64,000 nt of DNA from Roseimaritima ulvae (GTDB lineage Bacteria; Planctomycetota; Planctomycetia; Pirellulales; Pirellulaceae), in assembly GCF_008065135.1 (NCBI RefSeq), contig NZ_CP042914.1, positions 5,189,404 to 5,253,403 of the forward strand, given 5' to 3'. A program made the translations under genes and the position numbers. Numbering within the stretch: position 1 is the stretch's first letter; each line of letters begins with the position of its first letter. Of the stretch, positions 1 through 64,000 are shown one piece after another. The notes beneath the pieces are model-generated. The model was not told the DNA's origin. It was given only the letters and a program-made list of their open reading frames with translations, and searched no databases.

Positions 1-2184
1 ATCGGCAGTCATTGCGGGCGTCCTTATGCCGTGATGGAATGGCTCGACGGCGAGACGCTTCGCGACCGTATCAAACGGGGACCAATCAATGCAGCGGAGA
101 CGCGGCACATCGGCGCCCAGGCCGCCGAAGCCCTGGCCGCCGCGCACGCCAACGGGATCGTCCATCGCGACCTGAAGCCCGAGAATCTGGTGCTGATCGG
201 ACCGCTGGGAAAATGCCCCGACCCAGCGCCCACGGCGATCGTCAAACTGCTCGACTTTGGACTCTCACGAGCTTCGCAAGAAGACCTTGATGGCAGCCAA
301 GACCCCACGGCCAGCGGGATCGTGATGGGCACCGCTGGCTACATGGCGCCGGAACAGGCGCGGGGCGAAAAGGCCACTTTCGCGGCTGATATATTCGGTT
401 TGGGCTGCGTGCTGCACGAATGTTTCTATCATCGCCCGCCATTTCCCGGAAAGACTCTGGCCGAATCTTTGGGCGCTGTGCTGCACGCCGACCCTAAGGA
501 GGATGCGGAGATCGCGGCGAGCGATCCCGACCTGGCGGAAGTCATCCGCCGATGCCTCCGCAAACAACCTGAAGATCGTCCTCGATCCGCCGCCGAAGTC
601 TCCCGCTGGTTGCGTTCGCGAACCCTGTTGGTCACCGCCACCGACTCGGGGCATCGCGACCTGACGGTAAAAAAGCTTGAAGCCGGCGAAACGCTTGAAC
701 TGCCATCACATCCCCACCTGGCGCCCGCCTTGCCGGGCCCGCCGACAACCCTGTCCCGACGGCGTCTGGGGATGATGCTTGTCGCCGCGGCCGCAGTGGG
801 CGGGGCCGCCTGGTGGCGATGGGGCGGCGAGTCGCCGCGAATCGAATCGCTGGCCGTGTTGCCACTGGAAGTGAAAGAATCGCAGAGCCGTCAACCGCTG
901 GGCGCTCGGACCTTGTCCGACGAAGAGATGGTGGCCGCGATGCTGGTCAATCAATTAGCTCGTCAGCAGTCGCTCAAGGTCGTGCCCTTCCGTCCGATTC
1001 GCGCCAGTTCGCCTCAATACGCTCAGGTCGGTAAAGAGTTGGGCGTCGACGGCTTGGTGTTGGTTCAAATCGTGGGCCAGGGCCAGCAGCGTCGAGTGCA
1101 TTTGCAATTGGTCGAAGCCGATTCGAGCGCTGTGCTGTGGGGTAAAGAGTTTCAGTACAGCGAAGGCGCCAGCCTGCTGACCCAGCGCGACAGCGCGGCT
1201 CGGATCGCTCAGGAAATCGGTATTCAAGTCGCCTCGATCCGGCACGGGGCCCTAACCGAAGAAGGGGCGGCGTTCAGCTGCTTGGTCCGTGGCGAGGCGC
1301 GTTTGGACCCGGACAGCGAAGACGGCTTGCGGGGCGCCTTAGGCTGCTTTGACCACGCCCGCCAAGTGGACCCGCTGTTCGCCGAAGCGCACGCGGGATT
1401 CGCGCTTTCGGCGATGACCTTGGCCGCGCTGTCGCCGCCCGAAGAGAGCCAAGAGCTGGTCGTCGAAGCCCGCTCGGCGATGCTCAAGGCGCTGGAACTG
1501 AGGCCCGATGAAGGCACGACCAACCTGGCCGCCGCGATGATCAACTGGCGCGACGATCGCAACTTCGAATCCGCCGAACGGCACTTCCAAAAAACGCTGA
1601 AGGAAATGCCGAACAGCTGGCACGCTCAACACGAGTACGCGCTGTTCGCCTCGGCCCGCCGACAACAGACCGAAGCGATCGCCGCCATCCGCCGCGCCGT
1701 CACGCTTAACCCGCTGTCACAAACGCTGCGAGTCGATGAAGCCCGCCTGAACTGGTTCGACGGACAGCCGCAACTGGCCAAGCCCGCCGTCGACGCGATG
1801 CTGGCCGATGCCGATAAACGCGAGAAAGCGGCGGGCCTGGCCATCGACCAGCTCGAACAAACCGAGGACTACGATGCCGCCGCAGCCTTGCAAGACATGA
1901 CCGCGGTGGCCGGTCGAGCGGATCTGTACTTTGCGCAACGCCAAGCCAAACTGGACGAATACCCCTACGGTCCCTTTGGCCCAACCATGAATCAGGCCAT
2001 TCTGGACGCTCGCCTCGATCGTATCGACGATACGTATCTGGCCGAGTTGATCTCGCTGCGGCCCACCACGTTGGTTTTGCTGATGTCGGCGCATCCGGCC
2101 TTTGCCGGCTACCGCGATAGGCCGATCGCCGAACAGGTCGACGCCAGACTGCCGCGAGCTTACGGCCGCTCGCCCCAAGCGTAG
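1..2184 (+). CDS. Ser/Thr protein kinase with TPR tail, 5' end outside window
   Basis: The frame is open from base 1, so the ATP-binding N-lobe lies outside the window; the visible part is 727 residues. HRDLKPENL (about residue 54), DFG (about 85) and APEQ (about 116) show the catalytic loop, metal-binding DFG and activation segment of a Hanks-type kinase. A single hydrophobic segment at about 256-274 predicts membrane anchoring, with the kinase in the cytoplasm. After it comes a stretch starting SLAVLPLE, like the TolB/FlgO-type domain often joined to such kinases. Alpha-helical TPR-like repeats fill about 420-680 and probably bind partner proteins. The substrate is unknown. This architecture is common in Planctomycetota. 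The kinase call is firm; the extracytoplasmic domain call is by pattern only. Confidence 0.9.
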   Translation: MGSHCGRPYAVMEWLDGETLRDRIKRGPINAAETRHIGAQAAEALAAAHANGIVHRDLKPENLVLIGPLGKCPDPAPTAIVKLLDFGLSRASQEDLDGSQDPTASGIVMGTAGYMAPEQARGEKATFAADIFGLGCVLHECFYHRPPFPGKTLAESLGAVLHADPKEDAEIAASDPDLAEVIRRCLRKQPEDRPRSAAEVSRWLRSRTLLVTATDSGHRDLTVKKLEAGETLELPSHPHLAPALPGPPTTLSRRRLGMMLVAAAAVGGAAWWRWGGESPRIESLAVLPLEVKESQSRQPLGARTLSDEEMVAAMLVNQLARQQSLKVVPFRPIRASSPQYAQVGKELGVDGLVLVQIVGQGQQRRVHLQLVEADSSAVLWGKEFQYSEGASLLTQRDSAARIAQEIGIQVASIRHGALTEEGAAFSCLVRGEARLDPDSEDGLRGALGCFDHARQVDPLFAEAHAGFALSAMTLAALSPPEESQELVVEARSAMLKALELRPDEGTTNLAAAMINWRDDRNFESAERHFQKTLKEMPNSWHAQHEYALFASARRQQTEAIAAIRRAVTLNPLSQTLRVDEARLNWFDGQPQLAKPAVDAMLADADKREKAAGLAIDQLEQTEDYDAAAALQDMTAVAGRADLYFAQRQAKLDEYPYGPFGPTMNQAILDARLDRIDDTYLAELISLRPTTLVLLMSAHPAFAGYRDRPIAEQVDARLPRAYGRSPQA

Positions 2185-2322
2185 CTTGCTTGGCGGGGGC
2201 GCGGGTTAACAAACGAGCGGCTAGCGGCTATTATGCCGGGCCACCCTTCGCATGCGTTCTGCGAACGCAACGTGACGCGTTGTGTGATTCGCCTGCTCCT
2301 TCAACCGGCTTGAGATTCCCCC

Positions 2323-3297
2323 ATGCAGACTCGCCCACTTGGCCGCACCGGTATTGATTTGTCGATCTTGGGTTTTGGCGCTTCGTCGATTGGCCAAGAG
2401 TTCCGCCAAGTCGACATGGGTGAAGCTTTGCGAGCGGTACATGTGGCGCTCGACGGTGGCATGAATTACATCGACACCGCCGCCTACTACGGCCGCGGGA
2501 TGAGCGAAATCATGCTCGGGCGGATGCTGCCCGAAATCCCCCGCGACCGTTATTTTCTGAGCACCAAACTAGGCCGCTACGCACCGCAGCATTTCGACTT
2601 CAGCGCCAAACGGGTGGCCGAAAGCATCGACGTGTCGCTGGAACGGATGCGAATCGACCACATCGACATGGTGTTCTGCCACGACATCGAATTTGTCGAC
2701 ACCAAACAGATCTATGAAGAAACCCTGCCCGCCCTGCGGCGTGAAGTGGAAAAGGGCAAGGTGCGGTTCATCGGTGTTAGCGGCTATCCGATGCAAATCT
2801 TTAAAGAGGCGATCGCCAAAGCCGACGTGGACGTGCTGCTGACCTACAACCACTATACGCTGCAAAACGACATGGCGTTGCAACTGGTGCCGCTGTGTGA
2901 GGAAAAGGGAATTGGACTGATCAACGCGGCCCCGTTTAGCGCCCGCTTGCTGACCAATGCTCCTTTGCCGCAGTGGCACAACGCCACGCCCGAGGTTCGC
3001 AAAGTCGCCGCCGCGGCCGCCGCGCACTGCGAATCCAAAGGCAGCGACATCGCTAAATTGGCGTTACAGTATTCGGTCGCCAACGAATCCTTTGCCTCCT
3101 GCGTAACCGGCTCGGCCAACCCCGACCGGGTGTCGCAGTGGCTGCAGTGGCTGGACGAACCCATGGATGAAACCCTGGTCGCCGAAGTGCTGGAAATCCT
3201 CAAGCCCATCCACAATTGGATCTACACCGTTGGGCTGCCCGAAAATGAGGACCCCATCAACGAGGGCGGCGCGAACGAGGGTATCGCGAAATCTTAA
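2323..3297 (+). CDS. Aldo/keto reductase, probable L-galactose (or L-fucose) dehydrogenase
   Basis: The 324-residue protein has the usual size and the AKR catalytic tetrad: Asp51, Tyr56, Lys82 and His120. The N-terminus (PLGRTGIDLS..GFGAS) is typical of the L-galactose/D-threo-aldose dehydrogenase branch, which oxidises C1 of L-galactose or L-fucose with NAD(P)+ to the lactone. It is cytoplasmic, with no signal peptide. It is first in a five-gene same-strand operon whose next members act on L-galactonate/tagaturonate-type substrates, which favours L-galactose over L-fucose. The gap to the next gene is 43 bp. The family is clear; the substrate is inferred from context. Confidence 0.85.
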   Translation: MQTRPLGRTGIDLSILGFGASSIGQEFRQVDMGEALRAVHVALDGGMNYIDTAAYYGRGMSEIMLGRMLPEIPRDRYFLSTKLGRYAPQHFDFSAKRVAESIDVSLERMRIDHIDMVFCHDIEFVDTKQIYEETLPALRREVEKGKVRFIGVSGYPMQIFKEAIAKADVDVLLTYNHYTLQNDMALQLVPLCEEKGIGLINAAPFSARLLTNAPLPQWHNATPEVRKVAAAAAAHCESKGSDIAKLALQYSVANESFASCVTGSANPDRVSQWLQWLDEPMDETLVAEVLEILKPIHNWIYTVGLPENEDPINEGGANEGIAKS

Positions 3298-3340
3298 GGC
3301 CATCCTCCCCCGTCACCCTTCCTCTTCTTTGCAACTTGCC

Positions 3341-4378
3341 ATGCGTGCTATCTCTCTACTTGAACCGGAAAAGTTTTCCCACGTCGACGTGCAAGCTCCG
3401 GCTTCTCCCGGCCCCGGCATGGCGTTGGTCAAAACGCACCGGATGGGCATCTGCGGAACCGACCTGGGCGGCTACCTCGGCAAGTTCCCCTTCTTTGGTT
3501 ATCCCCGCATCATCGGTCACGAACTGGGCGTCGAAGTTCTGGAAATCGGCGAGGGCGTCGGCAATGTTTCCGTCGGCGATCGCTGCAGTATCGAACCGTA
3601 TCTGAATTGCGGCTCCTGTTACGCTTGCCGGCGCGGGGCTACCAATTGTTGCCAAACCAATCAGACCCTGGGCGTGATGTGTGATGGCGGGCTGTGTGAA
3701 CGATTCGTGATCCGAGCCGACAAACTGCATGCTTCGCGGACCCTGCGTTACGAACAGTTGGCGTTGGTTGAAACCCTGGCCATCGGTTGCCATGCCGTCG
3801 ATCGTGGCGACAACGGCGAAGGGGACCACGTGATGGTGATCGGAGCCGGGCCGATCGGTCTGTCCGCCATCGAGTTCGCGCGGCTGAGCGGTGCTCAGGT
3901 AACGGTCGTGGACATGGTCGAATCACGGCTGGAATTCTGTCGCCAGACCTATGGCATCGAAAATCTGATTCGCTTCCAATCGCCCGAACAGGTCTCGGAG
4001 GAAGTTCAGCGGATTACCGGCGGCGATCGATACGCGGTGGTCATCGATGCCACGGGCAACCCGCACTCGATGACCGGCGCGATGCACCACGTGGCCCAGA
4101 CCGGGACGCTGGTGTATGTCGGCATCACCAACCAAAACCTGACGTTTGAACACGCCACCATGCACAAGCCGGAAATGACGATCAAAGCCAGTCGCAATGC
4201 CTTGCCGACCGACTTTGCCCGCATCATTCGACTGATCGAAGAAGGCACCATCGACACCGAGCCCTGGATCACGCACCGCGTCTCGTTCGACAATATGATT
4301 GCCGAGTTTGACAGCTACACCCGCCCTGAAACGGGCGTCATCAAAGCCGTGGTGGACGTCTCGGGCGAACAGCAATAG
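3341..4378 (+). CDS. Zinc-dependent medium-chain dehydrogenase, candidate L-galactonate 5-dehydrogenase
   Basis: The 345-residue MDR enzyme shows the catalytic zinc ligands Cys38 and His60-Glu61, a structural-zinc set Cys90, Cys93, Cys96 and Cys104, and a Rossmann motif GAGPIG near residue 168. The frame stays open upstream into the previous gene, but the ATG at 3341 begins a normal MDR N-terminus (MRAISLLEP) and lies 43 bp after the preceding stop. In this operon, between an aldose dehydrogenase and a tagaturonate epimerase, oxidation of L-galactonate at C5 to D-tagaturonate is the reaction that would connect the neighbours (inference). It could instead be another polyol or threonine-type dehydrogenase. 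Confidence 0.85.
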   Translation: MRAISLLEPEKFSHVDVQAPASPGPGMALVKTHRMGICGTDLGGYLGKFPFFGYPRIIGHELGVEVLEIGEGVGNVSVGDRCSIEPYLNCGSCYACRRGATNCCQTNQTLGVMCDGGLCERFVIRADKLHASRTLRYEQLALVETLAIGCHAVDRGDNGEGDHVMVIGAGPIGLSAIEFARLSGAQVTVVDMVESRLEFCRQTYGIENLIRFQSPEQVSEEVQRITGGDRYAVVIDATGNPHSMTGAMHHVAQTGTLVYVGITNQNLTFEHATMHKPEMTIKASRNALPTDFARIIRLIEEGTIDTEPWITHRVSFDNMIAEFDSYTRPETGVIKAVVDVSGEQQ

Positions 4379-4467
4379 CTCCCCCCGTTACTCACCGCGA
4401 TCAGGCAGAGCTTGAAAGCACCAAAGCCCAATACTCTAAAACACCAAAAACTCTAAAGCACCCAAGC

Positions 4468-5721
4468 ATGAAAAAAATTTCCAAATACACGTTCGGCGTC
4501 GGGGACCGTTTCGCCCATCAAGCCAAAGCTCAGCTGCAGGCTTGCATCCAAGCCACCGCGGCGGGGGCGGAAGTGGTGCCGGTCTGGAACAAGTCCCATC
4601 GCGAACATCAAACCGTCGGTTCCCAGCCCGACAGTGTTCGCCAAGCCGCTGACGCGGCGGTTGCGGAATTGGGTTGGACCAAGCCCTATCATGTGGACGC
4701 CGACCACATCAATCTGTCGACCGTCGACGGTTTCATCGCCTCCTCGGATTTTTACACCCTGGACGTTGCCGACTCGATCGGCCAACCCGCCTCGCCAGCG
4801 GACGTCACAGCCTTCGTGGATCGCTTCCCCCAGTTGGTCGGAACGGTCACGATCCCCGGCATTGACTCGCCCTTTGAGATCTCTCGCCAGCAAGTCGAAC
4901 AGATCGCTGGCAAGTACCTGTTAGCCGTCCAGCAGGCGGGTGAAATCTATCGCCACATCGCCGCCCAAAAAGGCGCGGATGAATTTATCACCGAAGTTTC
5001 GATGGATGAAACCGACAGTCCCCAAACGCCGCCGGAATTATTGGTCATCCTGGCCGCGATCGCCGACCAACAGATTCCCATCCAAACGATTGCGCCGAAA
5101 TTTACCGGGCGTTTTAACAAGGGCGTCGACTACGTGGGAGACGTTCAGCAGTTTGAGCAGGAGTTCTCTGACGACCTGGCCGTGATCGATTACTGCGTGA
5201 AAGAATTTGGGCTTCCGGAAACGCTCAAACTGAGCGTGCATTCGGGCAGTGACAAATTTTCCATCTACGGTCCGATCCGCCGCTGCATCGCCAAGTTTGA
5301 TGCCGGCCTGCACATTAAAACCGCCGGCACCAACTGGCTGGAAGAAGTCATCGGTTTGGCCGAAGCCGGTGGCGACGGGCTGGAACTGGCCAAAGAGATC
5401 TACGCCCAAGCCTTGGCCCACAAAGACGCACTGTGCGCACCGTACGCCACGGTCATCGATATCGACGATGCCAAATTGCCCTCGGCCGACGAAGTAAACG
5501 GCTGGAGCAGCGAGCAATTTGTGTCAGCCTTGCGGCACGACCAATCCAATCCCCAGTTCAACGACAACCTGCGTCAGCTGATTCACGTCGGCTACAAAAT
5601 CGCCGCTCAACTGGGCGACCGTTACCTGGACATGCTGGACAAGTATGAAACGGTAATCGCCAAAAACGTGACGGAAAATCTGTACGACCGTCATCTGAAA
5701 CCGCTGTTTCTGGACCGCTAG
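4468..5721 (+). CDS. uxaE: Tagaturonate/fructuronate epimerase (UxaE family)
   Basis: This 417-residue cytoplasmic protein matches the UxaE family: the start KYTFGVGDRFAHQAKAQL, the central DADHINLSTVDGF and the later SVHSGSDKFSIYGPI. The known activity of the family is C3 epimerisation of D-tagaturonate and D-fructuronate, a bypass linking galacturonate-type intermediates to mannonate. The His and Asp residues in those motifs are candidate metal ligands. It follows the zinc dehydrogenase by 89 bp and precedes the SDR reductase by 13 bp, so its product could go straight to a fructuronate reductase. Family confidence is high; the physiological substrate is inferred. Confidence 0.85.
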   Translation: MKKISKYTFGVGDRFAHQAKAQLQACIQATAAGAEVVPVWNKSHREHQTVGSQPDSVRQAADAAVAELGWTKPYHVDADHINLSTVDGFIASSDFYTLDVADSIGQPASPADVTAFVDRFPQLVGTVTIPGIDSPFEISRQQVEQIAGKYLLAVQQAGEIYRHIAAQKGADEFITEVSMDETDSPQTPPELLVILAAIADQQIPIQTIAPKFTGRFNKGVDYVGDVQQFEQEFSDDLAVIDYCVKEFGLPETLKLSVHSGSDKFSIYGPIRRCIAKFDAGLHIKTAGTNWLEEVIGLAEAGGDGLELAKEIYAQALAHKDALCAPYATVIDIDDAKLPSADEVNGWSSEQFVSALRHDQSNPQFNDNLRQLIHVGYKIAAQLGDRYLDMLDKYETVIAKNVTENLYDRHLKPLFLDR

Positions 5722-5734
5722 CCAAAGGCCCCAA

Positions 5735-6547
5735 GTGAACATGGATTTGTTTGATCTAAAAGACCAGGTTGCCGTTGTGTTAGGCGGCACCGGTGCATTA
5801 GGCGGCGCGATGGCCGCTGCCTTGGGTTCCGCCGGCGCGCATGTGATCGTGGCCGGTCGCAATCAGCAGCGCGGCCAAGAGTGCGTGGACCGCATCGAAA
5901 AAGCCGGAGGCCGAGCGGCCTTCCAAGCGGCCGACGCGCTCGACCGCGACTCCCTGCAGGCGGCTCGCGAAGCGATCGCGGAGCAGTTCGGCACGCCCGC
6001 GATCCTCGTCAACGCCGCTGGCGGTAATCATCCCGACGCCACTTTGCCGCCGGGTTCGGAATTCAGCAAGTTGCCGCTGGAAGCCTGGAATCGTGTGTTC
6101 GATTTAAACCTCTCCGGCGGCGTCCTGCTGCCCACGCAGGTGTTCGGCGAAGCCATGCTCTCCGCCGGTCGGGGGAGTGTCATCAACATCGCTTCGATGG
6201 CCGGCATGATCCCGCTGTCACGCGTCGTCGCTTATTCGGCGGCCAAGGCCGCGGTCATCAACCTAACCCAGTTCCTGGGCCGCGAATGGGCCACGTCGGG
6301 CGTCCGTGTAAACGCCATCAGCCCCGGATTTTTCCCCGCCGAGCAAAACCGCAAACTGTTGTTCAAAGACGACGGCAGCTACACCGAACGCGGTGGCCAG
6401 ATCATCGGTCACACGCCGATGGCTCGGTTTGGCGATCCCCGCGAACTGGCCGGTGCGGTGATCTGGCTGGCCTCTGACAAAGCCTCCTCCTTTGTGACCG
6501 GCCAAAACATCGTCGTCGACGGCGGCTTCTCCTCGACCACTATCTAA
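5735..6547 (+). CDS. SDR oxidoreductase, probable D-mannonate oxidoreductase (fructuronate reductase)
   Basis: A classical short-chain dehydrogenase of 270 residues. It has a glycine-rich cofactor site (GGTGALGG), an NAAGG motif, the catalytic Ser in INIASMAG, YSAAK (Tyr-x3-Lys) and the C-terminal end VTGQNIVVDGGF. The overall sequence, including NAAGGNHPDAT and SPGFFPAEQNR, resembles SDR-type mannonate oxidoreductases that reduce fructuronate to mannonate. The GTG at 5735 is 6 bases after an AAAGG; the ATG at 5741 is the alternative. It starts 13 bp after uxaE, so the two are very probably cotranscribed. Function follows family resemblance and operon logic. Confidence 0.85.
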   Translation: MNMDLFDLKDQVAVVLGGTGALGGAMAAALGSAGAHVIVAGRNQQRGQECVDRIEKAGGRAAFQAADALDRDSLQAAREAIAEQFGTPAILVNAAGGNHPDATLPPGSEFSKLPLEAWNRVFDLNLSGGVLLPTQVFGEAMLSAGRGSVINIASMAGMIPLSRVVAYSAAKAAVINLTQFLGREWATSGVRVNAISPGFFPAEQNRKLLFKDDGSYTERGGQIIGHTPMARFGDPRELAGAVIWLASDKASSFVTGQNIVVDGGFSSTTI

Positions 6548-6562
6548 CCCCGTCGCTGCCCC

Positions 6563-6619
6563 GTAGCTACGCTCGCCAGAGCGTGGGGCATCACGTAGCT
6601 GCGCTCGCCAGAGCGTGGA
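6563..6619 (+). repeat. Two CGCCAG-loop hairpin repeats in an operon gap
   Basis: Two direct 25-bp copies (6563-6587 and 6595-6619). Each is GTAG plus a 7-bp stem around the loop CGCCAG: arms CTACGCT/AGCGTGG in the first and CTGCGCT/AGCGTGG in the second, counting G-U pairs. They sit in the 100-bp gap before the isomerase gene and could affect mRNA processing or termination within the operon. Confidence 0.75.
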
Positions 6620-6647
6620 ATCCCTCCACCTACCCAAACTAAAACAC

Positions 6648-7466
6648 ATGAAATCCTGCATCACAGTCAGTCTGGTCGAAGAAGCTCGCGGCGGTCCTTT
6701 TGTGTTGTGGGACGGATTGCGAGCAGCTTGCGAATTGTCCGCGCGGCTGGGTTACGACGCGATCGAAATCTTTGCTCCCGGCCCCGATGCGGTCGACCCG
6801 GAGGAACTGAAAAACCTGCTGGCCGATCACAGTCTGGAACTGGCGGCGGTGGGCACCGGAGCGGGCTGGGTCAAGCACCAGTTGCAATTGGCCGACGCCG
6901 ACGCGACCAAACGGCAGCAAGCCAAAGACTTCGTGCGTTCGATGATCGATTTCGGCGGCCCGTTTGGCGCCTTTGCGATCATCGGTTCGATGCAAGGCCG
7001 CCACGACGCGACGGTCGACAAACCTACGGCGCTGGGGTACTTGGCCGAAGCTCTGGAGGAATTGGGCGAGCACGCCGCGCAGTACAACGTGCCGCTGATT
7101 TATGAACCGCTGAATCGCTACGAAACCAATCAGGTCAACACAGTGCAGCAGGGCGTCGAGTTGCTGGAGGGACTGTCGACGGGCAACGTCAAACTGCTGT
7201 GCGACCTGTTCCACATGCAGATTGAAGAACGCAATGTGGCCGAGGCCTTAAAGACGGGCGGTCAGCACGTCGGCCACATCCACTTTGTGGACAGCAATCG
7301 GCGTCCGGTCGGCGAAGGCCACATGGACTACCGCGACATCATCGCGGCCTTGCGATCGATCAAGTACGAAGGCTATCTATCAGCCGAAGCGTTTCCCTAC
7401 CCCACGCCCCAAATCGCCGCCGAACAAACCATGCGAGCCTACGACTACTGGACCAGCGCCACGTAG
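6648..7466 (+). CDS. Sugar isomerase/epimerase, xylose-isomerase-like TIM barrel
   Basis: 272 residues from the ATG at 6648. An in-frame ATG at 6615 lies inside the preceding hairpin repeat and is unlikely. The sequence has the acidic and His metal site of AP-endonuclease-2-like barrels: YEPLNRYETN, LLCDLFHM, HIHFVDSNR and SAEAFP. Families with this site include tagatose/psicose 3-epimerases and hydroxypyruvate isomerases. It is the last gene of the carbohydrate operon. It may epimerise a ketose or open a lactone, but the sequence does not decide. The stop TAG lies in the GTAG edge of a downstream hairpin repeat. Confidence 0.8.
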   Translation: MKSCITVSLVEEARGGPFVLWDGLRAACELSARLGYDAIEIFAPGPDAVDPEELKNLLADHSLELAAVGTGAGWVKHQLQLADADATKRQQAKDFVRSMIDFGGPFGAFAIIGSMQGRHDATVDKPTALGYLAEALEELGEHAAQYNVPLIYEPLNRYETNQVNTVQQGVELLEGLSTGNVKLLCDLFHMQIEERNVAEALKTGGQHVGHIHFVDSNRRPVGEGHMDYRDIIAALRSIKYEGYLSAEAFPYPTPQIAAEQTMRAYDYWTSAT

Positions 7467-7541
7467 CCTAGGCTTCCAGCCTGGGAGCCACTCGTGCCCA
7501 GGCTCCGCCTGGGTACGTAATGCATCCGAGGCTCCGCCTCG
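7463..7541 (+). repeat. Cluster of TCC-triloop hairpins at operon end
   Basis: Three hairpins share the loop TCC with different but complementary stems: CCTAGGCT/AGCCTGGG (7467-7485, preceded by GTAG at 7463), CCCAGGC/GCCTGGG (7497-7513) and CGAGGC/GCCTCG (7527-7541). They directly follow the last operon gene and may act as a terminator or 3' mRNA stabiliser. No U-tract follows. Confidence 0.7.
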
Positions 7542-7565
7542 ACACCTACGTGCAGGCAGGCGGGG

Positions 7566-7750
7566 GACGTGAAATGTATTAATGACGGATTCACTTCACT
7601 CTCCCTCTGGGAGAGTCGAGCGTCAGCGAGGAGAGGGCGACCGCGCCGCCGCAAAAGATCCTCCCCTCGCTAAGGCTCGACCCTCCTTAAAAAGGAGGGT
7701 GAAGCAAGCGGCCCCAAGGTCCAATGCTGCCGTAATACCTTTCACGTCCC
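7566..7750. mobile_element. MITE-like 185-bp palindromic element, copy A
   Basis: The element begins GACGTGAAATGTATTAATG and its right end read in reverse begins with nearly the same sequence (GGGACGTGAAAGGTATTACGG, split over 7731-7751), giving imperfect inverted termini. Inside are two hairpins, CTCTCCC-TCT-GGGAGAG near 7600 and ACCCTCCTT/AAGGAGGGT near 7680-7700. A full second copy is at 62558-62750. No coding potential is seen. Non-autonomous mobility is inferred from the terminal repeats and copy number. Confidence 0.6.
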
Positions 7751-7788
7751 GAGCCTGCGGGACAGTGTGTTCCCAGGCAGAGCCTGGG
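7746..7788 (+). repeat. Two further small hairpins beside the MITE-like element
   Basis: GTCCCG/CGGGAC with loop AGCCTG (7746-7763) and CCCAGGC/GCCTGGG with loop AGA (7772-7788). They fill the gap between the carbohydrate operon and the convergent DUF481 gene, so a terminator role for either strand is possible. Confidence 0.55.
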
Positions 7789-7812
7789 GACAAGTAAATG
7801 ACACCGCGATAC

Positions 7813-8793
7813 CTAAAACTTGTACAACAACAGCATCGAATAGAACAGATCGCGAGGCAGCGCGCCTTGCGGGGTGCTGTCGTAGCGATTGGTGGCGGCC
7901 AGCTTGAGGCTCAGGTTATCGCTGTCATCTAACAGAATCTCCCAGCTGATGTCGCTGACCAAACGATAGTCCGCGAAATCGCCCCAGTTGGGAAAGTAAT
8001 CGATCTTGGCTTTCAGCTTCTGTTGGCTGGTGATTTGATGTTCGGCTTCGACGCCAAACAGGGCTTCCGGAACCCAGGCGTCGTCCGGAGCACCGATCTC
8101 GCGCGACGCACCAGCACCAAAGCGGGTCACGACGGTCGATTCGTCATTGCGGAACCAGTGGTAACCAGCACCACCGTTCAAGTTCAAACGCAGGTCAAAC
8201 GGCCGGAACTCATTCCATTCCAATCCCAGCTTGCCAAACGCCGACCAGCGACTGTCGCCCAATAGGCGGTCGTAATCGAAATTGACGCGGCCGTAATCCT
8301 GAGTCACTTCGCCGCCGGTCTTGGTGCGGTAGTAGTCGAAATCGATGCCAAAGGTATACCGCTCGGTTTCCCGTTTCAGTTCGGCTCCGGTCTGCAGGCT
8401 AAGCGAGTTGGTGTTGCCTTCACTGGCGTTTAATCCAAATTCCGCGCTGTTCGTCCAACCGCTCCATGCCCACATCCAGGGATAGCTGTACCAGCGGCGT
8501 GTTTCTTCGGCCAGCGGCAGCGGTTCCTGAATTTCCACGGCTACTGATGCGGGTGCTGGGGGCGAAGTCGGTGCGGGTAGTGGAGCGACCGAGGAACCGA
8601 CCGCAGGTGCACCGCCGGGCTGGCCCAATTCGGCAAAATCCACCTGGGTGACAGGAGGAGCCGCGGGATCGCTTTCCGTACCGAACATCCAGCTCATTTG
8701 CGCCGCGGCGGAAGCGCTAAACAGCATCCCCGACAGCAGCAATACAAGCCCCACAATGGACTGCCGATGCAGAAATAGACTAGGGAAATTCAT
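7813..8793 (-). CDS. DUF481 family outer-membrane protein
   Basis: 326 residues with an N-terminal signal peptide (LVLLLSGMLFSASAAA, cleaved near residue 32), a Pro/Ala-rich linker at about 50-95, then alternating beta-strand sequence to the C-terminal LLLYKF, which ends in Phe as in outer-membrane barrels. The body matches DUF481/YdiY-like proteins: FGLNASEGNTNSLSLQTGAEL and the late KLKAKIDYFPNWGDFADYR. These are salt- or acid-induced outer-membrane proteins of unknown function. The gene stands alone, convergent with the carbohydrate operon and divergent from moxR. Confidence 0.8.
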   Translation of the reverse strand: MNFPSLFLHRQSIVGLVLLLSGMLFSASAAAQMSWMFGTESDPAAPPVTQVDFAELGQPGGAPAVGSSVAPLPAPTSPPAPASVAVEIQEPLPLAEETRRWYSYPWMWAWSGWTNSAEFGLNASEGNTNSLSLQTGAELKRETERYTFGIDFDYYRTKTGGEVTQDYGRVNFDYDRLLGDSRWSAFGKLGLEWNEFRPFDLRLNLNGGAGYHWFRNDESTVVTRFGAGASREIGAPDDAWVPEALFGVEAEHQITSQQKLKAKIDYFPNWGDFADYRLVSDISWEILLDDSDNLSLKLAATNRYDSTPQGALPRDLFYSMLLLYKF

Positions 8794-8965
8794 GACGCAC
8801 TCGTTCGCAAAAACAATAATCGGCCTCCGCTGCGTTGTCGCTGCAACGGTCCGTAGCGGGGGTTTAGCAAAACCACGGCCGACACGTCACCATTGATTTG
8901 TCTACCATAGGGAGCCAGCGGACGGTCCCGCTTCTCGCTCCCGTTCTTCAAGGTTCTGTCTTCCG

Positions 8966-9937
8966 ATGTCTGTCGCTCCTGAGATGACCGTGCAAGCCGT
9001 CGCCGAGCTATCGCGGCGAGTGATCGCCAACGTGGAACAGGCCATCGTTGGCAAACGCAAACAATTGGTGCTTTCGATGGTGGCCTGGCTGTCCGGGGGC
9101 CACGTCTTGCTGGAAGATGTACCGGGAGTGGCCAAGACAATGCTGGCACGGGCCCTGGCTCGCAGCCTGGGATGCCGGTTTAAACGCGTTCAGTGCACCC
9201 CGGACCTGCTGCCCAGCGACGTCACGGGAACTTCGATTTTTAATCAGAAGACCAGCGATTTCGAATTCCGTCCCGGCCCGATCTTTTCCCAAATTTTATT
9301 GGCCGACGAAATCAACCGGGCCACCCCGCGGACCCAGGCGGCACTGCTCGAAGCGATGGCCGAGGGTCGCGTGACGGTCGACGGCACGACGCATACGCTG
9401 CGGAAACCTTTTCTGGTCGTGGCCACACAAAACCCCATCGACCACGAAGGCACGTTCCCGCTGCCCGAAGCCCAACTGGACCGCTTTATGATGCGTTTCA
9501 GCCTGGGGTATCCATCGGCCGAAGAGGAACTGCGGATGCTGGAAATGTTGCAGTTCCGGCACCCCGTCGAAGGGCTCAAGGCGGTAGCCACGGCCGATGA
9601 GATGGTCGCCGCGCAGCAGGCCATCCGCCAGGTGCACGTGGACGAAAAAATCCGCCAGTACGTGCTACAGATCGTGCATGACTCACGGCAACACTCGGAT
9701 TTGGCGCTGGGCGGAAGCCCGCGGGCAACGATTGCCTTGTTTCGCTGTGCTCAGGCCATGGCGGCGATTCGCGGGCGTGCCTTTGTGGAACCCGATGATG
9801 TGAAACGAATCGTTGCACCGGTGATGACGCACCGCGTGATCGTGCGACCGGAAAGCCGGTTGCGGAAAGTCACGCCGGAAAAAATCGTCAGTGAAATCCT
9901 GTCCGAAATCGCTGTTCCCACGATCGCCGCCCCCTGA
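8966..9937 (+). CDS. MoxR family AAA+ ATPase
   Basis: 323 residues, cytoplasmic. Walker A is the variant VPGVAKTMLA, Walker B is LLADEINRATPRTQAALLEAM, and the sensor ATQNPIDHEGTFPLPEAQLDRF is the MoxR hallmark. MoxR ATPases act as chaperone-like activators, usually with a DUF58 protein and VWA proteins in cell-envelope or stress functions. Its stop overlaps the start of the next gene (TGATG at 9935-9939), so the two are translationally coupled. Confidence 0.93.
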   Translation: MSVAPEMTVQAVAELSRRVIANVEQAIVGKRKQLVLSMVAWLSGGHVLLEDVPGVAKTMLARALARSLGCRFKRVQCTPDLLPSDVTGTSIFNQKTSDFEFRPGPIFSQILLADEINRATPRTQAALLEAMAEGRVTVDGTTHTLRKPFLVVATQNPIDHEGTFPLPEAQLDRFMMRFSLGYPSAEEELRMLEMLQFRHPVEGLKAVATADEMVAAQQAIRQVHVDEKIRQYVLQIVHDSRQHSDLALGGSPRATIALFRCAQAMAAIRGRAFVEPDDVKRIVAPVMTHRVIVRPESRLRKVTPEKIVSEILSEIAVPTIAAP

Positions 9938-11397
9938 TGGCCCACGCTCACCCTAACGCCGACCCCAGCAGCAAGCCTAGCAGCGGCGCTGCCGACGACC
10001 GTCTGGGCGATGAAGACCTGCCGGCCGCCGCGGAGCCTCCGCCGGCAACGACGGCCACCGTCAGCGACGACCGCGGCCCGGTGAGTCTGCTGGGCTGGGC
10101 GGCGATCGTGGCCTCGTTGCTGTTGCTGGGGATGCTGTTTGGCGCCGCGCTATGGCTGTACGCCGCGTATGCCGCAGTAGGGATGCTGCTGGCGAATCGG
10201 CTGTTGGCGCAGGCCTGGAGTCGCAGCGTGACGGCCGTACGCACCGCCGGAATGCTGGAAGTGGAAGTCGGGGCCGTGGTGCCGATCGAAATCGAAGTCC
10301 GCAATACGGGCCGGTTGCCGATCGTTTGGATGCTGGCCGAAGATCTGCTGCCCCGCAAAGCGTTGATGTACAACCCGCCGGCGCTGGAGGTCGAAGGAGA
10401 ACGGTTGCAGGTGTTTTTGCTGCCGCCGGGCGCCAGTCGGTTCGTGCGATATCGCCTCCGCTGCAACCGTCGCGGCTATTACCAAATCGGTCCCACTGTG
10501 CTGGAAACCGGCGACCTGATGGGGCTGCATCGCCGTTACCGTGTGGGCGCCACGCCGCAGTACTTGATGGTGATGCCGCACACGGTAGCGTTGAGCGGGT
10601 TCGACGTGGCCTCGCGGCGGCCCATCGGTGAGGTCCGAATTCGCGAACGGATTCTGGAAGACCCCTCGCGGCTGCAGGGCATCCGGCAGTGGCAGCCCGG
10701 CGATGCGATGCGGCAAGTCCATTGGGCGGCCACGGCACGCACCGGCCAGCTTCACAGCAAAATCTACGAACAGACGTCGGTCGCTGGCGCCACGCTGGTG
10801 ATCGACTTGCATCGTGCCAGCAATCCCGCCCGGCACGAACCCGTGCGGACAGAATTGGCGATCACCATGGCCGCTTCGATCGCCGAGGCGTTGTATGAGA
10901 TGAATCAACCGGTGGGCTTGGTTAGCAACGGTCGCGACGCCGCCGACCGCATTCGGGGGGAAGGCTGGGCGGGCGACTTTCGCACCCGCGCGATCGCCCA
11001 GCAGCAGGCCAGGATGAAGTCCGACGACGATCGCTTGCGTCCCGTGGTGCTGCCGGCCGGTCGCGGCCCGGTCGCCTTCCGCGATCTCCAGCGCCAACTA
11101 GCTCGACTGGAACGCACCGATGGGTTGACGCTGGCCGAACTGCTCATTGAGAGCGAACACCGACTGGCCCGCGACACGACGCTGCTACTGATCCTGCAGC
11201 GCTGCAGCGACGCCACGGCCGTCGCCGTGCTGGGTATGGCCCGTCGCGGCTGGGCCGTCAGCGTGATCATCAATACCTTCGACCAGCACGAATTTTCCAC
11301 CGCCGCCGGGCCGCTGGTCGCCGGGGGGGTTGCGGTCATGCATCTGCAAAACGAGGAAATGTTGCCAAGTGTCTGCCGGCAGGTGGTGCTGCGATAG
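9937..11397 (+). CDS. DUF58 domain membrane protein, MoxR partner
   Basis: 486 residues. A low-complexity cytoplasmic N-terminus (1-45) is followed by a hydrophobic hairpin at about 50-92, then a beta-rich segment and the DUF58 core with IRQWQPGDAMRQVHWAATAR near residue 250. A VWA-like C-terminal half follows. It overlaps moxR by one base, the classic MoxR-DUF58 pair, but no transglutaminase or VWA gene follows. A second, shorter DUF58 protein lies at 54767-55660. The client is unknown. Confidence 0.9.
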   Translation: MAHAHPNADPSSKPSSGAADDRLGDEDLPAAAEPPPATTATVSDDRGPVSLLGWAAIVASLLLLGMLFGAALWLYAAYAAVGMLLANRLLAQAWSRSVTAVRTAGMLEVEVGAVVPIEIEVRNTGRLPIVWMLAEDLLPRKALMYNPPALEVEGERLQVFLLPPGASRFVRYRLRCNRRGYYQIGPTVLETGDLMGLHRRYRVGATPQYLMVMPHTVALSGFDVASRRPIGEVRIRERILEDPSRLQGIRQWQPGDAMRQVHWAATARTGQLHSKIYEQTSVAGATLVIDLHRASNPARHEPVRTELAITMAASIAEALYEMNQPVGLVSNGRDAADRIRGEGWAGDFRTRAIAQQQARMKSDDDRLRPVVLPAGRGPVAFRDLQRQLARLERTDGLTLAELLIESEHRLARDTTLLLILQRCSDATAVAVLGMARRGWAVSVIINTFDQHEFSTAAGPLVAGGVAVMHLQNEEMLPSVCRQVVLR

Positions 11398-11452
11398 CAA
11401 CTGACAATTCCCCCTAACGCACCAAAATCGGTTATCTTACGTAGAACGCTGG

Positions 11453-11479
11453 AACGGCAAATTTTTCGAACTTGCCGTT
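11453..11479 (+). terminator. Hairpin after the moxR-DUF58 operon
   Basis: AACGGCAA at 11453-11460 is complementary to TTGCCGTT at 11472-11479, with an 11-base loop. It lies 55 bp after the DUF58 stop and upstream of the protease gene. There is no U-tract, so a terminator role is tentative. Confidence 0.4.
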
Positions 11480-11592
11480 ATCTGCCGGCTTTCTTACCAT
11501 TCCACCGGCGTGTTACCGCCCCGCTGACAGCGAAAAATCTTAAAACAAAATCTCAAAGCCCTGCCAACCTTTTCTCAATACGGATTAAACGT

Positions 11593-13650
11593 ATGCATCT
11601 TCACGCTGGTCGTTTCGGTTTTCGGTCCCTTGTCTTGGTTGCGGCCGCCGCCGCGATGCTCAGCTGCCCCTGTCCGTCGCAAGCCGAAGGGTTGCCTGGG
11701 GCGACGGCCAAAGATAGCCAAGTGGCCAAGATCGTTTCCTTGCTGATGCCGCGGCGACATATTTCCCGCCGCGAAGTCGACGATCAGGCCAGTGAACGAG
11801 CGTTGGGGTTGTACCTCAAATCGCTCGATCCGATGAAGCTGTATTTCTATCAGTCGGACTACGACGATTTCACACAGTACGAGACCACGCTGGACGATTA
11901 CGTCCGCAAAGGCGACCTGTCGGTCACCTACAAAATTTTCAACCGCTTCCTAGAACGGGTGGACGAGCGTGTCAAAACGGCCAACGAACTGTTGGATCAG
12001 GAGCATGATTTCGATCGCGAAGAATCGATTGTGATCGACCCCGAAGCGACCCGTTATCCGCTGAATGCCGACGAAGCTCGCGATCGCTGGCGCCGCCAGA
12101 TCAAATACAATCTGTTGGACCTGAAAGACGAAGGCAAAGAGGGAGAGGAAGCGATCGAACAACTGCGTCGCCGCTACAACCGCTACGCCCGCCGTTGGCA
12201 CCAGACCGACACCGACGACGTGTTGGAAATTTTCCTGACTTCGATCACCAGCTCTTACGATCCCCACACCACCTACATGTCGCCCAGTTCGCTGGAAGAC
12301 TTTGAGATGCTGATGCGGCTGAGCCTGGACGGCATCGGAGCAGCGCTGCGTGAGAAAGACGGCTACACCGTGGTCACCAACATCATCCCCGGTGGCGCGG
12401 CCGCCAAACATGGCAAGCTGAAAGAAGACGACTACGTGGTCAGCGTCGGCCAAGGCGAAGACGGGGAAATGGTCGACATCGTCGAAATGCCGCTGAAGCA
12501 AGTGGTCAGCATGATCCGCGGCAAAGCGGGCACGACGGTCCGCTTGGGCGTCAAACCCGGCGGCGTCGGCGACGTGGAAATCTACAAAATCGTGCGTGCC
12601 AAAGTTCAATTGGAAGACAGCGCGGCTCGCGGCCAAGTCATCGAGCATAAGGGCAGCGATGGCAAAGTCATGAAGATCGGCTACATCAACCTGCCCAGCT
12701 TCTACATGGACATGGAAGCCGCTCGACAAAACCGCCGCGACTACCGCAGCAGCACCCGCGACGTACGACGCATTTTGGATGACTTCCGTGAGCAGGGCGT
12801 CGAATGCGTGACGCTGGACTTGAGCAAGAACGGCGGCGGCAGCCTGACCGAAGCGATCAGCTTGACCGGGTTGTTCATCGACCAGGGCACCGTGGTGCAG
12901 GTCAAAAACGCCGATGGCTCGGTCGACCAGTACGACGACGAAGAGCGAGGCGTGGCCTGGGACGGCCCGCTGGTTGTGATGACCAGCCAGTTCAGTGCCA
13001 GCGCCAGCGAGATTCTGGCCGGTGCGATTCGCGACTACCGCCGCGGCTTGATCGTCGGTGACGAAAAAACCCACGGCAAAGGCACCGTGCAAACGCTAAT
13101 GGACCTGGCTCGCGAATTGTTGGGCACCAACCGCGAAAACTACGGAGCGCTAAAGGTCACGCTGCAGCAGTTCTACCTGCCCGATGGCGACAGCACCCAG
13201 AAGGAAGGCGTGCCGGCGGACGTGGTGCTGCCCAGCCTGACGACTTACATGGACATCGGTGAAGACGATCTTCAGTACGCCTTGGAACATGATCGTGTGC
13301 CCAAAGCCAATCATCATGTTTACAACATGCTGCCGCCCGATGTCCTTGGCGTCGTCCGCGCCCGCTCGACCGAACGAGTGGCCGAGAACGAAGAGTTCAT
13401 CGAACTGCAACGTCGTATCGACTCCTACCGGCGTCAAAAAGAAGAAAAATTCCTGTCCTTGGCTGAATCGGAATTCTTCGAGCGTCGCAAAGAACTGGAT
13501 GCGGACAAAGAGGAAGAGAAGGAAGCCCTCGATCAGCAGACGCCTGATGACGAAGTCTACCGCAAGTACTTCTACAACGACGAAGTGCTAAACATCGCCA
13601 AGGACTACACCGAAGGCCTCAAGCAGCAGAACCTGGCCCACGCCGGTTAG
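11593..13650 (+). CDS. prc: Carboxy-terminal processing protease (Prc/Tsp, S41 family)
   Basis: 685 residues with a signal peptide (about 1-32, SLVLVAAAAAMLSCPCPSQA). The order is an N-terminal helical Tsp domain, a PDZ domain at about 245-335, and the S41 protease core with catalytic Ser in TSQFSASASEILAGA (about 475) and Lys in GDEKTHGKGTVQ (about 500). A long charged C-terminal region with DUF3340-like character follows. It degrades or trims periplasmic proteins from the C-terminus. The length is that of Gram-negative Tsp rather than the shorter CtpA type. It is transcribed alone after a 195-bp gap. Confidence 0.9.
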   Translation: MHLHAGRFGFRSLVLVAAAAAMLSCPCPSQAEGLPGATAKDSQVAKIVSLLMPRRHISRREVDDQASERALGLYLKSLDPMKLYFYQSDYDDFTQYETTLDDYVRKGDLSVTYKIFNRFLERVDERVKTANELLDQEHDFDREESIVIDPEATRYPLNADEARDRWRRQIKYNLLDLKDEGKEGEEAIEQLRRRYNRYARRWHQTDTDDVLEIFLTSITSSYDPHTTYMSPSSLEDFEMLMRLSLDGIGAALREKDGYTVVTNIIPGGAAAKHGKLKEDDYVVSVGQGEDGEMVDIVEMPLKQVVSMIRGKAGTTVRLGVKPGGVGDVEIYKIVRAKVQLEDSAARGQVIEHKGSDGKVMKIGYINLPSFYMDMEAARQNRRDYRSSTRDVRRILDDFREQGVECVTLDLSKNGGGSLTEAISLTGLFIDQGTVVQVKNADGSVDQYDDEERGVAWDGPLVVMTSQFSASASEILAGAIRDYRRGLIVGDEKTHGKGTVQTLMDLARELLGTNRENYGALKVTLQQFYLPDGDSTQKEGVPADVVLPSLTTYMDIGEDDLQYALEHDRVPKANHHVYNMLPPDVLGVVRARSTERVAENEEFIELQRRIDSYRRQKEEKFLSLAESEFFERRKELDADKEEEKEALDQQTPDDEVYRKYFYNDEVLNIAKDYTEGLKQQNLAHAG

Positions 13651-13668
13651 GGGCAGCAAGGTAGCCAT

Positions 13669-13757
13669 GTAGGCCGGAACAAGCCGTGCGCTGTTCCGGC
13701 ATGGCCAACCAAACGGCAACACCCTGCCGGAACGGCGCACAGCTTGTTCCGGCCTAC
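13669..13757. terminator. Large inverted repeat between convergent prc and tsaD
   Basis: A 32-base arm at 13669-13700 (starting GTAGGCCGGAACA) is the reverse complement of 13726-13757 with two mismatches, separated by 25 bases. The left arm also folds by itself (GCCGGAACA/TGTTCCGGC). Placed between two convergent genes it can act as a bidirectional terminator. It starts with the same GTAG edge as the smaller repeats. Confidence 0.6.
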
Positions 13758-13786
13758 TGCCTCACAGCAAGAAATTCCCACCCGTT

Positions 13787-14809
13787 CTACCGGCCTCGCT
13801 GCAGGCCGGGTTGGATGTCGATCGATAGCGGAGCAAAATCTTCGATCGCTAGTTTTTCCAGCGCGATCGCTCCCATCACCGCGTTGTCGGTGCAGAGTTC
13901 CGGCGGGGCCACGATCAGCTCGAAACCGTCTTCGTCGGCGGCTTGCTGCAGGGCCGCTCGCAGCACTCGGTTGGCGGCCACGCCGCCGCCCACACACAAC
14001 CGCTCCGCCCGGCTGTCGGTCACCGCGCGGCGGCTCTTGGCCACCAGCACATCGATCACCGCTTGCTGAAACGAGGCGCAGATGTCGGCGACTTGCTGGG
14101 CCGACAGATCCAGTTGCGAAAAGTCTTTTTCGCCCGGTCCCACCAGTTCGTACCGCACGGCGGTTTTGAGACCGCTGAAGCTGAAATCGAAATTTGGTTT
14201 ATTGAGCAGCGAACGCGGAAACGAAAACGCTTTGGGGTCGCCTTCGAGGGCGGCTCGCGAAACGGCCGGACCACCGGGGAAGTCCAATCCCAGCATGGCG
14301 GCTACCTTGTCAAACGCTTCGCCCGCCGCGTCGTCGATGGTGCCGCCCAGATAACGCAGCTCCAGCGGGCCGCGGCAATCGTACAAACTGGTGTGGCCGC
14401 CGCTGACAATCAAGCCCACACAGGGATAGATCGACGTTTCGCGACCCAGTTGGCAGGCGTAGATATGAGCGTAAAGATGATTGATGGCGATCAAAGGTTT
14501 TTGCCAAGCGATGGCCAGCGTCTTGGCGGCCGTCAAGCCGATCAGCAGCGAACCGGCCAGGCCCGGGGTCTGAGCAACGGCGATCGCACGCAACTGCTCG
14601 GGGGGGATACCCGCCTCCGCTAGCGCCATCTCGATCACCGGCAGGATCCGTTCGACGTGGGCGCGCGCGGCCACTTCGGGTACCACCCCGCGGAATTGTT
14701 CGTGCAATTCGGTTTGCGTTGCCAGGGCGGAGCCCATAACCTGCCCATCGTCGGCAATTACCGCCGCAGCCGTCTCGTCGCAAGTCGATTCAATTGTCAG
14801 AATAGCCAT
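13787..14809 (-). CDS. tsaD: tRNA N6-adenosine threonylcarbamoyltransferase
   Basis: 340 residues, the usual TsaD length. The N-terminus IESTCDETAAAVI, the iron-binding His pair in NHLYAHIYA (about 110-115), ISGGHTSLYD-type VSGGHTSLY, and GGVAANRVLR all match the Kae1/TsaD family. It transfers the threonylcarbamoyl group to A37 of ANN-decoding tRNAs in the cytoplasm. It is divergent from rsmG across 92 bp, so both essential translation genes may share one promoter region. It is convergent with prc. Confidence 0.95.
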   Translation of the reverse strand: MAILTIESTCDETAAAVIADDGQVMGSALATQTELHEQFRGVVPEVAARAHVERILPVIEMALAEAGIPPEQLRAIAVAQTPGLAGSLLIGLTAAKTLAIAWQKPLIAINHLYAHIYACQLGRETSIYPCVGLIVSGGHTSLYDCRGPLELRYLGGTIDDAAGEAFDKVAAMLGLDFPGGPAVSRAALEGDPKAFSFPRSLLNKPNFDFSFSGLKTAVRYELVGPGEKDFSQLDLSAQQVADICASFQQAVIDVLVAKSRRAVTDSRAERLCVGGGVAANRVLRAALQQAADEDGFELIVAPPELCTDNAVMGAIALEKLAIEDFAPLSIDIQPGLQRGR

Positions 14810-14901
14810 TCCGCCAGTTTGTTAGCTGTGAGGCTGCCCTCCAAGGGGGCATTGCGGTCAATTCCATTCCATCCTTTTATTTCACCCGTGGGAGTTTCCC
14901 T

Positions 14902-15561
14902 TTGCCGATTGATCCTGAATTTGCCACCGCTCTCCAGCAGGCCGGCTACGACATCCCCCAGCCCCAGGCGGAGCAAATCGAACAGTACGTGCGGTTGCTG
15001 TGGGAATGGAATGAGCGATTGAACCTGACCCGGCACACCGACTGGGAGACCTTCGTCAACCGCGACCTGCGGGATGTGATGCACCTGGCGCCCTTGATCG
15101 AACCCGGCGAAGAGGTGTTGGACCTGGGTTCGGGCGGCGGCGTGCCGGGGATCCCCTTGGCCATCCTGCGGCCGGACGTCTCGGTGTCACTGGCCGAATC
15201 GGTGGGCAAACGGGCTGCGGTGCTGAATACCTTCGTGGAAGAATTAAACCTGCCTGTGGCCGTTTACGCCGCTCGTGGCGAAGACCTGATGGAAGATTTT
15301 CGCTTCGAATCCATCGTGGTGCGGGCCGTCGGCTCGATGCTAAAGCTGTGCACCTGGATGCAACCTCACTGGGCTTCGATCGGCCGTTTGCTGGTGATCA
15401 AAGGGCCGAAATGGATCGAAGAACGGGGCGAAGCTCGACATCACGGTGCGATGGAGACCCTGCAGCTCCGCAAGCTCGCCAGTTACCCCTTGGGCGACGG
15501 CGAAAATGAAGGCGTCGTGCTGCAAATCACGCATCGCGGCAATCCGAAATACGCCGAATAG
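14902..15561 (+). CDS. rsmG: 16S rRNA (guanine527-N7)-methyltransferase
   Basis: 219 residues. The SAM-binding motif DLGSGGGVPGIPLAI and the N-terminal LLWEWNERLNLTRHTDWE are diagnostic of RsmG/GidB, which methylates G527 of 16S rRNA. The start is TTG at 14902, with GGAG 7 bases upstream. The next gene, cysD, follows by 77 bp and is functionally unrelated. Confidence 0.93.
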   Translation: MPIDPEFATALQQAGYDIPQPQAEQIEQYVRLLWEWNERLNLTRHTDWETFVNRDLRDVMHLAPLIEPGEEVLDLGSGGGVPGIPLAILRPDVSVSLAESVGKRAAVLNTFVEELNLPVAVYAARGEDLMEDFRFESIVVRAVGSMLKLCTWMQPHWASIGRLLVIKGPKWIEERGEARHHGAMETLQLRKLASYPLGDGENEGVVLQITHRGNPKYAE

Positions 15562-15638
15562 CGGGTGTCTGCCCGATTCGCCTCGCAGCGTCTATACTCT
15601 CCGATCTGTCGCCCGTTTCCCGTAAATGACTAGCCAGA

Positions 15639-16550
15639 ATGCCTGACTACAACCTTACTCACCTGAAGCAGTTGGAAGCCGAGAGCATCCACATTATCCG
15701 CGAAGTGGTTGCCGAGTTTCAGAAGCCGGTGATGCTGTATTCGGTCGGCAAAGATTCCGCGGTCCTGGTCCATCTGGCCCGCAAAGCCTTCGCTCCGGCC
15801 AAGCCGCCGTTTCCGCTGATGCATGTCGACACGACTTGGAAATTCCGGGAAATGATCGAATTTCGCGAGTCTTACGCGCGGAAAGAGCTGGGTCTGGACC
15901 TGATCGTCCACATCAACGAAGAGGGCCGCAGCCACGACATCAAGCCCTGGGAAGACAGCGAGCGGCACACCGAGCTGATGAAGACCGACGCGCTCAAAGC
16001 CGCTCTCGACAAGTACGGATTCGACGCCGCCTTCGGGGGGGCACGCCGCGACGAGGAAAAGAGCCGCGCCAAAGAACGCGTGTTCAGTTTCCGTGACAAA
16101 CGGCATCGCTGGGATCCTAAAAACCAACGCCCCGAACTGTGGAACCTGTTTAACGCACGGGTTAACAAGGGCGAATCGATCCGTGTATTCCCGATGAGCA
16201 ACTGGACGGAACTGGATGTCTGGCAATACATCCACTTAGAAGAAATCCCCATCGTGCCGCTGTACTTCGCCGCCGAACGTCCGGTGATCGAACGCAACGG
16301 CACCCTGATCATGCTGGACGACGACCGGATACCGCTGGAACCCGGTGAAAAACCCCAGATGCGCAAAGTGCGATTCCGCACCCTGGGCTGCTATCCGCTG
16401 ACCGGCGCGGTCGAATCCGACGCCACCACCCTGCCGCAGATCATTCAGGAAATGCTGCTCACCCGCACCAGCGAACGCCAGGGGCGGGTGATTGACCAGG
16501 ACGAAGGCGGCGCGGGCATGCAGAAGAAGAAAGAACGCGGTTACTTCTAA
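15639..16550 (+). CDS. cysD: Sulfate adenylyltransferase subunit 2
   Basis: 303 residues, full length for CysD. The PP-loop-like pyrophosphatase motif [14 protein letters not shown] is near residue 30-43, and [32 protein letters not shown] and [14 protein letters not shown] are family signatures. With CysN it makes adenosine 5'-phosphosulfate from sulfate and ATP. It sits 102 bp before cysNC. No APS/PAPS reductase lies nearby, so the product may serve sulfur assimilation elsewhere or sulfation. Confidence 0.96.
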
Positions 16551-16652
16551 CCCCCGCCTGCTTGGCCCCCCAGCCAAGTCCGCCACCAAGTCGCTTGGTC
16601 CCCCGGGCCGAGTAGCCAGCAAACGTCTCTCCCGACTCCTTTCAAATCCATC

Positions 16653-18596
16653 ATGTCGCACCAATCCGAACTGATCGCCACCGATATCGACGCTTACCTG
16701 AAGCAGCACGAGCACAAGCAGCTGTTGCGGTTCATCACTTGTGGCAGCGTCGACGATGGCAAGAGCACGCTGATCGGCAGGCTGCTGTTTGATTCGAAGA
16801 TGCTGTACGAGGACGAGCTGTCCAAGATCGAAAGCGATTCGGTCACGCAGGGTTCGGCGGGCGGCAAATTCGACCCCGCTTTGGCGACCGACGGCCTCAA
16901 AGAAGAACGCGAACAGGGCATCACCATCGATGTTGCCTACCGCTACTTCAGCACCGCCAAACGCAAATTTATTATTGCCGACACACCGGGCCACGAGCAG
17001 TACACCCGGAATATGGCCACCGGCGCCAGCTCCGCCGACTTGGCGGTCATCCTGATCGATGCCCGACACGGCGTGCTGACCCAGACCCGCCGCCACAGCT
17101 TTATCGTTTCGCTGTTGGGCATCCGGCACGTGGTCGTGGCCATCAACAAAATGGACCTGGTCGATTTCAGCCAGCAGCGGTACGAAGAGATCTGCGAAGA
17201 CTACCGCTCCTTCGCGGCCCGCTTGGACCTGCCCGACCTGCACTTCATTCCGATCAGCGCCCTCAATGGCGACAACGTGGTCGACTCCAGCGAAAACATG
17301 CCCTGGTACAAGGGCAGCACGCTGATGAACTTCCTGGAAACGGTTTACATCGGTTCGGACCGCAACCTCCGCGACTTTCGTTTCCCCGTGCAGTACGTCA
17401 ACCGCCCGAACCTGGACTTCCGAGGTTTTTGCGGCACCATCGCTTCGGGCATTATCCGTCCAGGCGAAGAGGTAATGGTGTTGCCCAGCCGTCAAACCTC
17501 GAAAGTTAAATCGATCGAAACCTTTGAAGGCCCGATCGACGAAGCCTACACGCCGCTGTCGGTAACGCTGACGCTGGAAGACGAAATCGACGCCAGCCGG
17601 GGCAACATGATCGTCCGCAGCGGGAACGTGCCCCGCAGCGCCGACACGGTGAACGCCATGATCGTGTGGATGAACCAGGACGCCATGATCCCCGGCAAGA
17701 CGTACCTGTTCAAACACACCACCCAGACCCTGCCCGGCAGCATCGAAACGTTGAACTACAAGATCGACGTGAACTCGCTGCACCGCAGCCCCACCTCACA
17801 GTTGGAGTTGAACGAAATCGGGCGGGCCAGCGTGGCCTTCAACGGACCGATCCATTTCGACGCCTATCGCCGCAATCGCAACACCGGCGCCTTCATCATC
17901 ATCGACCGCATCTCCAACGCCACCGTCGGCGCGGGCATGATCCTGGACGGTGAAATCGATGAACAGCGGCGGGCCATTTGGGACGACGAAACCAGTGAAG
18001 CTCCCGACGATGGTGAAGGTCAACTGGCCAACGTCGGCGGCGAGGAGCGGGCTTCGCGATTCGGTCAGAAACCAGTCACCGTGCTGCTGACCGGGCTGAC
18101 CGGCAGCGGCAAAACCGCGATCGGCAACGCCTGCGAACGCAAGCTATTTGATGCCGGCCGCGCCGTGGCCATGATCGATGGCGAACGCGTCCGCAAGGGA
18201 CTCAGCGGCGACCTGGGCTTCTCGGTCCACGACCGCAGCGAAAACCTTCGCCGTTCGGCCCACTTGGCGCATACCCTGAACGACGCCGGGCTGATTTGCA
18301 TCGCCGCCTTTGTGGCTCCCAACGAAGCGGTCCGCCAAAAAGCGGCTGCCGTGGTCGGTCGCGATCGCTTCCTGGTTGTGCACGTGGCGACCTCGGTGGA
18401 TGTCTGCCGTCAACGCGACACCAAAGGCCAGTACGCCGAAGCGGACGCCGGCAAGCTGACCGAGTTCCCCGGCGTGACGGCGGTCTACGAGACGCCCGAC
18501 GCCCCGGACCTGGTGCTCGACGCGGCCAGCGATTCGATCGAAGCCTGTGCCGACGCAGTCATCGACCTAATCCGCGATCGCGGCTTCATCCGCTAA
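16653..18596 (+). CDS. cysNC: Bifunctional sulfate adenylyltransferase subunit 1/APS kinase
   Basis: 647 residues. The N-terminal GTPase (CysN) has GSVDDGKS at 31-38, [12 protein letters not shown] and NKMD, followed by EF-Tu-like beta domains to about 450. The C-terminal CysC domain (about 473-647) has [18 protein letters not shown] and [13 protein letters not shown] hydrolysis drives APS formation and CysC phosphorylates APS to PAPS. The serine found in the SFISP-type segment of many APS kinases is Ala here (AAFVAPNEA, about 550). This changes the phosphoenzyme position but is not proof of inactivity, because the ATP and APS sites look intact. Confidence 0.95.
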
Positions 18597-18600
18597 ACAG

Positions 18601-18675
18601 GGTCGTCTTTCGCTCCGCCATGGTCGTTTTTCGCTCCGCGAAAACAACGTTCTGTTCGCGGAGCGAACAACGACC
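18601..18675. repeat. TCC/GGA triloop hairpins between convergent genes
   Basis: TTTTCGC-TCC-GCGAAAA (18628-18644) and TGTTCGC-GGA-GCGAACA (18653-18669) are flanked by GGTCGTT and AACGACC, so the block also folds as one larger stem. A partial copy is at 18601-18618. It starts just after the cysNC stop and lies before the convergent dehydrogenase, so a terminator role is plausible. Confidence 0.7.
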
Positions 18676-18691
18676 ATCGACTAACATGCCG

Positions 18692-20044
18692 CTAGGCTTT
18701 GCGGATGTTGCTGCGGCCTTCGGCGACGGCCAAGGTGGCGTTGCGGGTGTCAACGACCAACGGTGCGTGTTCGACAATTTGCTGGTAGTCAAAGGCCGTA
18801 TGATCGGTTGCGATTAACACGCAGTCCTGTTGGCTGAGGAATTCCGGCGTTAACGCTTGGCTTTCCATCGCTGGCAGGTCGTGATGCCGCATCTTGGGCA
18901 GCGAGGGCACGTGGGGATCGCTGTAGCTGAGGTCCGCGCCTCGTTCGAGCAGTTGTTCCATCAACACGAACGAGGGGCTTTCCCGCGGATCGTCAACGTC
19001 TTTCTTGTAGGCCACGCCCAACAGGCAGATCTTACTGCCTTTGATCGGCTTGCCGGCTTCGTTCAAAAACTCGGCCACCCGGTTGATCACGTATCGCGGC
19101 ATCGCCGTGTTGACTTCACCCGCCAATTCGATGAACCGCGTGGTCTGGCCGTGTTTGCGTGCCAACCAGGACAGATAAAACGGATCGATGGGAATGCAGT
19201 GCCCGCCCAGGCCGGGACCAGGATAAAACGCCTGGAAGCCGAAAGGCTTGGTTTTGGCAGCGTTAATCACTTCCCAGACGTCGATACCGATGGCATCGAA
19301 CAGGACTTTTAGTTCGTTGACCAGCGCGATGTTGACCGCTCGGTAGATGTTTTCCAACACCTTGGCCGCTTCAGCGACTTCGCAATTGCTGACCGCCACC
19401 GTGCCAGCCACGGCCGCACCGTAAAGGGCCACGGCGAGGTCGCGACTGTTGGGGTCGAGGCCGCCGACGACTTTGGGAATCTGGGCTGCGGAGAAATTCG
19501 GGTTGCCCGGATCCTCGCGTTCGGGGCTGTACGCCACAAAGAAGTCGCTGCCGGCTTTCATGCCGCCGGATTCCAGGATCGGAACCATCACGTCGCGGGT
19601 CGTGGTCGGGTAGGTAGTACTTTCCAGCACGACCAACTGGCCGTTGCGGAGTTCGCTGGCGATGGCTTGGCAGGTTCCGACCACGTATTTCAGATCGGGA
19701 TCGCGGGCATCGGTCAGGGGCGTGGGAACGCAAATCAACAACACATCCGGTTCGCTCAGCCGTCCCATGTCCACCGTCGCGTCGAACTTTTCAGCCTTCA
19801 ACCAGCCCGCGATCGTCGCGTCGTCGATATGCTTGATATAACTCTTGCCGGCCGTCAGCGCGTCGATCTTGGCCGGGTCGACGTCAAAGCCGACGCAGGA
19901 GAAGCCGGCCTTGATGAACGCATCGATCAGTGGCAAGCCGACATAGCCCAGGCCGATGATCCCGATCGAAGCGGTCTTTGCGGAAATCCGTTCGCGAAGC
20001 TGGTCGGCGGAATTGACGGCGGGCTGAGAGGTGGAAGAAGGCAT
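18692..20044 (-). CDS. UDP-N-acetyl-D-glucosamine 6-dehydrogenase-like nucleotide-sugar dehydrogenase
   Basis: 450 residues from the ATG at 20044; an upstream in-frame start adds only 11 residues. It has a Rossmann motif IGLGYVGLPL, the catalytic Lys region (NAAKTKPFGF) and the catalytic Cys in GLGGHCIPIDP. The C-terminal half carries LGVAYKKDVDDPRESPS. This fits the WbpA/TuaD class, closest in pattern to enzymes oxidising UDP-HexNAc to the uronic acid for surface polysaccharide. No glycosyltransferase is adjacent. UDP-glucose or UDP-ManNAc as substrate cannot be excluded. Confidence 0.88.
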   Translation of the reverse strand: MPSSTSQPAVNSADQLRERISAKTASIGIIGLGYVGLPLIDAFIKAGFSCVGFDVDPAKIDALTAGKSYIKHIDDATIAGWLKAEKFDATVDMGRLSEPDVLLICVPTPLTDARDPDLKYVVGTCQAIASELRNGQLVVLESTTYPTTTRDVMVPILESGGMKAGSDFFVAYSPEREDPGNPNFSAAQIPKVVGGLDPNSRDLAVALYGAAVAGTVAVSNCEVAEAAKVLENIYRAVNIALVNELKVLFDAIGIDVWEVINAAKTKPFGFQAFYPGPGLGGHCIPIDPFYLSWLARKHGQTTRFIELAGEVNTAMPRYVINRVAEFLNEAGKPIKGSKICLLGVAYKKDVDDPRESPSFVLMEQLLERGADLSYSDPHVPSLPKMRHHDLPAMESQALTPEFLSQQDCVLIATDHTAFDYQQIVEHAPLVVDTRNATLAVAEGRSNIRKA

Positions 20045-20151
20045 AGGTATTATCTCGGGAACGGAATGGGGTGCCACATAAATGGGTGTCGTGAGAATAC
20101 GTCAGAACCCGCCAGGCAAGCTAGTTCAACTGAGTTCACAGGCGGCCGGCG

Positions 20152-21012
20152 TCACCCGCCGTGCACCAGTTTCTTAAAAGCCTCGATCAACTGGTTGGTT
20201 ACCTTCCCGGGCACGCCGGCGCCGATCGGTCGGCCATCCAACTTGACCACCGGAATCACCTCGGCGGCACTACCGGTCAAAAAGCACTCGTCAGCGACAA
20301 AAATGTCATGCCGCGTGAAGGGGATCTCCGAGATGGCGATGCTGTTTTGCTGAGCCAATTCCAAGACCACGTTGCGGGTGATGCCTTCCAAAATTCCTGC
20401 ATCGATCGGGGGCGTCATCAGCACACCGCGGCGGACAATAAAAATATTGTCTCCCGTGCACTCGGCAACTTCGCCCTTGTGATTCAGCATCAACGCTTCC
20501 ACGCACCCGGCTCGCAAGCCTTCCAGCTTGGCCAGGATATTGTTCAAATAATTCAGGCTCTTGATCCGCGGGCTGAGCGCCGCCGGGTGGTTGCGAATCG
20601 TCGACGCGGTGACCAGCTCCAAACCCTGCTCGTAGTTTTCCGGCGGATACAAGGCAATTTTATCAGCAATGATGATCACCTGAGGATCGCTGCAGCGGTT
20701 GGGGTCCAGCCCCAAAGTGCCGCTGCCGCGAGTCACGATCAGGCGGATATAGCCGTCGGTCAGCTGGTTGGCCGCCAGCGTCTCGTTGACCGCGGTGGCC
20801 ATCTGCTGCTTGCTGCCTGGGATCTCGAGGTGGATGGCGCGAGCCGATTCCCATAACCGATCCAGATGCTGCTGCAGTTGGAACACGCGACCGCTGTAGC
20901 TTCGCATGCCCTCAAACACACCGTCGCCGTACAACAAGCCGTGATCGAACACACTGATTTTGGCATCTTCTTTATCGAACAACTGGCCGTTGATGCAGAC
21001 CTTGATTGACAT
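20152..21012 (-). CDS. ilvE: Branched-chain-amino-acid aminotransferase
   Basis: 286 residues, fold type IV PLP enzyme. FDHGLLYGDGVFEGMRSY at the start, the Schiff-base Lys in RIKSLNYLNNILAK (about 160), EVAECTGDNIF and FLTGSAAEVIPV are the family signatures. It makes Val, Leu and Ile from their keto acids with glutamate. It lies 107 bp upstream of the nucleotide-sugar dehydrogenase on the same strand. D-amino-acid transaminase is a less likely alternative. Confidence 0.9.
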   Translation of the reverse strand: MSIKVCINGQLFDKEDAKISVFDHGLLYGDGVFEGMRSYSGRVFQLQQHLDRLWESARAIHLEIPGSKQQMATAVNETLAANQLTDGYIRLIVTRGSGTLGLDPNRCSDPQVIIIADKIALYPPENYEQGLELVTASTIRNHPAALSPRIKSLNYLNNILAKLEGLRAGCVEALMLNHKGEVAECTGDNIFIVRRGVLMTPPIDAGILEGITRNVVLELAQQNSIAISEIPFTRHDIFVADECFLTGSAAEVIPVVKLDGRPIGAGVPGKVTNQLIEAFKKLVHGG

Positions 21013-21295
21013 CGCTTCTGAAATCTCGATTGGTGTGTGAGCGGCTCCATCGGAGCAGGGGGTGGCTATTGTAAGCCAAAAGCCGCTGGTTGTTTATCGG
21101 CCTGCGGGGGAGCGTGCCGAGGGTCTGACGGTAGCCGAAGTCGCTAGACTTTGGACCGTTTCGCCGCCCGGTCCCATCTCGGCGAGATCGCCCTCCCGGG
21201 GGCATTGGTATCTACACATCTTCCTTCACCCTCCTTGAAAAGGAGGGTGAAGGCAGGGCGTCGGGCAATTCAATGCTGCCTAGCCAGACGCAGCA
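21013..21295. other. Intergenic region with two repeat families
   Basis: No credible gene is seen. A CGCCAG-family hairpin (loop CGCTAG here; arms CCGAAGT/ACTTTGG) is at 21131-21155. A CTTCACCCTCCTT/AAGGAGGGTGAAG hairpin at about 21225-21252, followed by an ATTCAATGCTGCC motif, is a partial copy of the right half of the MITE-like element. Confidence 0.6.
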
Positions 21296-22015
21296 CTAGG
21301 CGACGGCGGCTAATTTGGCGTCGGCGATGCGGCCGTTTTCCAGCCGCACGGTATGATCGGCGCCTCGAGCGATGGCGTCGTCATGGGTAACCATCACGAT
21401 CGTCAGTCCGTCCGAAGCGTTCAGTCCCCGCAGCAGGGTGAGGATTTCATTGCCCGTCTCGGCATCCAGGTTTCCGGTCGGCTCGTCGGCCAGCAACACC
21501 GACGGCTCGCTCATCAAAGCTCGCGCGATCGCCGCTCGCTGCATCTCGCCTCCGCTCATCTCGGTGGGTTTGTGGTCGCCGCGATGGCCCAGTCCCACGC
21601 GTTCGAGCAGTTCCAGCGCTCGAGCGCGGGTCTGTTTGCGGGTTCGCAGGTACGACCAGGCACTGCGTCCGATCATGGCCGGCGCCAGGATGTTTTCCAA
21701 CGCGGTCAGTTCCGGCAACAGGTGATAGAACTGAAAGATGATCCCGATCTCGCGGTTGCGAAACGTGTCGCGGTAACGTCGCGAAGCGTCATCGATCCGC
21801 TGCCCTTGGTAGTAGACTTCGCCTTGATCGGGATGGTCCAGCGTCGCCAACAGATGCATCAGAGTGCTTTTGCCGCTGCCGCTGCGTCCGACCATGGCCG
21901 TGATCTGGCCCTCGGGGACCTCCAGGTCGACGCCCCGCAGGACCGGCACTTCCAATCGATTCTTGCGGTAGCTTTTAATCAACCCGCGAGCGTGCAGGAG
22001 GGGTGGTTGGCTCAT
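21296..22015 (-). CDS. lolD: LolD-type ABC transporter ATP-binding protein
   Basis: 239 residues from the ATG at 22015. An ATG at 22057 overlaps the stop of the upstream permease (ATGAGTAA) and would add 14 residues. Walker A is VGRSGSGKSTLMHLL, the signature is MSGGEMQRAAIARAL and Walker B is VLLADEPTGNLD, as in the MacB/LolD/FtsE group. With the upstream permease it should move lipoproteins or extrude an envelope substrate. Upstream promoter elements are not evident, consistent with cotranscription. Confidence 0.88.
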   Translation of the reverse strand: MSQPPLLHARGLIKSYRKNRLEVPVLRGVDLEVPEGQITAMVGRSGSGKSTLMHLLATLDHPDQGEVYYQGQRIDDASRRYRDTFRNREIGIIFQFYHLLPELTALENILAPAMIGRSAWSYLRTRKQTRARALELLERVGLGHRGDHKPTEMSGGEMQRAAIARALMSEPSVLLADEPTGNLDAETGNEILTLLRGLNASDGLTIVMVTHDDAIARGADHTVRLENGRIADAKLAAVA

Positions 22016-22049
22016 TGGTACACAACTCGTTTGTGACTGAAAGGGTTTA

Positions 22050-23603
22050 TTACTCATACCGCAACGACTGAACGGGGTGCATGCGAGCGGCTCGCAGGGC
22101 GGGCAGGACGCTGGCCATGACCGCAATCATCACAGCGCCAATCATCACCCAGGTGACGGTCAGCGGTTCGACGATGGTCGGAATTTCGTTGAAGTAATAA
22201 ATCGTGGGATCAAACACTTCTTGGCCGGTCACCGTCTCGATCATCGCCGCGATCGGATTGATATTGGCCACAAACAGCAAACCGCCGACCAGGCCCACGC
22301 CGGCACCGACGATGCCCAGCGTCAAACCGTACGACAAGAAGATGCTCATCACACCGCCGCTCGACGCGCCCAATGCCTTCAGCGTGCCGATGTCACGTGT
22401 CTTTTCCACGACGATCATGAAGAACGTGGCCAGGATGCCAAAACCAGCCACCGCGATGATCAAGAACAACAGAATGTTCAGGATCGTGGTTTCCATCGCC
22501 ACGGCGGCCAACAGCGGACCCTGCATGTCGCGCCAGGTTTGGATGTTGTAGGCAAATTGGTTCGCGGGAAACCGCGCCTGCAGCGTGTCGCGAACCGCAT
22601 TCAGATTCGCGCCCTCGACCAGCCGCAATTGAATCGTCGTCACGCTCCGCGACTGCGACTGGGGATCGATCATGCCCCGCAGCTCCTGCAACTGGCGAAT
22701 GTCGCAAAACGCAAAGCTGCCGTCGTACTCGCTCATCCCCGACTCGAACATGTCGACGACGGTAAATTTCTGGTTGATCGCTTTGGGTTTGTCCGAAGCG
22801 TTGGCGAACATCAAACGAACGTCGTCACCGGGGCGACAATAAAAGAAGTCCTGAACCTCGTCGTTGGCCGTGCGGGTGCGAAAACTGCACGTGGCCAAGC
22901 CCAGCACCAAACCGGGGAAGTCGGTGGTTTCTTCGGCGAAGTCTTCGGTGCTGCCGGGCGTCGCCGTTTCCTCGACGTCGGTGGGAAACATTTGTCCAAA
23001 ACTGGGACCGGCTTGGGCTTCGCTGTCTTCGGCCAAGCTGCCTTCGGTCTCCATGCGAGCCATCTCTAGACGCTCGCGCTCGACGCTGCGAGCCTTCTCG
23101 ATGCCCAATCGCCACTGGCGATACTCGGCACCCCATTTATAGTGGGGGTCGCGGTCCGGATAGCCGTCCTCGCGCAATTGAAACTGCACCTGCTTGCGAT
23201 TTTCCGGGTGCAGCAGGTATTTTCCAAAATCGGTGACCGACGCGTAGGTTTCCGGATCCAAGCCCGTCAGATTGACTTGATGACGAATGACCTGGCCGTT
23301 GTGCTCGATCGCTAGCATGGCCGGCGTGTGCACGCTGAAGCTGGAACCGGCCAGCTGATTGCCAACCAGACGGCGGATTTCGGCTAGATGCGCTTCTGGG
23401 TTAGTCAGACCGTTGCTGGCATGCGATTCGATCACGATATCGGACGCCAAAGACTGCATTTTGTCATGCATTTCGGCGGAGAACCCGGACATCACGCTGT
23501 TCACCACGATCAGCGTGCCGACGCCCAGGGTCACACTAATCACCGACGCCAGCGCGATATAGCGGGTCCGCAAATAGCGAAAGCAAAGCAACCATCGGTA
23601 CAT
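22050..23603 (-). CDS. LolC/LolE-like ABC transporter permease (FtsX family)
   Basis: 517 residues from the ATG at 23603 (MYRWLLCFRYLRTRYIA). One N-terminal membrane segment (about 18-42), a large periplasmic domain (about 43-370) and three C-terminal segments (about 375-505) give the LolC/E layout, with ILATFFMIVVEKTRDIGTLKALGA as the FtsX coupling region. The periplasmic domain carries a charged insertion (about 120-240, rich in Glu and Arg) not usual in LolC. Only one permease gene is present, so it may form a homodimer with LolD. Confidence 0.85.
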   Translation of the reverse strand: MYRWLLCFRYLRTRYIALASVISVTLGVGTLIVVNSVMSGFSAEMHDKMQSLASDIVIESHASNGLTNPEAHLAEIRRLVGNQLAGSSFSVHTPAMLAIEHNGQVIRHQVNLTGLDPETYASVTDFGKYLLHPENRKQVQFQLREDGYPDRDPHYKWGAEYRQWRLGIEKARSVERERLEMARMETEGSLAEDSEAQAGPSFGQMFPTDVEETATPGSTEDFAEETTDFPGLVLGLATCSFRTRTANDEVQDFFYCRPGDDVRLMFANASDKPKAINQKFTVVDMFESGMSEYDGSFAFCDIRQLQELRGMIDPQSQSRSVTTIQLRLVEGANLNAVRDTLQARFPANQFAYNIQTWRDMQGPLLAAVAMETTILNILLFLIIAVAGFGILATFFMIVVEKTRDIGTLKALGASSGGVMSIFLSYGLTLGIVGAGVGLVGGLLFVANINPIAAMIETVTGQEVFDPTIYYFNEIPTIVEPLTVTWVMIGAVMIAVMASVLPALRAARMHPVQSLRYE

Positions 23604-23739
23604 AATGTCTACCACTCCGTCGGTATCAAATGTTTTTCACTCCCCGCCGATCCCATCCTGGGAACTGCGCAGGCAAGGGTTGGGAGTCTAGCCGCCGGGC
23701 CGGGCTCGCGTAAAGCTCAACCCCAAAAATCCAGGCCAA

Positions 23740-23845
23740 GTAGCATGGGCCCCGGTACGTGGAGAAAAAGTAGCATGGGCCCCCGGCCCGTGAAGACGTG
23801 TACCTCCGCGGCGATCGTGACACACGGCCCGGGGGACCATGCTAC
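23740..23845. repeat. Three GTAGCATGGG-family hairpins
   Basis: Forward copies are at 23740-23762 (degenerate) and 23770-23792, with an inverted copy at 23823-23845. The canonical copy is GTAG, then CATGGGCC, loop CCC, then GGCCCGTG. They lie between the permease start and the GDPD stop, with the inverted pair able to form a longer stem. Confidence 0.7.
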
Positions 23846-23869
23846 GGGGGATGCTACGGGACTACGCTA

Positions 23870-24727
23870 CTAGCCCGCGACGGGCTCCGCGGGCTCGACT
23901 TTGGCGGCTTCTTGCGTGATCGCTTGCCGGATAAACGCGGGGCGGTCGGTGGTGAGCGAATCAGCGCCCCAGCCGGCCAGGGTGCGAGCCGGATCGGCGT
24001 CGTTAACCGTCCAGACATGGAACTCTTTGCCCGCCTGGTGCACGGCGTCGACAAATTTCGGCCCCAACACTTCCAGGTTGCCCTGGGTGCCCAGGCCCGT
24101 GGCGGACGTCTGCTGCAAAATTTCCAGCACCCGGCTGCGGCTGGGTGTCCACTGCGTCGTGACCTTGTTTTGCTTGTAACTGGTCAACCAATTGGCTTTG
24201 TATTGCGGCATCATCCGCCGCGCCCCCCGCACAACCGCCTGATCAAAAGCGATGATCACAATCTGCTCGGCGGCCAGCCCGGAAGCCGTCAATTGCTTTT
24301 TCAGCTCGGGCAGGATTTCCGGGCCACACTTAATTTCCACAAAGATCTGCTTGCCGGCCGGGATCGTGGCCAGCACTTCCTGCAACGTGGGGATGGTTTC
24401 CCCTTGGTACCGCGGATCTTTCCAGCTGCCCACGTCCAAAGCCCGCAATTCGGCCAGCGTCGACTTGGCCACCTGCAGCACCGGTTGCTGCGGTGCGACG
24501 CGTTTGGTGGTTTTGTCGTGAATACACACGATCTGGCCATCGGAGGTTAGGTAAAAATCTCCCTCTATCGCGTCGGCCTGTTGCTGCCACGCTTGTCGGA
24601 AAGCCGCCAACGTGTTTTCAGGAGCATCGAACGAAGCGCCACGGTGGGCGACAATTTTCTGCCCCATAACCGACTCGGTGACGAACATGGGAAGCAGTAA
24701 AGCGAAGGTGGCAATCAAGTAACGCAA
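23870..24727 (-). CDS. Secreted glycerophosphodiester phosphodiesterase
   Basis: 285 residues from a TTG at 24727, chosen because AGGA lies 8 bases upstream and the signal peptide ([15 protein letters not shown]) then sits at the N-terminus. A longer in-frame extension reads into intergenic repeats. The GDPD motifs [32 protein letters not shown] and IFVEIK supply the His/Glu/Asp calcium-site residues. The enzyme releases glycerol-3-phosphate from phospholipid head groups in the periplasm. It has its own transcript. Confidence 0.85.
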
Positions 24728-25456
24728 GATTTGTTTCCTAGGGAAGGGCCCACGCTCGAACGGCTGCCAAGCACAGGCAAGCCGCCCCCCGATGCGTTCG
24801 GGGACCAGCGCAGGCGGGAAGTCAGGTGGGAGGATTATAGACGTTGCCAATGGGCACCAGCGTAAACGGTCGATGAAGCTGGTGTAAAGAAATCGCGAAC
24901 CCCAGCGAAAAATTTCCCCCACCGCTGGGATGCGCGGGGACGGATGCGCGGGGACTGTCCCCGGCGCTTGGCTCTTAGGCCCGGAGGGCCGGCATAGCCC
25001 TTGCCGGGGCTGGCAAGCCCCGGTATCCGCCTTTAACAAAACGAAGGCCCGGAGGGCCGGCACAAAGGATCGCTGCGCGGCGCAATAGCAGAACTGTGTC
25101 GGCCCTCCGGGCCTAGCCGGCTGGTGACGGGTGCGCGGGGACGACGGATGCGCGGGGACAGTCCCTGGCTCTTTGGCCCAAACCTTTCTAAACCGACACG
25201 GCCCGGGGGACCATGCTACTTTTTTCACGGCCCGGGGGACCATGCTACTTATTTTCCCTAGTTTGCCTGGGCTGCATGGCGTGGGTGGATTCCCCATGCC
25301 CTGGCGGACTCGAGCCCCAAAAAGCATTTCGCTCTGCATGGGGCGCGCGATCGCAACTCCACACAACTGCCGCGAAATGGCACGGGGATTGCGATGCTAT
25401 GATGACAGGAAGGCAGTGGTCTCGATATTTCTTACAGGCTGATCAAGGGTGGTCGG
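24728..25456. other. 730-bp intergenic repeat field
   Basis: No credible gene is seen. It contains GGCCC-GGA-GGGCC hairpins at 24978-24990 and 25046-25058 and the inverted form at 25101-25113; a CTTGCC/GGCAAG hairpin at 25000-25017; several ATGCGCGGGGAC motifs near 24935-24960 and 25130-25160; and inverted GTAGCATGG-family copies at 25197-25219 and 25226-25248. The last 200 bp hold the promoter region of the next gene, where no clear box is seen. Confidence 0.6.
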
Positions 25457-25774
25457 ATGTCGGTGCAATGCAAACAACGCGTTGAGTTCTTCGGTGGGCC
25501 AATCGACGGCCAGGTATCGCAGTTGGAGACACCGCTGAAGCCCTTTGTGATTGTGCAGACCCTGGCTCACGCCCGGCACGTCAACGTGCTGGTCCAGTTG
25601 TTTCGAGTGCTGTTCTTCTATGAACACACCGAGCCTCCGGTGCGGGCGGTGTACGAATTGCAAGCGGGCAAATACACCTACCTGCGTTCAACGATCGCCA
25701 TCGATATGCCCGCCGACGCACAGCGAGTGTGCGCGATGATCCAAGAACAGCCACCAATTTTGTCCAGCGACTGA
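25457..25774 (+). CDS. Small conserved-looking protein, function unknown
   Basis: 105 residues, ATG start, soluble. It opens with VEFFGGPIDGQ, a Gly-Gly-Pro-x-Asp-Gly motif seen in small bacterial and phage proteins of unknown function, and has a Tyr-rich centre (YELQAGKYTYL) that could be a beta-strand. I do not recognise a catalytic motif. Codon use matches neighbouring genes and the opposite frames show no better gene. Confidence 0.6.
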   Translation: MSVQCKQRVEFFGGPIDGQVSQLETPLKPFVIVQTLAHARHVNVLVQLFRVLFFYEHTEPPVRAVYELQAGKYTYLRSTIAIDMPADAQRVCAMIQEQPPILSSD

Positions 25775-25935
25775 GCCCAGTCGCCGGGGCGTGAAATCAA
25801 GTCGCAGCGTGGTGAAGTCCACCGCAGGCGTGCCGCGGGAAGCGAACCCGCCGGCGCCTCGGTTGCCAAGATTCCGCTCGCACCAACGAACCACTGCTGC
25901 GATCCATCCCCATTTTCCAGCAGGAGTTTTTCAGC

Positions 25936-26409
25936 ATGTCATCGTCCGCATCTGACCGGTCTTACAATCCCACGTCCTCCACCCCCGTCGCGTTTGGAGC
26001 GGCTACCGAATCTCATCTGCTGTTGGTGGGATACGTATTGTGGATCGTCGGATTTACCGGAGCGCACCGCTTTTACTATGGACGACAACTGACCGGCACA
26101 CTGTGGTTTTTCACCGGCGGATTGCTGGGGATTGGCTGGTTGATCGACCTGTTTTTAATTCCCGGTATGAATCGCAGCGCCGACCTGCGTTACCAACAGG
26201 GCCCCTGGGATTACAGCGCCGCGTGGCTGCTGCTGACCTTCCTGGGACTGTTTGGCATCCATCGATTCTACATGGGCAAATGGTTCAGCGGTCTGATCTA
26301 TTTGGTGACCGGGGGCCTGTTCGGGATCGGTTGGCTGTACGACCTGTGGACGCTGAATGACCAAATCAGCGGTCTCAACCATCGCGCATCGTCCAGCTTG
26401 GCACATTAG
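25936..26409 (+). CDS. Double TM2 domain protein
   Basis: 157 residues with two TM2 modules: GYVLWIVGFTGAHRFYYGR followed by LWFFTGGLLGIGWLIDLF, and FLGLFGIHRFYMGKW followed by LIYLVTGGLFGIGWLYDLW. Each is a helix, a short loop with HRFY, and a second helix, so four membrane segments are predicted. TM2 proteins have no agreed function in bacteria. It is 102 bp upstream of hsp20 but a separate promoter lies between them. Confidence 0.85.
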   Translation: MSSSASDRSYNPTSSTPVAFGAATESHLLLVGYVLWIVGFTGAHRFYYGRQLTGTLWFFTGGLLGIGWLIDLFLIPGMNRSADLRYQQGPWDYSAAWLLLTFLGLFGIHRFYMGKWFSGLIYLVTGGLFGIGWLYDLWTLNDQISGLNHRASSSLAH

Positions 26410-26430
26410 CCACCAACCTTGCAGTGGGTT

Positions 26431-26446
26431 CGGCACGCGTTTTGCA
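26431..26446 (+). promoter_or_regulatory. Candidate sigma-54 promoter of hsp20
   Basis: CGGCACGCGTTTTGCA fits the sigma-54 consensus TGGCAC-N5-TTGC, with GG at 26432-26433 and GC at 26444-26445 separated by exactly 10 bases. Only the first base deviates. It predicts a start near 26457, about 54 bases before the hsp20 ATG. Confidence 0.55.
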
Positions 26447-26451
26447 TTTTA

Positions 26452-26510
26452 CCTTTGCTGTTAGTCAGTTCTGTCAGTTTGTCACTTTCAATAGCAAAGG
26501 AGAGTTTCAA
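26452..26510 (+). promoter_or_regulatory. Candidate RNA thermometer masking the hsp20 ribosome site
   Basis: CCTTTGCT (26452-26459) is perfectly complementary to AGCAAAGG (26493-26500), which includes the first part of the AAAGGAG ribosome binding site before the ATG at 26511. The stem would hide the site at low temperature. If transcription starts at the predicted sigma-54 site (about 26457), most of the left arm is absent, so the two signals would need different start sites. Confidence 0.4.
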
Positions 26511-26981
26511 ATGAACGGTAGTGTGGCTCGACGCGATAACCGCAGTGAAGTTTCACGTTTGTATGATGACCCATTCGCCAGTTTGGAGAATCGCATGAAC
26601 CATCTATTCCGTGGCATGTTCGATTCGTCCGGGGGCGAAACCGGCCTGGCCAACTATCCGGTGGACGTCGACGAAGACGACGATCAGATCACGATCGAGG
26701 CCGAGATGCCGGGATTCAAGCCCGATGAAATCGACGTCCACCTCGAAAACGGCGTGCTGACAATCAAAGCCGAACGCAGCCAAAAGGCGGACAACGGTAA
26801 GAAGAAACATCTCGCCGAACGCCGCTACACCCGCGTGCAGCGGAGTTTCTCGCTGCCGCGGACGGTGGATGGTTCGGACGTCGAAGCCTCGTTGGACCAA
26901 GGTATCCTGACGCTGACGCTGAAGAAAACCGAAGAGAGCAAGCCGCGTCGGATCCAAATCCAGCAAGGCAACCATGCCTAG
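26511..26981 (+). CDS. hsp20: Hsp20 small heat-shock protein
   Basis: 156 residues from the ATG at 26511, with AAAGGAGAG 8 bases upstream. The alpha-crystallin domain spans about 45-140: ANYPVDVDEDDDQITIEAEMPGF-type strand, GVLTIKAERSQ, and the C-terminal strand ASLDQGILTLTLKK. The N-terminus carries NHLFRGMFD-type aromatic residues. The usual IXI anchor appears as IQI near the end. It holds unfolded proteins for refolding. Upstream sigma-54-like and stem signals suggest tight stress control. A strong hairpin follows at 27045-27076. Confidence 0.93.
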   Translation: MNGSVARRDNRSEVSRLYDDPFASLENRMNHLFRGMFDSSGGETGLANYPVDVDEDDDQITIEAEMPGFKPDEIDVHLENGVLTIKAERSQKADNGKKKHLAERRYTRVQRSFSLPRTVDGSDVEASLDQGILTLTLKKTEESKPRRIQIQQGNHA

Positions 26982-27044
26982 TCGCCGGCCTGCGGCGATT
27001 CCAAGTTGGCGCGCTATTTGCGTCACCGCTTTGGCGTTACAGAG

Positions 27045-27076
27045 GGCGATCGAGTTTCCCAAACAACTCGATCGCC
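27045..27076 (+). terminator. Perfect 12-bp hairpin after hsp20
   Basis: GGCGATCGAGTT (27045-27056) and AACTCGATCGCC (27065-27076) are exact complements with an 8-base loop. It ends 10 bp before the first candidate start of the next gene. This separates the hsp20 transcript from the YihY gene and argues against longer starts for the latter. Confidence 0.6.
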
Positions 27077-27116
27077 GTCTCTGCTTATGTCGAACGCTGA
27101 TTGGGACCGCAGAGCC

Positions 27117-28034
27117 ATGGAATTTCTTAAACAAACCTTTGCCGAATTCTCGAAAAATCGCTGCAGTACTCTAGCGGCAGCGCTGGCGTATTACACCGCG
27201 TTTGCTCTGCCGCCGCTGCTGTACTTGCTACTGACACTGCTGACCTTCGGCATGTCCGTGATGTATGACAGCGAGCAAGCCGAGCAGAAAGCCCAGGCCG
27301 TCCTGACCAGCCAAGCCGCGGAACTGCTGGGTAATCAAGCGGTCAGCGATCAAATCACCACGATCCTCGACAACCACCAAGAGTCTCAGGGTCAGTGGTG
27401 GAAAACGCTGCTCAGCTTTGCCGGCATCTTGGTCGGTGCCACCGGCGTGGTCGCGGCCTTACAGGCTGCCCTGAACCAAGTCTGGGAAGTGAAACCGGAT
27501 CCGGAAGAGACGGGCATCAAAGACGTAATCGTTAAACGAGTTTTTTCGTTGGGCATGATCTTGGGATTGGGATTCCTGTTGCTTGTTTCCTTGATCGTGT
27601 CCTCCGTCCTGGCCGGCATCGGTGAGTCCGTGGGTGGTTGGATCGGGATGTCGGAAACCGTGGTTGCGGTGGTGCACTTCGTCGTTCAGGCACTGGTGGT
27701 GATGGTAATTTTTGCCGCGATTTTCCGATACATGCCCGATGCTGACGTGCGTTGGAAAGACGTGCTGGTGGGAGCGGCAATCACAACCGCATTGTTTCTG
27801 CTGGGCCGCTGGGCAATGCAGCTTTACTTCTCGTACAGCGATCCCGGCGCCCAGTTGGGCGCCGCGGCGGCCTCTCTGGCGGTCTTGTTAGTGTGGGTCT
27901 ACTACACGGCCATGATCGTGCTGTTGGGTGCCGAAGCCACTCAGGTGTACGCCGTCCGTTACGGTCACGGCATCCGGCCCGAACCCCACGCAGTACGCGT
28001 TGTGGAAAAAATCAAACGCGGCGCCACTCAGTAG
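27117..28034 (+). CDS. YihY/BrkB-like inner-membrane protein
   Basis: 305 residues from the ATG at 27117, with an alternative ATG at 27087. The longer frame starting at 27006 would run through the preceding hairpin. CSTLAAALAYYTAFALPPLL at about 15-34 and RVFSLGMILGLGFLLLVSL mid-protein are the BrkB signatures. Six membrane segments are predicted, with a long extracytoplasmic loop after the first. The ending AEATQVYAVRYG is also typical. The transported substrate of this family is not established, and older RNase BN assignments are wrong. Confidence 0.85.
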   Translation: MEFLKQTFAEFSKNRCSTLAAALAYYTAFALPPLLYLLLTLLTFGMSVMYDSEQAEQKAQAVLTSQAAELLGNQAVSDQITTILDNHQESQGQWWKTLLSFAGILVGATGVVAALQAALNQVWEVKPDPEETGIKDVIVKRVFSLGMILGLGFLLLVSLIVSSVLAGIGESVGGWIGMSETVVAVVHFVVQALVVMVIFAAIFRYMPDADVRWKDVLVGAAITTALFLLGRWAMQLYFSYSDPGAQLGAAAASLAVLLVWVYYTAMIVLLGAEATQVYAVRYGHGIRPEPHAVRVVEKIKRGATQ

Positions 28035-28071
28035 CCCATTTCAGTTATTGGGCTGTTAGCGGAGTACACGC

Positions 28072-29496
28072 CTAACGGACCAACCGCATCCATAGATAAA
28101 CGGCAAACCCCAGCGGCAGCACTGCCAGGACTTGCACCAAGCCGTTGGGGTCGGTTTCCCAGCGAAACTGAAATGCGTGCGCCGCGATCATCAAGGTGGC
28201 GGCGACGAATACCAGTGGCAGCCAGGGCCACAATGGCACCGGACGCTTTCCGGGCTGGCCGCGGAATGCCGGCAAGAACAAACAACCGATCGTCGCCGCG
28301 CTACTGACCGAAAGTAAAAACGCCAGGTAGTTCAGCAGGTCCAGGAAATTGCTGTTCAACACCAATACGATGGCAATCGCCGCTTGTACCACGATCCCCA
28401 CGCGCGGCGTTGCACCAGAGGTGTCCAGCCAGCGGGGCAGCAGCCCATCGCGAGCCATTTGCGCATACACGTGCGGCCCGGTCTGAACCATCGCCAACAC
28501 ACTGGTCGCAAGCGAAACCAAGATCACCACGCGCAACGCTTCAACCAACCAGTTCGGGTCGATGAAGCCGGTTGCGATCAGGGCGACTTCGGGCTGCAGG
28601 GCAATCGCTTCGGCCGGAGCGGCGTACACAAACACCGCGTTGAGAGCGACGTATAGAACCGCCACGCCGACGGTTCCCCAGACCATGGCTTTGGGTACGC
28701 TGGCCTGGCAGTTGCGTGCCGCACCGGCGATGTACACGGCCGCGTTGTAGCCGGCGTAGCTGAACGAAATCCACATCAGGCTGCTGGTTAGCGCTCCCCA
28801 TGTCCACGCATCCACGCCGGTGGTCGTCGCCGACGCCACGGTGGCGGCTGCCGCGTCTTCGGCGGTCGCTGGACTAAAAACCAAATACCCCAAGCCGTAG
28901 CAGGCGAACACGACCAACACGGCCAGCTTGCCGATCACCAGGATGTTCTGAACGCCGGCGGCCGGTCGCAGACCGATCAAGTTCACGCCGGTAAAGATCA
29001 CGATCAAGACGATCGCGGCGGTCGTTTCATATTCGGCCAGTCCGCCCGGCATGTGTTTGGCAAACGCGACGGCTGACAGCCCGATCGCGCCACTAAAACC
29101 GGCGACCAGCGAAATCCAACCCGCCATAAATCCGGCCGCCGGATGGACGCCCCGCGACAGAAATAAATACTCCCCGCCCGACTCGGTAACCTGCCGTGCC
29201 AATCCGCCGTAACAGGTGGCGCCCAACACGGCGATCGCACCCGCCGCCGCCCAGGCCAACACGACGGTGGTGGGTGAATGCAAACTGTCCAGAGTAAACC
29301 CACTGGTCGTGAACACCCCTACGCCAATCATATTGGCGACCACCAAACAGGCCAGCGACAGCGTCGACAAAGGTCGCGTGAAAGCCCCAGCTTCGCCATC
29401 GGCCTCGGGTTTAGACGACGAGTCCTGTTCAGAGGACGAATCCTGCCCGGCTGGCGGACGATACGGCGACGGCTCTGACGGGGGCGGGGTGCTCAA
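28072..29496 (-). CDS. APC superfamily amino-acid permease
   Basis: 474 residues. After a 40-residue hydrophilic Ser/Asp-rich N-terminus there are about 12 membrane segments. MIGVGVFTTSGF near residue 55 is the APC first-helix unwinding motif, and GGEYLFLSRGVHPAAGFMAGW is the helix 3 signature. It imports or exchanges amino acids or amines; substrate unknown. Its start overlaps the stop of the PIG-L gene by 4 bases (29493-29496), so the two are coupled. Confidence 0.88.
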   Translation of the reverse strand: MSTPPPSEPSPYRPPAGQDSSSEQDSSSKPEADGEAGAFTRPLSTLSLACLVVANMIGVGVFTTSGFTLDSLHSPTTVVLAWAAAGAIAVLGATCYGGLARQVTESGGEYLFLSRGVHPAAGFMAGWISLVAGFSGAIGLSAVAFAKHMPGGLAEYETTAAIVLIVIFTGVNLIGLRPAAGVQNILVIGKLAVLVVFACYGLGYLVFSPATAEDAAAATVASATTTGVDAWTWGALTSSLMWISFSYAGYNAAVYIAGAARNCQASVPKAMVWGTVGVAVLYVALNAVFVYAAPAEAIALQPEVALIATGFIDPNWLVEALRVVILVSLATSVLAMVQTGPHVYAQMARDGLLPRWLDTSGATPRVGIVVQAAIAIVLVLNSNFLDLLNYLAFLLSVSSAATIGCLFLPAFRGQPGKRPVPLWPWLPLVFVAATLMIAAHAFQFRWETDPNGLVQVLAVLPLGFAVYLWMRLVR

Positions 29497-30251
29497 CGGA
29501 ATATAACCGTCTTCAGCAGGTCGTCCACGGCGATGGGCCGTGGCGCCACGAACACTTCGCCGGCGTGCACGCCGGCCGCTTGCCCGGCCATCGTGGCCGC
29601 CGCCCGCACGCGTTCTTCGATATACGGCTTGTGCCCGAACTGCGACTCATAACACAGGATGGCCTCGATCTTTTGCTCCATGGTATCGCTGACGTCGACC
29701 GTGATATGCGACGCGTGCCCGGGCAGCACATCGGGTTCGTCGGCAAAGCGAAAGTACAGGTGGCGGCGGATCGCATGGACGGGCAGGTCCTCGAAGTACT
29801 CGTCCCACTTGGTCAAGCGACTGTAGAAGATCGCGGCGTCGGTGATCTGCATGGCTTGCCAATGATCGGGAGAGGCCATGGGAGTTTTTTCGCCAAAGCC
29901 CAACACCAACCGCGGTCGAAATCGTCGGAACTCGCGAGCCAGGGCGACCCGCGATTCAAAGCCGTCGAACAAACGCCGATTAGGTAGACACAGATTAATG
30001 CGTTTGTGGATCCCCAGCGCATCGGCGGCGTCCCCCGCTTCCCGCAGTCGCTGGTCGGGGCCACTGGAATTGGGGGTGGGTTCGCCGTCGGTCAGATCGA
30101 CGATGCCCACGCGGTAACCCTGTGCCGCTAATTTTGCCAACGTCCCGCCGCAAGCGATTTCGACATCGTCGGGATGAGCCCCCACGGCGATCACATCCAA
30201 CGCTTCGTCTTCGTACTCGTAGTCTTCAGCCAACGGGTTGGTCCTGGTCAA
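29493..30251 (-). CDS. PIG-L family LmbE-like deacetylase
   Basis: About 252 residues from TTG at 30251, with TTG at 30236 as an alternative. No ATG is available, so the start is uncertain. The zinc motif AHPDDVE is near residue 27-33, and HASHITVDVS and a C-terminal GVHAGEVFVA match the BshB1/MshB-type GlcNAc deacetylase group. In other bacteria BshB removes acetate from GlcNAc-malate in bacillithiol synthesis. That is a candidate role, but no BshA or BshC is nearby. It overlaps the end of rdgB by 26 bp. Confidence 0.83.
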   Translation of the reverse strand: MTRTNPLAEDYEYEDEALDVIAVGAHPDDVEIACGGTLAKLAAQGYRVGIVDLTDGEPTPNSSGPDQRLREAGDAADALGIHKRINLCLPNRRLFDGFESRVALAREFRRFRPRLVLGFGEKTPMASPDHWQAMQITDAAIFYSRLTKWDEYFEDLPVHAIRRHLYFRFADEPDVLPGHASHITVDVSDTMEQKIEAILCYESQFGHKPYIEERVRAAATMAGQAAGVHAGEVFVAPRPIAVDDLLKTVIFR

Positions 30252-30843
30252 TAAATGCGAGGAAGGCGGGAAGGAATTGGCGCAGCGCTCGCGCCCGGTG
30301 GCTGATTGCCTGCTTGACCACGGAGCCTAATTCACCGAACGTCTGGTGCATTTCGGGGACGATGAATAGTGGGTCGTAACCAAACCCGTTGGTCCCCGAC
30401 GGTTCGCGCCCGATCACTCCGTGACACTCGCCCTTGGTTTGCAGCCGCAGCTTCCCTTGCGGATCCGACAAACAAATCTGGCAGGTGTAATGGGCGCCGC
30501 GACGCTCGGTCGGCACGTCGGCCAATTTTTCCAACAGCAGGTCGTTGTTGGATTGGTCGGTGGCGGCAGCGCCGGAAAATCTAGCGGAATAGACCCCCGG
30601 TGCGCCCTTTAAGGCGTCGACCGACAGCCCGCTGTCTTCGGCCAACACCCAACGATTCAGATGCTTCGCCTGTTCGACGGCTTTCAAGGTGGCGTTTTCG
30701 AGAAACGTGGTACCGGTTTCTTCGACTTCCAACGCATCGTCCAACTCCGCCAACGATACCAGCCGCACCAAGTCGGGAGGCATCAGTTCGCGGAGTTCGA
30801 TCAGCTTGTTGGGATTGTGCGTTCCGAGGACTAATTCAAACAT
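30226..30843 (-). CDS. rdgB: XTP/dITP diphosphatase
   Basis: 205 residues from ATG at 30843. The HAM1 family motifs are the THNPNK start, EDSGLSVDAL near residue 68-78, and GTNGFGYDPLF near 150. It hydrolyses ITP, dITP and XTP to keep deaminated purines out of nucleic acids. It starts 34 bp after the HtrA-like gene upstream and overlaps the next gene, so the four minus-strand genes (protease, rdgB, deacetylase, permease) probably form one operon. Confidence 0.93.
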   Translation of the reverse strand: MFELVLGTHNPNKLIELRELMPPDLVRLVSLAELDDALEVEETGTTFLENATLKAVEQAKHLNRWVLAEDSGLSVDALKGAPGVYSARFSGAAATDQSNNDLLLEKLADVPTERRGAHYTCQICLSDPQGKLRLQTKGECHGVIGREPSGTNGFGYDPLFIVPEMHQTFGELGSVVKQAISHRARALRQFLPAFLAFIDQDQPVG

Positions 30844-30877
30844 GCCGCGGATTGTAACGCGTGCCTGCCCGGTTGTG

Positions 30878-32743
30878 CTACAGTTGTCGCAAATCCGCGA
30901 TGGTTTGCCACACATCGTCGATCGGCAAAGCGTACGAAGTCGTTCGCAGGGCGCGAGCAATATTGACGCCGATGATGCGTCCGTGACTATCGACCAAGGG
31001 GCTGCCGCAATCCTCCGGCGGCAGGGGTGTATCGTGCGGCAATACATGGGGGATTTCAAACCGACGGTCGCTGAAAGGCCCACCACCCCAATTGTCGAAA
31101 CTCGGACGTCGCTGGTCGGTGGTCTGGAACTTCCCCAATTTGGCTTCCACACTTTGTGTCTCGCCATCCCGCAGCAACTGCAGCGGCAACACATCGCCGA
31201 TCCTTCGCTTGGCGATCACCGATACCAGTTCATCGGCCGAACTGACTTCTTGACCGTCGATTTGCTGCAGGATGTCGTCCACCAACAGGCCGGCCTTCGC
31301 CGCGCCAGAGTCTTTCACCAAGCTGGTGATCCGCACGCCCTGCTCATGAGTGGCCACCGAAATACCCAGCATCGGGCGATCCCTCATCAACGGCGGTTGT
31401 CGCATTGCAAAGGACCGCGGCGTTGCGCTAACGAAGCCTACCAGGCAATGTCCGCCGGAGGCCAAGCACAGCACTGGGGCGCCGGCAAAGGGTTGCGGCA
31501 AGGCCACGGCATCGGTTTCGCTTTCCGCGTCCGCACGCATGGCGGCATCGGGGAAGTGTTCGATCGAAAAAATCGCCAAGTCGCGACGGCTATCCGCGCC
31601 CACCCAAGCGGCCGCAAAGTTCTCTTGGTGACCGTCCACCCGCACCGACCATTCCAACTCTTGCGGATCGCGTCCCAACAAGCTGGCTTTGGTGGCGACA
31701 AAGGACTGATGTTTGGAGACGTTAGCGTCGGCCAGTAGCGTACCGGCCGCCAACACACGCTCGCCTAACAGGACTTCCACCGTGCTTTGCTCGGCCGCCT
31801 GCCGGGCTTCGGACAATCCATTCAGGTACTCATCGGCTTGGCGGCCCGGCGGCAGTGGCTGACGCCCACGACGCCGCGTCGTTTGACCGATCGCGGGCTT
31901 GCGAGACGCATAATGTTGCTCGGACAAGCTGCCGGGGAAGGGCACATCCATTGCCTCGGGATTGCGGCCAAAGCCGGGCTCCCAATCGGGCCGACTGGGC
32001 CGCAGCGTGCCATCGGCGGCGCGTTTCAGTGCGCGTCCGGAACACAGGGCCGTCCAGTGTTCATAGAACGACGTCAAGGGAATGTGCAGGTTGTATTTAA
32101 TTTCGTCTTGGCAGCGGCTGGAAATGCCCACCAGGTTGCCGTCCAAGTCGAAGATCGGTCCGCCGGAATCGCCGCCCATGATCGGGCAGTCGGAAATAAA
32201 CGCATCGGGCATCTTCCGCAGCAACCGTCCCACTCGCACCGCCGGTTGCTGGCCATGCCGGAACGACACCGGATAACCGACCTTCAGCAGCCACGTATTC
32301 TCCGCGGGCATGTCGACCCGAGAAATGTCCACCGCCGGCCAGGGCCCGGGTTCGTCGATTTTGGCAACCGCGATGTCCAAGTCGTCACACAGCCCCAACA
32401 CCTTGGCGTGAGTGCGTCGACCGTCGGGGAAAGTCACCCGCAACCGTCGTCCTGGACGCTTGCCCACGTGCGCCACCGACAACAGCAGTCCGTCTTCGCT
32501 GACCACCACCGCACTGCCACCGCCAAAGCCCACGGTGGCCGAGCGAACCTTTTCAAACGCCTGCTGGATCTGGGCTTCGAAGGCGGGCAGGGTATCGGCC
32601 GACATCGAAGCGCTGAGCGGTTCGGCGACCGCCGTCGCCGCCGGCTCGTCCGCCCTCGACAAGCTCGCGGAACACACCACGACCAGAGTTGCCAGAGCCC
32701 AGAGAGCAGCCCAACGCCGAGGAGACCGCTGGCTCAACAGCAT
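30878..32743 (-). CDS. HtrA-like serine protease with split second protease domain
   Basis: 621 residues from ATG at 32743. The longer open frame reads through a repeat and is rejected. Signal peptide 1-31. The first trypsin-like domain (about 55-235) has His92 (SVAHV), Asp121/123 (CDDLDIAV) and Ser193 in GGDSGGP, so it can be active. A second degenerate trypsin-like half (318-445, RRDLAIFSIE) is followed by a PDZ domain (456-537), then a C-terminal strand set (546-621) in which GDSGGP is replaced by DCGSPLVDSHG. The PDZ thus seems inserted within the second domain. Role: envelope protein quality control. Confidence 0.85.
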   Translation of the reverse strand: MLLSQRSPRRWAALWALATLVVVCSASLSRADEPAATAVAEPLSASMSADTLPAFEAQIQQAFEKVRSATVGFGGGSAVVVSEDGLLLSVAHVGKRPGRRLRVTFPDGRRTHAKVLGLCDDLDIAVAKIDEPGPWPAVDISRVDMPAENTWLLKVGYPVSFRHGQQPAVRVGRLLRKMPDAFISDCPIMGGDSGGPIFDLDGNLVGISSRCQDEIKYNLHIPLTSFYEHWTALCSGRALKRAADGTLRPSRPDWEPGFGRNPEAMDVPFPGSLSEQHYASRKPAIGQTTRRRGRQPLPPGRQADEYLNGLSEARQAAEQSTVEVLLGERVLAAGTLLADANVSKHQSFVATKASLLGRDPQELEWSVRVDGHQENFAAAWVGADSRRDLAIFSIEHFPDAAMRADAESETDAVALPQPFAGAPVLCLASGGHCLVGFVSATPRSFAMRQPPLMRDRPMLGISVATHEQGVRITSLVKDSGAAKAGLLVDDILQQIDGQEVSSADELVSVIAKRRIGDVLPLQLLRDGETQSVEAKLGKFQTTDQRRPSFDNWGGGPFSDRRFEIPHVLPHDTPLPPEDCGSPLVDSHGRIIGVNIARALRTTSYALPIDDVWQTIADLRQL

Positions 32744-33126
32744 AGCATCGCTAACCGGACTCACTTCACCCTCCCCCTGGGAGGGTCGAGCCTTAGCGAG
32801 GGGAGGGCGCAATGCAACTGAGTTAGTCGTCTCCCCAAGGGCCATCTCACGCAAACTTCGCCGATTGCTCATTCGTGCTCTCTGTGCTGAACGAATCGTG
32901 ACGGCATCCTGCAAGCAGAGGTCGACGGCGTCCTGCCAGGGTTCATCTTACCCGAAACGCAGCGAATTGACTGCAATCGTTTTCGACGGCCCGATCAATC
33001 ATGGCTCTCCGTCGGACAAAGGCAAGCCAAACGCTCCGCCGCCGCGGTAAGCGGCCGGAAAACATCGGAGGTCGTTCGGCTCTGGCAGACCCTACGGCTC
33101 AGCGAATCTCTGTCGGCTCAGGTAAC
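32744..33126. other. Intergenic region with MITE-like half element
   Basis: 32758-32810 is the left half of the MITE-like element (ACTTCACCCTCCCCCTGGG and GAGCCTTAGCGAGGGGAG). The rest, about 300 bp upstream of the redoxin gene's end, shows no gene, RNA or clear promoter that I can recognise. Confidence 0.5.
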
Positions 33127-35145
33127 TTAACGGCTACGCCGGGCAGCCGCCGACTCCAATTCCCGGGCGTCCAACATCCCGTCATCGTCGCGATCGGTCC
33201 GCCAAAATTCGTAGATCCGAAAGGCCGTGGGGACTTCGCTGCGCGAGACCAACGCGTCTTGGTTGTGGTCAAACCGGCGCAGAAAATCGCGGGCAAACGC
33301 TTGGGCTTCGGCGGTGGCCTGGGCTTTCGCTTCGGCCTTGGCCCTGACCGCCGCTTGACGTTCCGCTCGCGCAGCGGCGTCCGAGGGCCGGGCGGCGGGC
33401 TGTCGCGGTTTAGCAACCTGCAAGAACACCACCGACATTTCTTCCCAGGTTTGGTCGCCCCAGGTGACGTACTCGCTGGGGTCGGGATTGTTGGGATTGG
33501 CCGCGGAGTTGTCGAAAGTGCTGCGGAATCGCAACCGCTCGACATCGTTCAAGGGCAGTGGCGTGGACAGTTCATAATTGTGCTGCCAATTGAAGTCGTA
33601 CCGCGGCACGTCCAACAAAGCCATTTCCCGATCGTCGTACAACGCGGACAGCTGAAACGATTTACCTCGCACGTGCATGTGCGGGGTGATGGCAAGTAGC
33701 TCACCGTCTTTGGGGAACCAATCCACGAAGCCTTCGATGCCATAGTCCTCGGCGTGCGGCGGGATTTCAAAGTCCTGTTCGATGCCTGCGGTCGCGTAGA
33801 CCTCGTGACTGACCGATTCCTCGGGCACGTACTTGACGCCGAAGCTGGTCAGGTCCGACTGGCTTTGACCGTTGGTGGTGTAATGCATCTGCAGCACAAA
33901 ATGGGAACCTGCGCGAACCCGCCGCGCATATCCCTCGGGCAACACCATCGGGTCTTGGCCGGGAACATAGCCCGACAAAAATCCGATCTCCCGCATGTTG
34001 CCGCCATCCGGGGGCCGCACAAATACGATGCAGTGATGCACTACGCTGGGGTTGCCTGGAATGACTTCCGCGGCCGAAACCCAGCGGTCGGTTTCATACC
34101 CCGGATCGACGACAAAGTACTGATATTCGACCGTGCCTTCGGCCGGCACCTGATACGCTCGATCGCTCATCGCGAACACTTCATCGGGCTCAGTGGGCAG
34201 CCGCCAGCCGGAGACTTTGGGCGGTGGTTCGGGCAGCTGGCCGGCTTCTCCGTAAGGCGTGCCGGCCTCCACCCAGTCGTGCAGAATCTGCCGGTCGGCG
34301 TCGCTCATCTGGCGAGCGTTTTTGAAGGCTTGCTGGTCTCCGGCGGCATGCCAGGGCGGCATCCGGCCGTTGTCGATGACTTCCAGCATCATGTCCGCCC
34401 AGCCCACGACTTCGTCGTAGTCGGTTAACGCAAAAGGACCGATTTCGCCCTCGCGATGACACTCCACACAGTTGCGATTCAGCACCCGGCTGACCTGGTC
34501 GGTAAACGTCACCGAACTGTTGGCATCGGGGATCCGCCGCGGAGCGATCCGGCAGCCCACCGCGGTGGTTTGCGGCACGTCGACCGGCTGGCCATCCAAT
34601 AACTGTTCGATGGCCGCGGTCAGATCATGTGTGGTGGGAGCATTGCGAGCGATGCCCGGTTGGTATTGATCGTCGATGCGGCCCTGGTAGCGGATCACGG
34701 CGGAGCGGTCCAGCACGAACACTTCGGGTGTCCGCGTTGCTCCGAAGCTCTGCGTGACGCGTTGGTCGTAATCCTTGGCGACCGGAAAACGGATTCCGTG
34801 TTGCTGGCGATACTGCCGGATTTCGGCTATCGAATCCTGCTGGTTGGGTACGATGCCCACAAACGAAACCCGCCGGGGAAACCGATCGGCCAGCCGCTGT
34901 AGACGCGGACCGTACAGCCGAGCCAGGGGACATTCGGTCCCTAAAAAACACACCACATGCAATTCCACCGCCGGATCGGCCGACAGCCGCACCGCTTCGC
35001 CCTCGCTGCCCGGCAACTCAAAATCCAGCTTGCCCAGCGGTTCGGCAGCCAAGGCCGGCGACTGGCAGAGCACGCTTAGCCAAGCCAACGCGGTCAGGCA
35101 GGCGGCGACCGTTTGATAACAGGAACGTCGCGGAAGGTGGCACAT
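33127..35145 (-). CDS. Secreted redoxin-cytochrome c-PHM-like-EF-hand protein
   Basis: 672 residues, signal peptide about 1-34. A thioredoxin-fold redoxin domain (36-185) has a single Cys72 in FLGTECPLA. A mono-haem segment CVECH follows (Cys226, Cys229, His230), with distal MPPWH near 262-266. The copper type II monooxygenase-like part (about 330-580) has His370-His371, MHY at 420-422 and PHMH at 488-491 as copper ligands. After a charged coiled helix come two EF-hand loops, 626-637 and 651-662. It probably catalyses copper-dependent oxidation in the periplasm with electrons via haem. The substrate is unknown. Confidence 0.88.
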   Translation of the reverse strand: MCHLPRRSCYQTVAACLTALAWLSVLCQSPALAAEPLGKLDFELPGSEGEAVRLSADPAVELHVVCFLGTECPLARLYGPRLQRLADRFPRRVSFVGIVPNQQDSIAEIRQYRQQHGIRFPVAKDYDQRVTQSFGATRTPEVFVLDRSAVIRYQGRIDDQYQPGIARNAPTTHDLTAAIEQLLDGQPVDVPQTTAVGCRIAPRRIPDANSSVTFTDQVSRVLNRNCVECHREGEIGPFALTDYDEVVGWADMMLEVIDNGRMPPWHAAGDQQAFKNARQMSDADRQILHDWVEAGTPYGEAGQLPEPPPKVSGWRLPTEPDEVFAMSDRAYQVPAEGTVEYQYFVVDPGYETDRWVSAAEVIPGNPSVVHHCIVFVRPPDGGNMREIGFLSGYVPGQDPMVLPEGYARRVRAGSHFVLQMHYTTNGQSQSDLTSFGVKYVPEESVSHEVYATAGIEQDFEIPPHAEDYGIEGFVDWFPKDGELLAITPHMHVRGKSFQLSALYDDREMALLDVPRYDFNWQHNYELSTPLPLNDVERLRFRSTFDNSAANPNNPDPSEYVTWGDQTWEEMSVVFLQVAKPRQPAARPSDAAARAERQAAVRAKAEAKAQATAEAQAFARDFLRRFDHNQDALVSRSEVPTAFRIYEFWRTDRDDDGMLDARELESAAARRSR

Positions 35146-35455
35146 AAAAATCCATCTGCGTGCGTAGCGGGTTTAGCGGGTTTAGCAAGCGGCGGCTGCA
35201 GCGACGTGGGGCGCAACCGTCAAATCTCAAATCTCAAATCTCGCGTTTTGCCGGTTGGCGATGTGCAGCCCGTGGGGGCTGGGTTCCAGCCCCGGGCGGC
35301 TGGTTCGCAACAAGTTGTATTTTGTCAGATTCGTTGGCCGGCGGCTAGTTCTACAGCCGCCGGCCCCGTCATCGTGGCTACGAAGAAAACGCTTTGTTGC
35401 TATAATCCGCGCCGCTTTCGCCGTCCTCTGTCCCTTTTGGCCCACTGATATCTCC
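35146..35455. other. Intergenic region with strong hairpin
   Basis: GGCCGGCGGCT (35336-35346) pairs perfectly with AGCCGCCGGCC (35354-35364). GGGGCTGG/CCAGCCCC near 35275-35293 is a second stem. A triplicated TCAAATC near 35220-35240 precedes them. No gene is seen. The block separates divergent genes (redoxin, cdsA), so promoters for both should lie here, but no box is convincing. Confidence 0.5.
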
Positions 35456-36523
35456 GTGCCCTTCGATCTACTTTCCCACATCGTGTTACCTTCCGAGGCG
35501 GCTCATAACGCCGCCATGACCGAGTGGGTGACCAAGCGGACGTTTGTGCTGCTGGCCGTGGTCCTGGTAGCGCTCAGCATCGCCTCGCTAGTGGGGTTAC
35601 TGTTGACTCGCCGCGAGAACGTGGCCATTGAATCGGCCGTCGTTCGCCGCTTTACCGGGCGACTGCGGATTTGGTGGATGATGTGCGCGATCCTGGTATG
35701 CGGGTTTTTGCTGCACCGCATCGGCACGATCGTGCTGTTTGGCTTGGTATCGTTCTGGGCCCTGCGTGAGTTTATCACGATGACGCCTACCCGCCGCGGC
35801 GATCACCGCGCGTTGTTCTGGGTGTTTTTTATCTTCACGCCCCTGCAGTACGTGTTGTTGATTCTAAATCACATGTCGCCTTCCTGGATCACGGGCGGTC
35901 GCACGATCGATTTCTACGGTCTGTACAGCATCATGATCCCGGTTTACGGCAGCCTATTCATCCCGGCCCGGATCGCTCTCGGGGGCGACTTCAAACGCTT
36001 TCTCGAACGCAGCGCCAAGATCCAGTCGGGACTGCTGATCTGTGTCTACTCGCTGTCCTTCGCGCCGGCGCTATTGGATCTGTCGCTGCAACACGCCGAT
36101 GGCCGACCGTGGAACGGCAGCAACGTGACGCTGCTGTTTTTCTTCTTGCTGATCGCACAACTTTCCGGAGTGCTGCAGCGGGCTTGGACGCGTTTGATCG
36201 GCAACCATCCGGTGGCTCGCGACATCAATGCGGGGCGAACCTGGGAAGGCGTGGTGGGGTCGGTGTTGAGCACCGGGATGATCGGCGCCGCGTTGTTTTG
36301 GGCTACGCCGTTTGCCGTTTGGGAAGCCGGCGTGATGGGCATGGTGGTGGCCTGCATGTCCTTTGCCGGAACGATGACGATGAGCGCCATCAAACGCGAC
36401 CGCGGCGTGAACGATACGGGCACGCTGGTCCAAGGCCACGCCGGCCTGCTCGATCAAATCGATGATATCTGTTTCGCCGCGCCGGTGTTTTATCACCTCA
36501 CGCGGTTTTTCTTCTCGGGATAA
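35456..36523 (+). CDS. cdsA: CdsA-like phosphatidate cytidylyltransferase, variant motif
   Basis: 355 residues from GTG at 35456; ATG at 35516 is an alternative that removes 20 residues. About nine membrane segments. The C-terminal signature reads SAIKRDRGVNDTG..GHAGLLDQID, where typical CdsA has KRxxGxKDxG and GHGGxxDRxD. The Lys before Asp, the second Gly and the Arg are changed (Asn, Ala, Gln), while the acidic residues remain. It should make CDP-diacylglycerol from CTP and phosphatidate, but a different lipid substrate is possible. It lies 23 bp before tatD. Confidence 0.78.
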   Translation: MPFDLLSHIVLPSEAAHNAAMTEWVTKRTFVLLAVVLVALSIASLVGLLLTRRENVAIESAVVRRFTGRLRIWWMMCAILVCGFLLHRIGTIVLFGLVSFWALREFITMTPTRRGDHRALFWVFFIFTPLQYVLLILNHMSPSWITGGRTIDFYGLYSIMIPVYGSLFIPARIALGGDFKRFLERSAKIQSGLLICVYSLSFAPALLDLSLQHADGRPWNGSNVTLLFFFLLIAQLSGVLQRAWTRLIGNHPVARDINAGRTWEGVVGSVLSTGMIGAALFWATPFAVWEAGVMGMVVACMSFAGTMTMSAIKRDRGVNDTGTLVQGHAGLLDQIDDICFAAPVFYHLTRFFFSG

Positions 36524-36546
36524 CCTCCTCCGCTTGGGATACCCCT

Positions 36547-37329
36547 GTGCCGATGCTGTTCGATACCCACGCTCACCTGGACGACACCCAATTCGACGCG
36601 AATCGCCCCGACGTGATTCAACGCGCACGCGAAGCCGGATTGGTCGGCATCCTGGCGGTCGGCACGACGGCGATTTCCAGCGAGCGGTGCTGCCAACTGG
36701 CCGGCGAATACCCCGACTATCTGTACGCCGCCGTGGGCATCCAACCCAACTATGTGGCTCAAGCCGAAGACGACGACTGGGAAAAAATCGAACAGCTGAT
36801 CAATACCCCGGGCGTCCGCGCGGTCGGCGAAACGGGGCTGGACGATTACTGGAAAGACAGCCCCATGGAGTTGCAGATCGACTACTTCTTGCGGCATATC
36901 GATCTGGCCCATCGCAGCGGTTTGCCGTTTATCGTGCACATGCGTGAAAGCTGCCAACAGATCATTGATACGCTTCGCCCCCTGGCCGCTCAGCGCCCCC
37001 TTTGCGGCGTCATGCATTCCTTTACCGGCGACTGGCAACAGACCAAACAACTGCTGGATTTCGGCCTCCACATCAGCTTCGCCGGCATGGTGACCTTCAA
37101 GAAATCGCAGGACCTCCGCGACGTCGCTCGCCAAGTCCCGGCCGATCGTTTGTTGGTGGAAACCGACGCCCCCTATCTGAGCCCTGAACCGCTGCGAGGC
37201 AAACGCCCCAACGAACCGGCCCGCGTGGCCCACACGCTGAAGTGCTTGGCCGACGTCCGCGGCGTTTCGGCCGAGGAACTAGGCGAAGTCACCACGGCCA
37301 ACGCCAAGCGAATGCTGTCGCTGGGCTAG
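36547..37329 (+). CDS. tatD: TatD family metal-dependent DNase/hydrolase
   Basis: 260 residues, TIM-barrel amidohydrolase fold. Metal ligands are visible in FDTHAHLDD, VGETGLD, IVHMRES, MHSFTGD and ETDAPYLSPEP. TatD acts as a 3'-5' exonuclease or deoxyribonuclease in repair. GTG at 36547 and ATG at 36553 both fit the start. It closely follows cdsA and may be cotranscribed with it. Confidence 0.92.
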   Translation: MPMLFDTHAHLDDTQFDANRPDVIQRAREAGLVGILAVGTTAISSERCCQLAGEYPDYLYAAVGIQPNYVAQAEDDDWEKIEQLINTPGVRAVGETGLDDYWKDSPMELQIDYFLRHIDLAHRSGLPFIVHMRESCQQIIDTLRPLAAQRPLCGVMHSFTGDWQQTKQLLDFGLHISFAGMVTFKKSQDLRDVARQVPADRLLVETDAPYLSPEPLRGKRPNEPARVAHTLKCLADVRGVSAEELGEVTTANAKRMLSLG

Positions 37330-37417
37330 CTTGCCTTTTCTGCCGGCGAGCCAAAAGATTGCGATACCCTCAGCGAATACTTCCTGGTTACACTGCCCCC
37401 CCGTAGAGTCGTCTCCC

Positions 37418-37519
37418 GTAGCGGAAGTCGCCAGACTTTGGACCGCTACGTCCAATTCAAAACCCGAAATCCAAAGTCCAAAGTCCAAAAATTCTCCAAA
37501 CTCTGGCGAGTTCGGCTAC
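37418..37519. repeat. Inverted pair of CGCCAG-loop hairpins
   Basis: A direct copy at 37418-37442 (arms CGGAAGT/ACTTTGG) and an inverted copy at 37495-37519 (arms TCCAAACT/AGTTCGG). Each has its own hairpin and the two can pair with each other. Between them lies a CCAAAGTC direct repeat. They occupy the gap before the membrane-anchored protein gene and supply no stop codon here. Confidence 0.7.
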
Positions 37520-37575
37520 TTGGTTCGGCTACGGGGATTAAATTTTCGCAGAATCGCACAGCAAGGCTTGGTTCT

Positions 37576-38901
37576 ATGCAATTGTCTCGAATTCACTCGG
37601 CCGTGATCGGCGTGGTGTTTTGGGCAGGCTGCGTCGCCTTGGCAATCACGGCTTGGCAACGTTCGTCGGCAACCGCAACCGCGGACACAGCCCCGTTAAA
37701 CCAATTGGTCGACTACGCCCTCACCCAGCCGGTTCGGCTGCCCGCCCAGCTTCCCGCCGCGCGGGCTCGCCGCGGCGATCCCATTTTTTATGAATCCCCT
37801 CAGGGCTGGCTACAAACCGGCTACCTCGATCGCGTCGACGCCACCGCGGGCACGGCTCAGGTTGTCTGGTACGAACCGGACATCGATCCCCACCAGTGCC
37901 GCCTGGACTACTATCGCAACCGCGGCAAATTTGATGATGTGCTGGAAACCCTGTTACCGCCGGAAAAACGTCGTCGAATCCAGGACCGCCTCTCGCAGAC
38001 GTTCCGCGAACACGGCGATGAAGTTACCGCGGCGTTTCGGCCCGTGGTCGAAAAGAGCTTGAAAGAATCCGCGCCGGTGTTGGAAGACGCCTTAAAAGCG
38101 TCCATCGAACGGCATGAAGAAGAATTCAAAGCCATCGGCAAACGTTGGGAAGACGACATTCTCAAACAACGCATCGTGCCCTTGCTGCGCGCCGAAGTAC
38201 TGCCCACGATCCGCGAACACGGCGAACCGGTGGCCCAAGACATCGGCCGCGAACTGTGGGACCGGGCCTCGATCTGGCGGTTCGGCTGGCGCGCCTTGTA
38301 CGACAAGTCGCCGCTGCCCGACAAGGATTTGCTGAAGGGTGAATGGGAACGCTTCGTCGAACAAGAAGCGATCCCCGTGTTCGAAGATCGCATGGACAAC
38401 ATTATCGATGCCCAGAAAAAAATCTTCGTCGAGGTCTCCCAGAACGATCGTATCCGCGACGAATTCGAAGCCGTGTTTAAAGAGATGGCCAGCGACCCAC
38501 AGTTTCAAGACCTGATGAAAGCGGTCGTCCGCGAAGCGGTGATCGACAACAAACAACTGCACGAAATCTGGACCGCGAACTTTAAAAGCGATCAAGCCCG
38601 GTCGGCCATCCGTCTGGCCGGCAAACGTCTGGAGCCGATCGTCCGCGAAATCGGAGACGACCTGTTTGGCACCAAGGAAGACGGCATCGATCCCGATTTT
38701 GCCCGCGTGCTCCGCAACCAAATCCTCGGTAAAGACAAACGCTGGATCATCGCTTCGCCGCTGGATCCCCAAACAACCGACCAAACCGCGACGGCAGCGG
38801 TGACCGCAGCAACGCCGCTGACAATCCATGCCGGCAGCGGTTCGTCACGGTTTCCCCTAGTCATCATGGCCGGCCACGACCCGCAGGAGGCAACGCGTTG
38901 A
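37576..38901 (+). CDS. Membrane-anchored protein paired with MlaFE fusion, candidate MCE/MlaD-like partner
   Basis: 441 residues from ATG at 37576; a longer frame starts in the repeats. One N-terminal anchor (IGVVFWAGCVALAITAW) is followed by a short beta-type segment at about 62-100 (RRGDPIFYESPQGWLQTGYL, DRVDATAGTAQVVW) that has the G-D-P..G..GYVD rhythm of an MCE barrel but no clear match. The rest is highly charged, long alpha-helix. It ends overlapping the next gene's start by 4 bases. I infer a periplasmic substrate tunnel for the MlaFE-type transporter. No known family is recognised by eye. Confidence 0.55.
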   Translation: MQLSRIHSAVIGVVFWAGCVALAITAWQRSSATATADTAPLNQLVDYALTQPVRLPAQLPAARARRGDPIFYESPQGWLQTGYLDRVDATAGTAQVVWYEPDIDPHQCRLDYYRNRGKFDDVLETLLPPEKRRRIQDRLSQTFREHGDEVTAAFRPVVEKSLKESAPVLEDALKASIERHEEEFKAIGKRWEDDILKQRIVPLLRAEVLPTIREHGEPVAQDIGRELWDRASIWRFGWRALYDKSPLPDKDLLKGEWERFVEQEAIPVFEDRMDNIIDAQKKIFVEVSQNDRIRDEFEAVFKEMASDPQFQDLMKAVVREAVIDNKQLHEIWTANFKSDQARSAIRLAGKRLEPIVREIGDDLFGTKEDGIDPDFARVLRNQILGKDKRWIIASPLDPQTTDQTATAAVTAATPLTIHAGSGSSRFPLVIMAGHDPQEATR

Positions 38902-40568
38902 ACGCTCCGGACCCTCTGCCCCCTGAAACCAGCCCACCGCCCGTGTCCGCAACAACCGCGTCCCCGCCCGCTGGGCAACTGGCCGTCGAGGACCAACCGC
39001 ACGTGCGCCCCTTGGTGCTGCAAAACCTAACGGTCAAAGCCGACAACAAAGTTCTGCTCGATGACACTTCGGCGGAAATGCCCGCCGGCAAAATCACCGT
39101 CATCGTGGGCGGCAGCGGCGCCGGCAAGTCGGTTCTGCTGCGGATCCTTTCCGGCCTGATCCAGCCCGCCGGCGAAGTCATCACCTGGCAGGGGCACGTC
39201 GGCCACGACGACCAGCAACCGCTTGGCCGCGTGGGCATCGTGTTCCAGCAGTTCGCCCTGTTTGATGAACTTTCGCCGACCGGCAATGTGCAGTTCGCCA
39301 TCGATCACCGTCGCGATCGCCGCCAGCCGCCGGCGCAGAGTGCGGCGGCGTGGCTGGAAGAGCTTCGCGTGCCCACCGATGTGCCGGTTGCGGCCCTCAG
39401 CGGCGGTCAGAAACAACGCTTGGCCATCGCGCGAACCCTGGCGGCCGATCCCGAATTGGTGCTCTACGACGAACCCACTTCGGGTTTGGATGCCGCCAGC
39501 GGTCGCCAAGTTGCTCAGTTGATTCGCCGCACCCAAACCGCGCATCGCCGCACCAGCGTGGTCGTCACCCACGACTACGAAACCCTGCTGCCCATCGCCG
39601 ACTGCGTGTACCTGTTGGACAGCGATCGCAAACAGCTGATCGCCGTGCAACCGGACGATTGGCCGCGAATCCCCGAGATGATGAAACCCGTCCAGCGGCA
39701 GGCGGTCGACGATCCGGCCGCCGCCCAGGAGCTCGTCGCCACGCGTCCACGGCGAGGAACGCTGGCGACGATGAGCACGGCTCTGGGGGACTTTTTTAGC
39801 GGCACCGGAAGCGCCATCGCCGCCACCGTCAGGATGCCTCTGGATCTGTTGCCCGCTTGGCCTCGGTTCCGCTGGGGGCTGCGATTTTTCATGCACTACA
39901 TGCGGCTTGTCTGCGGACCGTCCGCCTGGGTGTACCTGATTATCTCGGGCATGATCGTGGGTTTCACGACCACCTATTTCACTTTCAAATTTTTACCTTA
40001 CACGCTCTACACCAAACCGCTGCTGTTGGAAGATTTGCTGACGGCGATCGGCTTTGCCCTGTACCGCGTGCTGGTGCCCATCCTGGCCACCACCCTGGTT
40101 GCGGCCCGCTGCGGCGCCGCGGTGGCCGCCGATGTGGGCGTGAAGAAATACGGTTCGCAGATCGAAGCCATCACCACGCTGGGCGTGCGGCCGCGAGCCT
40201 ACCTGCTGACGCCGATCCTGATGGCGTTTGTGATCGGCACGCCGATCCTCGAATGGCTGGCCTACCAAGCCGCACGCACGGTCAGCCTGATCAGCTTCAC
40301 CGCCTCGCATCCCGACGTGGGCCCGAACTTCTGGGCGCTGCATTTTGAATCAGAACTGGTCAGCAACGGTTGGCTGCCCACCGGCGCCGGTTGGCTGTTG
40401 CTAAAAACGATCGCTTCGGGAGTCGGCGTGGCGGCGATCAGCTACTACCGCGGGGCGCGTCCCAAACAGTCCGCCACCGACGTCAGCAACGCCATCACTT
40501 CCACCGTGTTGTGGGCGACGTTGTACGTCCTGATGGTGCATTTCGCCGTGGCCTTCTACGAATTTTAA
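38898..40568 (+). CDS. Fused MlaF-MlaE-type ABC transporter (ATPase plus permease)
   Basis: 556 residues starting TTG at 38898, with GGAGG 7 bases upstream. The N-terminal ATPase (about 37-260) has Walker A GGSGAGKS 71-78, the signature LSGGQKQR at 167-174 and Walker B LVLYDEPTSGLD. After a linker, residues 325-556 form an MlaE-type permease with the hallmark AADVGVKKYGSQIEAITTLG and RPRAYLLTPILMA. Mla transporters move phospholipids or hydrophobic compounds across the envelope. MlaF and MlaE are normally separate, so the single-chain form is unusual. Confidence 0.88.
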   Translation: MNAPDPLPPETSPPPVSATTASPPAGQLAVEDQPHVRPLVLQNLTVKADNKVLLDDTSAEMPAGKITVIVGGSGAGKSVLLRILSGLIQPAGEVITWQGHVGHDDQQPLGRVGIVFQQFALFDELSPTGNVQFAIDHRRDRRQPPAQSAAAWLEELRVPTDVPVAALSGGQKQRLAIARTLAADPELVLYDEPTSGLDAASGRQVAQLIRRTQTAHRRTSVVVTHDYETLLPIADCVYLLDSDRKQLIAVQPDDWPRIPEMMKPVQRQAVDDPAAAQELVATRPRRGTLATMSTALGDFFSGTGSAIAATVRMPLDLLPAWPRFRWGLRFFMHYMRLVCGPSAWVYLIISGMIVGFTTTYFTFKFLPYTLYTKPLLLEDLLTAIGFALYRVLVPILATTLVAARCGAAVAADVGVKKYGSQIEAITTLGVRPRAYLLTPILMAFVIGTPILEWLAYQAARTVSLISFTASHPDVGPNFWALHFESELVSNGWLPTGAGWLLLKTIASGVGVAAISYYRGARPKQSATDVSNAITSTVLWATLYVLMVHFAVAFYEF

Positions 40569-40577
40569 GCCGTAGCG

Positions 40578-40762
40578 GTAGCCGATCTCGCCAGAGATTG
40601 GACTGGGGTGAAGAGCGGGAAGGGTGCGTCGGACTTGCAGGTCGTTAGAGCCATTCTTCGCAGCCGAAACCCGTCCCCTCGCTAAGGCTCGACCCTCCTT
40701 AAGAAGGAGGGTGAAGCAAGCGGCCCCAAGGTCCAATGCTGCATTAATTCACTTCACGTCCC
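40578..40762. repeat. CGCCAG hairpin and right-half MITE-like element
   Basis: 40578-40602 is a CGCCAG-loop hairpin with arms CCGATCT/AGATTGG. 40675-40762 is a right half of the MITE-like element with the CTCCTTAAGAAGGAG hairpin and the TTCACTTCACGTCCCG terminus. It fills the gap between the ABC fusion and the convergent hydrolase. Confidence 0.65.
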
Positions 40763-40821
40763 GAGGGAGGGTGCAAGGCCATCAAGTCAAGCCTCTCCCA
40801 AGACCAACGGTTACCCCAGCA

Positions 40822-41640
40822 CTAAGCTGCGGGCGTCGTGTAGCGGCGAGCAAAATTGACGATCGCGTCGGCGACGTAGGTCAAGTCCGAGGCGTTGTTG
40901 GCCAGCAGGTGATCGGCTCCGTCGATCGTGAGCAGGCTGACCGGCGAGGGGGTTTCCGAGGATCCGGCCAGGTGCATGATCCGCAACGCTTCGCCGTAGG
41001 GTACCGTGGCGTCCTGCGGTGAATGGCAGATTAGGATCGGCAGTTCGATCTGACCGATGAGGTCGGCAAGCTGGTGTTGGCGGAAGTCGTCCAGCATCGC
41101 TTGCGTGATGGTCCACTGCAGGCCGCCGATGGTCACCGTGCCGCGGCCGCTCTGTTCGATCGCGGGATTCATGCGAGACAGCAGGCTGGCCAGATGCTGG
41201 GTATCGGCCGGGGCGGCCAAGCCAACGACGGCTTGCACATCGGCCAGGGCCGGAAGGACTGCGCGAGTGGCTGCGGCGGCCAGGGACGCGGCGCCGCCAA
41301 AGCTATGCCCCAGCAGCAGCGAGGGGGGCCGAAGGTGCTCGGCCGCGTAGGCCGCGGCCGCGCGGAGGTCGGCTAGGTTGGTGGTGAAATTGGTTTCTGA
41401 AAAATCGCCTTCGCTGCCGCCCAGCCCGGTCATGTCGTAGCGGAGCACGGCCAGCCCGGAATCGGCCAGACGGCGACTGATGCGGACGATGGCTTTCAGA
41501 TCTTTGTTGCAGGTGAAGCAGTGCGAAAACAGCACCAGCGGCGCATCGGGATGGCCTTCGACGGCATCCACGATGCCAGCCAAAGCCGCTCCGTTGCCGC
41601 CGGCAAAGCGGACGCGTGAGCTGACTCGAGTGAATCCCAC
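40822..41640 (-). CDS. Alpha/beta hydrolase, serine hydrolase fold
   Basis: 272 residues from GTG at 41640. The nucleophile elbow LLGHSFGGAAS is near residue 109-118; the acid is in CHSPQDATVPY and the His in IDGADHLL. The N-terminus HCFTCNKDLKAIVRIS is typical of the hydrolase half of alpha/beta hydrolase-OsmC fusions, but the OsmC domain is absent. It lies 13 bp after floA on the same strand and is cotranscribed. Substrate unknown, probably an ester or peroxide-related lipid. Confidence 0.85.
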   Translation of the reverse strand: MGFTRVSSRVRFAGGNGAALAGIVDAVEGHPDAPLVLFSHCFTCNKDLKAIVRISRRLADSGLAVLRYDMTGLGGSEGDFSETNFTTNLADLRAAAAYAAEHLRPPSLLLGHSFGGAASLAAAATRAVLPALADVQAVVGLAAPADTQHLASLLSRMNPAIEQSGRGTVTIGGLQWTITQAMLDDFRQHQLADLIGQIELPILICHSPQDATVPYGEALRIMHLAGSSETPSPVSLLTIDGADHLLANNASDLTYVADAIVNFARRYTTPAA

Positions 41641-41653
41641 AGCCCTGGCCTAT

Positions 41654-42643
41654 CTACTGTTCACGCACGTTGACGCGACCGGCACGGAACGCGTCGGCCA
41701 TGGCTTTGGGAACTTCGGCTTCGGCCAGCACCAGATGGGCGCGGTTGGCGACCACCTTGGCTTTCTGATCCTGTTCTTCCGCCACGGCTTCGGCCCGCCG
41801 CCGTTCGGCCTGAGCACGTGCGACCCGCGTATCGGCTTCGGCTTGATCGGATTGCAACCGCGCGCCGATGTTCTCGCCGATGTCGATGTCGGCGATGTCG
41901 ATCGATACGATTTCAAAAGCGGTTTGAGCGTCGAGCCCGCGTTTGAGCACGTTGCGAGTAATCATGTCGGGGTTTTCGAGGACCTCGAAATGCGAGGACG
42001 TGGAACCGATCGAACTGATGATCGACTCCCCAACACGAGCGATGATGGTTTCCTCTGTGGCTCCGCCGATCAACTGCGCCAGGTTGGTCCGCACGGTCAC
42101 TCGGGCGCGGACCCGCAATTCGATACCGTTTTTGGTGATCGCGCTGAGCGTCGTCTTGCCACTGCGCCGCGGATCCGGGCAGTCGATGACTTTGGGGTAA
42201 ACGCTGGTTTGCACGGCATCCAACACGTCGCGGCCAGCCAAGTCGATCGCGGCGGCTTGGTCAAAATCCAATTCGATGCTGGCTCGGTGAGCCGCGATGA
42301 TGGCGTGGATCACATTCATCACGTTGCCGTTGGCCAGGTAATGCGATTCCAGGCGTTGCGTGCTGATCCCCGTCCGGCGGTTGATGTCCATGCCGGCTTG
42401 GGCGGCCATGATCTTGGCCTGCACGATCACGTGAGGATTCACTTTCGTGAAATGCATGCGGATCAAACTGGTCAAGCTGACGTCGGCCACCGACATGTAG
42501 GCCTGAAACCACAGCTTGCCGTAGCGGATGAAGATGATGAACAAAATGAACAGGAATAGAGCCACCAGCAAACCGCCGGCGATCATCAAAACCGTTGTTA
42601 CGTTGGCCGCGAGCAAAGGCGCGAAAATGGTCATCTGCTGCAT
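41654..42643 (-). CDS. floA: Flotillin-like protein FloA
   Basis: 329 residues; ATG at 42634 is an equally good start. An N-terminal membrane helix ([15 protein letters not shown]) is followed by the SPFH-like domain and an Ala/Glu-rich coiled coil ([21 protein letters not shown]). It matches the YqfA/FloA family, which organises membrane microdomains. It is first in a two-gene operon with the hydrolase. Confidence 0.9.
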
Positions 42644-42832
42644 CTCGATGTTAAGTTTTCAGGAGGAACCAGCCCAAGGCCTACACAAACCCCTAGAATG
42701 ATATTAGACCCAGGGTGGGCTGCAAGTAACCTTTATACAGGATACGCGAGGCGCTGGCTGCAGTCCCCGTCATAAATCGTAAGCTCGGGATCGTGGTCTC
42801 GAGACGAGAAGCATACCGATATGGAGAACCGC

Positions 42833-43165
42833 ATGGATCCGCAGTCGTATTTTAAACCCGGTGATTGGGTCGTTTATCGCAAAACCAAACGAGGCCCTGC
42901 GCCGGGGCCTCGAGCGCGGCGCGTGACGGCGGCCCACAAAGGCGATAACTACGGCTATACCGTTGATAAATACTGGGTGGTCGAAGACACTTTGCCCGAT
43001 GGCACGGTGCTGTTGAAGACGCGTCGTGGCAAACAGAATCGCCTTTCCAGCGACGATCCGGCGCTGCGCAAAGCCGGGGTGTTGACCCGCTGGATGTACC
43101 GTTCGCGGTTTTTGGAAATCGAACGCCACGATTCCGGCCAGCCCTCCAACGCGGTCCCCGTCTGA
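42833..43165 (+). CDS. Conserved planctomycete-type small protein, unknown function
   Basis: 110 residues from ATG at 42833, which has GGAG 6 bases upstream; ATG at 42821 would add four. SYFKPGDWVVYRKTKRG, GPRARRVTAAHKGDNYGY and RTRRGKQNRL form a small beta-rich, basic domain that I associate with a planctomycete-specific hypothetical family. RNA or DNA binding is possible from the charge but not shown. It stands 93 bp before the GT9 gene. Confidence 0.7.
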   Translation: MDPQSYFKPGDWVVYRKTKRGPAPGPRARRVTAAHKGDNYGYTVDKYWVVEDTLPDGTVLLKTRRGKQNRLSSDDPALRKAGVLTRWMYRSRFLEIERHDSGQPSNAVPV

Positions 43166-43257
43166 GGATTCTTCTCTATCTGGCGACCCGGCTTTTTGGT
43201 ACAGCAGCAGTTCCCGTTCGACCGTCGTGCTGCTTCCCCAACCCGCGTTGAGACCAG

Positions 43258-44346
43258 ATGTCTGCCTCGAACAGCAAAAAACACGATAACTTAACATACG
43301 CGTCCCGCCTCCCGGATTCAGCCGCCCGCTCACCGCGGCTGCTGATTTCGCGGATGAGCGCGATCGGGGACACGATCCTGACATTACCCGTCGCCGGCGC
43401 TCTGCGGGATGCCTATCCCAATGCTTTCATCGCCTGGGTTGTGGAAAAAAAATCCGCCGCTATGGTCCGGCAGCAGGAATTCCTGGACTCGGTCGTGGAA
43501 TTGGAACGTGGCTGGTTCACCTCGCCCCGGGGGATTTTTGAAGCTCGACGGCGGCTGCGCAAGCTGAACATCGACACCGCGATCGACTGCCAAGGAAACA
43601 CCAAATCCGCCCTGGCTTGTTGGCTCAGCGGCGCCGAACGACGGATCGGACACGCCGGATACCACGGTTCGGAACTGAGCGGCTGGTTGAACAATTTGCT
43701 GGTCCCGACCCGCAAACCCCATTTGACCGATCGCTCGCTGGGATTGCTCGAACCGCTGGCCATCAAACAGCCGCGGATCCGCTGGCAGCTGCCCGTGCCG
43801 GCCGAAGCCATCGAATGGGCGGAAGCTTGGCGTCGCCGCTTTCCACAACGCCTGGCCGTACTCAATCCGGGCGCCTCCTGGGATTCCAAACTGTGGGAGA
43901 TGGATCGCTTTGGAGCCGTGGCCACTCACCTGGACAACGTGCATCAGACCCGCAGCGTGGTGATCTGGGGCAACGCTCAGGAACGCGAATGGGGCGAAGA
44001 GATCGTCGAAATGTCCGGTGGCACCGCCGTGCTGGCTCCCGACACCAACCTGTTGCATCTGGCCGCCCTGCTGGGCACCGCCGACCTGTTCATCAGTGGC
44101 GATAGCGGACCGATGCACATGGCCGTGGCTATGGGGACCCGCACGATCGGACTGCACGGCGCCACGCGAGCCGCCGATTCGGGACCCTACGGGCCGCCAC
44201 ACGTCGCGCTTCAACGAGCCTTCCACGATGGCAACCGTCGCGAACGCCGCGCCGCCGGCAACACGGCGATGCGAGCCATCACGGTCGAAGACGTTTGTCA
44301 AAGCATCGACAAGATCTTCGCCCAGCCACACGCGGCCGCCGCCTAA
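43258..44346 (+). CDS. Glycosyltransferase family 9 (heptosyltransferase-like)
   Basis: 362 residues. LISRMSAIGDTILTLPVAGAL is the GT9 N-terminal signature, and the C-terminal half has NPGASWDSKLW, FISGDSGPMHMAVAMG and GLHGATRA, the nucleotide-sugar site. GT9 enzymes transfer heptose to LPS core or related polysaccharide. The gene stands without other LPS genes. It is followed by the GTAGCATGGG repeat field. Confidence 0.88.
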   Translation: MSASNSKKHDNLTYASRLPDSAARSPRLLISRMSAIGDTILTLPVAGALRDAYPNAFIAWVVEKKSAAMVRQQEFLDSVVELERGWFTSPRGIFEARRRLRKLNIDTAIDCQGNTKSALACWLSGAERRIGHAGYHGSELSGWLNNLLVPTRKPHLTDRSLGLLEPLAIKQPRIRWQLPVPAEAIEWAEAWRRRFPQRLAVLNPGASWDSKLWEMDRFGAVATHLDNVHQTRSVVIWGNAQEREWGEEIVEMSGGTAVLAPDTNLLHLAALLGTADLFISGDSGPMHMAVAMGTRTIGLHGATRAADSGPYGPPHVALQRAFHDGNRRERRAAGNTAMRAITVEDVCQSIDKIFAQPHAAAA

Positions 44347-44724
44347 CAAAGTAGCATGGGTCCCCGGCCCGTGCAGTGGCAACGTAGCATGGGCCCCCGG
44401 CCCGTGCAGTGGCAAAGTAGCATGGGGCCCCGGCCTGTGTCCAACCGTTTCTAAACCGTCTACACAACCTCCACGCAATCATTTGCGTCAGGCCAGACAC
44501 GGGCCAGGGGCCCATGCTACCGAGACGACCGACCTCTCCCCAGCTTCCCCAGGCTGCCGACTTGCGTTGGTCTTCTCTATTTCCCCAGGACACCTTTGCC
44601 CGACTCTTTCTTGTTGTCGCTGGACTGAACAGCGGAGCAGTCCGATAGAGATTGTGTGCTCGATGTATGCAACGAGCGCCCTCACATCTCAGTTCCTGCT
44701 CGGCTACGAAAGAACCGTCAGCTT
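44347..44724. repeat. GTAGCATGGG repeat field and 51-bp dispersed repeat
   Basis: Direct hairpin copies are at 44351-44373, 44384-44406 and 44417-44439; an inverted copy is at 44498-44520. Between them, 44445-44495 is a 51-bp repeat found again at 48402-48452. The remaining 200 bp before the next gene contain no recognisable gene. Confidence 0.65.
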
Positions 44725-46839
44725 ATGCCACGCCACCGGAATGTTTCTTTGGCCAAGCGATTTGTGATCGCTTCCACAATTTTCAGTTCACCAGCTGTGG
44801 CCTACGCCGCCGAGGACGCTCCCCGCCTGCAGGTGGCCGAGCAGCGTTTGATCCTGGTCGAGCCCACTAATGGCAAGCCAGTTGTGGCGGCCAAACCTGC
44901 GGCGGAAAAAACGCCAGCGGCGGCCGAGGCTCGCGTGGCTCGTTTGCCCGATCGATCGGCCGAAACGCCGCGCGGTCCAGAGGCGCTGCCCAGCAAGCCG
45001 CTGGACTCGGCTCCCGCCCCGGTCGACGACGGTTGGGTGGCCCGCGATCACATCGGTCAACGCACGCCGCTCCGCGATCCGGTCGCGATCACGGCCCCCC
45101 GCCGAGCCACCGACACGCCCGATGTCGAGACGGCCAAGCCCAAACCTGCTGAGCAACAAACGACTGAGCAACAAACGACTGACCCGCTACCGGCTGCCGA
45201 CGATTCCCTGTCGCTCGCCGAGCCCCCCGCTTCACAACCCGCCCCAGCCCTGGGTTCGGAACAAGCCGAGGCGCCCGAGCGGAAGACTTCGTCCGCCCTG
45301 CAGGGACTGACCCCGGTGCCGTTGATGGACATGGTGCCTTCGCAGGCGGACGAGGAAGAAGACCTGCAAGAACTGCCTCTGCAGGGCAGCCAGCCCCCGC
45401 AGCAGAAGGCTGTGAAAGTCGACCGCGCCTTCGATCATCTCGCACCGCGTCGAGAACGCACGATTCCTGTACGCCGCCCCGATCTAACGCGTGACTTGGA
45501 ATCGCAAGCGGCCGCCGGCCCGATGGAGCAAAATGAAGCGAGCGGCCAGAGCGAACAATACGCCGGCGACGCGCGGACTTCCCTGTCGCCCTCGGCTGAA
45601 GCTACCGATCCAGCGAGCGGCCGCCGCGATCGTCCGAAGCAATTGAGTGATCTGTTCCGTGAGCCGGCAGCGCACAACGAAGGTGATGGGCCGAGCGATT
45701 TGTCGGCATCCGACGACGACCAGCAGACCGCGGGCAACAGCGGATACGTGGGCGATTTTGAGGAGCAGGATTGGCAACGCGACCATCAGCCACCGGAAGC
45801 CAAAGTGGCGCCGCAGAAGGTGCCCTTGGTGATCACTCCGGCGGTGCAGCGGATGCGGGCCCCCATGGAGGCCGCTCTGGTGTATCACTTCCAGCGACCC
45901 GAGAAGGCGCCGGAGCGTAGTTCCTGGGGCATGATGCACTCGTTGATGGTGTACGGCGTGGAGACGCAGGTGATTGCCGGCCGTAAGCGATACAACTTGG
46001 TCGCCTGGATGGCGGGCAACAACATCTGTCGCGGGCAACGCATTTTCACCGTCGATCGTCAAGGCATCGCGCCTCGCAGCGGTGTTGGCTTGCAAGGGCA
46101 TCAAGGACAATTCCTGGCCGTGTTCGGACTGATCGGCGTGCCGGAATCGTACCCGCTGTACGTGGGCAAACGGAAATTCGCCGTCGCCGACTTGGTCGCT
46201 CGCGAGCAGGCCGATTGCCGCAGTGGCGCGGAACTGACGTTTACGCTGATCGGTCTGTCGCACTACCTCGACACCGATGCGGAGTGGACATCCAGCGACG
46301 GCCAGCGGTGGGATTTTGAGCGGCTGATTCAGGAAGAGCTGGACCAGCAGGTGATCGGCGCGGCCTGTGGTGGCACGCACCGCCTGATGGGACTCAGCCA
46401 CGCCTTGCGGATTCGCCGCGAACAAGGTCGCCCGATCAGCGGTCAATGGGCTCGAGCCGAGCAGTTCATCAGCGACTTCGTGGACTACGCTTGGAAACTG
46501 CAAAACCCCGATGGCTCGATGAGCACCGACTGGTTCGAAGGGCGTGCCAACCGCAACGACTTGGACCGCAAAGTGCAAACCACCGGGCACATTGTCGAGT
46601 GGTTGATCGGGGTGATGCCGGATGAACAGTTGCAGGACCCGCGGATGGTGCGGGCGATCGGGTTCTTGACCAACGCCCTGTATCGCAACCGTTCCAAGGA
46701 GTGGGAGATCGGACCCAAGGGACATGCCCTGCGATCGCTGGCCTTGTACCACGATCGGGTCTACGGCGATCCGCCACCATGGCGTGGGTTGGCCGTCGCC
46801 CGCGGCGCCGCCGGTGGGCACCAACGTCGCTCGCGTTAG
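44725..46839 (+). CDS. Large secreted protein with disordered N-terminal half
   Basis: 704 residues from ATG at 44725, with a signal peptide (RFVIASTIFSSPAVAYAA). Residues about 30-390 are rich in Pro, Ala, Glu and Gln and are likely disordered. The C-terminal part (about 390-704) is ordered, with VITPAVQRMRAPMEAALVYHF, RYNLVAWMAGNNIC, REQADCRSGAELTFTLIG and AACGGTHRLMGLSHALR, and resembles planctomycete proteins with alpha-toroid helices. I do not recognise an enzyme motif. It is probably cell-surface associated. Monocistronic. Confidence 0.7.
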   Translation: MPRHRNVSLAKRFVIASTIFSSPAVAYAAEDAPRLQVAEQRLILVEPTNGKPVVAAKPAAEKTPAAAEARVARLPDRSAETPRGPEALPSKPLDSAPAPVDDGWVARDHIGQRTPLRDPVAITAPRRATDTPDVETAKPKPAEQQTTEQQTTDPLPAADDSLSLAEPPASQPAPALGSEQAEAPERKTSSALQGLTPVPLMDMVPSQADEEEDLQELPLQGSQPPQQKAVKVDRAFDHLAPRRERTIPVRRPDLTRDLESQAAAGPMEQNEASGQSEQYAGDARTSLSPSAEATDPASGRRDRPKQLSDLFREPAAHNEGDGPSDLSASDDDQQTAGNSGYVGDFEEQDWQRDHQPPEAKVAPQKVPLVITPAVQRMRAPMEAALVYHFQRPEKAPERSSWGMMHSLMVYGVETQVIAGRKRYNLVAWMAGNNICRGQRIFTVDRQGIAPRSGVGLQGHQGQFLAVFGLIGVPESYPLYVGKRKFAVADLVAREQADCRSGAELTFTLIGLSHYLDTDAEWTSSDGQRWDFERLIQEELDQQVIGAACGGTHRLMGLSHALRIRREQGRPISGQWARAEQFISDFVDYAWKLQNPDGSMSTDWFEGRANRNDLDRKVQTTGHIVEWLIGVMPDEQLQDPRMVRAIGFLTNALYRNRSKEWEIGPKGHALRSLALYHDRVYGDPPPWRGLAVARGAAGGHQRRSR

Positions 46840-47041
46840 CGGCATTCGCCCCGCCCCTTAGCTCCTGCCCCCCAGCCTTCGTGATCGGGTTTGGGGTGGT
46901 GGAAAACGTCGGGCGCGAATCTTTTGGGGGCGGTGGCACAATTGCCGGTTTCGTAATTGCAAGGTACAGTTCAGCGGCAGCGTTCCCCGCGCCGCGAGAC
47001 CGCTTACCGCTTACGAAACCTTCTTTCCCCTTGCAGCAACG

Positions 47042-47980
47042 ATGGCAACGCAACGGCTGACCAAACACAACGCCGCGATGGTTCGGTTGGGCGTGCACAC
47101 GGCCGAGACCTTGGGCGCCGACGCGCTGTTGCTGCTGCTTGACGGGGCTACGGACTGGAAAAAGGTTCGTGAAACGGCCAATTCCAAGTTGACCCTGATC
47201 GTCGCCGTCGACTCCGAGGACGACCTCGAAGGCGCGGCCGAAGCGGGATTGAAACCGCTGGCGTTGAACAAAGAGAAGGCGCCCTTGCTGGAACGCTTAC
47301 AGCACGCGCTGCTGGAAGCGGCGGCCGATGAATTGATTCGCCCCAACGGCGAAGTCGTGACGGTTTACAGCGGCTTCCAACAGGGCCGCTTCGATTCGAT
47401 CAGCCACATGCAGTTGGACGAACGGATGCGGCGGCTGAGCGTCCGCGACCTGCAGCGACTCGACAGCAGCGTGCCGCTGAAAACGCTCAAGGCCGTCGTC
47501 GACCTGGCCGTGCAAATCGGCCGCGAAGGCCGCGAGGGCAAACCGGTGGGCGCGATGTTTGTGGTCGGGGACACGCGGCGAGTGCTGGAGCACGCCAAGG
47601 ACAGCGGCGCCGATCCGTTTCGCGGCTACAACAAAAAGCACCGCAATCTGATGGACCCCCGCGTCTCGGAAGACGCCAAAGAAATCTCGCAACTCGACGG
47701 AGCCTTTGTGGTGTCCGCCGATGGGCATATCGAACGCAGCCGGCAGATGCTGGAAGTGGCCCATGAAGACCTGCAGATGTCCAAGGGGTTGGGAGCCCGG
47801 CACTGGGCGGGGGCCGCGATCACGCGCAAGACCAAGGCCGTGTCCGTCGTCGTCAGCCAATCGACCGGCACCGTGCGGCTGTACCAAAACGGCGACCTGG
47901 TGATGCGGATCGAACCGATGGACAAAGCCGTCAAATGGCAGGAATTCAACTACGATCCGCCCCCGACAGGGTCGGAGTAG
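47042..47980 (+). CDS. DacZ-like diadenylate cyclase (DisA_N domain)
   Basis: 312 residues, soluble. The N-terminal part (about 5-120) resembles a pyruvate-kinase C-terminal-like alpha/beta domain, ending ADELIRPNGEVVTVYSG. The DAC domain (about 125-300) has the DGA motif in QLDGAFVVSADGHIE and GARHWAGAAITRKT, then SVVVSQSTGTVRLYQNG. Classical c-di-AMP synthases have RHR; here the third residue is Trp. The two-domain layout is that of archaeal DacZ. It makes c-di-AMP from two ATP if active. Monocistronic. Confidence 0.8.
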   Translation: MATQRLTKHNAAMVRLGVHTAETLGADALLLLLDGATDWKKVRETANSKLTLIVAVDSEDDLEGAAEAGLKPLALNKEKAPLLERLQHALLEAAADELIRPNGEVVTVYSGFQQGRFDSISHMQLDERMRRLSVRDLQRLDSSVPLKTLKAVVDLAVQIGREGREGKPVGAMFVVGDTRRVLEHAKDSGADPFRGYNKKHRNLMDPRVSEDAKEISQLDGAFVVSADGHIERSRQMLEVAHEDLQMSKGLGARHWAGAAITRKTKAVSVVVSQSTGTVRLYQNGDLVMRIEPMDKAVKWQEFNYDPPPTGSE

Positions 47981-48612
47981 GAGTGGCGAGTTGCGAGTGA
48001 GGAGTGAGGAGTGAGGATGGGACAAATCCGAGATCCCCCTCTCCCCCTGGCCTGGTAAAAATCCGTAACCCTTTGTCGTGGTCGCCCCGAACCAAGTTGG
48101 CTCTATCGTGGGGACGCGAGCGAATTCCGGTCCCCCCTCCCCCAAATATTTCGCGCAGTACGTCCTCTATCACCCCAGATTCATAACGCGAAATCTTTGG
48201 GGGAGGGGCCGATGCGCGCAACCGGCGTCACCTCGGCTGCTTCAAGATCACTACCAATCAGCACAACGGTTAACCGGCAAATCCGCGGCGCCGCTTGCCC
48301 CTCCCCCTAACCCCCTCCCCCAAAACGGTCGCGGTCACGCCTATTGAGATGGATACCTCTAGCGCGACCATTTTGGGGGAGGGGGGACACGTGTCGCCCA
48401 GCCGTTTCTAAACCGCCTAGACAACCACCACGCAATTATTTTTACCAGGCCACTCTCCCACTCTCCCACTCTCCCCCTCTCCCCCTCTCGCCACTCGCCC
48501 CCCGCCACTTTTACTCTATACCTCGCCCTGGCATTGGTTTACGCTACAACGAGGCTAATTCCGTTGCCCCTGCCGGGTTCCATCCTTCCTTTGCGCTTGT
48601 TCCGTCGCTGGC
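47981..48612. other. 632-bp intergenic region upstream of smc
   Basis: No credible gene is seen. A GAGGAGTGAGGAGTGAG block is at 47995-48017; a 22-base inverted repeat at 48134-48155/48187-48208; a 23-base inverted repeat at 48311-48333/48363-48385; the 51-bp dispersed repeat at 48402-48452; and a CTCTCCC microsatellite at about 48453-48490. The smc promoter should lie in the last 100 bp, but I see no convincing boxes. Confidence 0.6.
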
Positions 48613-51600
48613 ATGCTGAAAGCTCTCGAAATCGCTGGCTTCAAAAGCTTTGCCGACCGAACTCGATTTGATTTTCCCGATGGGATCACCGTGGTGGTCG
48701 GCCCCAACGGGTCGGGCAAGAGCAATATCGTCGACGCCATCAAGTGGGTATTGGGCTCGCAGAGCGCCAAGAGCCTGCGTGGCAAGGAGATGGCCGACGT
48801 TATCTTCAAGGGCTCGCAGAGCCGCGGGCCGGCCGGATCGGCTGAAGCCACGATCGTGTTCGATAACAGCGAGGGCAACCTGCCGATTGAGGCCCCCGAG
48901 GTCCACGTGACCCGGCGGGTGTTCCGCAGCGGCGAGGGCGAATACCTGATCAACAATCAGCCCTGTCGCTTGAAAGACATCAAGAGCTTGATTGCCGGGA
49001 CCGGGATCGGCATCGATGCCTACAGCCTGATCGAACAGGGCAAAGTCGACCGGATGCTGCAGGCCAACGCCAAAGATCGACGCGTGATCTTTGAGGAAGC
49101 GGCCGGTATCAGCCGTTTTAAAGCCAAAAAAGTGGAAGCCGAGCGGCGGTTGGCTCGGGTCGATCAAAACCTGGTGCGGTTGGGCGATATCGTCGACGAG
49201 GTGGCTTCGCGGCTGCAAAGTTTGAAGTCGCAGGCGTCCAAAGCCGAACGCTACCGCCAGGGATCCGAACGGCTCCGCCAGCTGCGGACTTCGCTGGCCT
49301 GGACCGACTGGTCGGAGATGTCCGAACAGTTGCAGCAGGCCGAAACCGACCTAAACCGCGTCACCGAATTGGCCGCATCGGAACAAGCCCGCCGCGAGCA
49401 GATCGCGACGCAGCGTCAGGAATTTGAACTGTCGTTGCAGACCCTGGCCGAACAAGCTCGTACGGTCGAAGCCGAACGTTCGGACATCTCTCGCGACATT
49501 GCCGGCCTGGCCGGTCGCCGCGATGCCGACGCGGTGTCGCTGGACGAGTTGGAGACGACGCTGGAAAAAGGTCGCAGGCGCGTCCGTTTGCTGCAGTCCC
49601 AAGCCGGATCGGCGGCGGCGGAATACCGCGATCTGCGAGAGCGGTTGCGGAACTACCAAACCGAATACGAAGCCGCTCAAGCCGCCGTCGATGCCGCCGA
49701 TGCGGTCCGTCAACAGGCGAACACCGACGCGGAAGAAGCCCGCTCGCGCCGCGCCGAACTGCAGGTCCAGCATCTCGCGGCGCTCCGCACCGTCGCCGAC
49801 CTGGACGGGCACGTGCAGCGGCTGCAGCAACAGTTGGCCCAGTCGACGCGGACGGCCGAAAGCCTGTCCCTGCGTCGCGCCGCCGGGCAAGCGTCGGTTG
49901 CCGAAGCGCAGGCGGAACTGAAAACCTGCCGTCAGGTGCTGCATCAATTAAATACGTCGATTGCGGCTTCCGAAAAGCAAATCGAACTGGCCCGGGCCGA
50001 ACTGAACGACAAACATCGCTTGTTAAGTCGCCGCCGTGAAGAGATCGCGGCTCTGAACGTCCGCCTGCAGGGGCTGACCGAACGACAAAACGTGTTGCAG
50101 GATTTGGAAAAACGTCAGGAAGGGATTCAGACCGGCGTGCGGTCGTTGATGGACCAGGTCCGCGACGCGCGCAGCGAAGTGCTCAGCGATGTGCTGGGCT
50201 TGGTCGCCGATCATGTGGAAACCGATCCCGCCGTGGCCCCTCTGATCGACGCCACCTTGGGCCCCTTGGCACAGTACGCCATCGTCCGCGGGGACCGGGT
50301 CCAAAACGCGGTTTTGGCGGGAGAAATCGCGATCACCGGCCGCGTCGGATTGCTGCGAATCGATGAACTGCCGCCCCGCCGCCCGGGCGACAAAATTCGC
50401 CTCGAAGGACTGGGCGGCGTGATCGGGCGAGCGGATCGGATGGTTCACACCGACGCTCAGTTTGAACCGCTGGTGCGGCATCTGCTGGGCACGACCTGGA
50501 TCGTCGACAGCCTGGCGACCGCTCTGGGCCTGCGAAAATTAAGCGGCGCGGGACTGCGGTTTGTAACCAGCAATTGCGAATTGCTGGACCGCGACGGTTC
50601 CATCATCGTCGGACCAGCCACCGCCGCCGCAGGGCTGGTCAGCCGCCACAGTCAGTTGGCCGCGACCACCAAAGACATCCAACACTACCGCTACCAATTG
50701 TCCGAAGCCGTCGAAGAAGCCGAGCGGCTGAGTCAGCGGGTTGATCAAGACGCTGCCGGCGTGGGACGGGTCGAAGACGCACATCGCGAAGCCGTCACGC
50801 AGCGGGCGGCTGCCGAAGCCAGTTTGCGGCACGCCGAAGAACGTTTGCAGTCGCGCGCCAAAGCGCTGGCCGAAATCGATGAGGAAATCGAATCCACGTC
50901 CCAACTGCACAGCGATGCGGCCACGCAACAGGCTCAATATGAAAAACAGTTGAGCGAATGCCGGGCTGAAATCCAAGCCATCGAAACCGCCGCCGCCGAC
51001 AGCGACCAGCAACTGGAAGCCAAAGAGAACGAGCTGCGATTGGCCACCGATCACGTGATGGCGATCAGCGTCGATGTGGCTCGAGCCGAACAGAAGGTCG
51101 AAGCCCTAACCGCGACGCTGGAGCAACAACGCCGCGATCAATCCCAGCGTCAGGCCGCCGTCGAAGAGGTCCGCGGGCAGCTGCAAAAAGATTCCCAGCG
51201 CCGCGACGAACTGCGGCTGCGGCAATTAAATGCCAGCGACGCTTTGGCCACTTACTACCTGCGACTGGAAGCGTCCGAACAACAGATGAAGTCGTTGGCC
51301 GCCGAAGCCACGGCGATGCGTGATTCGCAACGCAAATTGCAACGCGAACTGGACGCCGCCAGCAGCGCGGCCAACAAAGCGTCTCAGGAAGTGCACGCCA
51401 TTTCCAGCCGCCGCGATACGGTGCGGATGAAACGCGAAACCCTGGCCGATCGTTTGCTGGAGGACTACGAGATCGATCTGCGGGGCAGCGAACCGCCGGA
51501 AGATCACGAGCCACCGGAAGATCGCGAAGCCGCCGAAGCGGAAATCACCAAGCTCCGCGAACAACTGCAGCGCGTCGGTTCGGTCAATATGGAAGCCCTC

Positions 51601-52209
51601 GATGAATTGGAAGGCCTGCAGACTCGCTACGACGAATTGCACAGCCAGTACCAGGATCTGACCGCGGCCAAAGATTCGCTGCAGCGGGTCATCCAGCGCA
51701 TTAATACGGACAGCCGGCGATTGTTCATGGACACTCTGGAAGCGATTCGGCAGAATTTCCAGCGTTTGTACCGCAAGTCCTTCGGCGGCGGTCAGGCGGA
51801 CTTGATTCTGGAAGAATCCGACGATCCGCTGGAAGCCGGTGTGGAAATCGTGGCCACGCCGCCAGGCAAGCCGTCCTTCTCGAACTCCCTGTTGTCTGGT
51901 GGCGAAAAGGCGCTAACGGCGGTGGCGCTATTGATGTCGATCTTCCAGTACCGTCCCAGCCCGTTCTGCGTGCTGGACGAAGTCGACGCGCCCTTTGACG
52001 AGGCCAACATCGGCCGCTTTGTGACCGTTTTGAAAGAGTTCTTGGACCAGTCGAAGTTCGTCGTCGTCACGCACAGCAAGAAGACGATGACCGCCGCGAC
52101 GACGCTGTACGGCGTCACGATGCAGGAATCGGGCGTCAGCAAACGCGTCTCGGTACGCTTCGAAGACGTCAACGAAGACGGCGAAATCAACAACACCGAC
52201 GCCGCATGA
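48613..52209 (+). CDS. smc: Chromosome segregation protein SMC
   Basis: 1198 residues, full length. N-terminal Walker A GPNGSGKSNIVDAI (32-45), two long coiled coils (about 170-500 and 680-1030), a hinge at about 510-670 (VETDPAVAPLIDATLGPLAQ), and the C-terminal ATPase half with LLSGGEKALTAVALL (about 1094) and LDEVDAPFDEANIG. SMC with ScpA/B compacts and segregates chromosomes. An ATG start with no overlap. The 3' end runs into a tandem repeat. Confidence 0.97.
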   Translation: MLKALEIAGFKSFADRTRFDFPDGITVVVGPNGSGKSNIVDAIKWVLGSQSAKSLRGKEMADVIFKGSQSRGPAGSAEATIVFDNSEGNLPIEAPEVHVTRRVFRSGEGEYLINNQPCRLKDIKSLIAGTGIGIDAYSLIEQGKVDRMLQANAKDRRVIFEEAAGISRFKAKKVEAERRLARVDQNLVRLGDIVDEVASRLQSLKSQASKAERYRQGSERLRQLRTSLAWTDWSEMSEQLQQAETDLNRVTELAASEQARREQIATQRQEFELSLQTLAEQARTVEAERSDISRDIAGLAGRRDADAVSLDELETTLEKGRRRVRLLQSQAGSAAAEYRDLRERLRNYQTEYEAAQAAVDAADAVRQQANTDAEEARSRRAELQVQHLAALRTVADLDGHVQRLQQQLAQSTRTAESLSLRRAAGQASVAEAQAELKTCRQVLHQLNTSIAASEKQIELARAELNDKHRLLSRRREEIAALNVRLQGLTERQNVLQDLEKRQEGIQTGVRSLMDQVRDARSEVLSDVLGLVADHVETDPAVAPLIDATLGPLAQYAIVRGDRVQNAVLAGEIAITGRVGLLRIDELPPRRPGDKIRLEGLGGVIGRADRMVHTDAQFEPLVRHLLGTTWIVDSLATALGLRKLSGAGLRFVTSNCELLDRDGSIIVGPATAAAGLVSRHSQLAATTKDIQHYRYQLSEAVEEAERLSQRVDQDAAGVGRVEDAHREAVTQRAAAEASLRHAEERLQSRAKALAEIDEEIESTSQLHSDAATQQAQYEKQLSECRAEIQAIETAAADSDQQLEAKENELRLATDHVMAISVDVARAEQKVEALTATLEQQRRDQSQRQAAVEEVRGQLQKDSQRRDELRLRQLNASDALATYYLRLEASEQQMKSLAAEATAMRDSQRKLQRELDAASSAANKASQEVHAISSRRDTVRMKRETLADRLLEDYEIDLRGSEPPEDHEPPEDREAAEAEITKLREQLQRVGSVNMEALDELEGLQTRYDELHSQYQDLTAAKDSLQRVIQRINTDSRRLFMDTLEAIRQNFQRLYRKSFGGGQADLILEESDDPLEAGVEIVATPPGKPSFSNSLLSGGEKALTAVALLMSIFQYRPSPFCVLDEVDAPFDEANIGRFVTVLKEFLDQSKFVVVTHSKKTMTAATTLYGVTMQESGVSKRVSVRFEDVNEDGEINNTDAA

Positions 52210-52212
52210 GGT

Positions 52213-52404
52213 GGGGAGACAAGGAGACAAGGAGACAAGGAGACAGAAGGGACAGAAGGGACAGAAGGGACAGAAGGGACAGAAGGGACAGAAGGGACAG
52301 AAGGGACAGAAGGGACGGGGATACGGGCTTTTGGACTTTTCCGTCCCAGACTCCTTGTCTCCCAGACTCCTTGTCTCCCTCACTCCTCACTCCTCACTCC
52401 TCAC
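52213..52404. repeat. Tandem and inverted repeats between smc and larC
   Basis: Three 8-bp units (AGACAAGG, 52217-52240) are followed by eight 9-bp units (GACAGAAGG, 52242-52313). Then CTCCTTGTCTCCCAGACTCC (52351-52370) reverse-complements the first block, and CACTCCTCACTCCTCAC follows and overlaps the end of larC. The hairpin lies between convergent genes and may terminate both. The 9-bp period makes it look coding in several frames. Confidence 0.8.
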
Positions 52405-53562
52405 TGCCCTTCGCACCTGATGCACTGTCAGGTTGCGGTTGGCGGCGATCGCTCGGGCGTCTTCGTATTCGAGGGCAAACCGCCAGGTGCCGTCGGGCAG
52501 GCGGCTCTCCTTGCCCTGGATGGGGCCAAGCGCGGTTTCGCGAGTGGCTTCGCGGCGGGGCAACTTATGCCGTTCGGCGCGCAGTCGCCGGACTCCGATG
52601 GTTCCGGTGGCCATGAACAGCAACTGTTCCAGTTCGTTGGCGCGGCCGTCGGGGCAAAGCACCGTCAGCAGCACGCCCGACCTGCCTTTCTTCATCACAC
52701 AGGGCGTTTGAATCACGTCCAAGGCGCCGGCGTCGAGCAGCGATTCGGCGGCCGCGGCCAGATCTTCGGCCGTGGTGTTGTCGATGTTGGTTTCCAGGAT
52801 TGTGACGCGGTCGTAATCCAGTTCGGCGGCCTCGGGGGCGGTGACGACTTCGCCGATCAGCACCCGCAGCACGTTGGCTTGGCCTTCGATGTCCTTTTGC
52901 CCGGCTCCGTAGCCGACCGTTTGCGTAGTCATCGCGGGCACCGAGCCGAATCGCCTCGAGCTGGCTTTCAGGATCGCCGCACCGGTGGGCGTGGTCAGCT
53001 CGATCGGCGTGTCGCTGGGGGCCAGCGGGATCCCGCACAGCAGTTCCGCGGTGGCCGGCGCGGGGATCGAGACGCGACCGTGAGCGATTTCGATGAACCC
53101 GGTCCCGGTGGGCACGGCCGAGGCTTCGACGGCGTCGATGCCCAAGTCGTCCAAAGCGATCGCGGTGCCCACGATATCGGCGATCGAATCAATCGCTCCG
53201 ACTTCGTGAAAATGCACTTTCTGAATCGTCGAACCGTGGACTTTGGCTTCCGCCGCCGCCAGGGCCGAAAAAATTTCTCGAGCTCGGCGTTTGCCTTCCG
53301 CCGTAATCGCGTCGGCCTGATCGATCATCGCTTCGATATGGTGTAGATGGCGATGAGCGTGTTCGGGAGGATGGGTGATCGTGATCTGGACGGCGCGGAA
53401 GCCGCATTTGCGAACCTCATCGGCCGTGATTTGCAGCTCTCCCAGCCCCAGGCTGCGGACGCCCTCGACAATCCGCTGCAGCGATGCCCCGGCATCGACC
53501 AGGGCTCCCAGCGTCATATCGCCGCTAATTCCGCTCAAACAGTCAAAGTATGCAATTCGCAT
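52387..53562 (-). CDS. larC: Nickel-pincer cofactor biosynthesis protein LarC
   Basis: 391 residues, matching DUF111/LarC length. MRIAYFDCLSGISGDMTLGA at the N-terminus, FHEVGAIDSIADIVG near 130, and ELTTPTGAAILK are family signatures. LarC inserts nickel into the pyridinium-dithiocarboxylate cofactor of LarA-type racemases and epimerases. LarB, LarE and LarA are not in this window. Minus strand, convergent with smc. Confidence 0.95.
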   Translation of the reverse strand: MRIAYFDCLSGISGDMTLGALVDAGASLQRIVEGVRSLGLGELQITADEVRKCGFRAVQITITHPPEHAHRHLHHIEAMIDQADAITAEGKRRAREIFSALAAAEAKVHGSTIQKVHFHEVGAIDSIADIVGTAIALDDLGIDAVEASAVPTGTGFIEIAHGRVSIPAPATAELLCGIPLAPSDTPIELTTPTGAAILKASSRRFGSVPAMTTQTVGYGAGQKDIEGQANVLRVLIGEVVTAPEAAELDYDRVTILETNIDNTTAEDLAAAAESLLDAGALDVIQTPCVMKKGRSGVLLTVLCPDGRANELEQLLFMATGTIGVRRLRAERHKLPRREATRETALGPIQGKESRLPDGTWRFALEYEDARAIAANRNLTVHQVRRAVRSEE

Positions 53563-53587
53563 CGGGGTCCCTTCGTCGAAAGTGGCG

Positions 53588-53615
53588 TTGCCTTTAGGCG
53601 TTCATCTAGTAGAAT
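53588..53615 (+). promoter_or_regulatory. Candidate sigma-70 promoter of rpmJ
   Basis: TTGCCT (53588-53593) and TAGAAT (53610-53615) are separated by 16 bases, a reasonable vegetative promoter about 80 bp upstream of the L36 start. Confidence 0.35.
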
Positions 53616-53693
53616 CCGGGATTCTGATGATTCCGAGGGACTCTGCCGAGCCCCCACATCGATAAGTTTTGCTGATCAGTGAGATAGAGATCC

Positions 53694-53846
53694 ATGAAGG
53701 TTGTTAGCTCGATCGGAGCCCTGAAGTACCGCCATCCGGACTGCCAAGTCGTCCGTCGCCGTGGTCGAATCTACGTTATTTGCAAGAGCAACCCGCGATA
53801 CAAGGTCCGCCAAGGCGGTGCCAAGATCAAGAAAGCTCGCCGCTAA
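53694..53846 (+). CDS. rpmJ: Ribosomal protein bL36, cysteine-poor form
   Basis: 50 residues, too short for ordinary gene finding, starting [20 protein letters not shown] with [20 protein letters not shown] next. It matches the bL36 variant that lacks the full zinc set: only Cys17 and Cys30 remain. The tail [10 protein letters not shown] extends the usual 41-residue length with basic residues. It binds 23S rRNA in the large subunit. It stands alone between larC and two small genes. Confidence 0.93.
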
Positions 53847-53995
53847 GCCGGCAAGCTCTCTGTAGTCGCCGCAGCTTACCCAGCTGCCGCGAGCGGAACG
53901 TTTGTTTTTCGGATTAGGACGATCCTGCAGGGGTGCCGATGGGTGTGGTGTGCCATTTTTGCACTCACACTCCTGTCGCTCCTGGATGTTCTCCT

Positions 53996-54364
53996 ATGCC
54001 GTCTGCGCAATCGGCTGCTCCTGTTGGTCTCGATTCTTCGACCGTCCCCGTCGGACCTCTAGACGCTGCCGCTGCAGTAGATCATGACGCGTTAGCGGAC
54101 GATGCTGCTGTAGAGGTTGACGCTGCGGTAGAGGTCGATGCTGCGACGGATACCGCTGCGGTCGACGATGACGCGGCGACCGAAACAGCCCCCGGCTGCT
54201 TGCTGGCCGAACTGGAGCGACGCCAAGACGAGGTGTTAGCGCAGATCGACGAATTGGACGCCAAGGTGACGGCGCTGCTAAGCGAACTGGGCGTAACCAT
54301 GACGCCCGAACCCGAAGAAGACTTGGTCGCTGTTCGCTCCGCGAACAATGCGTCGGCAGCATAG
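53996..54364 (+). CDS. Small Ala/Asp-rich protein with coiled coil, unknown function
   Basis: 122 residues from ATG at 53996; 53933 is an alternative. The first 80 residues are an acidic, Ala/Val-rich repeat made by tandem duplication of an about 18-bp unit encoding DAAVEV-type motifs (54112-54160). Residues about 80-112 form a coiled coil (LERRQDEVLAQIDELDAK). The very end contains a TCC-triloop repeat (54331-54347) encoding part of AVRSANNASAA. Probably real, function not recognisable. Confidence 0.5.
   Translation: MPSAQSAAPVGLDSSTVPVGPLDAAAAVDHDALADDAAVEVDAAVEVDAATDTAAVDDDAATETAPGCLLAELERRQDEVLAQIDELDAKVTALLSELGVTMTPEPEEDLVAVRSANNASAA
54331..54347 (+). repeat. TCC-triloop hairpin inside a coding end
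   Basis: TGTTCGC-TCC-GCGAACA, identical to intergenic copies at 62516 and in inverse at 18653. It lies within the last 12 codons of the small protein gene, so the repeat appears to have landed in or extended the coding sequence. Confidence 0.7.
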
Positions 54365-54447
54365 CGCCATTCGTTGCTCACCCCAAGCGGGGGTGATAAG
54401 CTGGTCGGCTTTCCTCAGGTCCCCCCCCCGCACGACAGCCTCCCCCA

Positions 54448-54678
54448 ATGCCTGCGCGACTTCCCAAGCATATTGAGCAACTTCGCTGGTTGGCGATTGG
54501 CCATTCCGGTATCTGCTTGAGACAGATTAAAGCCCGCACCCTCTCGATGGTCGTTGCGGTGCTCAATTGTCTGCAGTTTCCGCTGGGAACCGCGTTGGGC
54601 GTCCTTACGATTATCGCGCTGTTTCAGGATCCGGTGCGTGAGGCTTACGAGAGCGGCGGCGAAATCGCAGTGGAGTGA
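54448..54678 (+). CDS. Small membrane protein, possibly shortened family member
   Basis: 76 residues. HIEQLRWLAIGH and later LNCLQFPLGTALGVLTIIALF match two parts of a family of small multi-pass planctomycete proteins in which I recall two extra membrane segments between these parts. Here HSGICLRQIKART joins them directly, so an in-frame deletion of about 50 residues is likely. One strong membrane helix remains. Function unknown. Confidence 0.5.
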   Translation: MPARLPKHIEQLRWLAIGHSGICLRQIKARTLSMVVAVLNCLQFPLGTALGVLTIIALFQDPVREAYESGGEIAVE

Positions 54679-54766
54679 TCAATCGCGTCGGCGCGGTGGT
54701 CGCCATGCGTTAGACTCTGGGGACCCATCTTTGTCCTTCGGCCACGCTCTTTGAGGATCCCAATCC

Positions 54767-55660
54767 TTGGCGGCTGTCAGTCCTTTATCGCCCGAAGCAA
54801 TCAATCAAATCAAACGCTTGGACCTCCGTGCGCGGATGGTGGTGCGAGGTTTTTTGCAGGGCTTGCACGCCAGTCCCTACCACGGCTTTTCGGTTCAGTT
54901 CAGCGAACACCGCCGCTATAACCGCGGCGACGATCCGAAACTGATCGACTGGTTGGTGTACGCCAAAACGGACAAGTACTACATCAAACGCTTTGAAGCG
55001 GAAACCAATCTGACGGGCTATCTGGTGATGGACCTCAGCCGTTCGATGGGCTTCACCGCTTCGCAGCAGATGACCAAGTTTGAATATTGCATTTGTTTGG
55101 CGGCATCGCTGTGCTACCTGATGATCATGCAGCAGGATCCGGTGGGGCTGATCACGTTTGGCGACAAGGTACGTGCCAGCGTTCCGGCTCGCAGTCGCCG
55201 CGGGCATCTGGGCGACGTGATGGCTCACCTGACCAATCTGCAACCCGAGGGCACAACGGATCTGCCGGCCTGTTTAAACCAGGTGGCGGCGATGATGCGG
55301 CACAAAAGCTTGATCATGCTGTTCAGCGATTTGTTGGGCGATCCGGAGCCCGTGTTTTCGGCTCTGGCGCGGCTGCGGCACGGCGGTCACGACGTGATTT
55401 TGTTTCACGTGCTGGACGAAGCGGAAGTGCATTTTCCGTATGACGGGGCGGTGGAATTCGAGGATCCCGAAACGGGGGAAACGATTTCCGTCGATGCGAC
55501 CGGGTTCCGCGAGGACTACCTGAAAAACCTGACGGACTTCCAAGATGCCTATCGACGCAAGTGCAGCGATCTGCGAATCGACTACGTGCCGATGGATACC
55601 AGCATGCCGTTCGACACCGCTTTGACCGAATACCTGATCAGCCGCCAAGCAAGGTTCTAA
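54767..55660 (+). CDS. DUF58 domain protein without MoxR neighbour
   Basis: 297 residues from TTG at 54767, with GAGGAT upstream. Soluble, no membrane segment. YNRGDDPKLIDWLVYAKTDK is the DUF58 core, followed by a VWA-like fold with the MIDAS-like DLSRSMGF. This is the shorter DUF58 type. Its partner MoxR is not adjacent. It ends convergent with the lipoprotein gene across a triloop repeat. Confidence 0.88.
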   Translation: MAAVSPLSPEAINQIKRLDLRARMVVRGFLQGLHASPYHGFSVQFSEHRRYNRGDDPKLIDWLVYAKTDKYYIKRFEAETNLTGYLVMDLSRSMGFTASQQMTKFEYCICLAASLCYLMIMQQDPVGLITFGDKVRASVPARSRRGHLGDVMAHLTNLQPEGTTDLPACLNQVAAMMRHKSLIMLFSDLLGDPEPVFSALARLRHGGHDVILFHVLDEAEVHFPYDGAVEFEDPETGETISVDATGFREDYLKNLTDFQDAYRRKCSDLRIDYVPMDTSMPFDTALTEYLISRQARF

Positions 55661-55667
55661 GGTCTAT

Positions 55668-55754
55668 GGTCGTCTTTCGCTCCGCGAAAGCAACGAAATT
55701 GCGCTGCTCTTCGTTGCCCTGCTCTTCGTTGCGTTCGCGGAGCGAACGACGACC
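55668..55754. repeat. TCC/GGA triloop pair between convergent genes
   Basis: CTTTCGC-TCC-GCGAAAG (55674-55690) and CGTTCGC-GGA-GCGAACG (55732-55748). The outer flanks GGTCGTC and GACGACC pair, so the block folds into one large stem. It separates the DUF58 gene from the lipoprotein gene and probably terminates both. Confidence 0.75.
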
Positions 55755-57179
55755 TTAGCGCGCCATGCCTTGGGACATGCGCCAGTGCTTGGCTTGTTGG
55801 CGGCGGTCTTGAGCGTCGGTGATCTGCTCCCAGGCCAAGCTGGCGTCGACCAGAGCGTCTTCGGGCGTTTTGTCTCCATCCAGAACCGCGATCACTTCTC
55901 GGTCCAACGCCTGCAGGTATTGATCGGCCGCAGGGATCCGCAGCAAAGGCCGCACGTATTGGTTTGCCAGTTGCTGCTGCAGCACGTCGTCGTAGGCGGT
56001 GGCCTGGGAAGTGCTTCCCACGCTCGCACCGCTGTCGTCGGTGTGCGTGGCGGTGAAGCCGGGAACCGATTCCCGCATACTGGCGGTACCTTCGTTGCCG
56101 CTGAGCCAGCGCAGAAAGCTTTCCGACGCCGAGGTCTGGCGACAGCCGCTGGCGATCGAAGCCAGTGGCCCCTGACCGGTCAGCAACACCCATTCCTGCC
56201 GTCGCCCCTCGGCTCGCGTTTGCCATTGTTGGTCGCCGCCGGTGAAGACTTCATTGCTCGAGGGCAACGGCGCGATAATCAGGTCCGCGTCGCTCGCTAG
56301 GTTGTCCAGCGTCATCGGCCAGCTGATCGCCAGTTGCAATCGCCCTTCGCTGGCCGCTTGCCAGACGGCCGCCGGGTCCATTCGCTGTTCGGGATAATGA
56401 GCGGCGTCACGCTGCAGCTCTCGCAGAGCCCGCAGGTACGGGGCGGTGGCCAGTACCGGTCGCAGTTCGTCGCCGCGAAACAACCAACTGGTGCCGCAGT
56501 AACTGTTGGCTCGGTACAGCATGGCAACGGCGGCCCAACCGTCGGCCAGCGGTTCGGCCGCTTGCCCGGGTTCCAGGGCGGCGACGCGTTGACCGTAGGT
56601 TTCCCAGGTCCAGTCCTGAGGAGATTCGTCAGCGGTAGGCGGAAGCAGCAACACGGGCTGGACCGCACCAAGCGGCACGCCGATGGTTTCGCTGCCGTAC
56701 TTCATCACGCCCTGCCGCAGGGCCGGCAGCAGCACGGGGGCCTCGCTCTGCTCGTCGACGCGTGTCGAGAGGAATTGATTGCCCAGCCGCCGCACCGCGC
56801 CGGCGCTTTGCAGCGCCCCGGTGTGAGCCGCGGGATAAATCAGCACATCGTGCTGAGGAGCCGATTCGACCAGGCGCTGATTCACGGCGGTTCGTACGCC
56901 GACGTCCTCACTGGCCGGAGCGTTACTTTCCGGAGCGTTACTTTCTGGAGATTCGATGGCGGTGATTTCGATCGGCTGATCCGAAACCGCCAGCCAAGCT
57001 CGCTGCACGGCCTCGGCCTCTTCGGCGCTGCCAACCATCGCCACTCGCAACGGCACGTTGCTGCTGACCGCCGGAGCTGAGTCGGTGTCGGGCGAATCGG
57101 CTTTTCGGCAGCCGACCCAGGTGACGGCCAAGCCCACGCCCAGCAGGAAGCGAAGCAGATTAGAAAGATTGCGATTCAC
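55755..57179 (-). CDS. Extracellular solute-binding lipoprotein
   Basis: 474 residues with a lipoprotein signal (LGVGLAVTWVGC, lipid Cys about 24). The body follows family 1 solute-binding proteins: LRVAMVGSAEEAEAV start, ETIGVPLGAVQPVLLL, WTWETYGQRVAAL and GRLQLAISWPMTL. A repeat SPESNAPESNAPASE lies near residue 80. No ABC permease or ATPase lies beside it. It is divergent from xylulokinase by 145 bp, which suggests a sugar ligand. The ligand is not established. Confidence 0.75.
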   Translation of the reverse strand: MNRNLSNLLRFLLGVGLAVTWVGCRKADSPDTDSAPAVSSNVPLRVAMVGSAEEAEAVQRAWLAVSDQPIEITAIESPESNAPESNAPASEDVGVRTAVNQRLVESAPQHDVLIYPAAHTGALQSAGAVRRLGNQFLSTRVDEQSEAPVLLPALRQGVMKYGSETIGVPLGAVQPVLLLPPTADESPQDWTWETYGQRVAALEPGQAAEPLADGWAAVAMLYRANSYCGTSWLFRGDELRPVLATAPYLRALRELQRDAAHYPEQRMDPAAVWQAASEGRLQLAISWPMTLDNLASDADLIIAPLPSSNEVFTGGDQQWQTRAEGRRQEWVLLTGQGPLASIASGCRQTSASESFLRWLSGNEGTASMRESVPGFTATHTDDSGASVGSTSQATAYDDVLQQQLANQYVRPLLRIPAADQYLQALDREVIAVLDGDKTPEDALVDASLAWEQITDAQDRRQQAKHWRMSQGMAR

Positions 57180-57324
57180 AGGAACTTTGGTCGGTTAAAG
57201 GGGAGCAGAGCCGCGGGTCCGATAAAAATCCCGGAGAAATTTACCGACGGTTCCTCACTGCTTCTCGTACGCAGTATAGTACCAGCCGGTTCGATTTCTT
57301 CCTGTCCAAGTTTGGTTGCAGCTG

Positions 57325-58845
57325 ATGAGTTTTTATCTTGGTATTGATGTGGGCACCAGTGGCACGAAAACCCTGTTGATCGACGAAGCGGGGGTGGTCC
57401 AAGCCGAGGCATCGGCGGAATATCCGCTGCATCAACCCCGCGCGGGCTGGACGGAACAGGACCCGGAAGATTGGTGGCAAGCGACTGTCACGACTGTCCG
57501 GCAAGTCATCAAAGCCGCTAAATGCAAACCGGCCGACGTCCGCGCCATCGGGCTCAGCGGCCAAATGCACGGCTCGGTATTCCTCGACAAGAAAGACCGT
57601 GTGCTCCGCCCGGCGCTGCTCTGGAATGACCAACGCACGGTGGCCGAATGTGAGGAAATCACTCAGCGGGCCGGCGGCCGCAAGGCACTGATCAAAATGG
57701 TCGCCAACCCGGCCCTGACCGGATTTACCGCCCCCAAAATCCTCTGGCTGCGGAATCACGAACCGAAAAAATTTGATCGGCTGGCTAAAGTTCTGCTGCC
57801 CAAAGACGAAATCCGTCGCCGCCTGACCGGGGAGTACGCGTCGGAGGTCAGCGATGCCAGCGGCACGCTGCTGTTGGACGTGGTCAAACGCAACTGGAGC
57901 AAAAAACTGCTGGGCAAACTGGATCTCGATCCCGACCTGTTGCCGCCCGTGTTCGAAAGCGAAGATGTGACCGGGACGTTAACCACAGCGGTCGCTGAAC
58001 AATTGGGGCTGACCACCGATTGCAAAGTCGTGGGCGGTGCGGGCGACTGTGCGGCCGGGGCGGTTGGTAACGGTGTTGTCCGCAGCGGCGTGCTGAGCAC
58101 TTCGGTGGGCACCTCCGGCGTGATGTTTGTGCACAGCGATAAACCGCAGTACGACAGCGAAGGCCGACTGCACACGTTCTGTCATGCGGTCCGCGGCAAG
58201 TGGCACATGATGGGCGTGAATCTGACCAGCGGCGGTTCGCTGCAGTGGTGGGTCGATTCGATACTACAAGGTTTGGCCGGGATCGATACCAAACAGCGTT
58301 ATGAAGCGGCGACGCGCGAAGCCGAACAAGCGGCCGCGGGCAGCGGAGGATTATTGTTCCTGCCGTATCTAAATGGCGAACGCACCCCACATGCCGACCC
58401 GCATGCTCGCGGCGCCTTTGTGGGCTTGAACACAACCCACGGGCGCGGCCAATTAACCCGCGCCGTCATGGAAGGCGTGACGTTTGCCCTGCGGGACAGC
58501 CTCGAAATCATCCGCTCGCTGGACGTGCCGGTCAAAGAGATTCGCGTCTCCGGTGGCGGCAGCAAAAATCCGCTGTGGCGGCAGATGCAGGCCGATGTGT
58601 TCGGCAAGAAGGTCGCGACCTTGGCCGTCGAACAGGGGCCGGCGTACGGCGTGGCGCTGTTGGCCGCTGTTGGCGATGGCGCTTACAAGTCGATTGAGCA
58701 GGCCTGCAAGGCGACCATCAGCGTGGCCGAAACCACGCCCGCCCAACGCAAGGCCACCAACACCTACAACGCCTTATTCCCGATCTACCAGCGACTGTAC
58801 AGCAGCCTCAAACAGGACTTCGCCAGCCTCGCGGAACTACAGTAG
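57325..58845 (+). CDS. xylB: Xylulokinase (FGGY family)
   Basis: 506 residues from ATG at 57325; TTG at 57316 would add three. GIDVGTSGTKTLL (ATP loop), GLSGQMHGSVFLD and ALLWNDQRT are the xylulokinase signature, and GGAGDCAAGAVGNG and RVSGGGSKNPLWRQMQADV complete the FGGY pattern. It phosphorylates D-xylulose for the pentose phosphate pathway. No xylose isomerase is adjacent. Divergent from the solute-binding lipoprotein. Confidence 0.92.
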   Translation: MSFYLGIDVGTSGTKTLLIDEAGVVQAEASAEYPLHQPRAGWTEQDPEDWWQATVTTVRQVIKAAKCKPADVRAIGLSGQMHGSVFLDKKDRVLRPALLWNDQRTVAECEEITQRAGGRKALIKMVANPALTGFTAPKILWLRNHEPKKFDRLAKVLLPKDEIRRRLTGEYASEVSDASGTLLLDVVKRNWSKKLLGKLDLDPDLLPPVFESEDVTGTLTTAVAEQLGLTTDCKVVGGAGDCAAGAVGNGVVRSGVLSTSVGTSGVMFVHSDKPQYDSEGRLHTFCHAVRGKWHMMGVNLTSGGSLQWWVDSILQGLAGIDTKQRYEAATREAEQAAAGSGGLLFLPYLNGERTPHADPHARGAFVGLNTTHGRGQLTRAVMEGVTFALRDSLEIIRSLDVPVKEIRVSGGGSKNPLWRQMQADVFGKKVATLAVEQGPAYGVALLAAVGDGAYKSIEQACKATISVAETTPAQRKATNTYNALFPIYQRLYSSLKQDFASLAELQ

Positions 58846-58849
58846 TAGC

Positions 58850-58926
58850 GTAGCATGGGCCCCTGGCCCGTGTACCTTGACCGTGATGGACTTCGAGAGT
58901 GCACGGGCCGCCGGGGCCCGTGCTAC
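58850..58926. repeat. Inverted pair of GTAGCATGGG-family hairpins
   Basis: A direct copy at 58850-58872 (arms CATGGGCC/GGCCCGTG, loop CCT) and an inverted copy at 58902-58926 with arms CACGGGCC/GGCCCGTG, where a T-G pair has become C-G. They lie between convergent xylB and tadC and start 5 bp after the xylB stop. Confidence 0.75.
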
Positions 58927-58938
58927 AACACCTACAAC

Positions 58939-59916
58939 CTACTGCGACAACAGGTTGCGGTACATATTGATACCGGCCGGTCCGACCAACACCACGAAGA
59001 TCCCGGGGAAGATAAACAGGACCAGCGGGAAGATCAGTTTCACGGCCGTCTTGGCGGCTTTTTCTTCGGCCATCTGCCGGCGTTTGGTCCGCATCGAATC
59101 GCTTTGCACGCGAAGGGCTTGGCCGATGCTGCTACCAAATTTGTCGGCTTGAATCAGGATCGAGGCCAAAGCTTTCAGGTCGTCCACGCCGCTGCGATAG
59201 CCCAGAGCTTGGAGCACTTCGGCGCGGGCCCGGCCGTATTGCAGTTGAGCATTAGCGACGACGAACTCTTCGGCGATCTGCGGGTAGGACTTGGCCAATT
59301 CTTCCGATACCTTCCGCATCGCTTGGTCCAGCCCCAAACCGGCTTCCACACACACGACCATCAAGTCCAAGGCATCGGGCAGGCCCAGGAAGATCGCATT
59401 CTTGCGGCGGCTGATCAGGAACGACAACAGGAATTCGGGGATGAAGTAGGCCACGCCGCCGCCGACCAGGGTTTTGGTCAACAAGCCCAGCGTCAGGCCG
59501 GAGGTCAGCAGCCCAAAGATGCCGCCGAAGAACAGCCCCACGCAGGCGAAGATCAACTGGCCGCCTTTAAAGACCACCGGAGCTGCTTCGCGGCGGAAGC
59601 CGGCATGCAGCAGTCGTTCGCGGAGGGCGCTCAGTTCTTTTTCGTTTTTGGGTTTGACCGAGCTGGCCAGCGGGCTGGTGGCGCGTTCCAGCACGGCGGT
59701 CAGGGCTTCGGCCTTTTTCTTCTCGCGATCATCCGGTTCGCCTTCGCCGGGCGTGCGGCGACGGGGATTGCGGAGTTCGTCCAGACGCGCTTCGGCTCGC
59801 GGTTTGTCTTCGCCGCTCATCCGGCCAAGCACTAGCCATGCAACGGCTGACACTGCAATGAACAGCGAGACCGGCACCAGATAAGCGATCATCGAGGTTT
59901 CGGCGACAAGTAACAT
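58939..59916 (-). CDS. tadC: TadC-like type II secretion F domain protein
   Basis: 325 residues. Membrane helices at about 10-30, 140-175 and 300-325; cytoplasmic T2SF domain in between with FLGLPDALDLMVVCVEAGLGL and the Arg-rich RVQSDSMRTKRRQMAEEKA. It is the inner-membrane platform for Flp/Tad pilus assembly. It is the last of three genes tadA-tadB-tadC, 67 bp after tadB. No Flp pilin, RcpA or TadZ is in this window. Confidence 0.88.
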   Translation of the reverse strand: MLLVAETSMIAYLVPVSLFIAVSAVAWLVLGRMSGEDKPRAEARLDELRNPRRRTPGEGEPDDREKKKAEALTAVLERATSPLASSVKPKNEKELSALRERLLHAGFRREAAPVVFKGGQLIFACVGLFFGGIFGLLTSGLTLGLLTKTLVGGGVAYFIPEFLLSFLISRRKNAIFLGLPDALDLMVVCVEAGLGLDQAMRKVSEELAKSYPQIAEEFVVANAQLQYGRARAEVLQALGYRSGVDDLKALASILIQADKFGSSIGQALRVQSDSMRTKRRQMAEEKAAKTAVKLIFPLVLFIFPGIFVVLVGPAGINMYRNLLSQ

Positions 59917-59983
59917 GGAAACAGACTTTCTTGATTGACGGGCGCGGAACGCGTGGAGGAAATCTTGGGACGGAACGTCGGGG

Positions 59984-60958
59984 TTAAACTTTGATCGTGA
60001 CGATCTTGCGAATCACCAGGGCTCCCACGATCTGGGTAATAATCGCCATGATCAGCAGTTTTTGACCGATCGAATCGGTGAACAAGGTCATCACGTATTC
60101 TTTGTTCATCCACAGCATCACCAGGAACAGCAGCGGCGGCATGGCCAACAGCACAATCCCGCTCAATCGGCCTTCACCGGTCAAGGCTTGGACCTGTCCC
60201 AAAATTTGAATACGTTCGCGAACCAGGTGTCCGATCTTGTCGAGGATTTCGGCCAAGTCGCCACCGGTTTGTCGCTGCAGGATGACCGCGGTAGCAAAGA
60301 ACCGCACGTCCATGTTGGGGACTCGCGAGGCCATGTCGTCGAGCGCTTCCTCCAATGGAATCCCAAAGTTCTGTTCTTGGAACACGCGGCCGAATTCGAT
60401 GCTGATCGGTTCATCCATTTCCGAAGCGATCAAACCAAAGCCGGCAGCCAGCGAGTGGCCGGCTCGCAGCGAACGACCGAGCAGTTCCAGGGCATCGGGC
60501 AACTGGCGACCAAATTTGGCCAACCGTCGGCCGCGTTTCATTTTCAGCCAGATCAGCGGCGTGGCACCGGTGATCAAACCCGCGATGGGAGCCAGCAGGA
60601 TGGGCACGCCAGGCGTTACCGAAACCGCAACCGTGCCGGCGGCAAAGGCCGCCACGCAGATCCCGATGAACTGAGCGGGAGGCATGGAGACGTTGGCCTG
60701 GTCCATATAGGTGCCCAGAGCCGGCATCGAACTGGTGATTGCGCTGGCCCAGTTTTTGGTATCATCCAAGCCACCGGCCAGCAATAGCGAAGGTTCGTCC
60801 TCGCCGGCTTTGCCGCCCTTGGGGCGTCGTGTCGCGAGCGCTTGCAGACGGTCTTCGGCGGCCGTGTTTTGGCTCCCGGGAGTGATCGCCGTGACGGCAA
60901 ATGCGACGAGCGCGGCAAATCCGATTCCGATGGCGGCGATGACAAGGATGGGCATCAT
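59984..60958 (-). CDS. tadB: TadB-like type II secretion F domain protein
   Basis: 324 residues. An N-terminal helix, two helices near 105-145, the T2SF domain with LPDALELLGRSLRAGHSLAAG and PNMDVRFFATAVILQRQTGGDL, and two C-terminal helices. It pairs with TadC as the membrane platform driven by TadA. It lies between tadA (72 bp upstream) and tadC. Confidence 0.9.
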   Translation of the reverse strand: MMPILVIAAIGIGFAALVAFAVTAITPGSQNTAAEDRLQALATRRPKGGKAGEDEPSLLLAGGLDDTKNWASAITSSMPALGTYMDQANVSMPPAQFIGICVAAFAAGTVAVSVTPGVPILLAPIAGLITGATPLIWLKMKRGRRLAKFGRQLPDALELLGRSLRAGHSLAAGFGLIASEMDEPISIEFGRVFQEQNFGIPLEEALDDMASRVPNMDVRFFATAVILQRQTGGDLAEILDKIGHLVRERIQILGQVQALTGEGRLSGIVLLAMPPLLFLVMLWMNKEYVMTLFTDSIGQKLLIMAIITQIVGALVIRKIVTIKV

Positions 60959-61030
60959 GACAGGGGTTCCCGGTCTGGGGACAAATGTGAAGTAAGCGTT
61001 GGAAGGAACAATTGACGAACGACGAAACGA

Positions 61031-62353
61031 TTACGCTTGCATGATCACACGTTCGCGGAACGCACTGGCCGGCAGTCGCACTCCCGAAGCTTCCAACTTG
61101 GGCATAAACGTGGGCCGCACGCCGGTGCATTCGAAGTGGCCGAAAGCTTTGCCGCTTTCGTCCACGCCTTCCTGGACGTAGCGATAGATGTCTTGCAACA
61201 CGATCGTGTCTTGTTCCATGCCCACGACCTCGGTGATCGCGGTCACACGGCGTGGTCCACCCTGCAGGCGGTTAGCTTGAATCAACACATCAACTGCACC
61301 GGAAATCTGCGAGCGAATCGCTTTGGGCGGCATTTCAAAGCCGGCCATCATGACCAGGGTTTCCAGACGGGAAATCGCATCCCGCGGCGTATTGGCGTGG
61401 ACCGTGGTCAACGAGCCGTCGTGGCCCGTGTTCATGGCCTGCAGCATGTCCAACGTTTCCCCACCACGGCATTCGCCGATGATGATCCGTTCGGGACGCA
61501 TACGCAGCGCGTTACTGACCAGGTCGGTGGCGGACACTCGCCCGTTGCCTTCGATGTTGGCCGGTCGAGTTTCCAGCCGCACCACATGGTCTTGTTGCAG
61601 TTGCAATTCCGCCGCGTCTTCGATCGTCACAATACGGTCGCTGTGACTGATGAAGGAGGACAGTGTGTTGAGCAGCGTGGTTTTACCGGAACCGGTACCG
61701 CCGGCGATGATCATGTTCAAGCGAGCTTTGATACAGCCTTCCAACAACATCACCATCTCGGGCGTGAAGGCGCGATAGTTCAGCAGGTCTTCCAGCTTCA
61801 AGGGATTGCTGCCAAACCGCCGAATACTCATCGCCGCCCCGTCCAGGGCCAGCGGCGGAATGATGGCGTTCACACGGCTGCCATCTTCCAGGCGAGCGTC
61901 GACCATCGGGCAGGTTTCGTCGACACGTCGGCCGACCTTACTGACGATCCGGTCGATGATCTGCATCAAGTGTTTGTTGTCGCGAAACTCCACTTCGGTC
62001 TTCTCCATCTGGCCGCCTTTTTCGACGTAGATGTTTTTCGGACCGTTGATCAAAATATCGCTGATCTTGGGGTCTTTCAGCAGCAGTTCCAGCGGTCCCA
62101 AACCGAAGGTTTCGTCCAGCACTTCCTCGACAATGCGGTCGCGTTCCTGACGGTTCAGCAGCGTGTCTTCGGCATCGCAAAGATGTTCAACAACCATCCG
62201 GATTTCACGCTTCAGCGTGTCACCCTTCATGTCGCCCACCCGCGAGAGGTCTAGTTTGTCGACCAGCTTGCCGTGGATGCGACTCTTGATCTCTTCAAAT
62301 TTGTCTTGACGGCTGGTGTCGGCGGAACGAAGAGGTTGGGTGGGAGTACGCAT
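61031..62353 (-). CDS. tadA: CpaF/TadA-type secretion ATPase
   Basis: 440 residues, cytoplasmic. Walker A is [17 protein letters not shown] near 220. The Asp box and Walker B read [25 protein letters not shown], and the His box is [11 protein letters not shown]. It is a GspE/CpaF family hexameric ATPase that powers Tad pilus assembly. It is first of the three-gene operon. Upstream of its start lies a 500-bp repeat field rather than other tad genes. Confidence 0.94.
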
Positions 62354-62854
62354 TACAATCGGTCCTTGAAACGGCGGGGAAGGTCGCGGAGGCGATGTGA
62401 GTTGGGGTCATGCGGATCGTGCGGGCTACGCAAGCGGCGTAGACTGCTGGGAACCAATCGATCCACGGAAAGATAGCTCACGCTTAGAGCCGCGGCCAAA
62501 AAAGATCTTGGTCGTTGTTCGCTCCGCGAACATAACGCAAGGTCGCCGATCGCTCTGGACGTGAAGTGTATTAATGACGGATTCACTTCACTCTCCCTCT
62601 GGGAGAGTCGAGCGTCAGCGAGGAGAGGGCGACAGCGCCGCTGCAAAAATCATAAAAAGCCTCCCTTCGCTAATGCTCGACCCTCCTTGAAAAGGAGGGT
62701 GAAGAAAGAGCCCCCGAGGTTTAACGCTGCCGTAATACTATCGACGTCCCCCGTGAACTAAACGTTCTGTTCGCGGAGCGAACAACGACCATGGGTTCTG
62801 TTCGCGGAGCGAACAACGACCATGGGTTCTGTTCGCGGAGCGAACAACGACCAT
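62354..62854. other. 500-bp intergenic repeat field
   Basis: Contains a TCC-triloop hairpin at 62516-62532, the second full MITE-like element at 62558-62750, and three 31-bp direct repeats (62764-62855) ending at the zinc-ribbon gene's stop. About 160 bp next to tadA hold no recognisable gene or promoter box. Confidence 0.65.
62558..62750. mobile_element. MITE-like palindromic element, copy B
   Basis: 193 bp, same layout as 7566-7750: terminus GACGTGAAGTGTATTAATGA, hairpin CTCTCCC/GGGAGAG near 62590, hairpin CCCTCCTTGAAAAGGAGGG near 62681-62699, and a right end CCGTAATACTATCGACGTCC complementary to the left. Between the hairpins it has an AAAATCATAAAAAG insert absent from copy A. Confidence 0.6.
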
Positions 62855-62855
62855 T
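62764..62855. repeat. Three 31-bp direct repeats with GGA triloop
   Basis: Period 31 at 62764, 62795 and 62826. Each unit holds TGTTCGC-GGA-GCGAACA (62768, 62799, 62830) followed by ACGACCATGG. The third ends at the zinc-ribbon stop. No spacers vary between units, so this is not a CRISPR array. Confidence 0.8.
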
Positions 62856-63313
62856 TAGCCGCAGCGGGGGCAGCGGAGGCGGTATTGGGTGAGGCCTCGC
62901 GAGCGGACGGCGACCTGTAGCCGTTCGCCACAACGCGGACAAAAATCGTCTTCGGTTTCCGCCGCCGGTTTGTCCTGACAGGCCGCGCAGCGGACCACGT
63001 CCGGAAAAATTTCTAATCGCTCCGGCGGAATCGGCTTCTGACACAGCTCACAACGCCGCGCCTCACCCCAAACTTCCGGATCCTCTTCGTCCACCGCCGC
63101 TGCCGCGTGCAGGCTGAGCGACGTGGCGCCGCAGCGGTCGCAGGGCAGCGCGGGCAAAGCGGCCGCGAACAGCTCCCGCACCAAATCCAATTCCGGGTTC
63201 TTGGCACGCTTAAGCTTGCCCAGCGAACGCAGCATCACCAACTGTTCGGAATACCCCACCAAACGTTGCCGCGAACAGGCGGCGCATCGCAGTGATTGAA
63301 GTGTTTCGGACAT
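62855..63313 (-). CDS. Triple zinc-ribbon protein with DksA/TraR-type finger
   Basis: 152 residues from ATG at 63313; the longer frame starts 31 residues earlier without support. Six Cys-x2-Cys knuckles form three sites: Cys10/13 with 58/61; Cys88/91 with 109/112, where CQKPIPPERLEIFPDVVRC is the C4 finger seen in DksA/TraR; and Cys125/128 with 148/151. A helical charged region (20-57) links the first pair. It may bind RNA polymerase or nucleic acid, but the coiled-coil tip of DksA is missing. Function not known. Confidence 0.75.
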   Translation of the reverse strand: MSETLQSLRCAACSRQRLVGYSEQLVMLRSLGKLKRAKNPELDLVRELFAAALPALPCDRCGATSLSLHAAAAVDEEDPEVWGEARRCELCQKPIPPERLEIFPDVVRCAACQDKPAAETEDDFCPRCGERLQVAVRSRGLTQYRLRCPRCG

Positions 63314-63354
63314 CGGCGGGCCGTGCGGAGGGGGCCTGAAGAAATTGTATCCTG

Positions 63355-63390
63355 GTGCTGGGGCGGCCGCCAAAGCGACCGCCCCAGCAC
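63355..63390. terminator. Perfect 12-bp hairpin upstream of zinc-ribbon gene
   Basis: GTGCTGGGGCGG (63355-63366) and CCGCCCCAGCAC (63379-63390) are exact complements with a 12-base loop. It lies between the partial minus-strand gene and the zinc-ribbon gene, so it may terminate the former. Confidence 0.45.
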
Positions 63391-63606
63391 ACAGTAAAAA
63401 CTTCACTGCGAAGCACCGACCGAGACGATTGACCCAGTAACCGTCGCGGCAAGTTGGTTTGCTCCGACCTAGGAGGGAGGCAGGCGAACGATTCCCGCAA
63501 GCCGCTCGCCAACAGTGAAGTTCTTAAATGGTTTGCCTTGTGTTGAACAGGGAAATACCATCATCGCTTCGGCGGTGTCAACGCGGAAAAATCGAAAAAT
63601 TCGCCT

Positions 63607-63699
63607 GTAGCCGAACTCGCCAGAGTTTGGAAGCGGCCGGTAGCCGAACTCGCCAGAGTTTGGAAGCGCAACGGTCCAAAGTCTGGCGACTTCGGCTAC
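63607..63699. repeat. Three CGCCAG-loop hairpins at the end of the partial gene
   Basis: Direct copies 63607-63631 and 63640-63664 (arms CCGAACT/AGTTTGG) and an inverted copy 63675-63699 (arms CCGAAGT/ACTTTGG). The GTAG edge of the inverted copy forms the TAG stop of the gene at its right. The remaining bases from 63391 to 63606 hold nothing recognisable. Confidence 0.75.
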
Positions 63700-64000
63700 G
63701 GCTGGGCGCGGCGCGGGTCGGTGTCGCGAATGATCTCGCTGATCCCCGTCTGATTGAAACCCTTGTAGCCCTGGTTGCGTTCGAGAATTTCCAGGTGCGA
63801 CCCGATGGCGCCGCGTTCGCGGAATTCGGCCGCTTGGGGAGCTGTGATCTGCCCGGTGGCTAACAGACGATCGATCCGCGGAGCGCCGATCGGCCAACGC
63901 TCCCCGACCGTAAAAGCCTGTTTGAGATACGTAAAATCCGTAAACGGGGCCATCGTTTCGATGCCCTCGGCGGCCAGTTGCCGGCGAGCGGCGTCGAAGT
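63696..64000 (-). CDS. C-terminal part of an unrecognised protein, cut by window edge
   Basis: The frame is open to base 64000, so the start lies outside the window; about 100 residues are visible. FTDFTYLKQAFTVGERWPIG, LLATGQITAPQAAEFRERGA and GYKGFNQTGISEIIRDTDP look like a folded C-terminus, not repeat-derived. I do not recognise the family. The stop codon is inside a hairpin repeat. Confidence 0.6.
   Translation of the reverse strand, partial: FDAARRQLAAEGIETMAPFTDFTYLKQAFTVGERWPIGAPRIDRLLATGQITAPQAAEFRERGAIGSHLEILERNQGYKGFNQTGISEIIRDTDPRRAQP

Follow-up and report, generated by a model that had tools for sequence, protein, structure and literature searches.

Probable GTAG-tagged REP hairpins in Roseimaritima ulvae and a divergent clade of REP-associated tyrosine transposases beside such hairpins in related genomes

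The hairpins of the window

The window, a 64,000-nucleotide stretch of the Roseimaritima ulvae genome (contig NZ_CP042914.1), carries nine short hairpins, which are listed here as probable REP elements.

6563..6586, plus strand: REP hairpin with CTAC foot and inner GCT; the loop is CGCCAG
6595..6618, plus strand: REP hairpin, variant stem CTGCGCT, in tandem with the copy at 6563
21131..21154, plus strand: REP hairpin with CCGA foot and inner AGT; the loop is CGCTAG
37418..37441, plus strand: REP hairpin, stem CGGAAGT, in which a single G.G mismatch occurs; forms an inverted pair with 37496, of which it is the left arm
37496..37519, minus strand: REP hairpin with CCGA foot and inner ACT; pairs with 37418 as the right of two unlike arms
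40578..40601, plus strand: REP hairpin, CCGA-foot type (inner TCT); 9 nt past the end of a gene call
63607..63630, plus strand: REP hairpin, CCGA-foot type (inner ACT); in tandem with the copy at 63640
63640..63663, plus strand: REP hairpin with CCGA foot and inner ACT; forms the left arm of a pair in which the arms are unlike and GTAG lies outside
63676..63699, minus strand: REP hairpin with CCGA foot and inner AGT; pairs with 63640 as the right arm

A sequence-only reading of this DNA had claimed nine intergenic copies with 7-bp complementary stems, a CGCCAG loop and GTAG. All nine were found, with GTAG at the hairpin foot in every copy. Seven had been placed correctly, while the two inverted copies were off by one and in fact occupy 37496-37519 and 63676-63699. 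The loop is CGCCAG in eight copies and CGCTAG at 21131, as described. Since the first and last bases of the loop can pair (C-G), a stem of 8 bp carrying a GCCA tetraloop is the better reading, so that the anatomy is GTAG followed by an 8-bp stem closed by C-G on GCCA. The 7-bp stems are complementary in eight copies (7/7 pairs, including one G.T wobble in each and two at 6595). The copy at 37418, with the stem CGGAAGT/ACTTTGG, has a G.G mismatch that leaves 6/7 pairs and that the sequence-only reading had passed over. By gene calls, which are codon-usage calls made in this analysis, all copies in the window are intergenic except for an overlap of a few bases with gene-call ends at 6595-6618 and 63676-63699. 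An Rfam scan of the window gave no match at gathering scores.

Across the 8.21-Mb genome, the pattern GTAGN7CGCCAGN5GG has 1,214 matches, compared with 3 for the reversed pattern, a difference that chance does not account for. In a 1.06-Mb sample, 5 of 171 copies fall within gene calls and 17 overlap the end of a gene, whereas 82% of random 24-mers lie inside genes. Equal frequency inside genes, which the sequence-only reading had named as counting against it, was thus not seen.

A transposase clade beside the hairpins in relatives

A divergent REP-associated tyrosine transposase (RAYT) adjoins such hairpins in four genomes of the same family. CTACCGT/CTACGCT-CGCCAG hairpins lie on both sides of the gene in three of them (G077, G082 and G078) and on one side in G061. 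The clade was represented by 78 fetched loci, mostly from Planctomycetota and Verrucomicrobiota; they include the RAYTs of Rhodopirellula sp. JC639 (L258) and Aeoliella straminimaris (L306). A fully paired GTAG hairpin is present within 500 bp at 40 of these loci (170 hairpins), while each of four control tags was found near only 1-4 loci (1-4 hairpins). The plain 8-bp form is missing from the Verrucomicrobial members of the clade.

The predicted fold of the RAYT (one AlphaFold model, mean pLDDT 93.5) has 4ER8, a REP transposase bound to a REP hairpin, as its top Foldseek match (E 2.7e-7). The HUH motif P[DN]HxH is present in 74 of the 78 matched stretches, and a catalytic-type tyrosine, in the form YI[AG]RNP or YVARNP, in 49, partial stretches being included in both counts; the Verrucomicrobial L316 reads YIAANP. 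In the region assigned to the WQ motif by motif reading alone, Q106 is invariant (58 rows) and the preceding residue is mostly F or L, with W in at least three. Four proteins score 12.6-19.5 bits against the Pfam Y1_Tnp cut-off of 23, and the RAYTs of G077, G082, G078 and G061 score 35.2-40.2 bits against the NF047646 cut-off of 80. That the clade extends across Planctomycetota and Verrucomicrobiota under curated cut-offs suggests that such systems are undercounted.

REP foot and loop length track the RAYT phylogeny. On a tree of 33 RAYTs, which excludes L301, whose branch is very long, and every locus lacking a repeated hairpin, foot type changes 11 times, against 21.2 in shuffles, and loop length 2 times, against 8.1; none of 500 shuffles was as low in either case. 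Genome by genome, the link between RAYT presence and copy number is weak: the clade is held by 6 of the 15 genomes that have 20 or more pattern copies and by 14 of the 85 others.

Covariation and the loop

The stems in the window's own genome form a handful of discrete types, so the compensatory changes in the window go back to a few ancestral types and do not count as nine separate events; it is the other species that supply independent covariation. Over 95 distinct sequences, the covariation score is 0.847, compared with 0.249 in shuffles, and both-sided changes occur at 8/8 stem pairs. In an analysis without a pairing filter, the top eight column pairs are the eight stem pairs. The absence of covariation, the other result that would have spoken against the sequence-only reading, was therefore not seen. 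A covariance model built solely from RAYT-flanking hairpins of other species returns exactly the nine window copies, at E values up to 6.8e-4; the next best match has an E value of 2.7, and there are no others at E < 1.

With covariation present and genic copies rare, the proposed selection on structure, as RNA or single-stranded DNA, is supported. Single-stranded DNA is favoured as the selected form, because the hairpins flank genes for REP-type HUH tyrosine transposases and because the loop GCCA fits the stable DNA tetraloop motif d(cGNNAg) and not GNRA. The loop pattern offers a means of telling DNA-level from RNA-level selection on REPs.

Paired arms

Inverted pairs with GTAG outside number 237 in the genome, with 0 in the control. 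In a strict count, the stems are unlike in 31 of 32 head-to-head CGCCAG pairs, whereas 16 of 27 tandem pairs have identical stems (Fisher p 1.5e-6). Because the stem types are unlike, the perfect duplex between head-to-head arms stays at 8-10 bp (30/31 pairs). Unlike arms also predominate around other RAYTs, where the longest perfect arm-arm duplex peaks at 8-9 bp and a perfect run exceeds 10 bp in 11 of 54 pairs. The arms are identical from pair to pair and the spacers between them have diverged, with mean identities of 0.49 and 0.39 (six equal-length comparisons each), so that the conserved spacer expected of whole-pair amplification, as in REPINs, was not found. Old copies held by selection or homogenisation fit these data better than a recent whole-pair burst.

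In equilibrium folding, unlike arms give one long hairpin at -21.5 kcal/mol, compared with -5.7 kcal/mol for two hairpins; the long hairpin of like arms reaches -33.5 kcal/mol. A full switch to two hairpins is thus unsupported, and the arm rule weakens the long structure without abolishing it. A search for SbcD gave only homologues below the cut-off (53.2 and 21.7 bits against 77.65).

Among single copies, 16 of 70 keep a partner with at most 2 mismatches in 12, as against 0/70 in an upstream control and 2/70 at random. By gap type, single copies divide 23 to 0 in convergent and 22 to 14 in co-directional gaps. Their apparent strand bias (30/33 sense at 3' ends) was dropped as a signal, since it follows from head-to-head geometry.

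Origin of the repeats

The repeats are, with a probability of about 0.9, GTAG-tagged REP elements. Such elements are short, non-coding hairpins of DNA on which a RAYT, a single-stranded-DNA tyrosine transposase of the HUH type, would act. The repeats have the GTAG foot, are dispersed between genes at high copy number, and the same hairpins flank a RAYT in relatives. The matching RAYT was not found in the window's own genome (0 at E 1e-12; the loose best, at 0.004, is a different RAYT). The 2013 GTAG REP paper (PMC3733652) notes that REPtrons can be missing, so this absence does not disqualify the repeats. The copies in this genome may now be mobilised by another transposase, or their mobilisation may have stopped.

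That the hairpins function in RNA, whether as terminators, as stabilisers of 3' ends or as sites for proteins, and that covariation reflects RNA pairing, is an improbable explanation. It would account for the G.T wobbles in the stems and for the position of 110 of 160 intergenic copies, which are closest to the 3' end of a gene (median distance 28.5 nt). However, T4/A4 adjoins only 14 of the 171 sampled copies (8%), compared with 5% of random intergenic sites, which is not the T-run of an intrinsic terminator; strand preference in co-directional gaps is not significant (63 sense, 47 antisense, p 0.15); and both the DNA-type loop and the flanking of DNA transposase genes point away from RNA. 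The hairpins may have a secondary RNA role.

Two further explanations start from the missing RAYT. Movement by another Y1 transposase is unlikely, although less so than an RNA element. It would explain why the copies are still crisp (157 of 171 are exact main types), and a candidate exists in the short IS200-like TnpA at G000:C1:3475529, downstream of which lie five GTAG hairpins whose loops are alike (CCATGGG-CGCCAG and CCACGGG-CGTCAG). Those stems, however, are not of the CTAC or CCGA types, and hairpins of these two types are found within 1 kb of none of the 13 Pfam-detected Y1 genes and likewise accompany none of four further matches, weak or strong, to the REP transposase model (1844226, 2509330, 3656238 and 5981868). 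A slightly better, still doubtful, case can be made for domesticated orphans, whose RAYT was lost and whose arms selection now maintains because they serve the host, for example in nucleoid, gyrase or replication-fork binding. The identical arms beside diverged spacers agree with it, but copy positions differ from those in the sister genome G083 at the orthologous gaps open to comparison, and G023, which also lacks the RAYT, has many mispaired copies by eye among the matches listed and no strict head-to-head pair.

For GTAG-tagged REPs moved by a RAYT, the course of events might be as follows. Each unit would fold on its own on a strand exposed by replication; the RAYT would read GTAG and the hairpin, then cut and rejoin, and REPs or pairs of them would thereby spread between genes. 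The inner stems of two inverted arms would stay unlike so that either arm can fold by itself and the perfect inter-arm duplex is held near 8-9 bp, at the bottom of the range of 8-16 bp quoted for SbcCD cleavage in the 2013 paper (PMC3733652). A broader proposal, which we put forward tentatively and at somewhat less than even odds, is that PVC bacteria have an uncharted RAYT branch whose substrates obey a two-arm code. GTAG and a d(cGNNAg)-type tetraloop would stay constant, whereas the inner stems of paired arms would evolve to be matched yet unlike. Each arm would then fold alone, the perfect arm-arm duplex would remain near 8-9 bp, and palindrome-cleaving nucleases would be evaded; the code would hold even in a genome without the enzyme.

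Comparison with known systems

This kind of element is already known; the matching transposase branch and the pairing of unlike hairpins merit follow-up. GTAG REPs, some of them in the planctomycete R. baltica, and their heterodimer preference were published in 2013 (Di Nocera et al., PMC3733652), with R. baltica described as having many tyrosine transposase genes with flanking repeats and O. terrae as also having GTAG REPs. That super-family shares the GTAG tag, a 6-9 bp stem, compensatory stem sub-families, intergenic location, dimers and the RAYT link. The exact CGCCAG family or its RAYT may be among the published ones. The present analysis contributes a tetraloop reading, counts of unlike arms across RAYT loci, and the RAYT clade itself. 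In the 2013 paper, the unlike-arm preference has 'no obvious explanation' and protection from SbcCD is put forward as a suggestion; the recurrence of unlike arms across many RAYT loci, with a duplex peak at 8-9 bp, turns that suggestion into a measurable prediction, for which one genome with more than 1,200 copies is a good test bed.

REPINs and BIMEs, such as the E. coli Y/Z2 pairs (PMC6006769), are likewise head-to-head pairs of unlike REPs near a RAYT. Here, in contrast, the two arms have the loop and the outer stem in common, their differences lie in compensated inner pairs, and their spacers are not conserved. With the TnpA-REP/RAYT subclasses of that source, the RAYT clade shares the HUH and tyrosine motifs, the REPtron layout and, by prediction, a 4ER8-like fold. 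The planctomycete motifs (mostly DH[LIM]H, mostly [FL]Q, and YIARNP) match no row of its 12-subclass table, a separation based on motifs alone, and the planctomycete members fall under the Pfam and NCBIfam cut-offs. The ends of IS200/IS605 elements also combine a hairpin and a tetranucleotide guide with an HUH Y1 enzyme. No element with left and right ends was seen here; instead, the hairpins lie scattered as single copies, tandems and inverted pairs.

Distribution of the CGCCAG hairpins

All nine CGCCAG hairpins that the sequence-only reading described in the window are present. The seven on the forward strand start exactly where they were placed, while the two on the reverse strand, at 37496 and 63676, had been placed one nucleotide off. 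The stems are complementary as described, except at 37418, where one G.G mismatch had gone unmentioned. The window occupies positions 5,189,404-5,253,403 of an 8.21-Mb single-contig genome, in which a strict search with the pattern GTAGN7CGCCAGN5GG gives 1,214 matches, against 3 for the reversed pattern. The stem types in this genome are few and discrete: a CTAC/GTGG outer part is combined with GCT, CGT or CTT inside, a CCGA/TTGG outer part with AGT, ACT or TCT inside, and CCATGGG also occurs. At least 20 matches occur in 15 of 100 genomes of the family and at least one in 68, a number to be read beside the few matches that the reversed control also gives in many genomes.

Relative to gene calls made in this analysis on 1.06 Mb and 1.46 Mb of the genome, the copies are rare inside genes, in line with the intergenic placement that the sequence-only reading gave for the window. 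Only 5 of 171 lie inside genes in the 1.06-Mb sample, compared with 82% of random 24-mers, and 17 of the 171 overlap a gene end; in the larger sample 6 of 233 are within genes. The GTAG at the foot of the hairpin, the many dispersed intergenic copies and the inverted pairs are features of GTAG REP elements as given in PMC3733652, and assignment of the CGCCAG hairpins to a REP family, a known kind of element, is well supported. That paper describes GTAG repeats in the planctomycete R. baltica, which, compared by text alone, may or may not include the CGCCAG family, and gives RAYTs as the hypothesised movers of GTAG REPs.

A divergent RAYT clade beside the hairpins

No CTAC or CCGA hairpin lies within 1 kb of any of the 13 Pfam-detected Y1 genes of the window's genome. 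A search of 16 genomes with the NCBI REP transposase model gives weak-scoring candidate genes, and in three other genomes of the family (G077, G082 and G078) such genes are flanked on both sides by CTACCGT/CTACGCT-CGCCAG hairpins; in a fourth, G061, the hairpins are on one side and one of the two carries GTGG. With a profile of six RAYT proteins with flanking CGCCAG hairpins (alignment A2) and a threshold of E 1e-12, 20 of the 100 family genomes give a match; the window's genome is not among them (loose best E 0.004). The A2 search yields 78 loci in named genomes, most of them Planctomycetota and Verrucomicrobiota. At 40 of the 78, a GTAG hairpin with complete pairing is found no more than 500 bp away (170 hairpins in total); four control tags give 1-4 loci and 1-4 hairpins. 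The Verrucomicrobial loci contribute zero to this count, and 21 of 23 in the set carry a variant, GTAG-N8-GNNA-N8, in which no more than 6 of the 8 positions pair. At most of the Verrucomicrobial RAYT loci (L307-L327), the GTAG hairpins can be read as an outer stem of 5 bp followed by a G.A mismatch step (read by eye) and a GNNA tetraloop.

An AlphaFold model of a RAYT, made from 58 rows, has a mean pLDDT of 93.5, and the best structural match of this predicted fold is 4ER8, a REP transposase in complex with a REP hairpin. The clade members tested score under the Pfam and NCBIfam cut-offs, and none of the 12 subclasses tabulated in PMC6006769 has the motifs of the planctomycete members. Mapped on a tree of 33 RAYTs with repeated hairpins, stem positions 2-3 (the foot) undergo 11 changes, compared with 21.2 after shuffling, and loop length undergoes 2, compared with 8.1; for each, 0 of 500 shuffles is as low. 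In the literature searched, figures aside, no paper treats the clade described here, and none deals with GNNA loops in REP elements. Both this divergent clade and the unlike-arm rule described below deserve follow-up.

Stem covariation and the tetraloop

In 95 distinct planctomycete hairpins flanking RAYTs, pairing is 93.7%, partly because only hairpins with at least 6 of 8 pairs were retained. The compensatory stem changes proposed from the window recur in this set: both sides vary at all 8 pairs, and the covariation score is 0.847, compared with 0.249 for shuffled and at most 0.219 for slid alignments. Among 181 distinct sequences chosen by loop pattern with no pairing filter, the eight highest-ranking column pairs coincide with those of the stem, led by the loop-closing pair. 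When no loop is required, 110 of 122 well-paired hairpins of the planctomycete set have a GNNA tetraloop. Since the closing pair covaries and GNNA dominates, CGCCAG is best described as a GCCA loop closed by C-G. GCCA is outside the RNA GNRA rule; the loop fits d(cGNNAg), one of the stable DNA tetraloop motifs that Nakano et al. 2002 name in their title. A model built from RAYT-flanking hairpins, none from the window's genome, recovers exactly the nine window copies.

Unlike arms in head-to-head pairs

Pairs with GTAG outside number 237 in the window's genome, against 0 in the control. Stems are unlike in 31 of 32 such CGCCAG pairs of the 1.06-Mb sample, and in 29 of the 31 both arms share the foot. 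Random re-pairing within foot class predicts 13.1 like pairs of 30, and one or fewer was never reached in 100,000 trials; like stems occur in 16 of 27 tandem pairs (Fisher p 1.5e-6 against head-to-head). Because the copies are not independent events, evidence from other lineages counts here. Around RAYTs (28 loci), a strict count finds one or more compensated base-pair differences between the arms in 43 of 54 head-to-head pairs and identical arms in 6; a loose count by locus gives 26 of 35 all-unlike, 6 all-alike and 3 mixed. Since alike pairs persist around some RAYTs, the rule is strong, not universal. The second GTAG family of the window's genome obeys it less, with identical stems in 5 of 12 head-to-head pairs.

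PMC3733652 finds no obvious explanation for the preference and suggests that it may protect from SbcCD, citing 8-16 bp as the minimum for that enzyme. For 30 of 31 CGCCAG pairs of the window's genome, the longest perfect match between the arms measures 8-10 bp (8-9 in 27); around RAYTs it is at most 10 bp for 43 of 54 pairs. These short runs fit the suggestion without proving it, since at equilibrium unlike arms still favour the long hairpin (-21.5 kcal/mol, compared with -33.5 for like arms).

Age and possible mobilisation

The sister species, G083, lacks the copies at 6563, 6595 and 21131 in comparable orthologous gaps (77-78% identity beside them) and has copies at comparable gaps where the window has none; the comparison covers these three of the nine, the other six not being comparable on that contig. 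The spacers between arms have diverged and the arms are identical. Together with the absent RAYT clade, this makes the window's genome look like the holder of an old, well-kept REP population with no member of the matching clade. A candidate alternative mobiliser there is an IS200-like TnpA with GTAG hairpins downstream.

Other GTAG hairpins and neighbouring genes

Two further GTAG families occur in the window:

7463-7485, third family, one copy, CCTAGGC-TTCCA-GCCTGGG
23740-25248, second family, GTAG-CATGGGC-CCCCG-GCCCGTG
44351-44520, second family
58850-58926, second family

The second family is also high-copy (96 pattern matches in 1.46 Mb). The third has 11 matches in 1.46 Mb, often at gene ends, where the median distance to the stop is 1.5 nt (n=8). 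The window's genome also has a RAYT, L011 (G000:C1:7135385), that carries GTAG-CCTGACT-CTCCG-AGTCGGG hairpins on both sides and is a REPtron of a different family. Among 20 IS200-like TnpA genes examined, with a Y..Q..HH motif resembling that of subclass 1.2, GTAG hairpins are found on both sides of L107, L118 and L120 and on one side of L001, L108, L111 and L117, whereas Table 1 of PMC6006769 gives subclass 1.2 as without REPs. Tail-to-tail neighbours with an 8-nt overlap share the palindrome GTAGCTAC at L134/L141 (G082:C13:3671-3710) and L180 (5016-5055, G077), and two cases of such overlaps occur in the sample of the window's genome.
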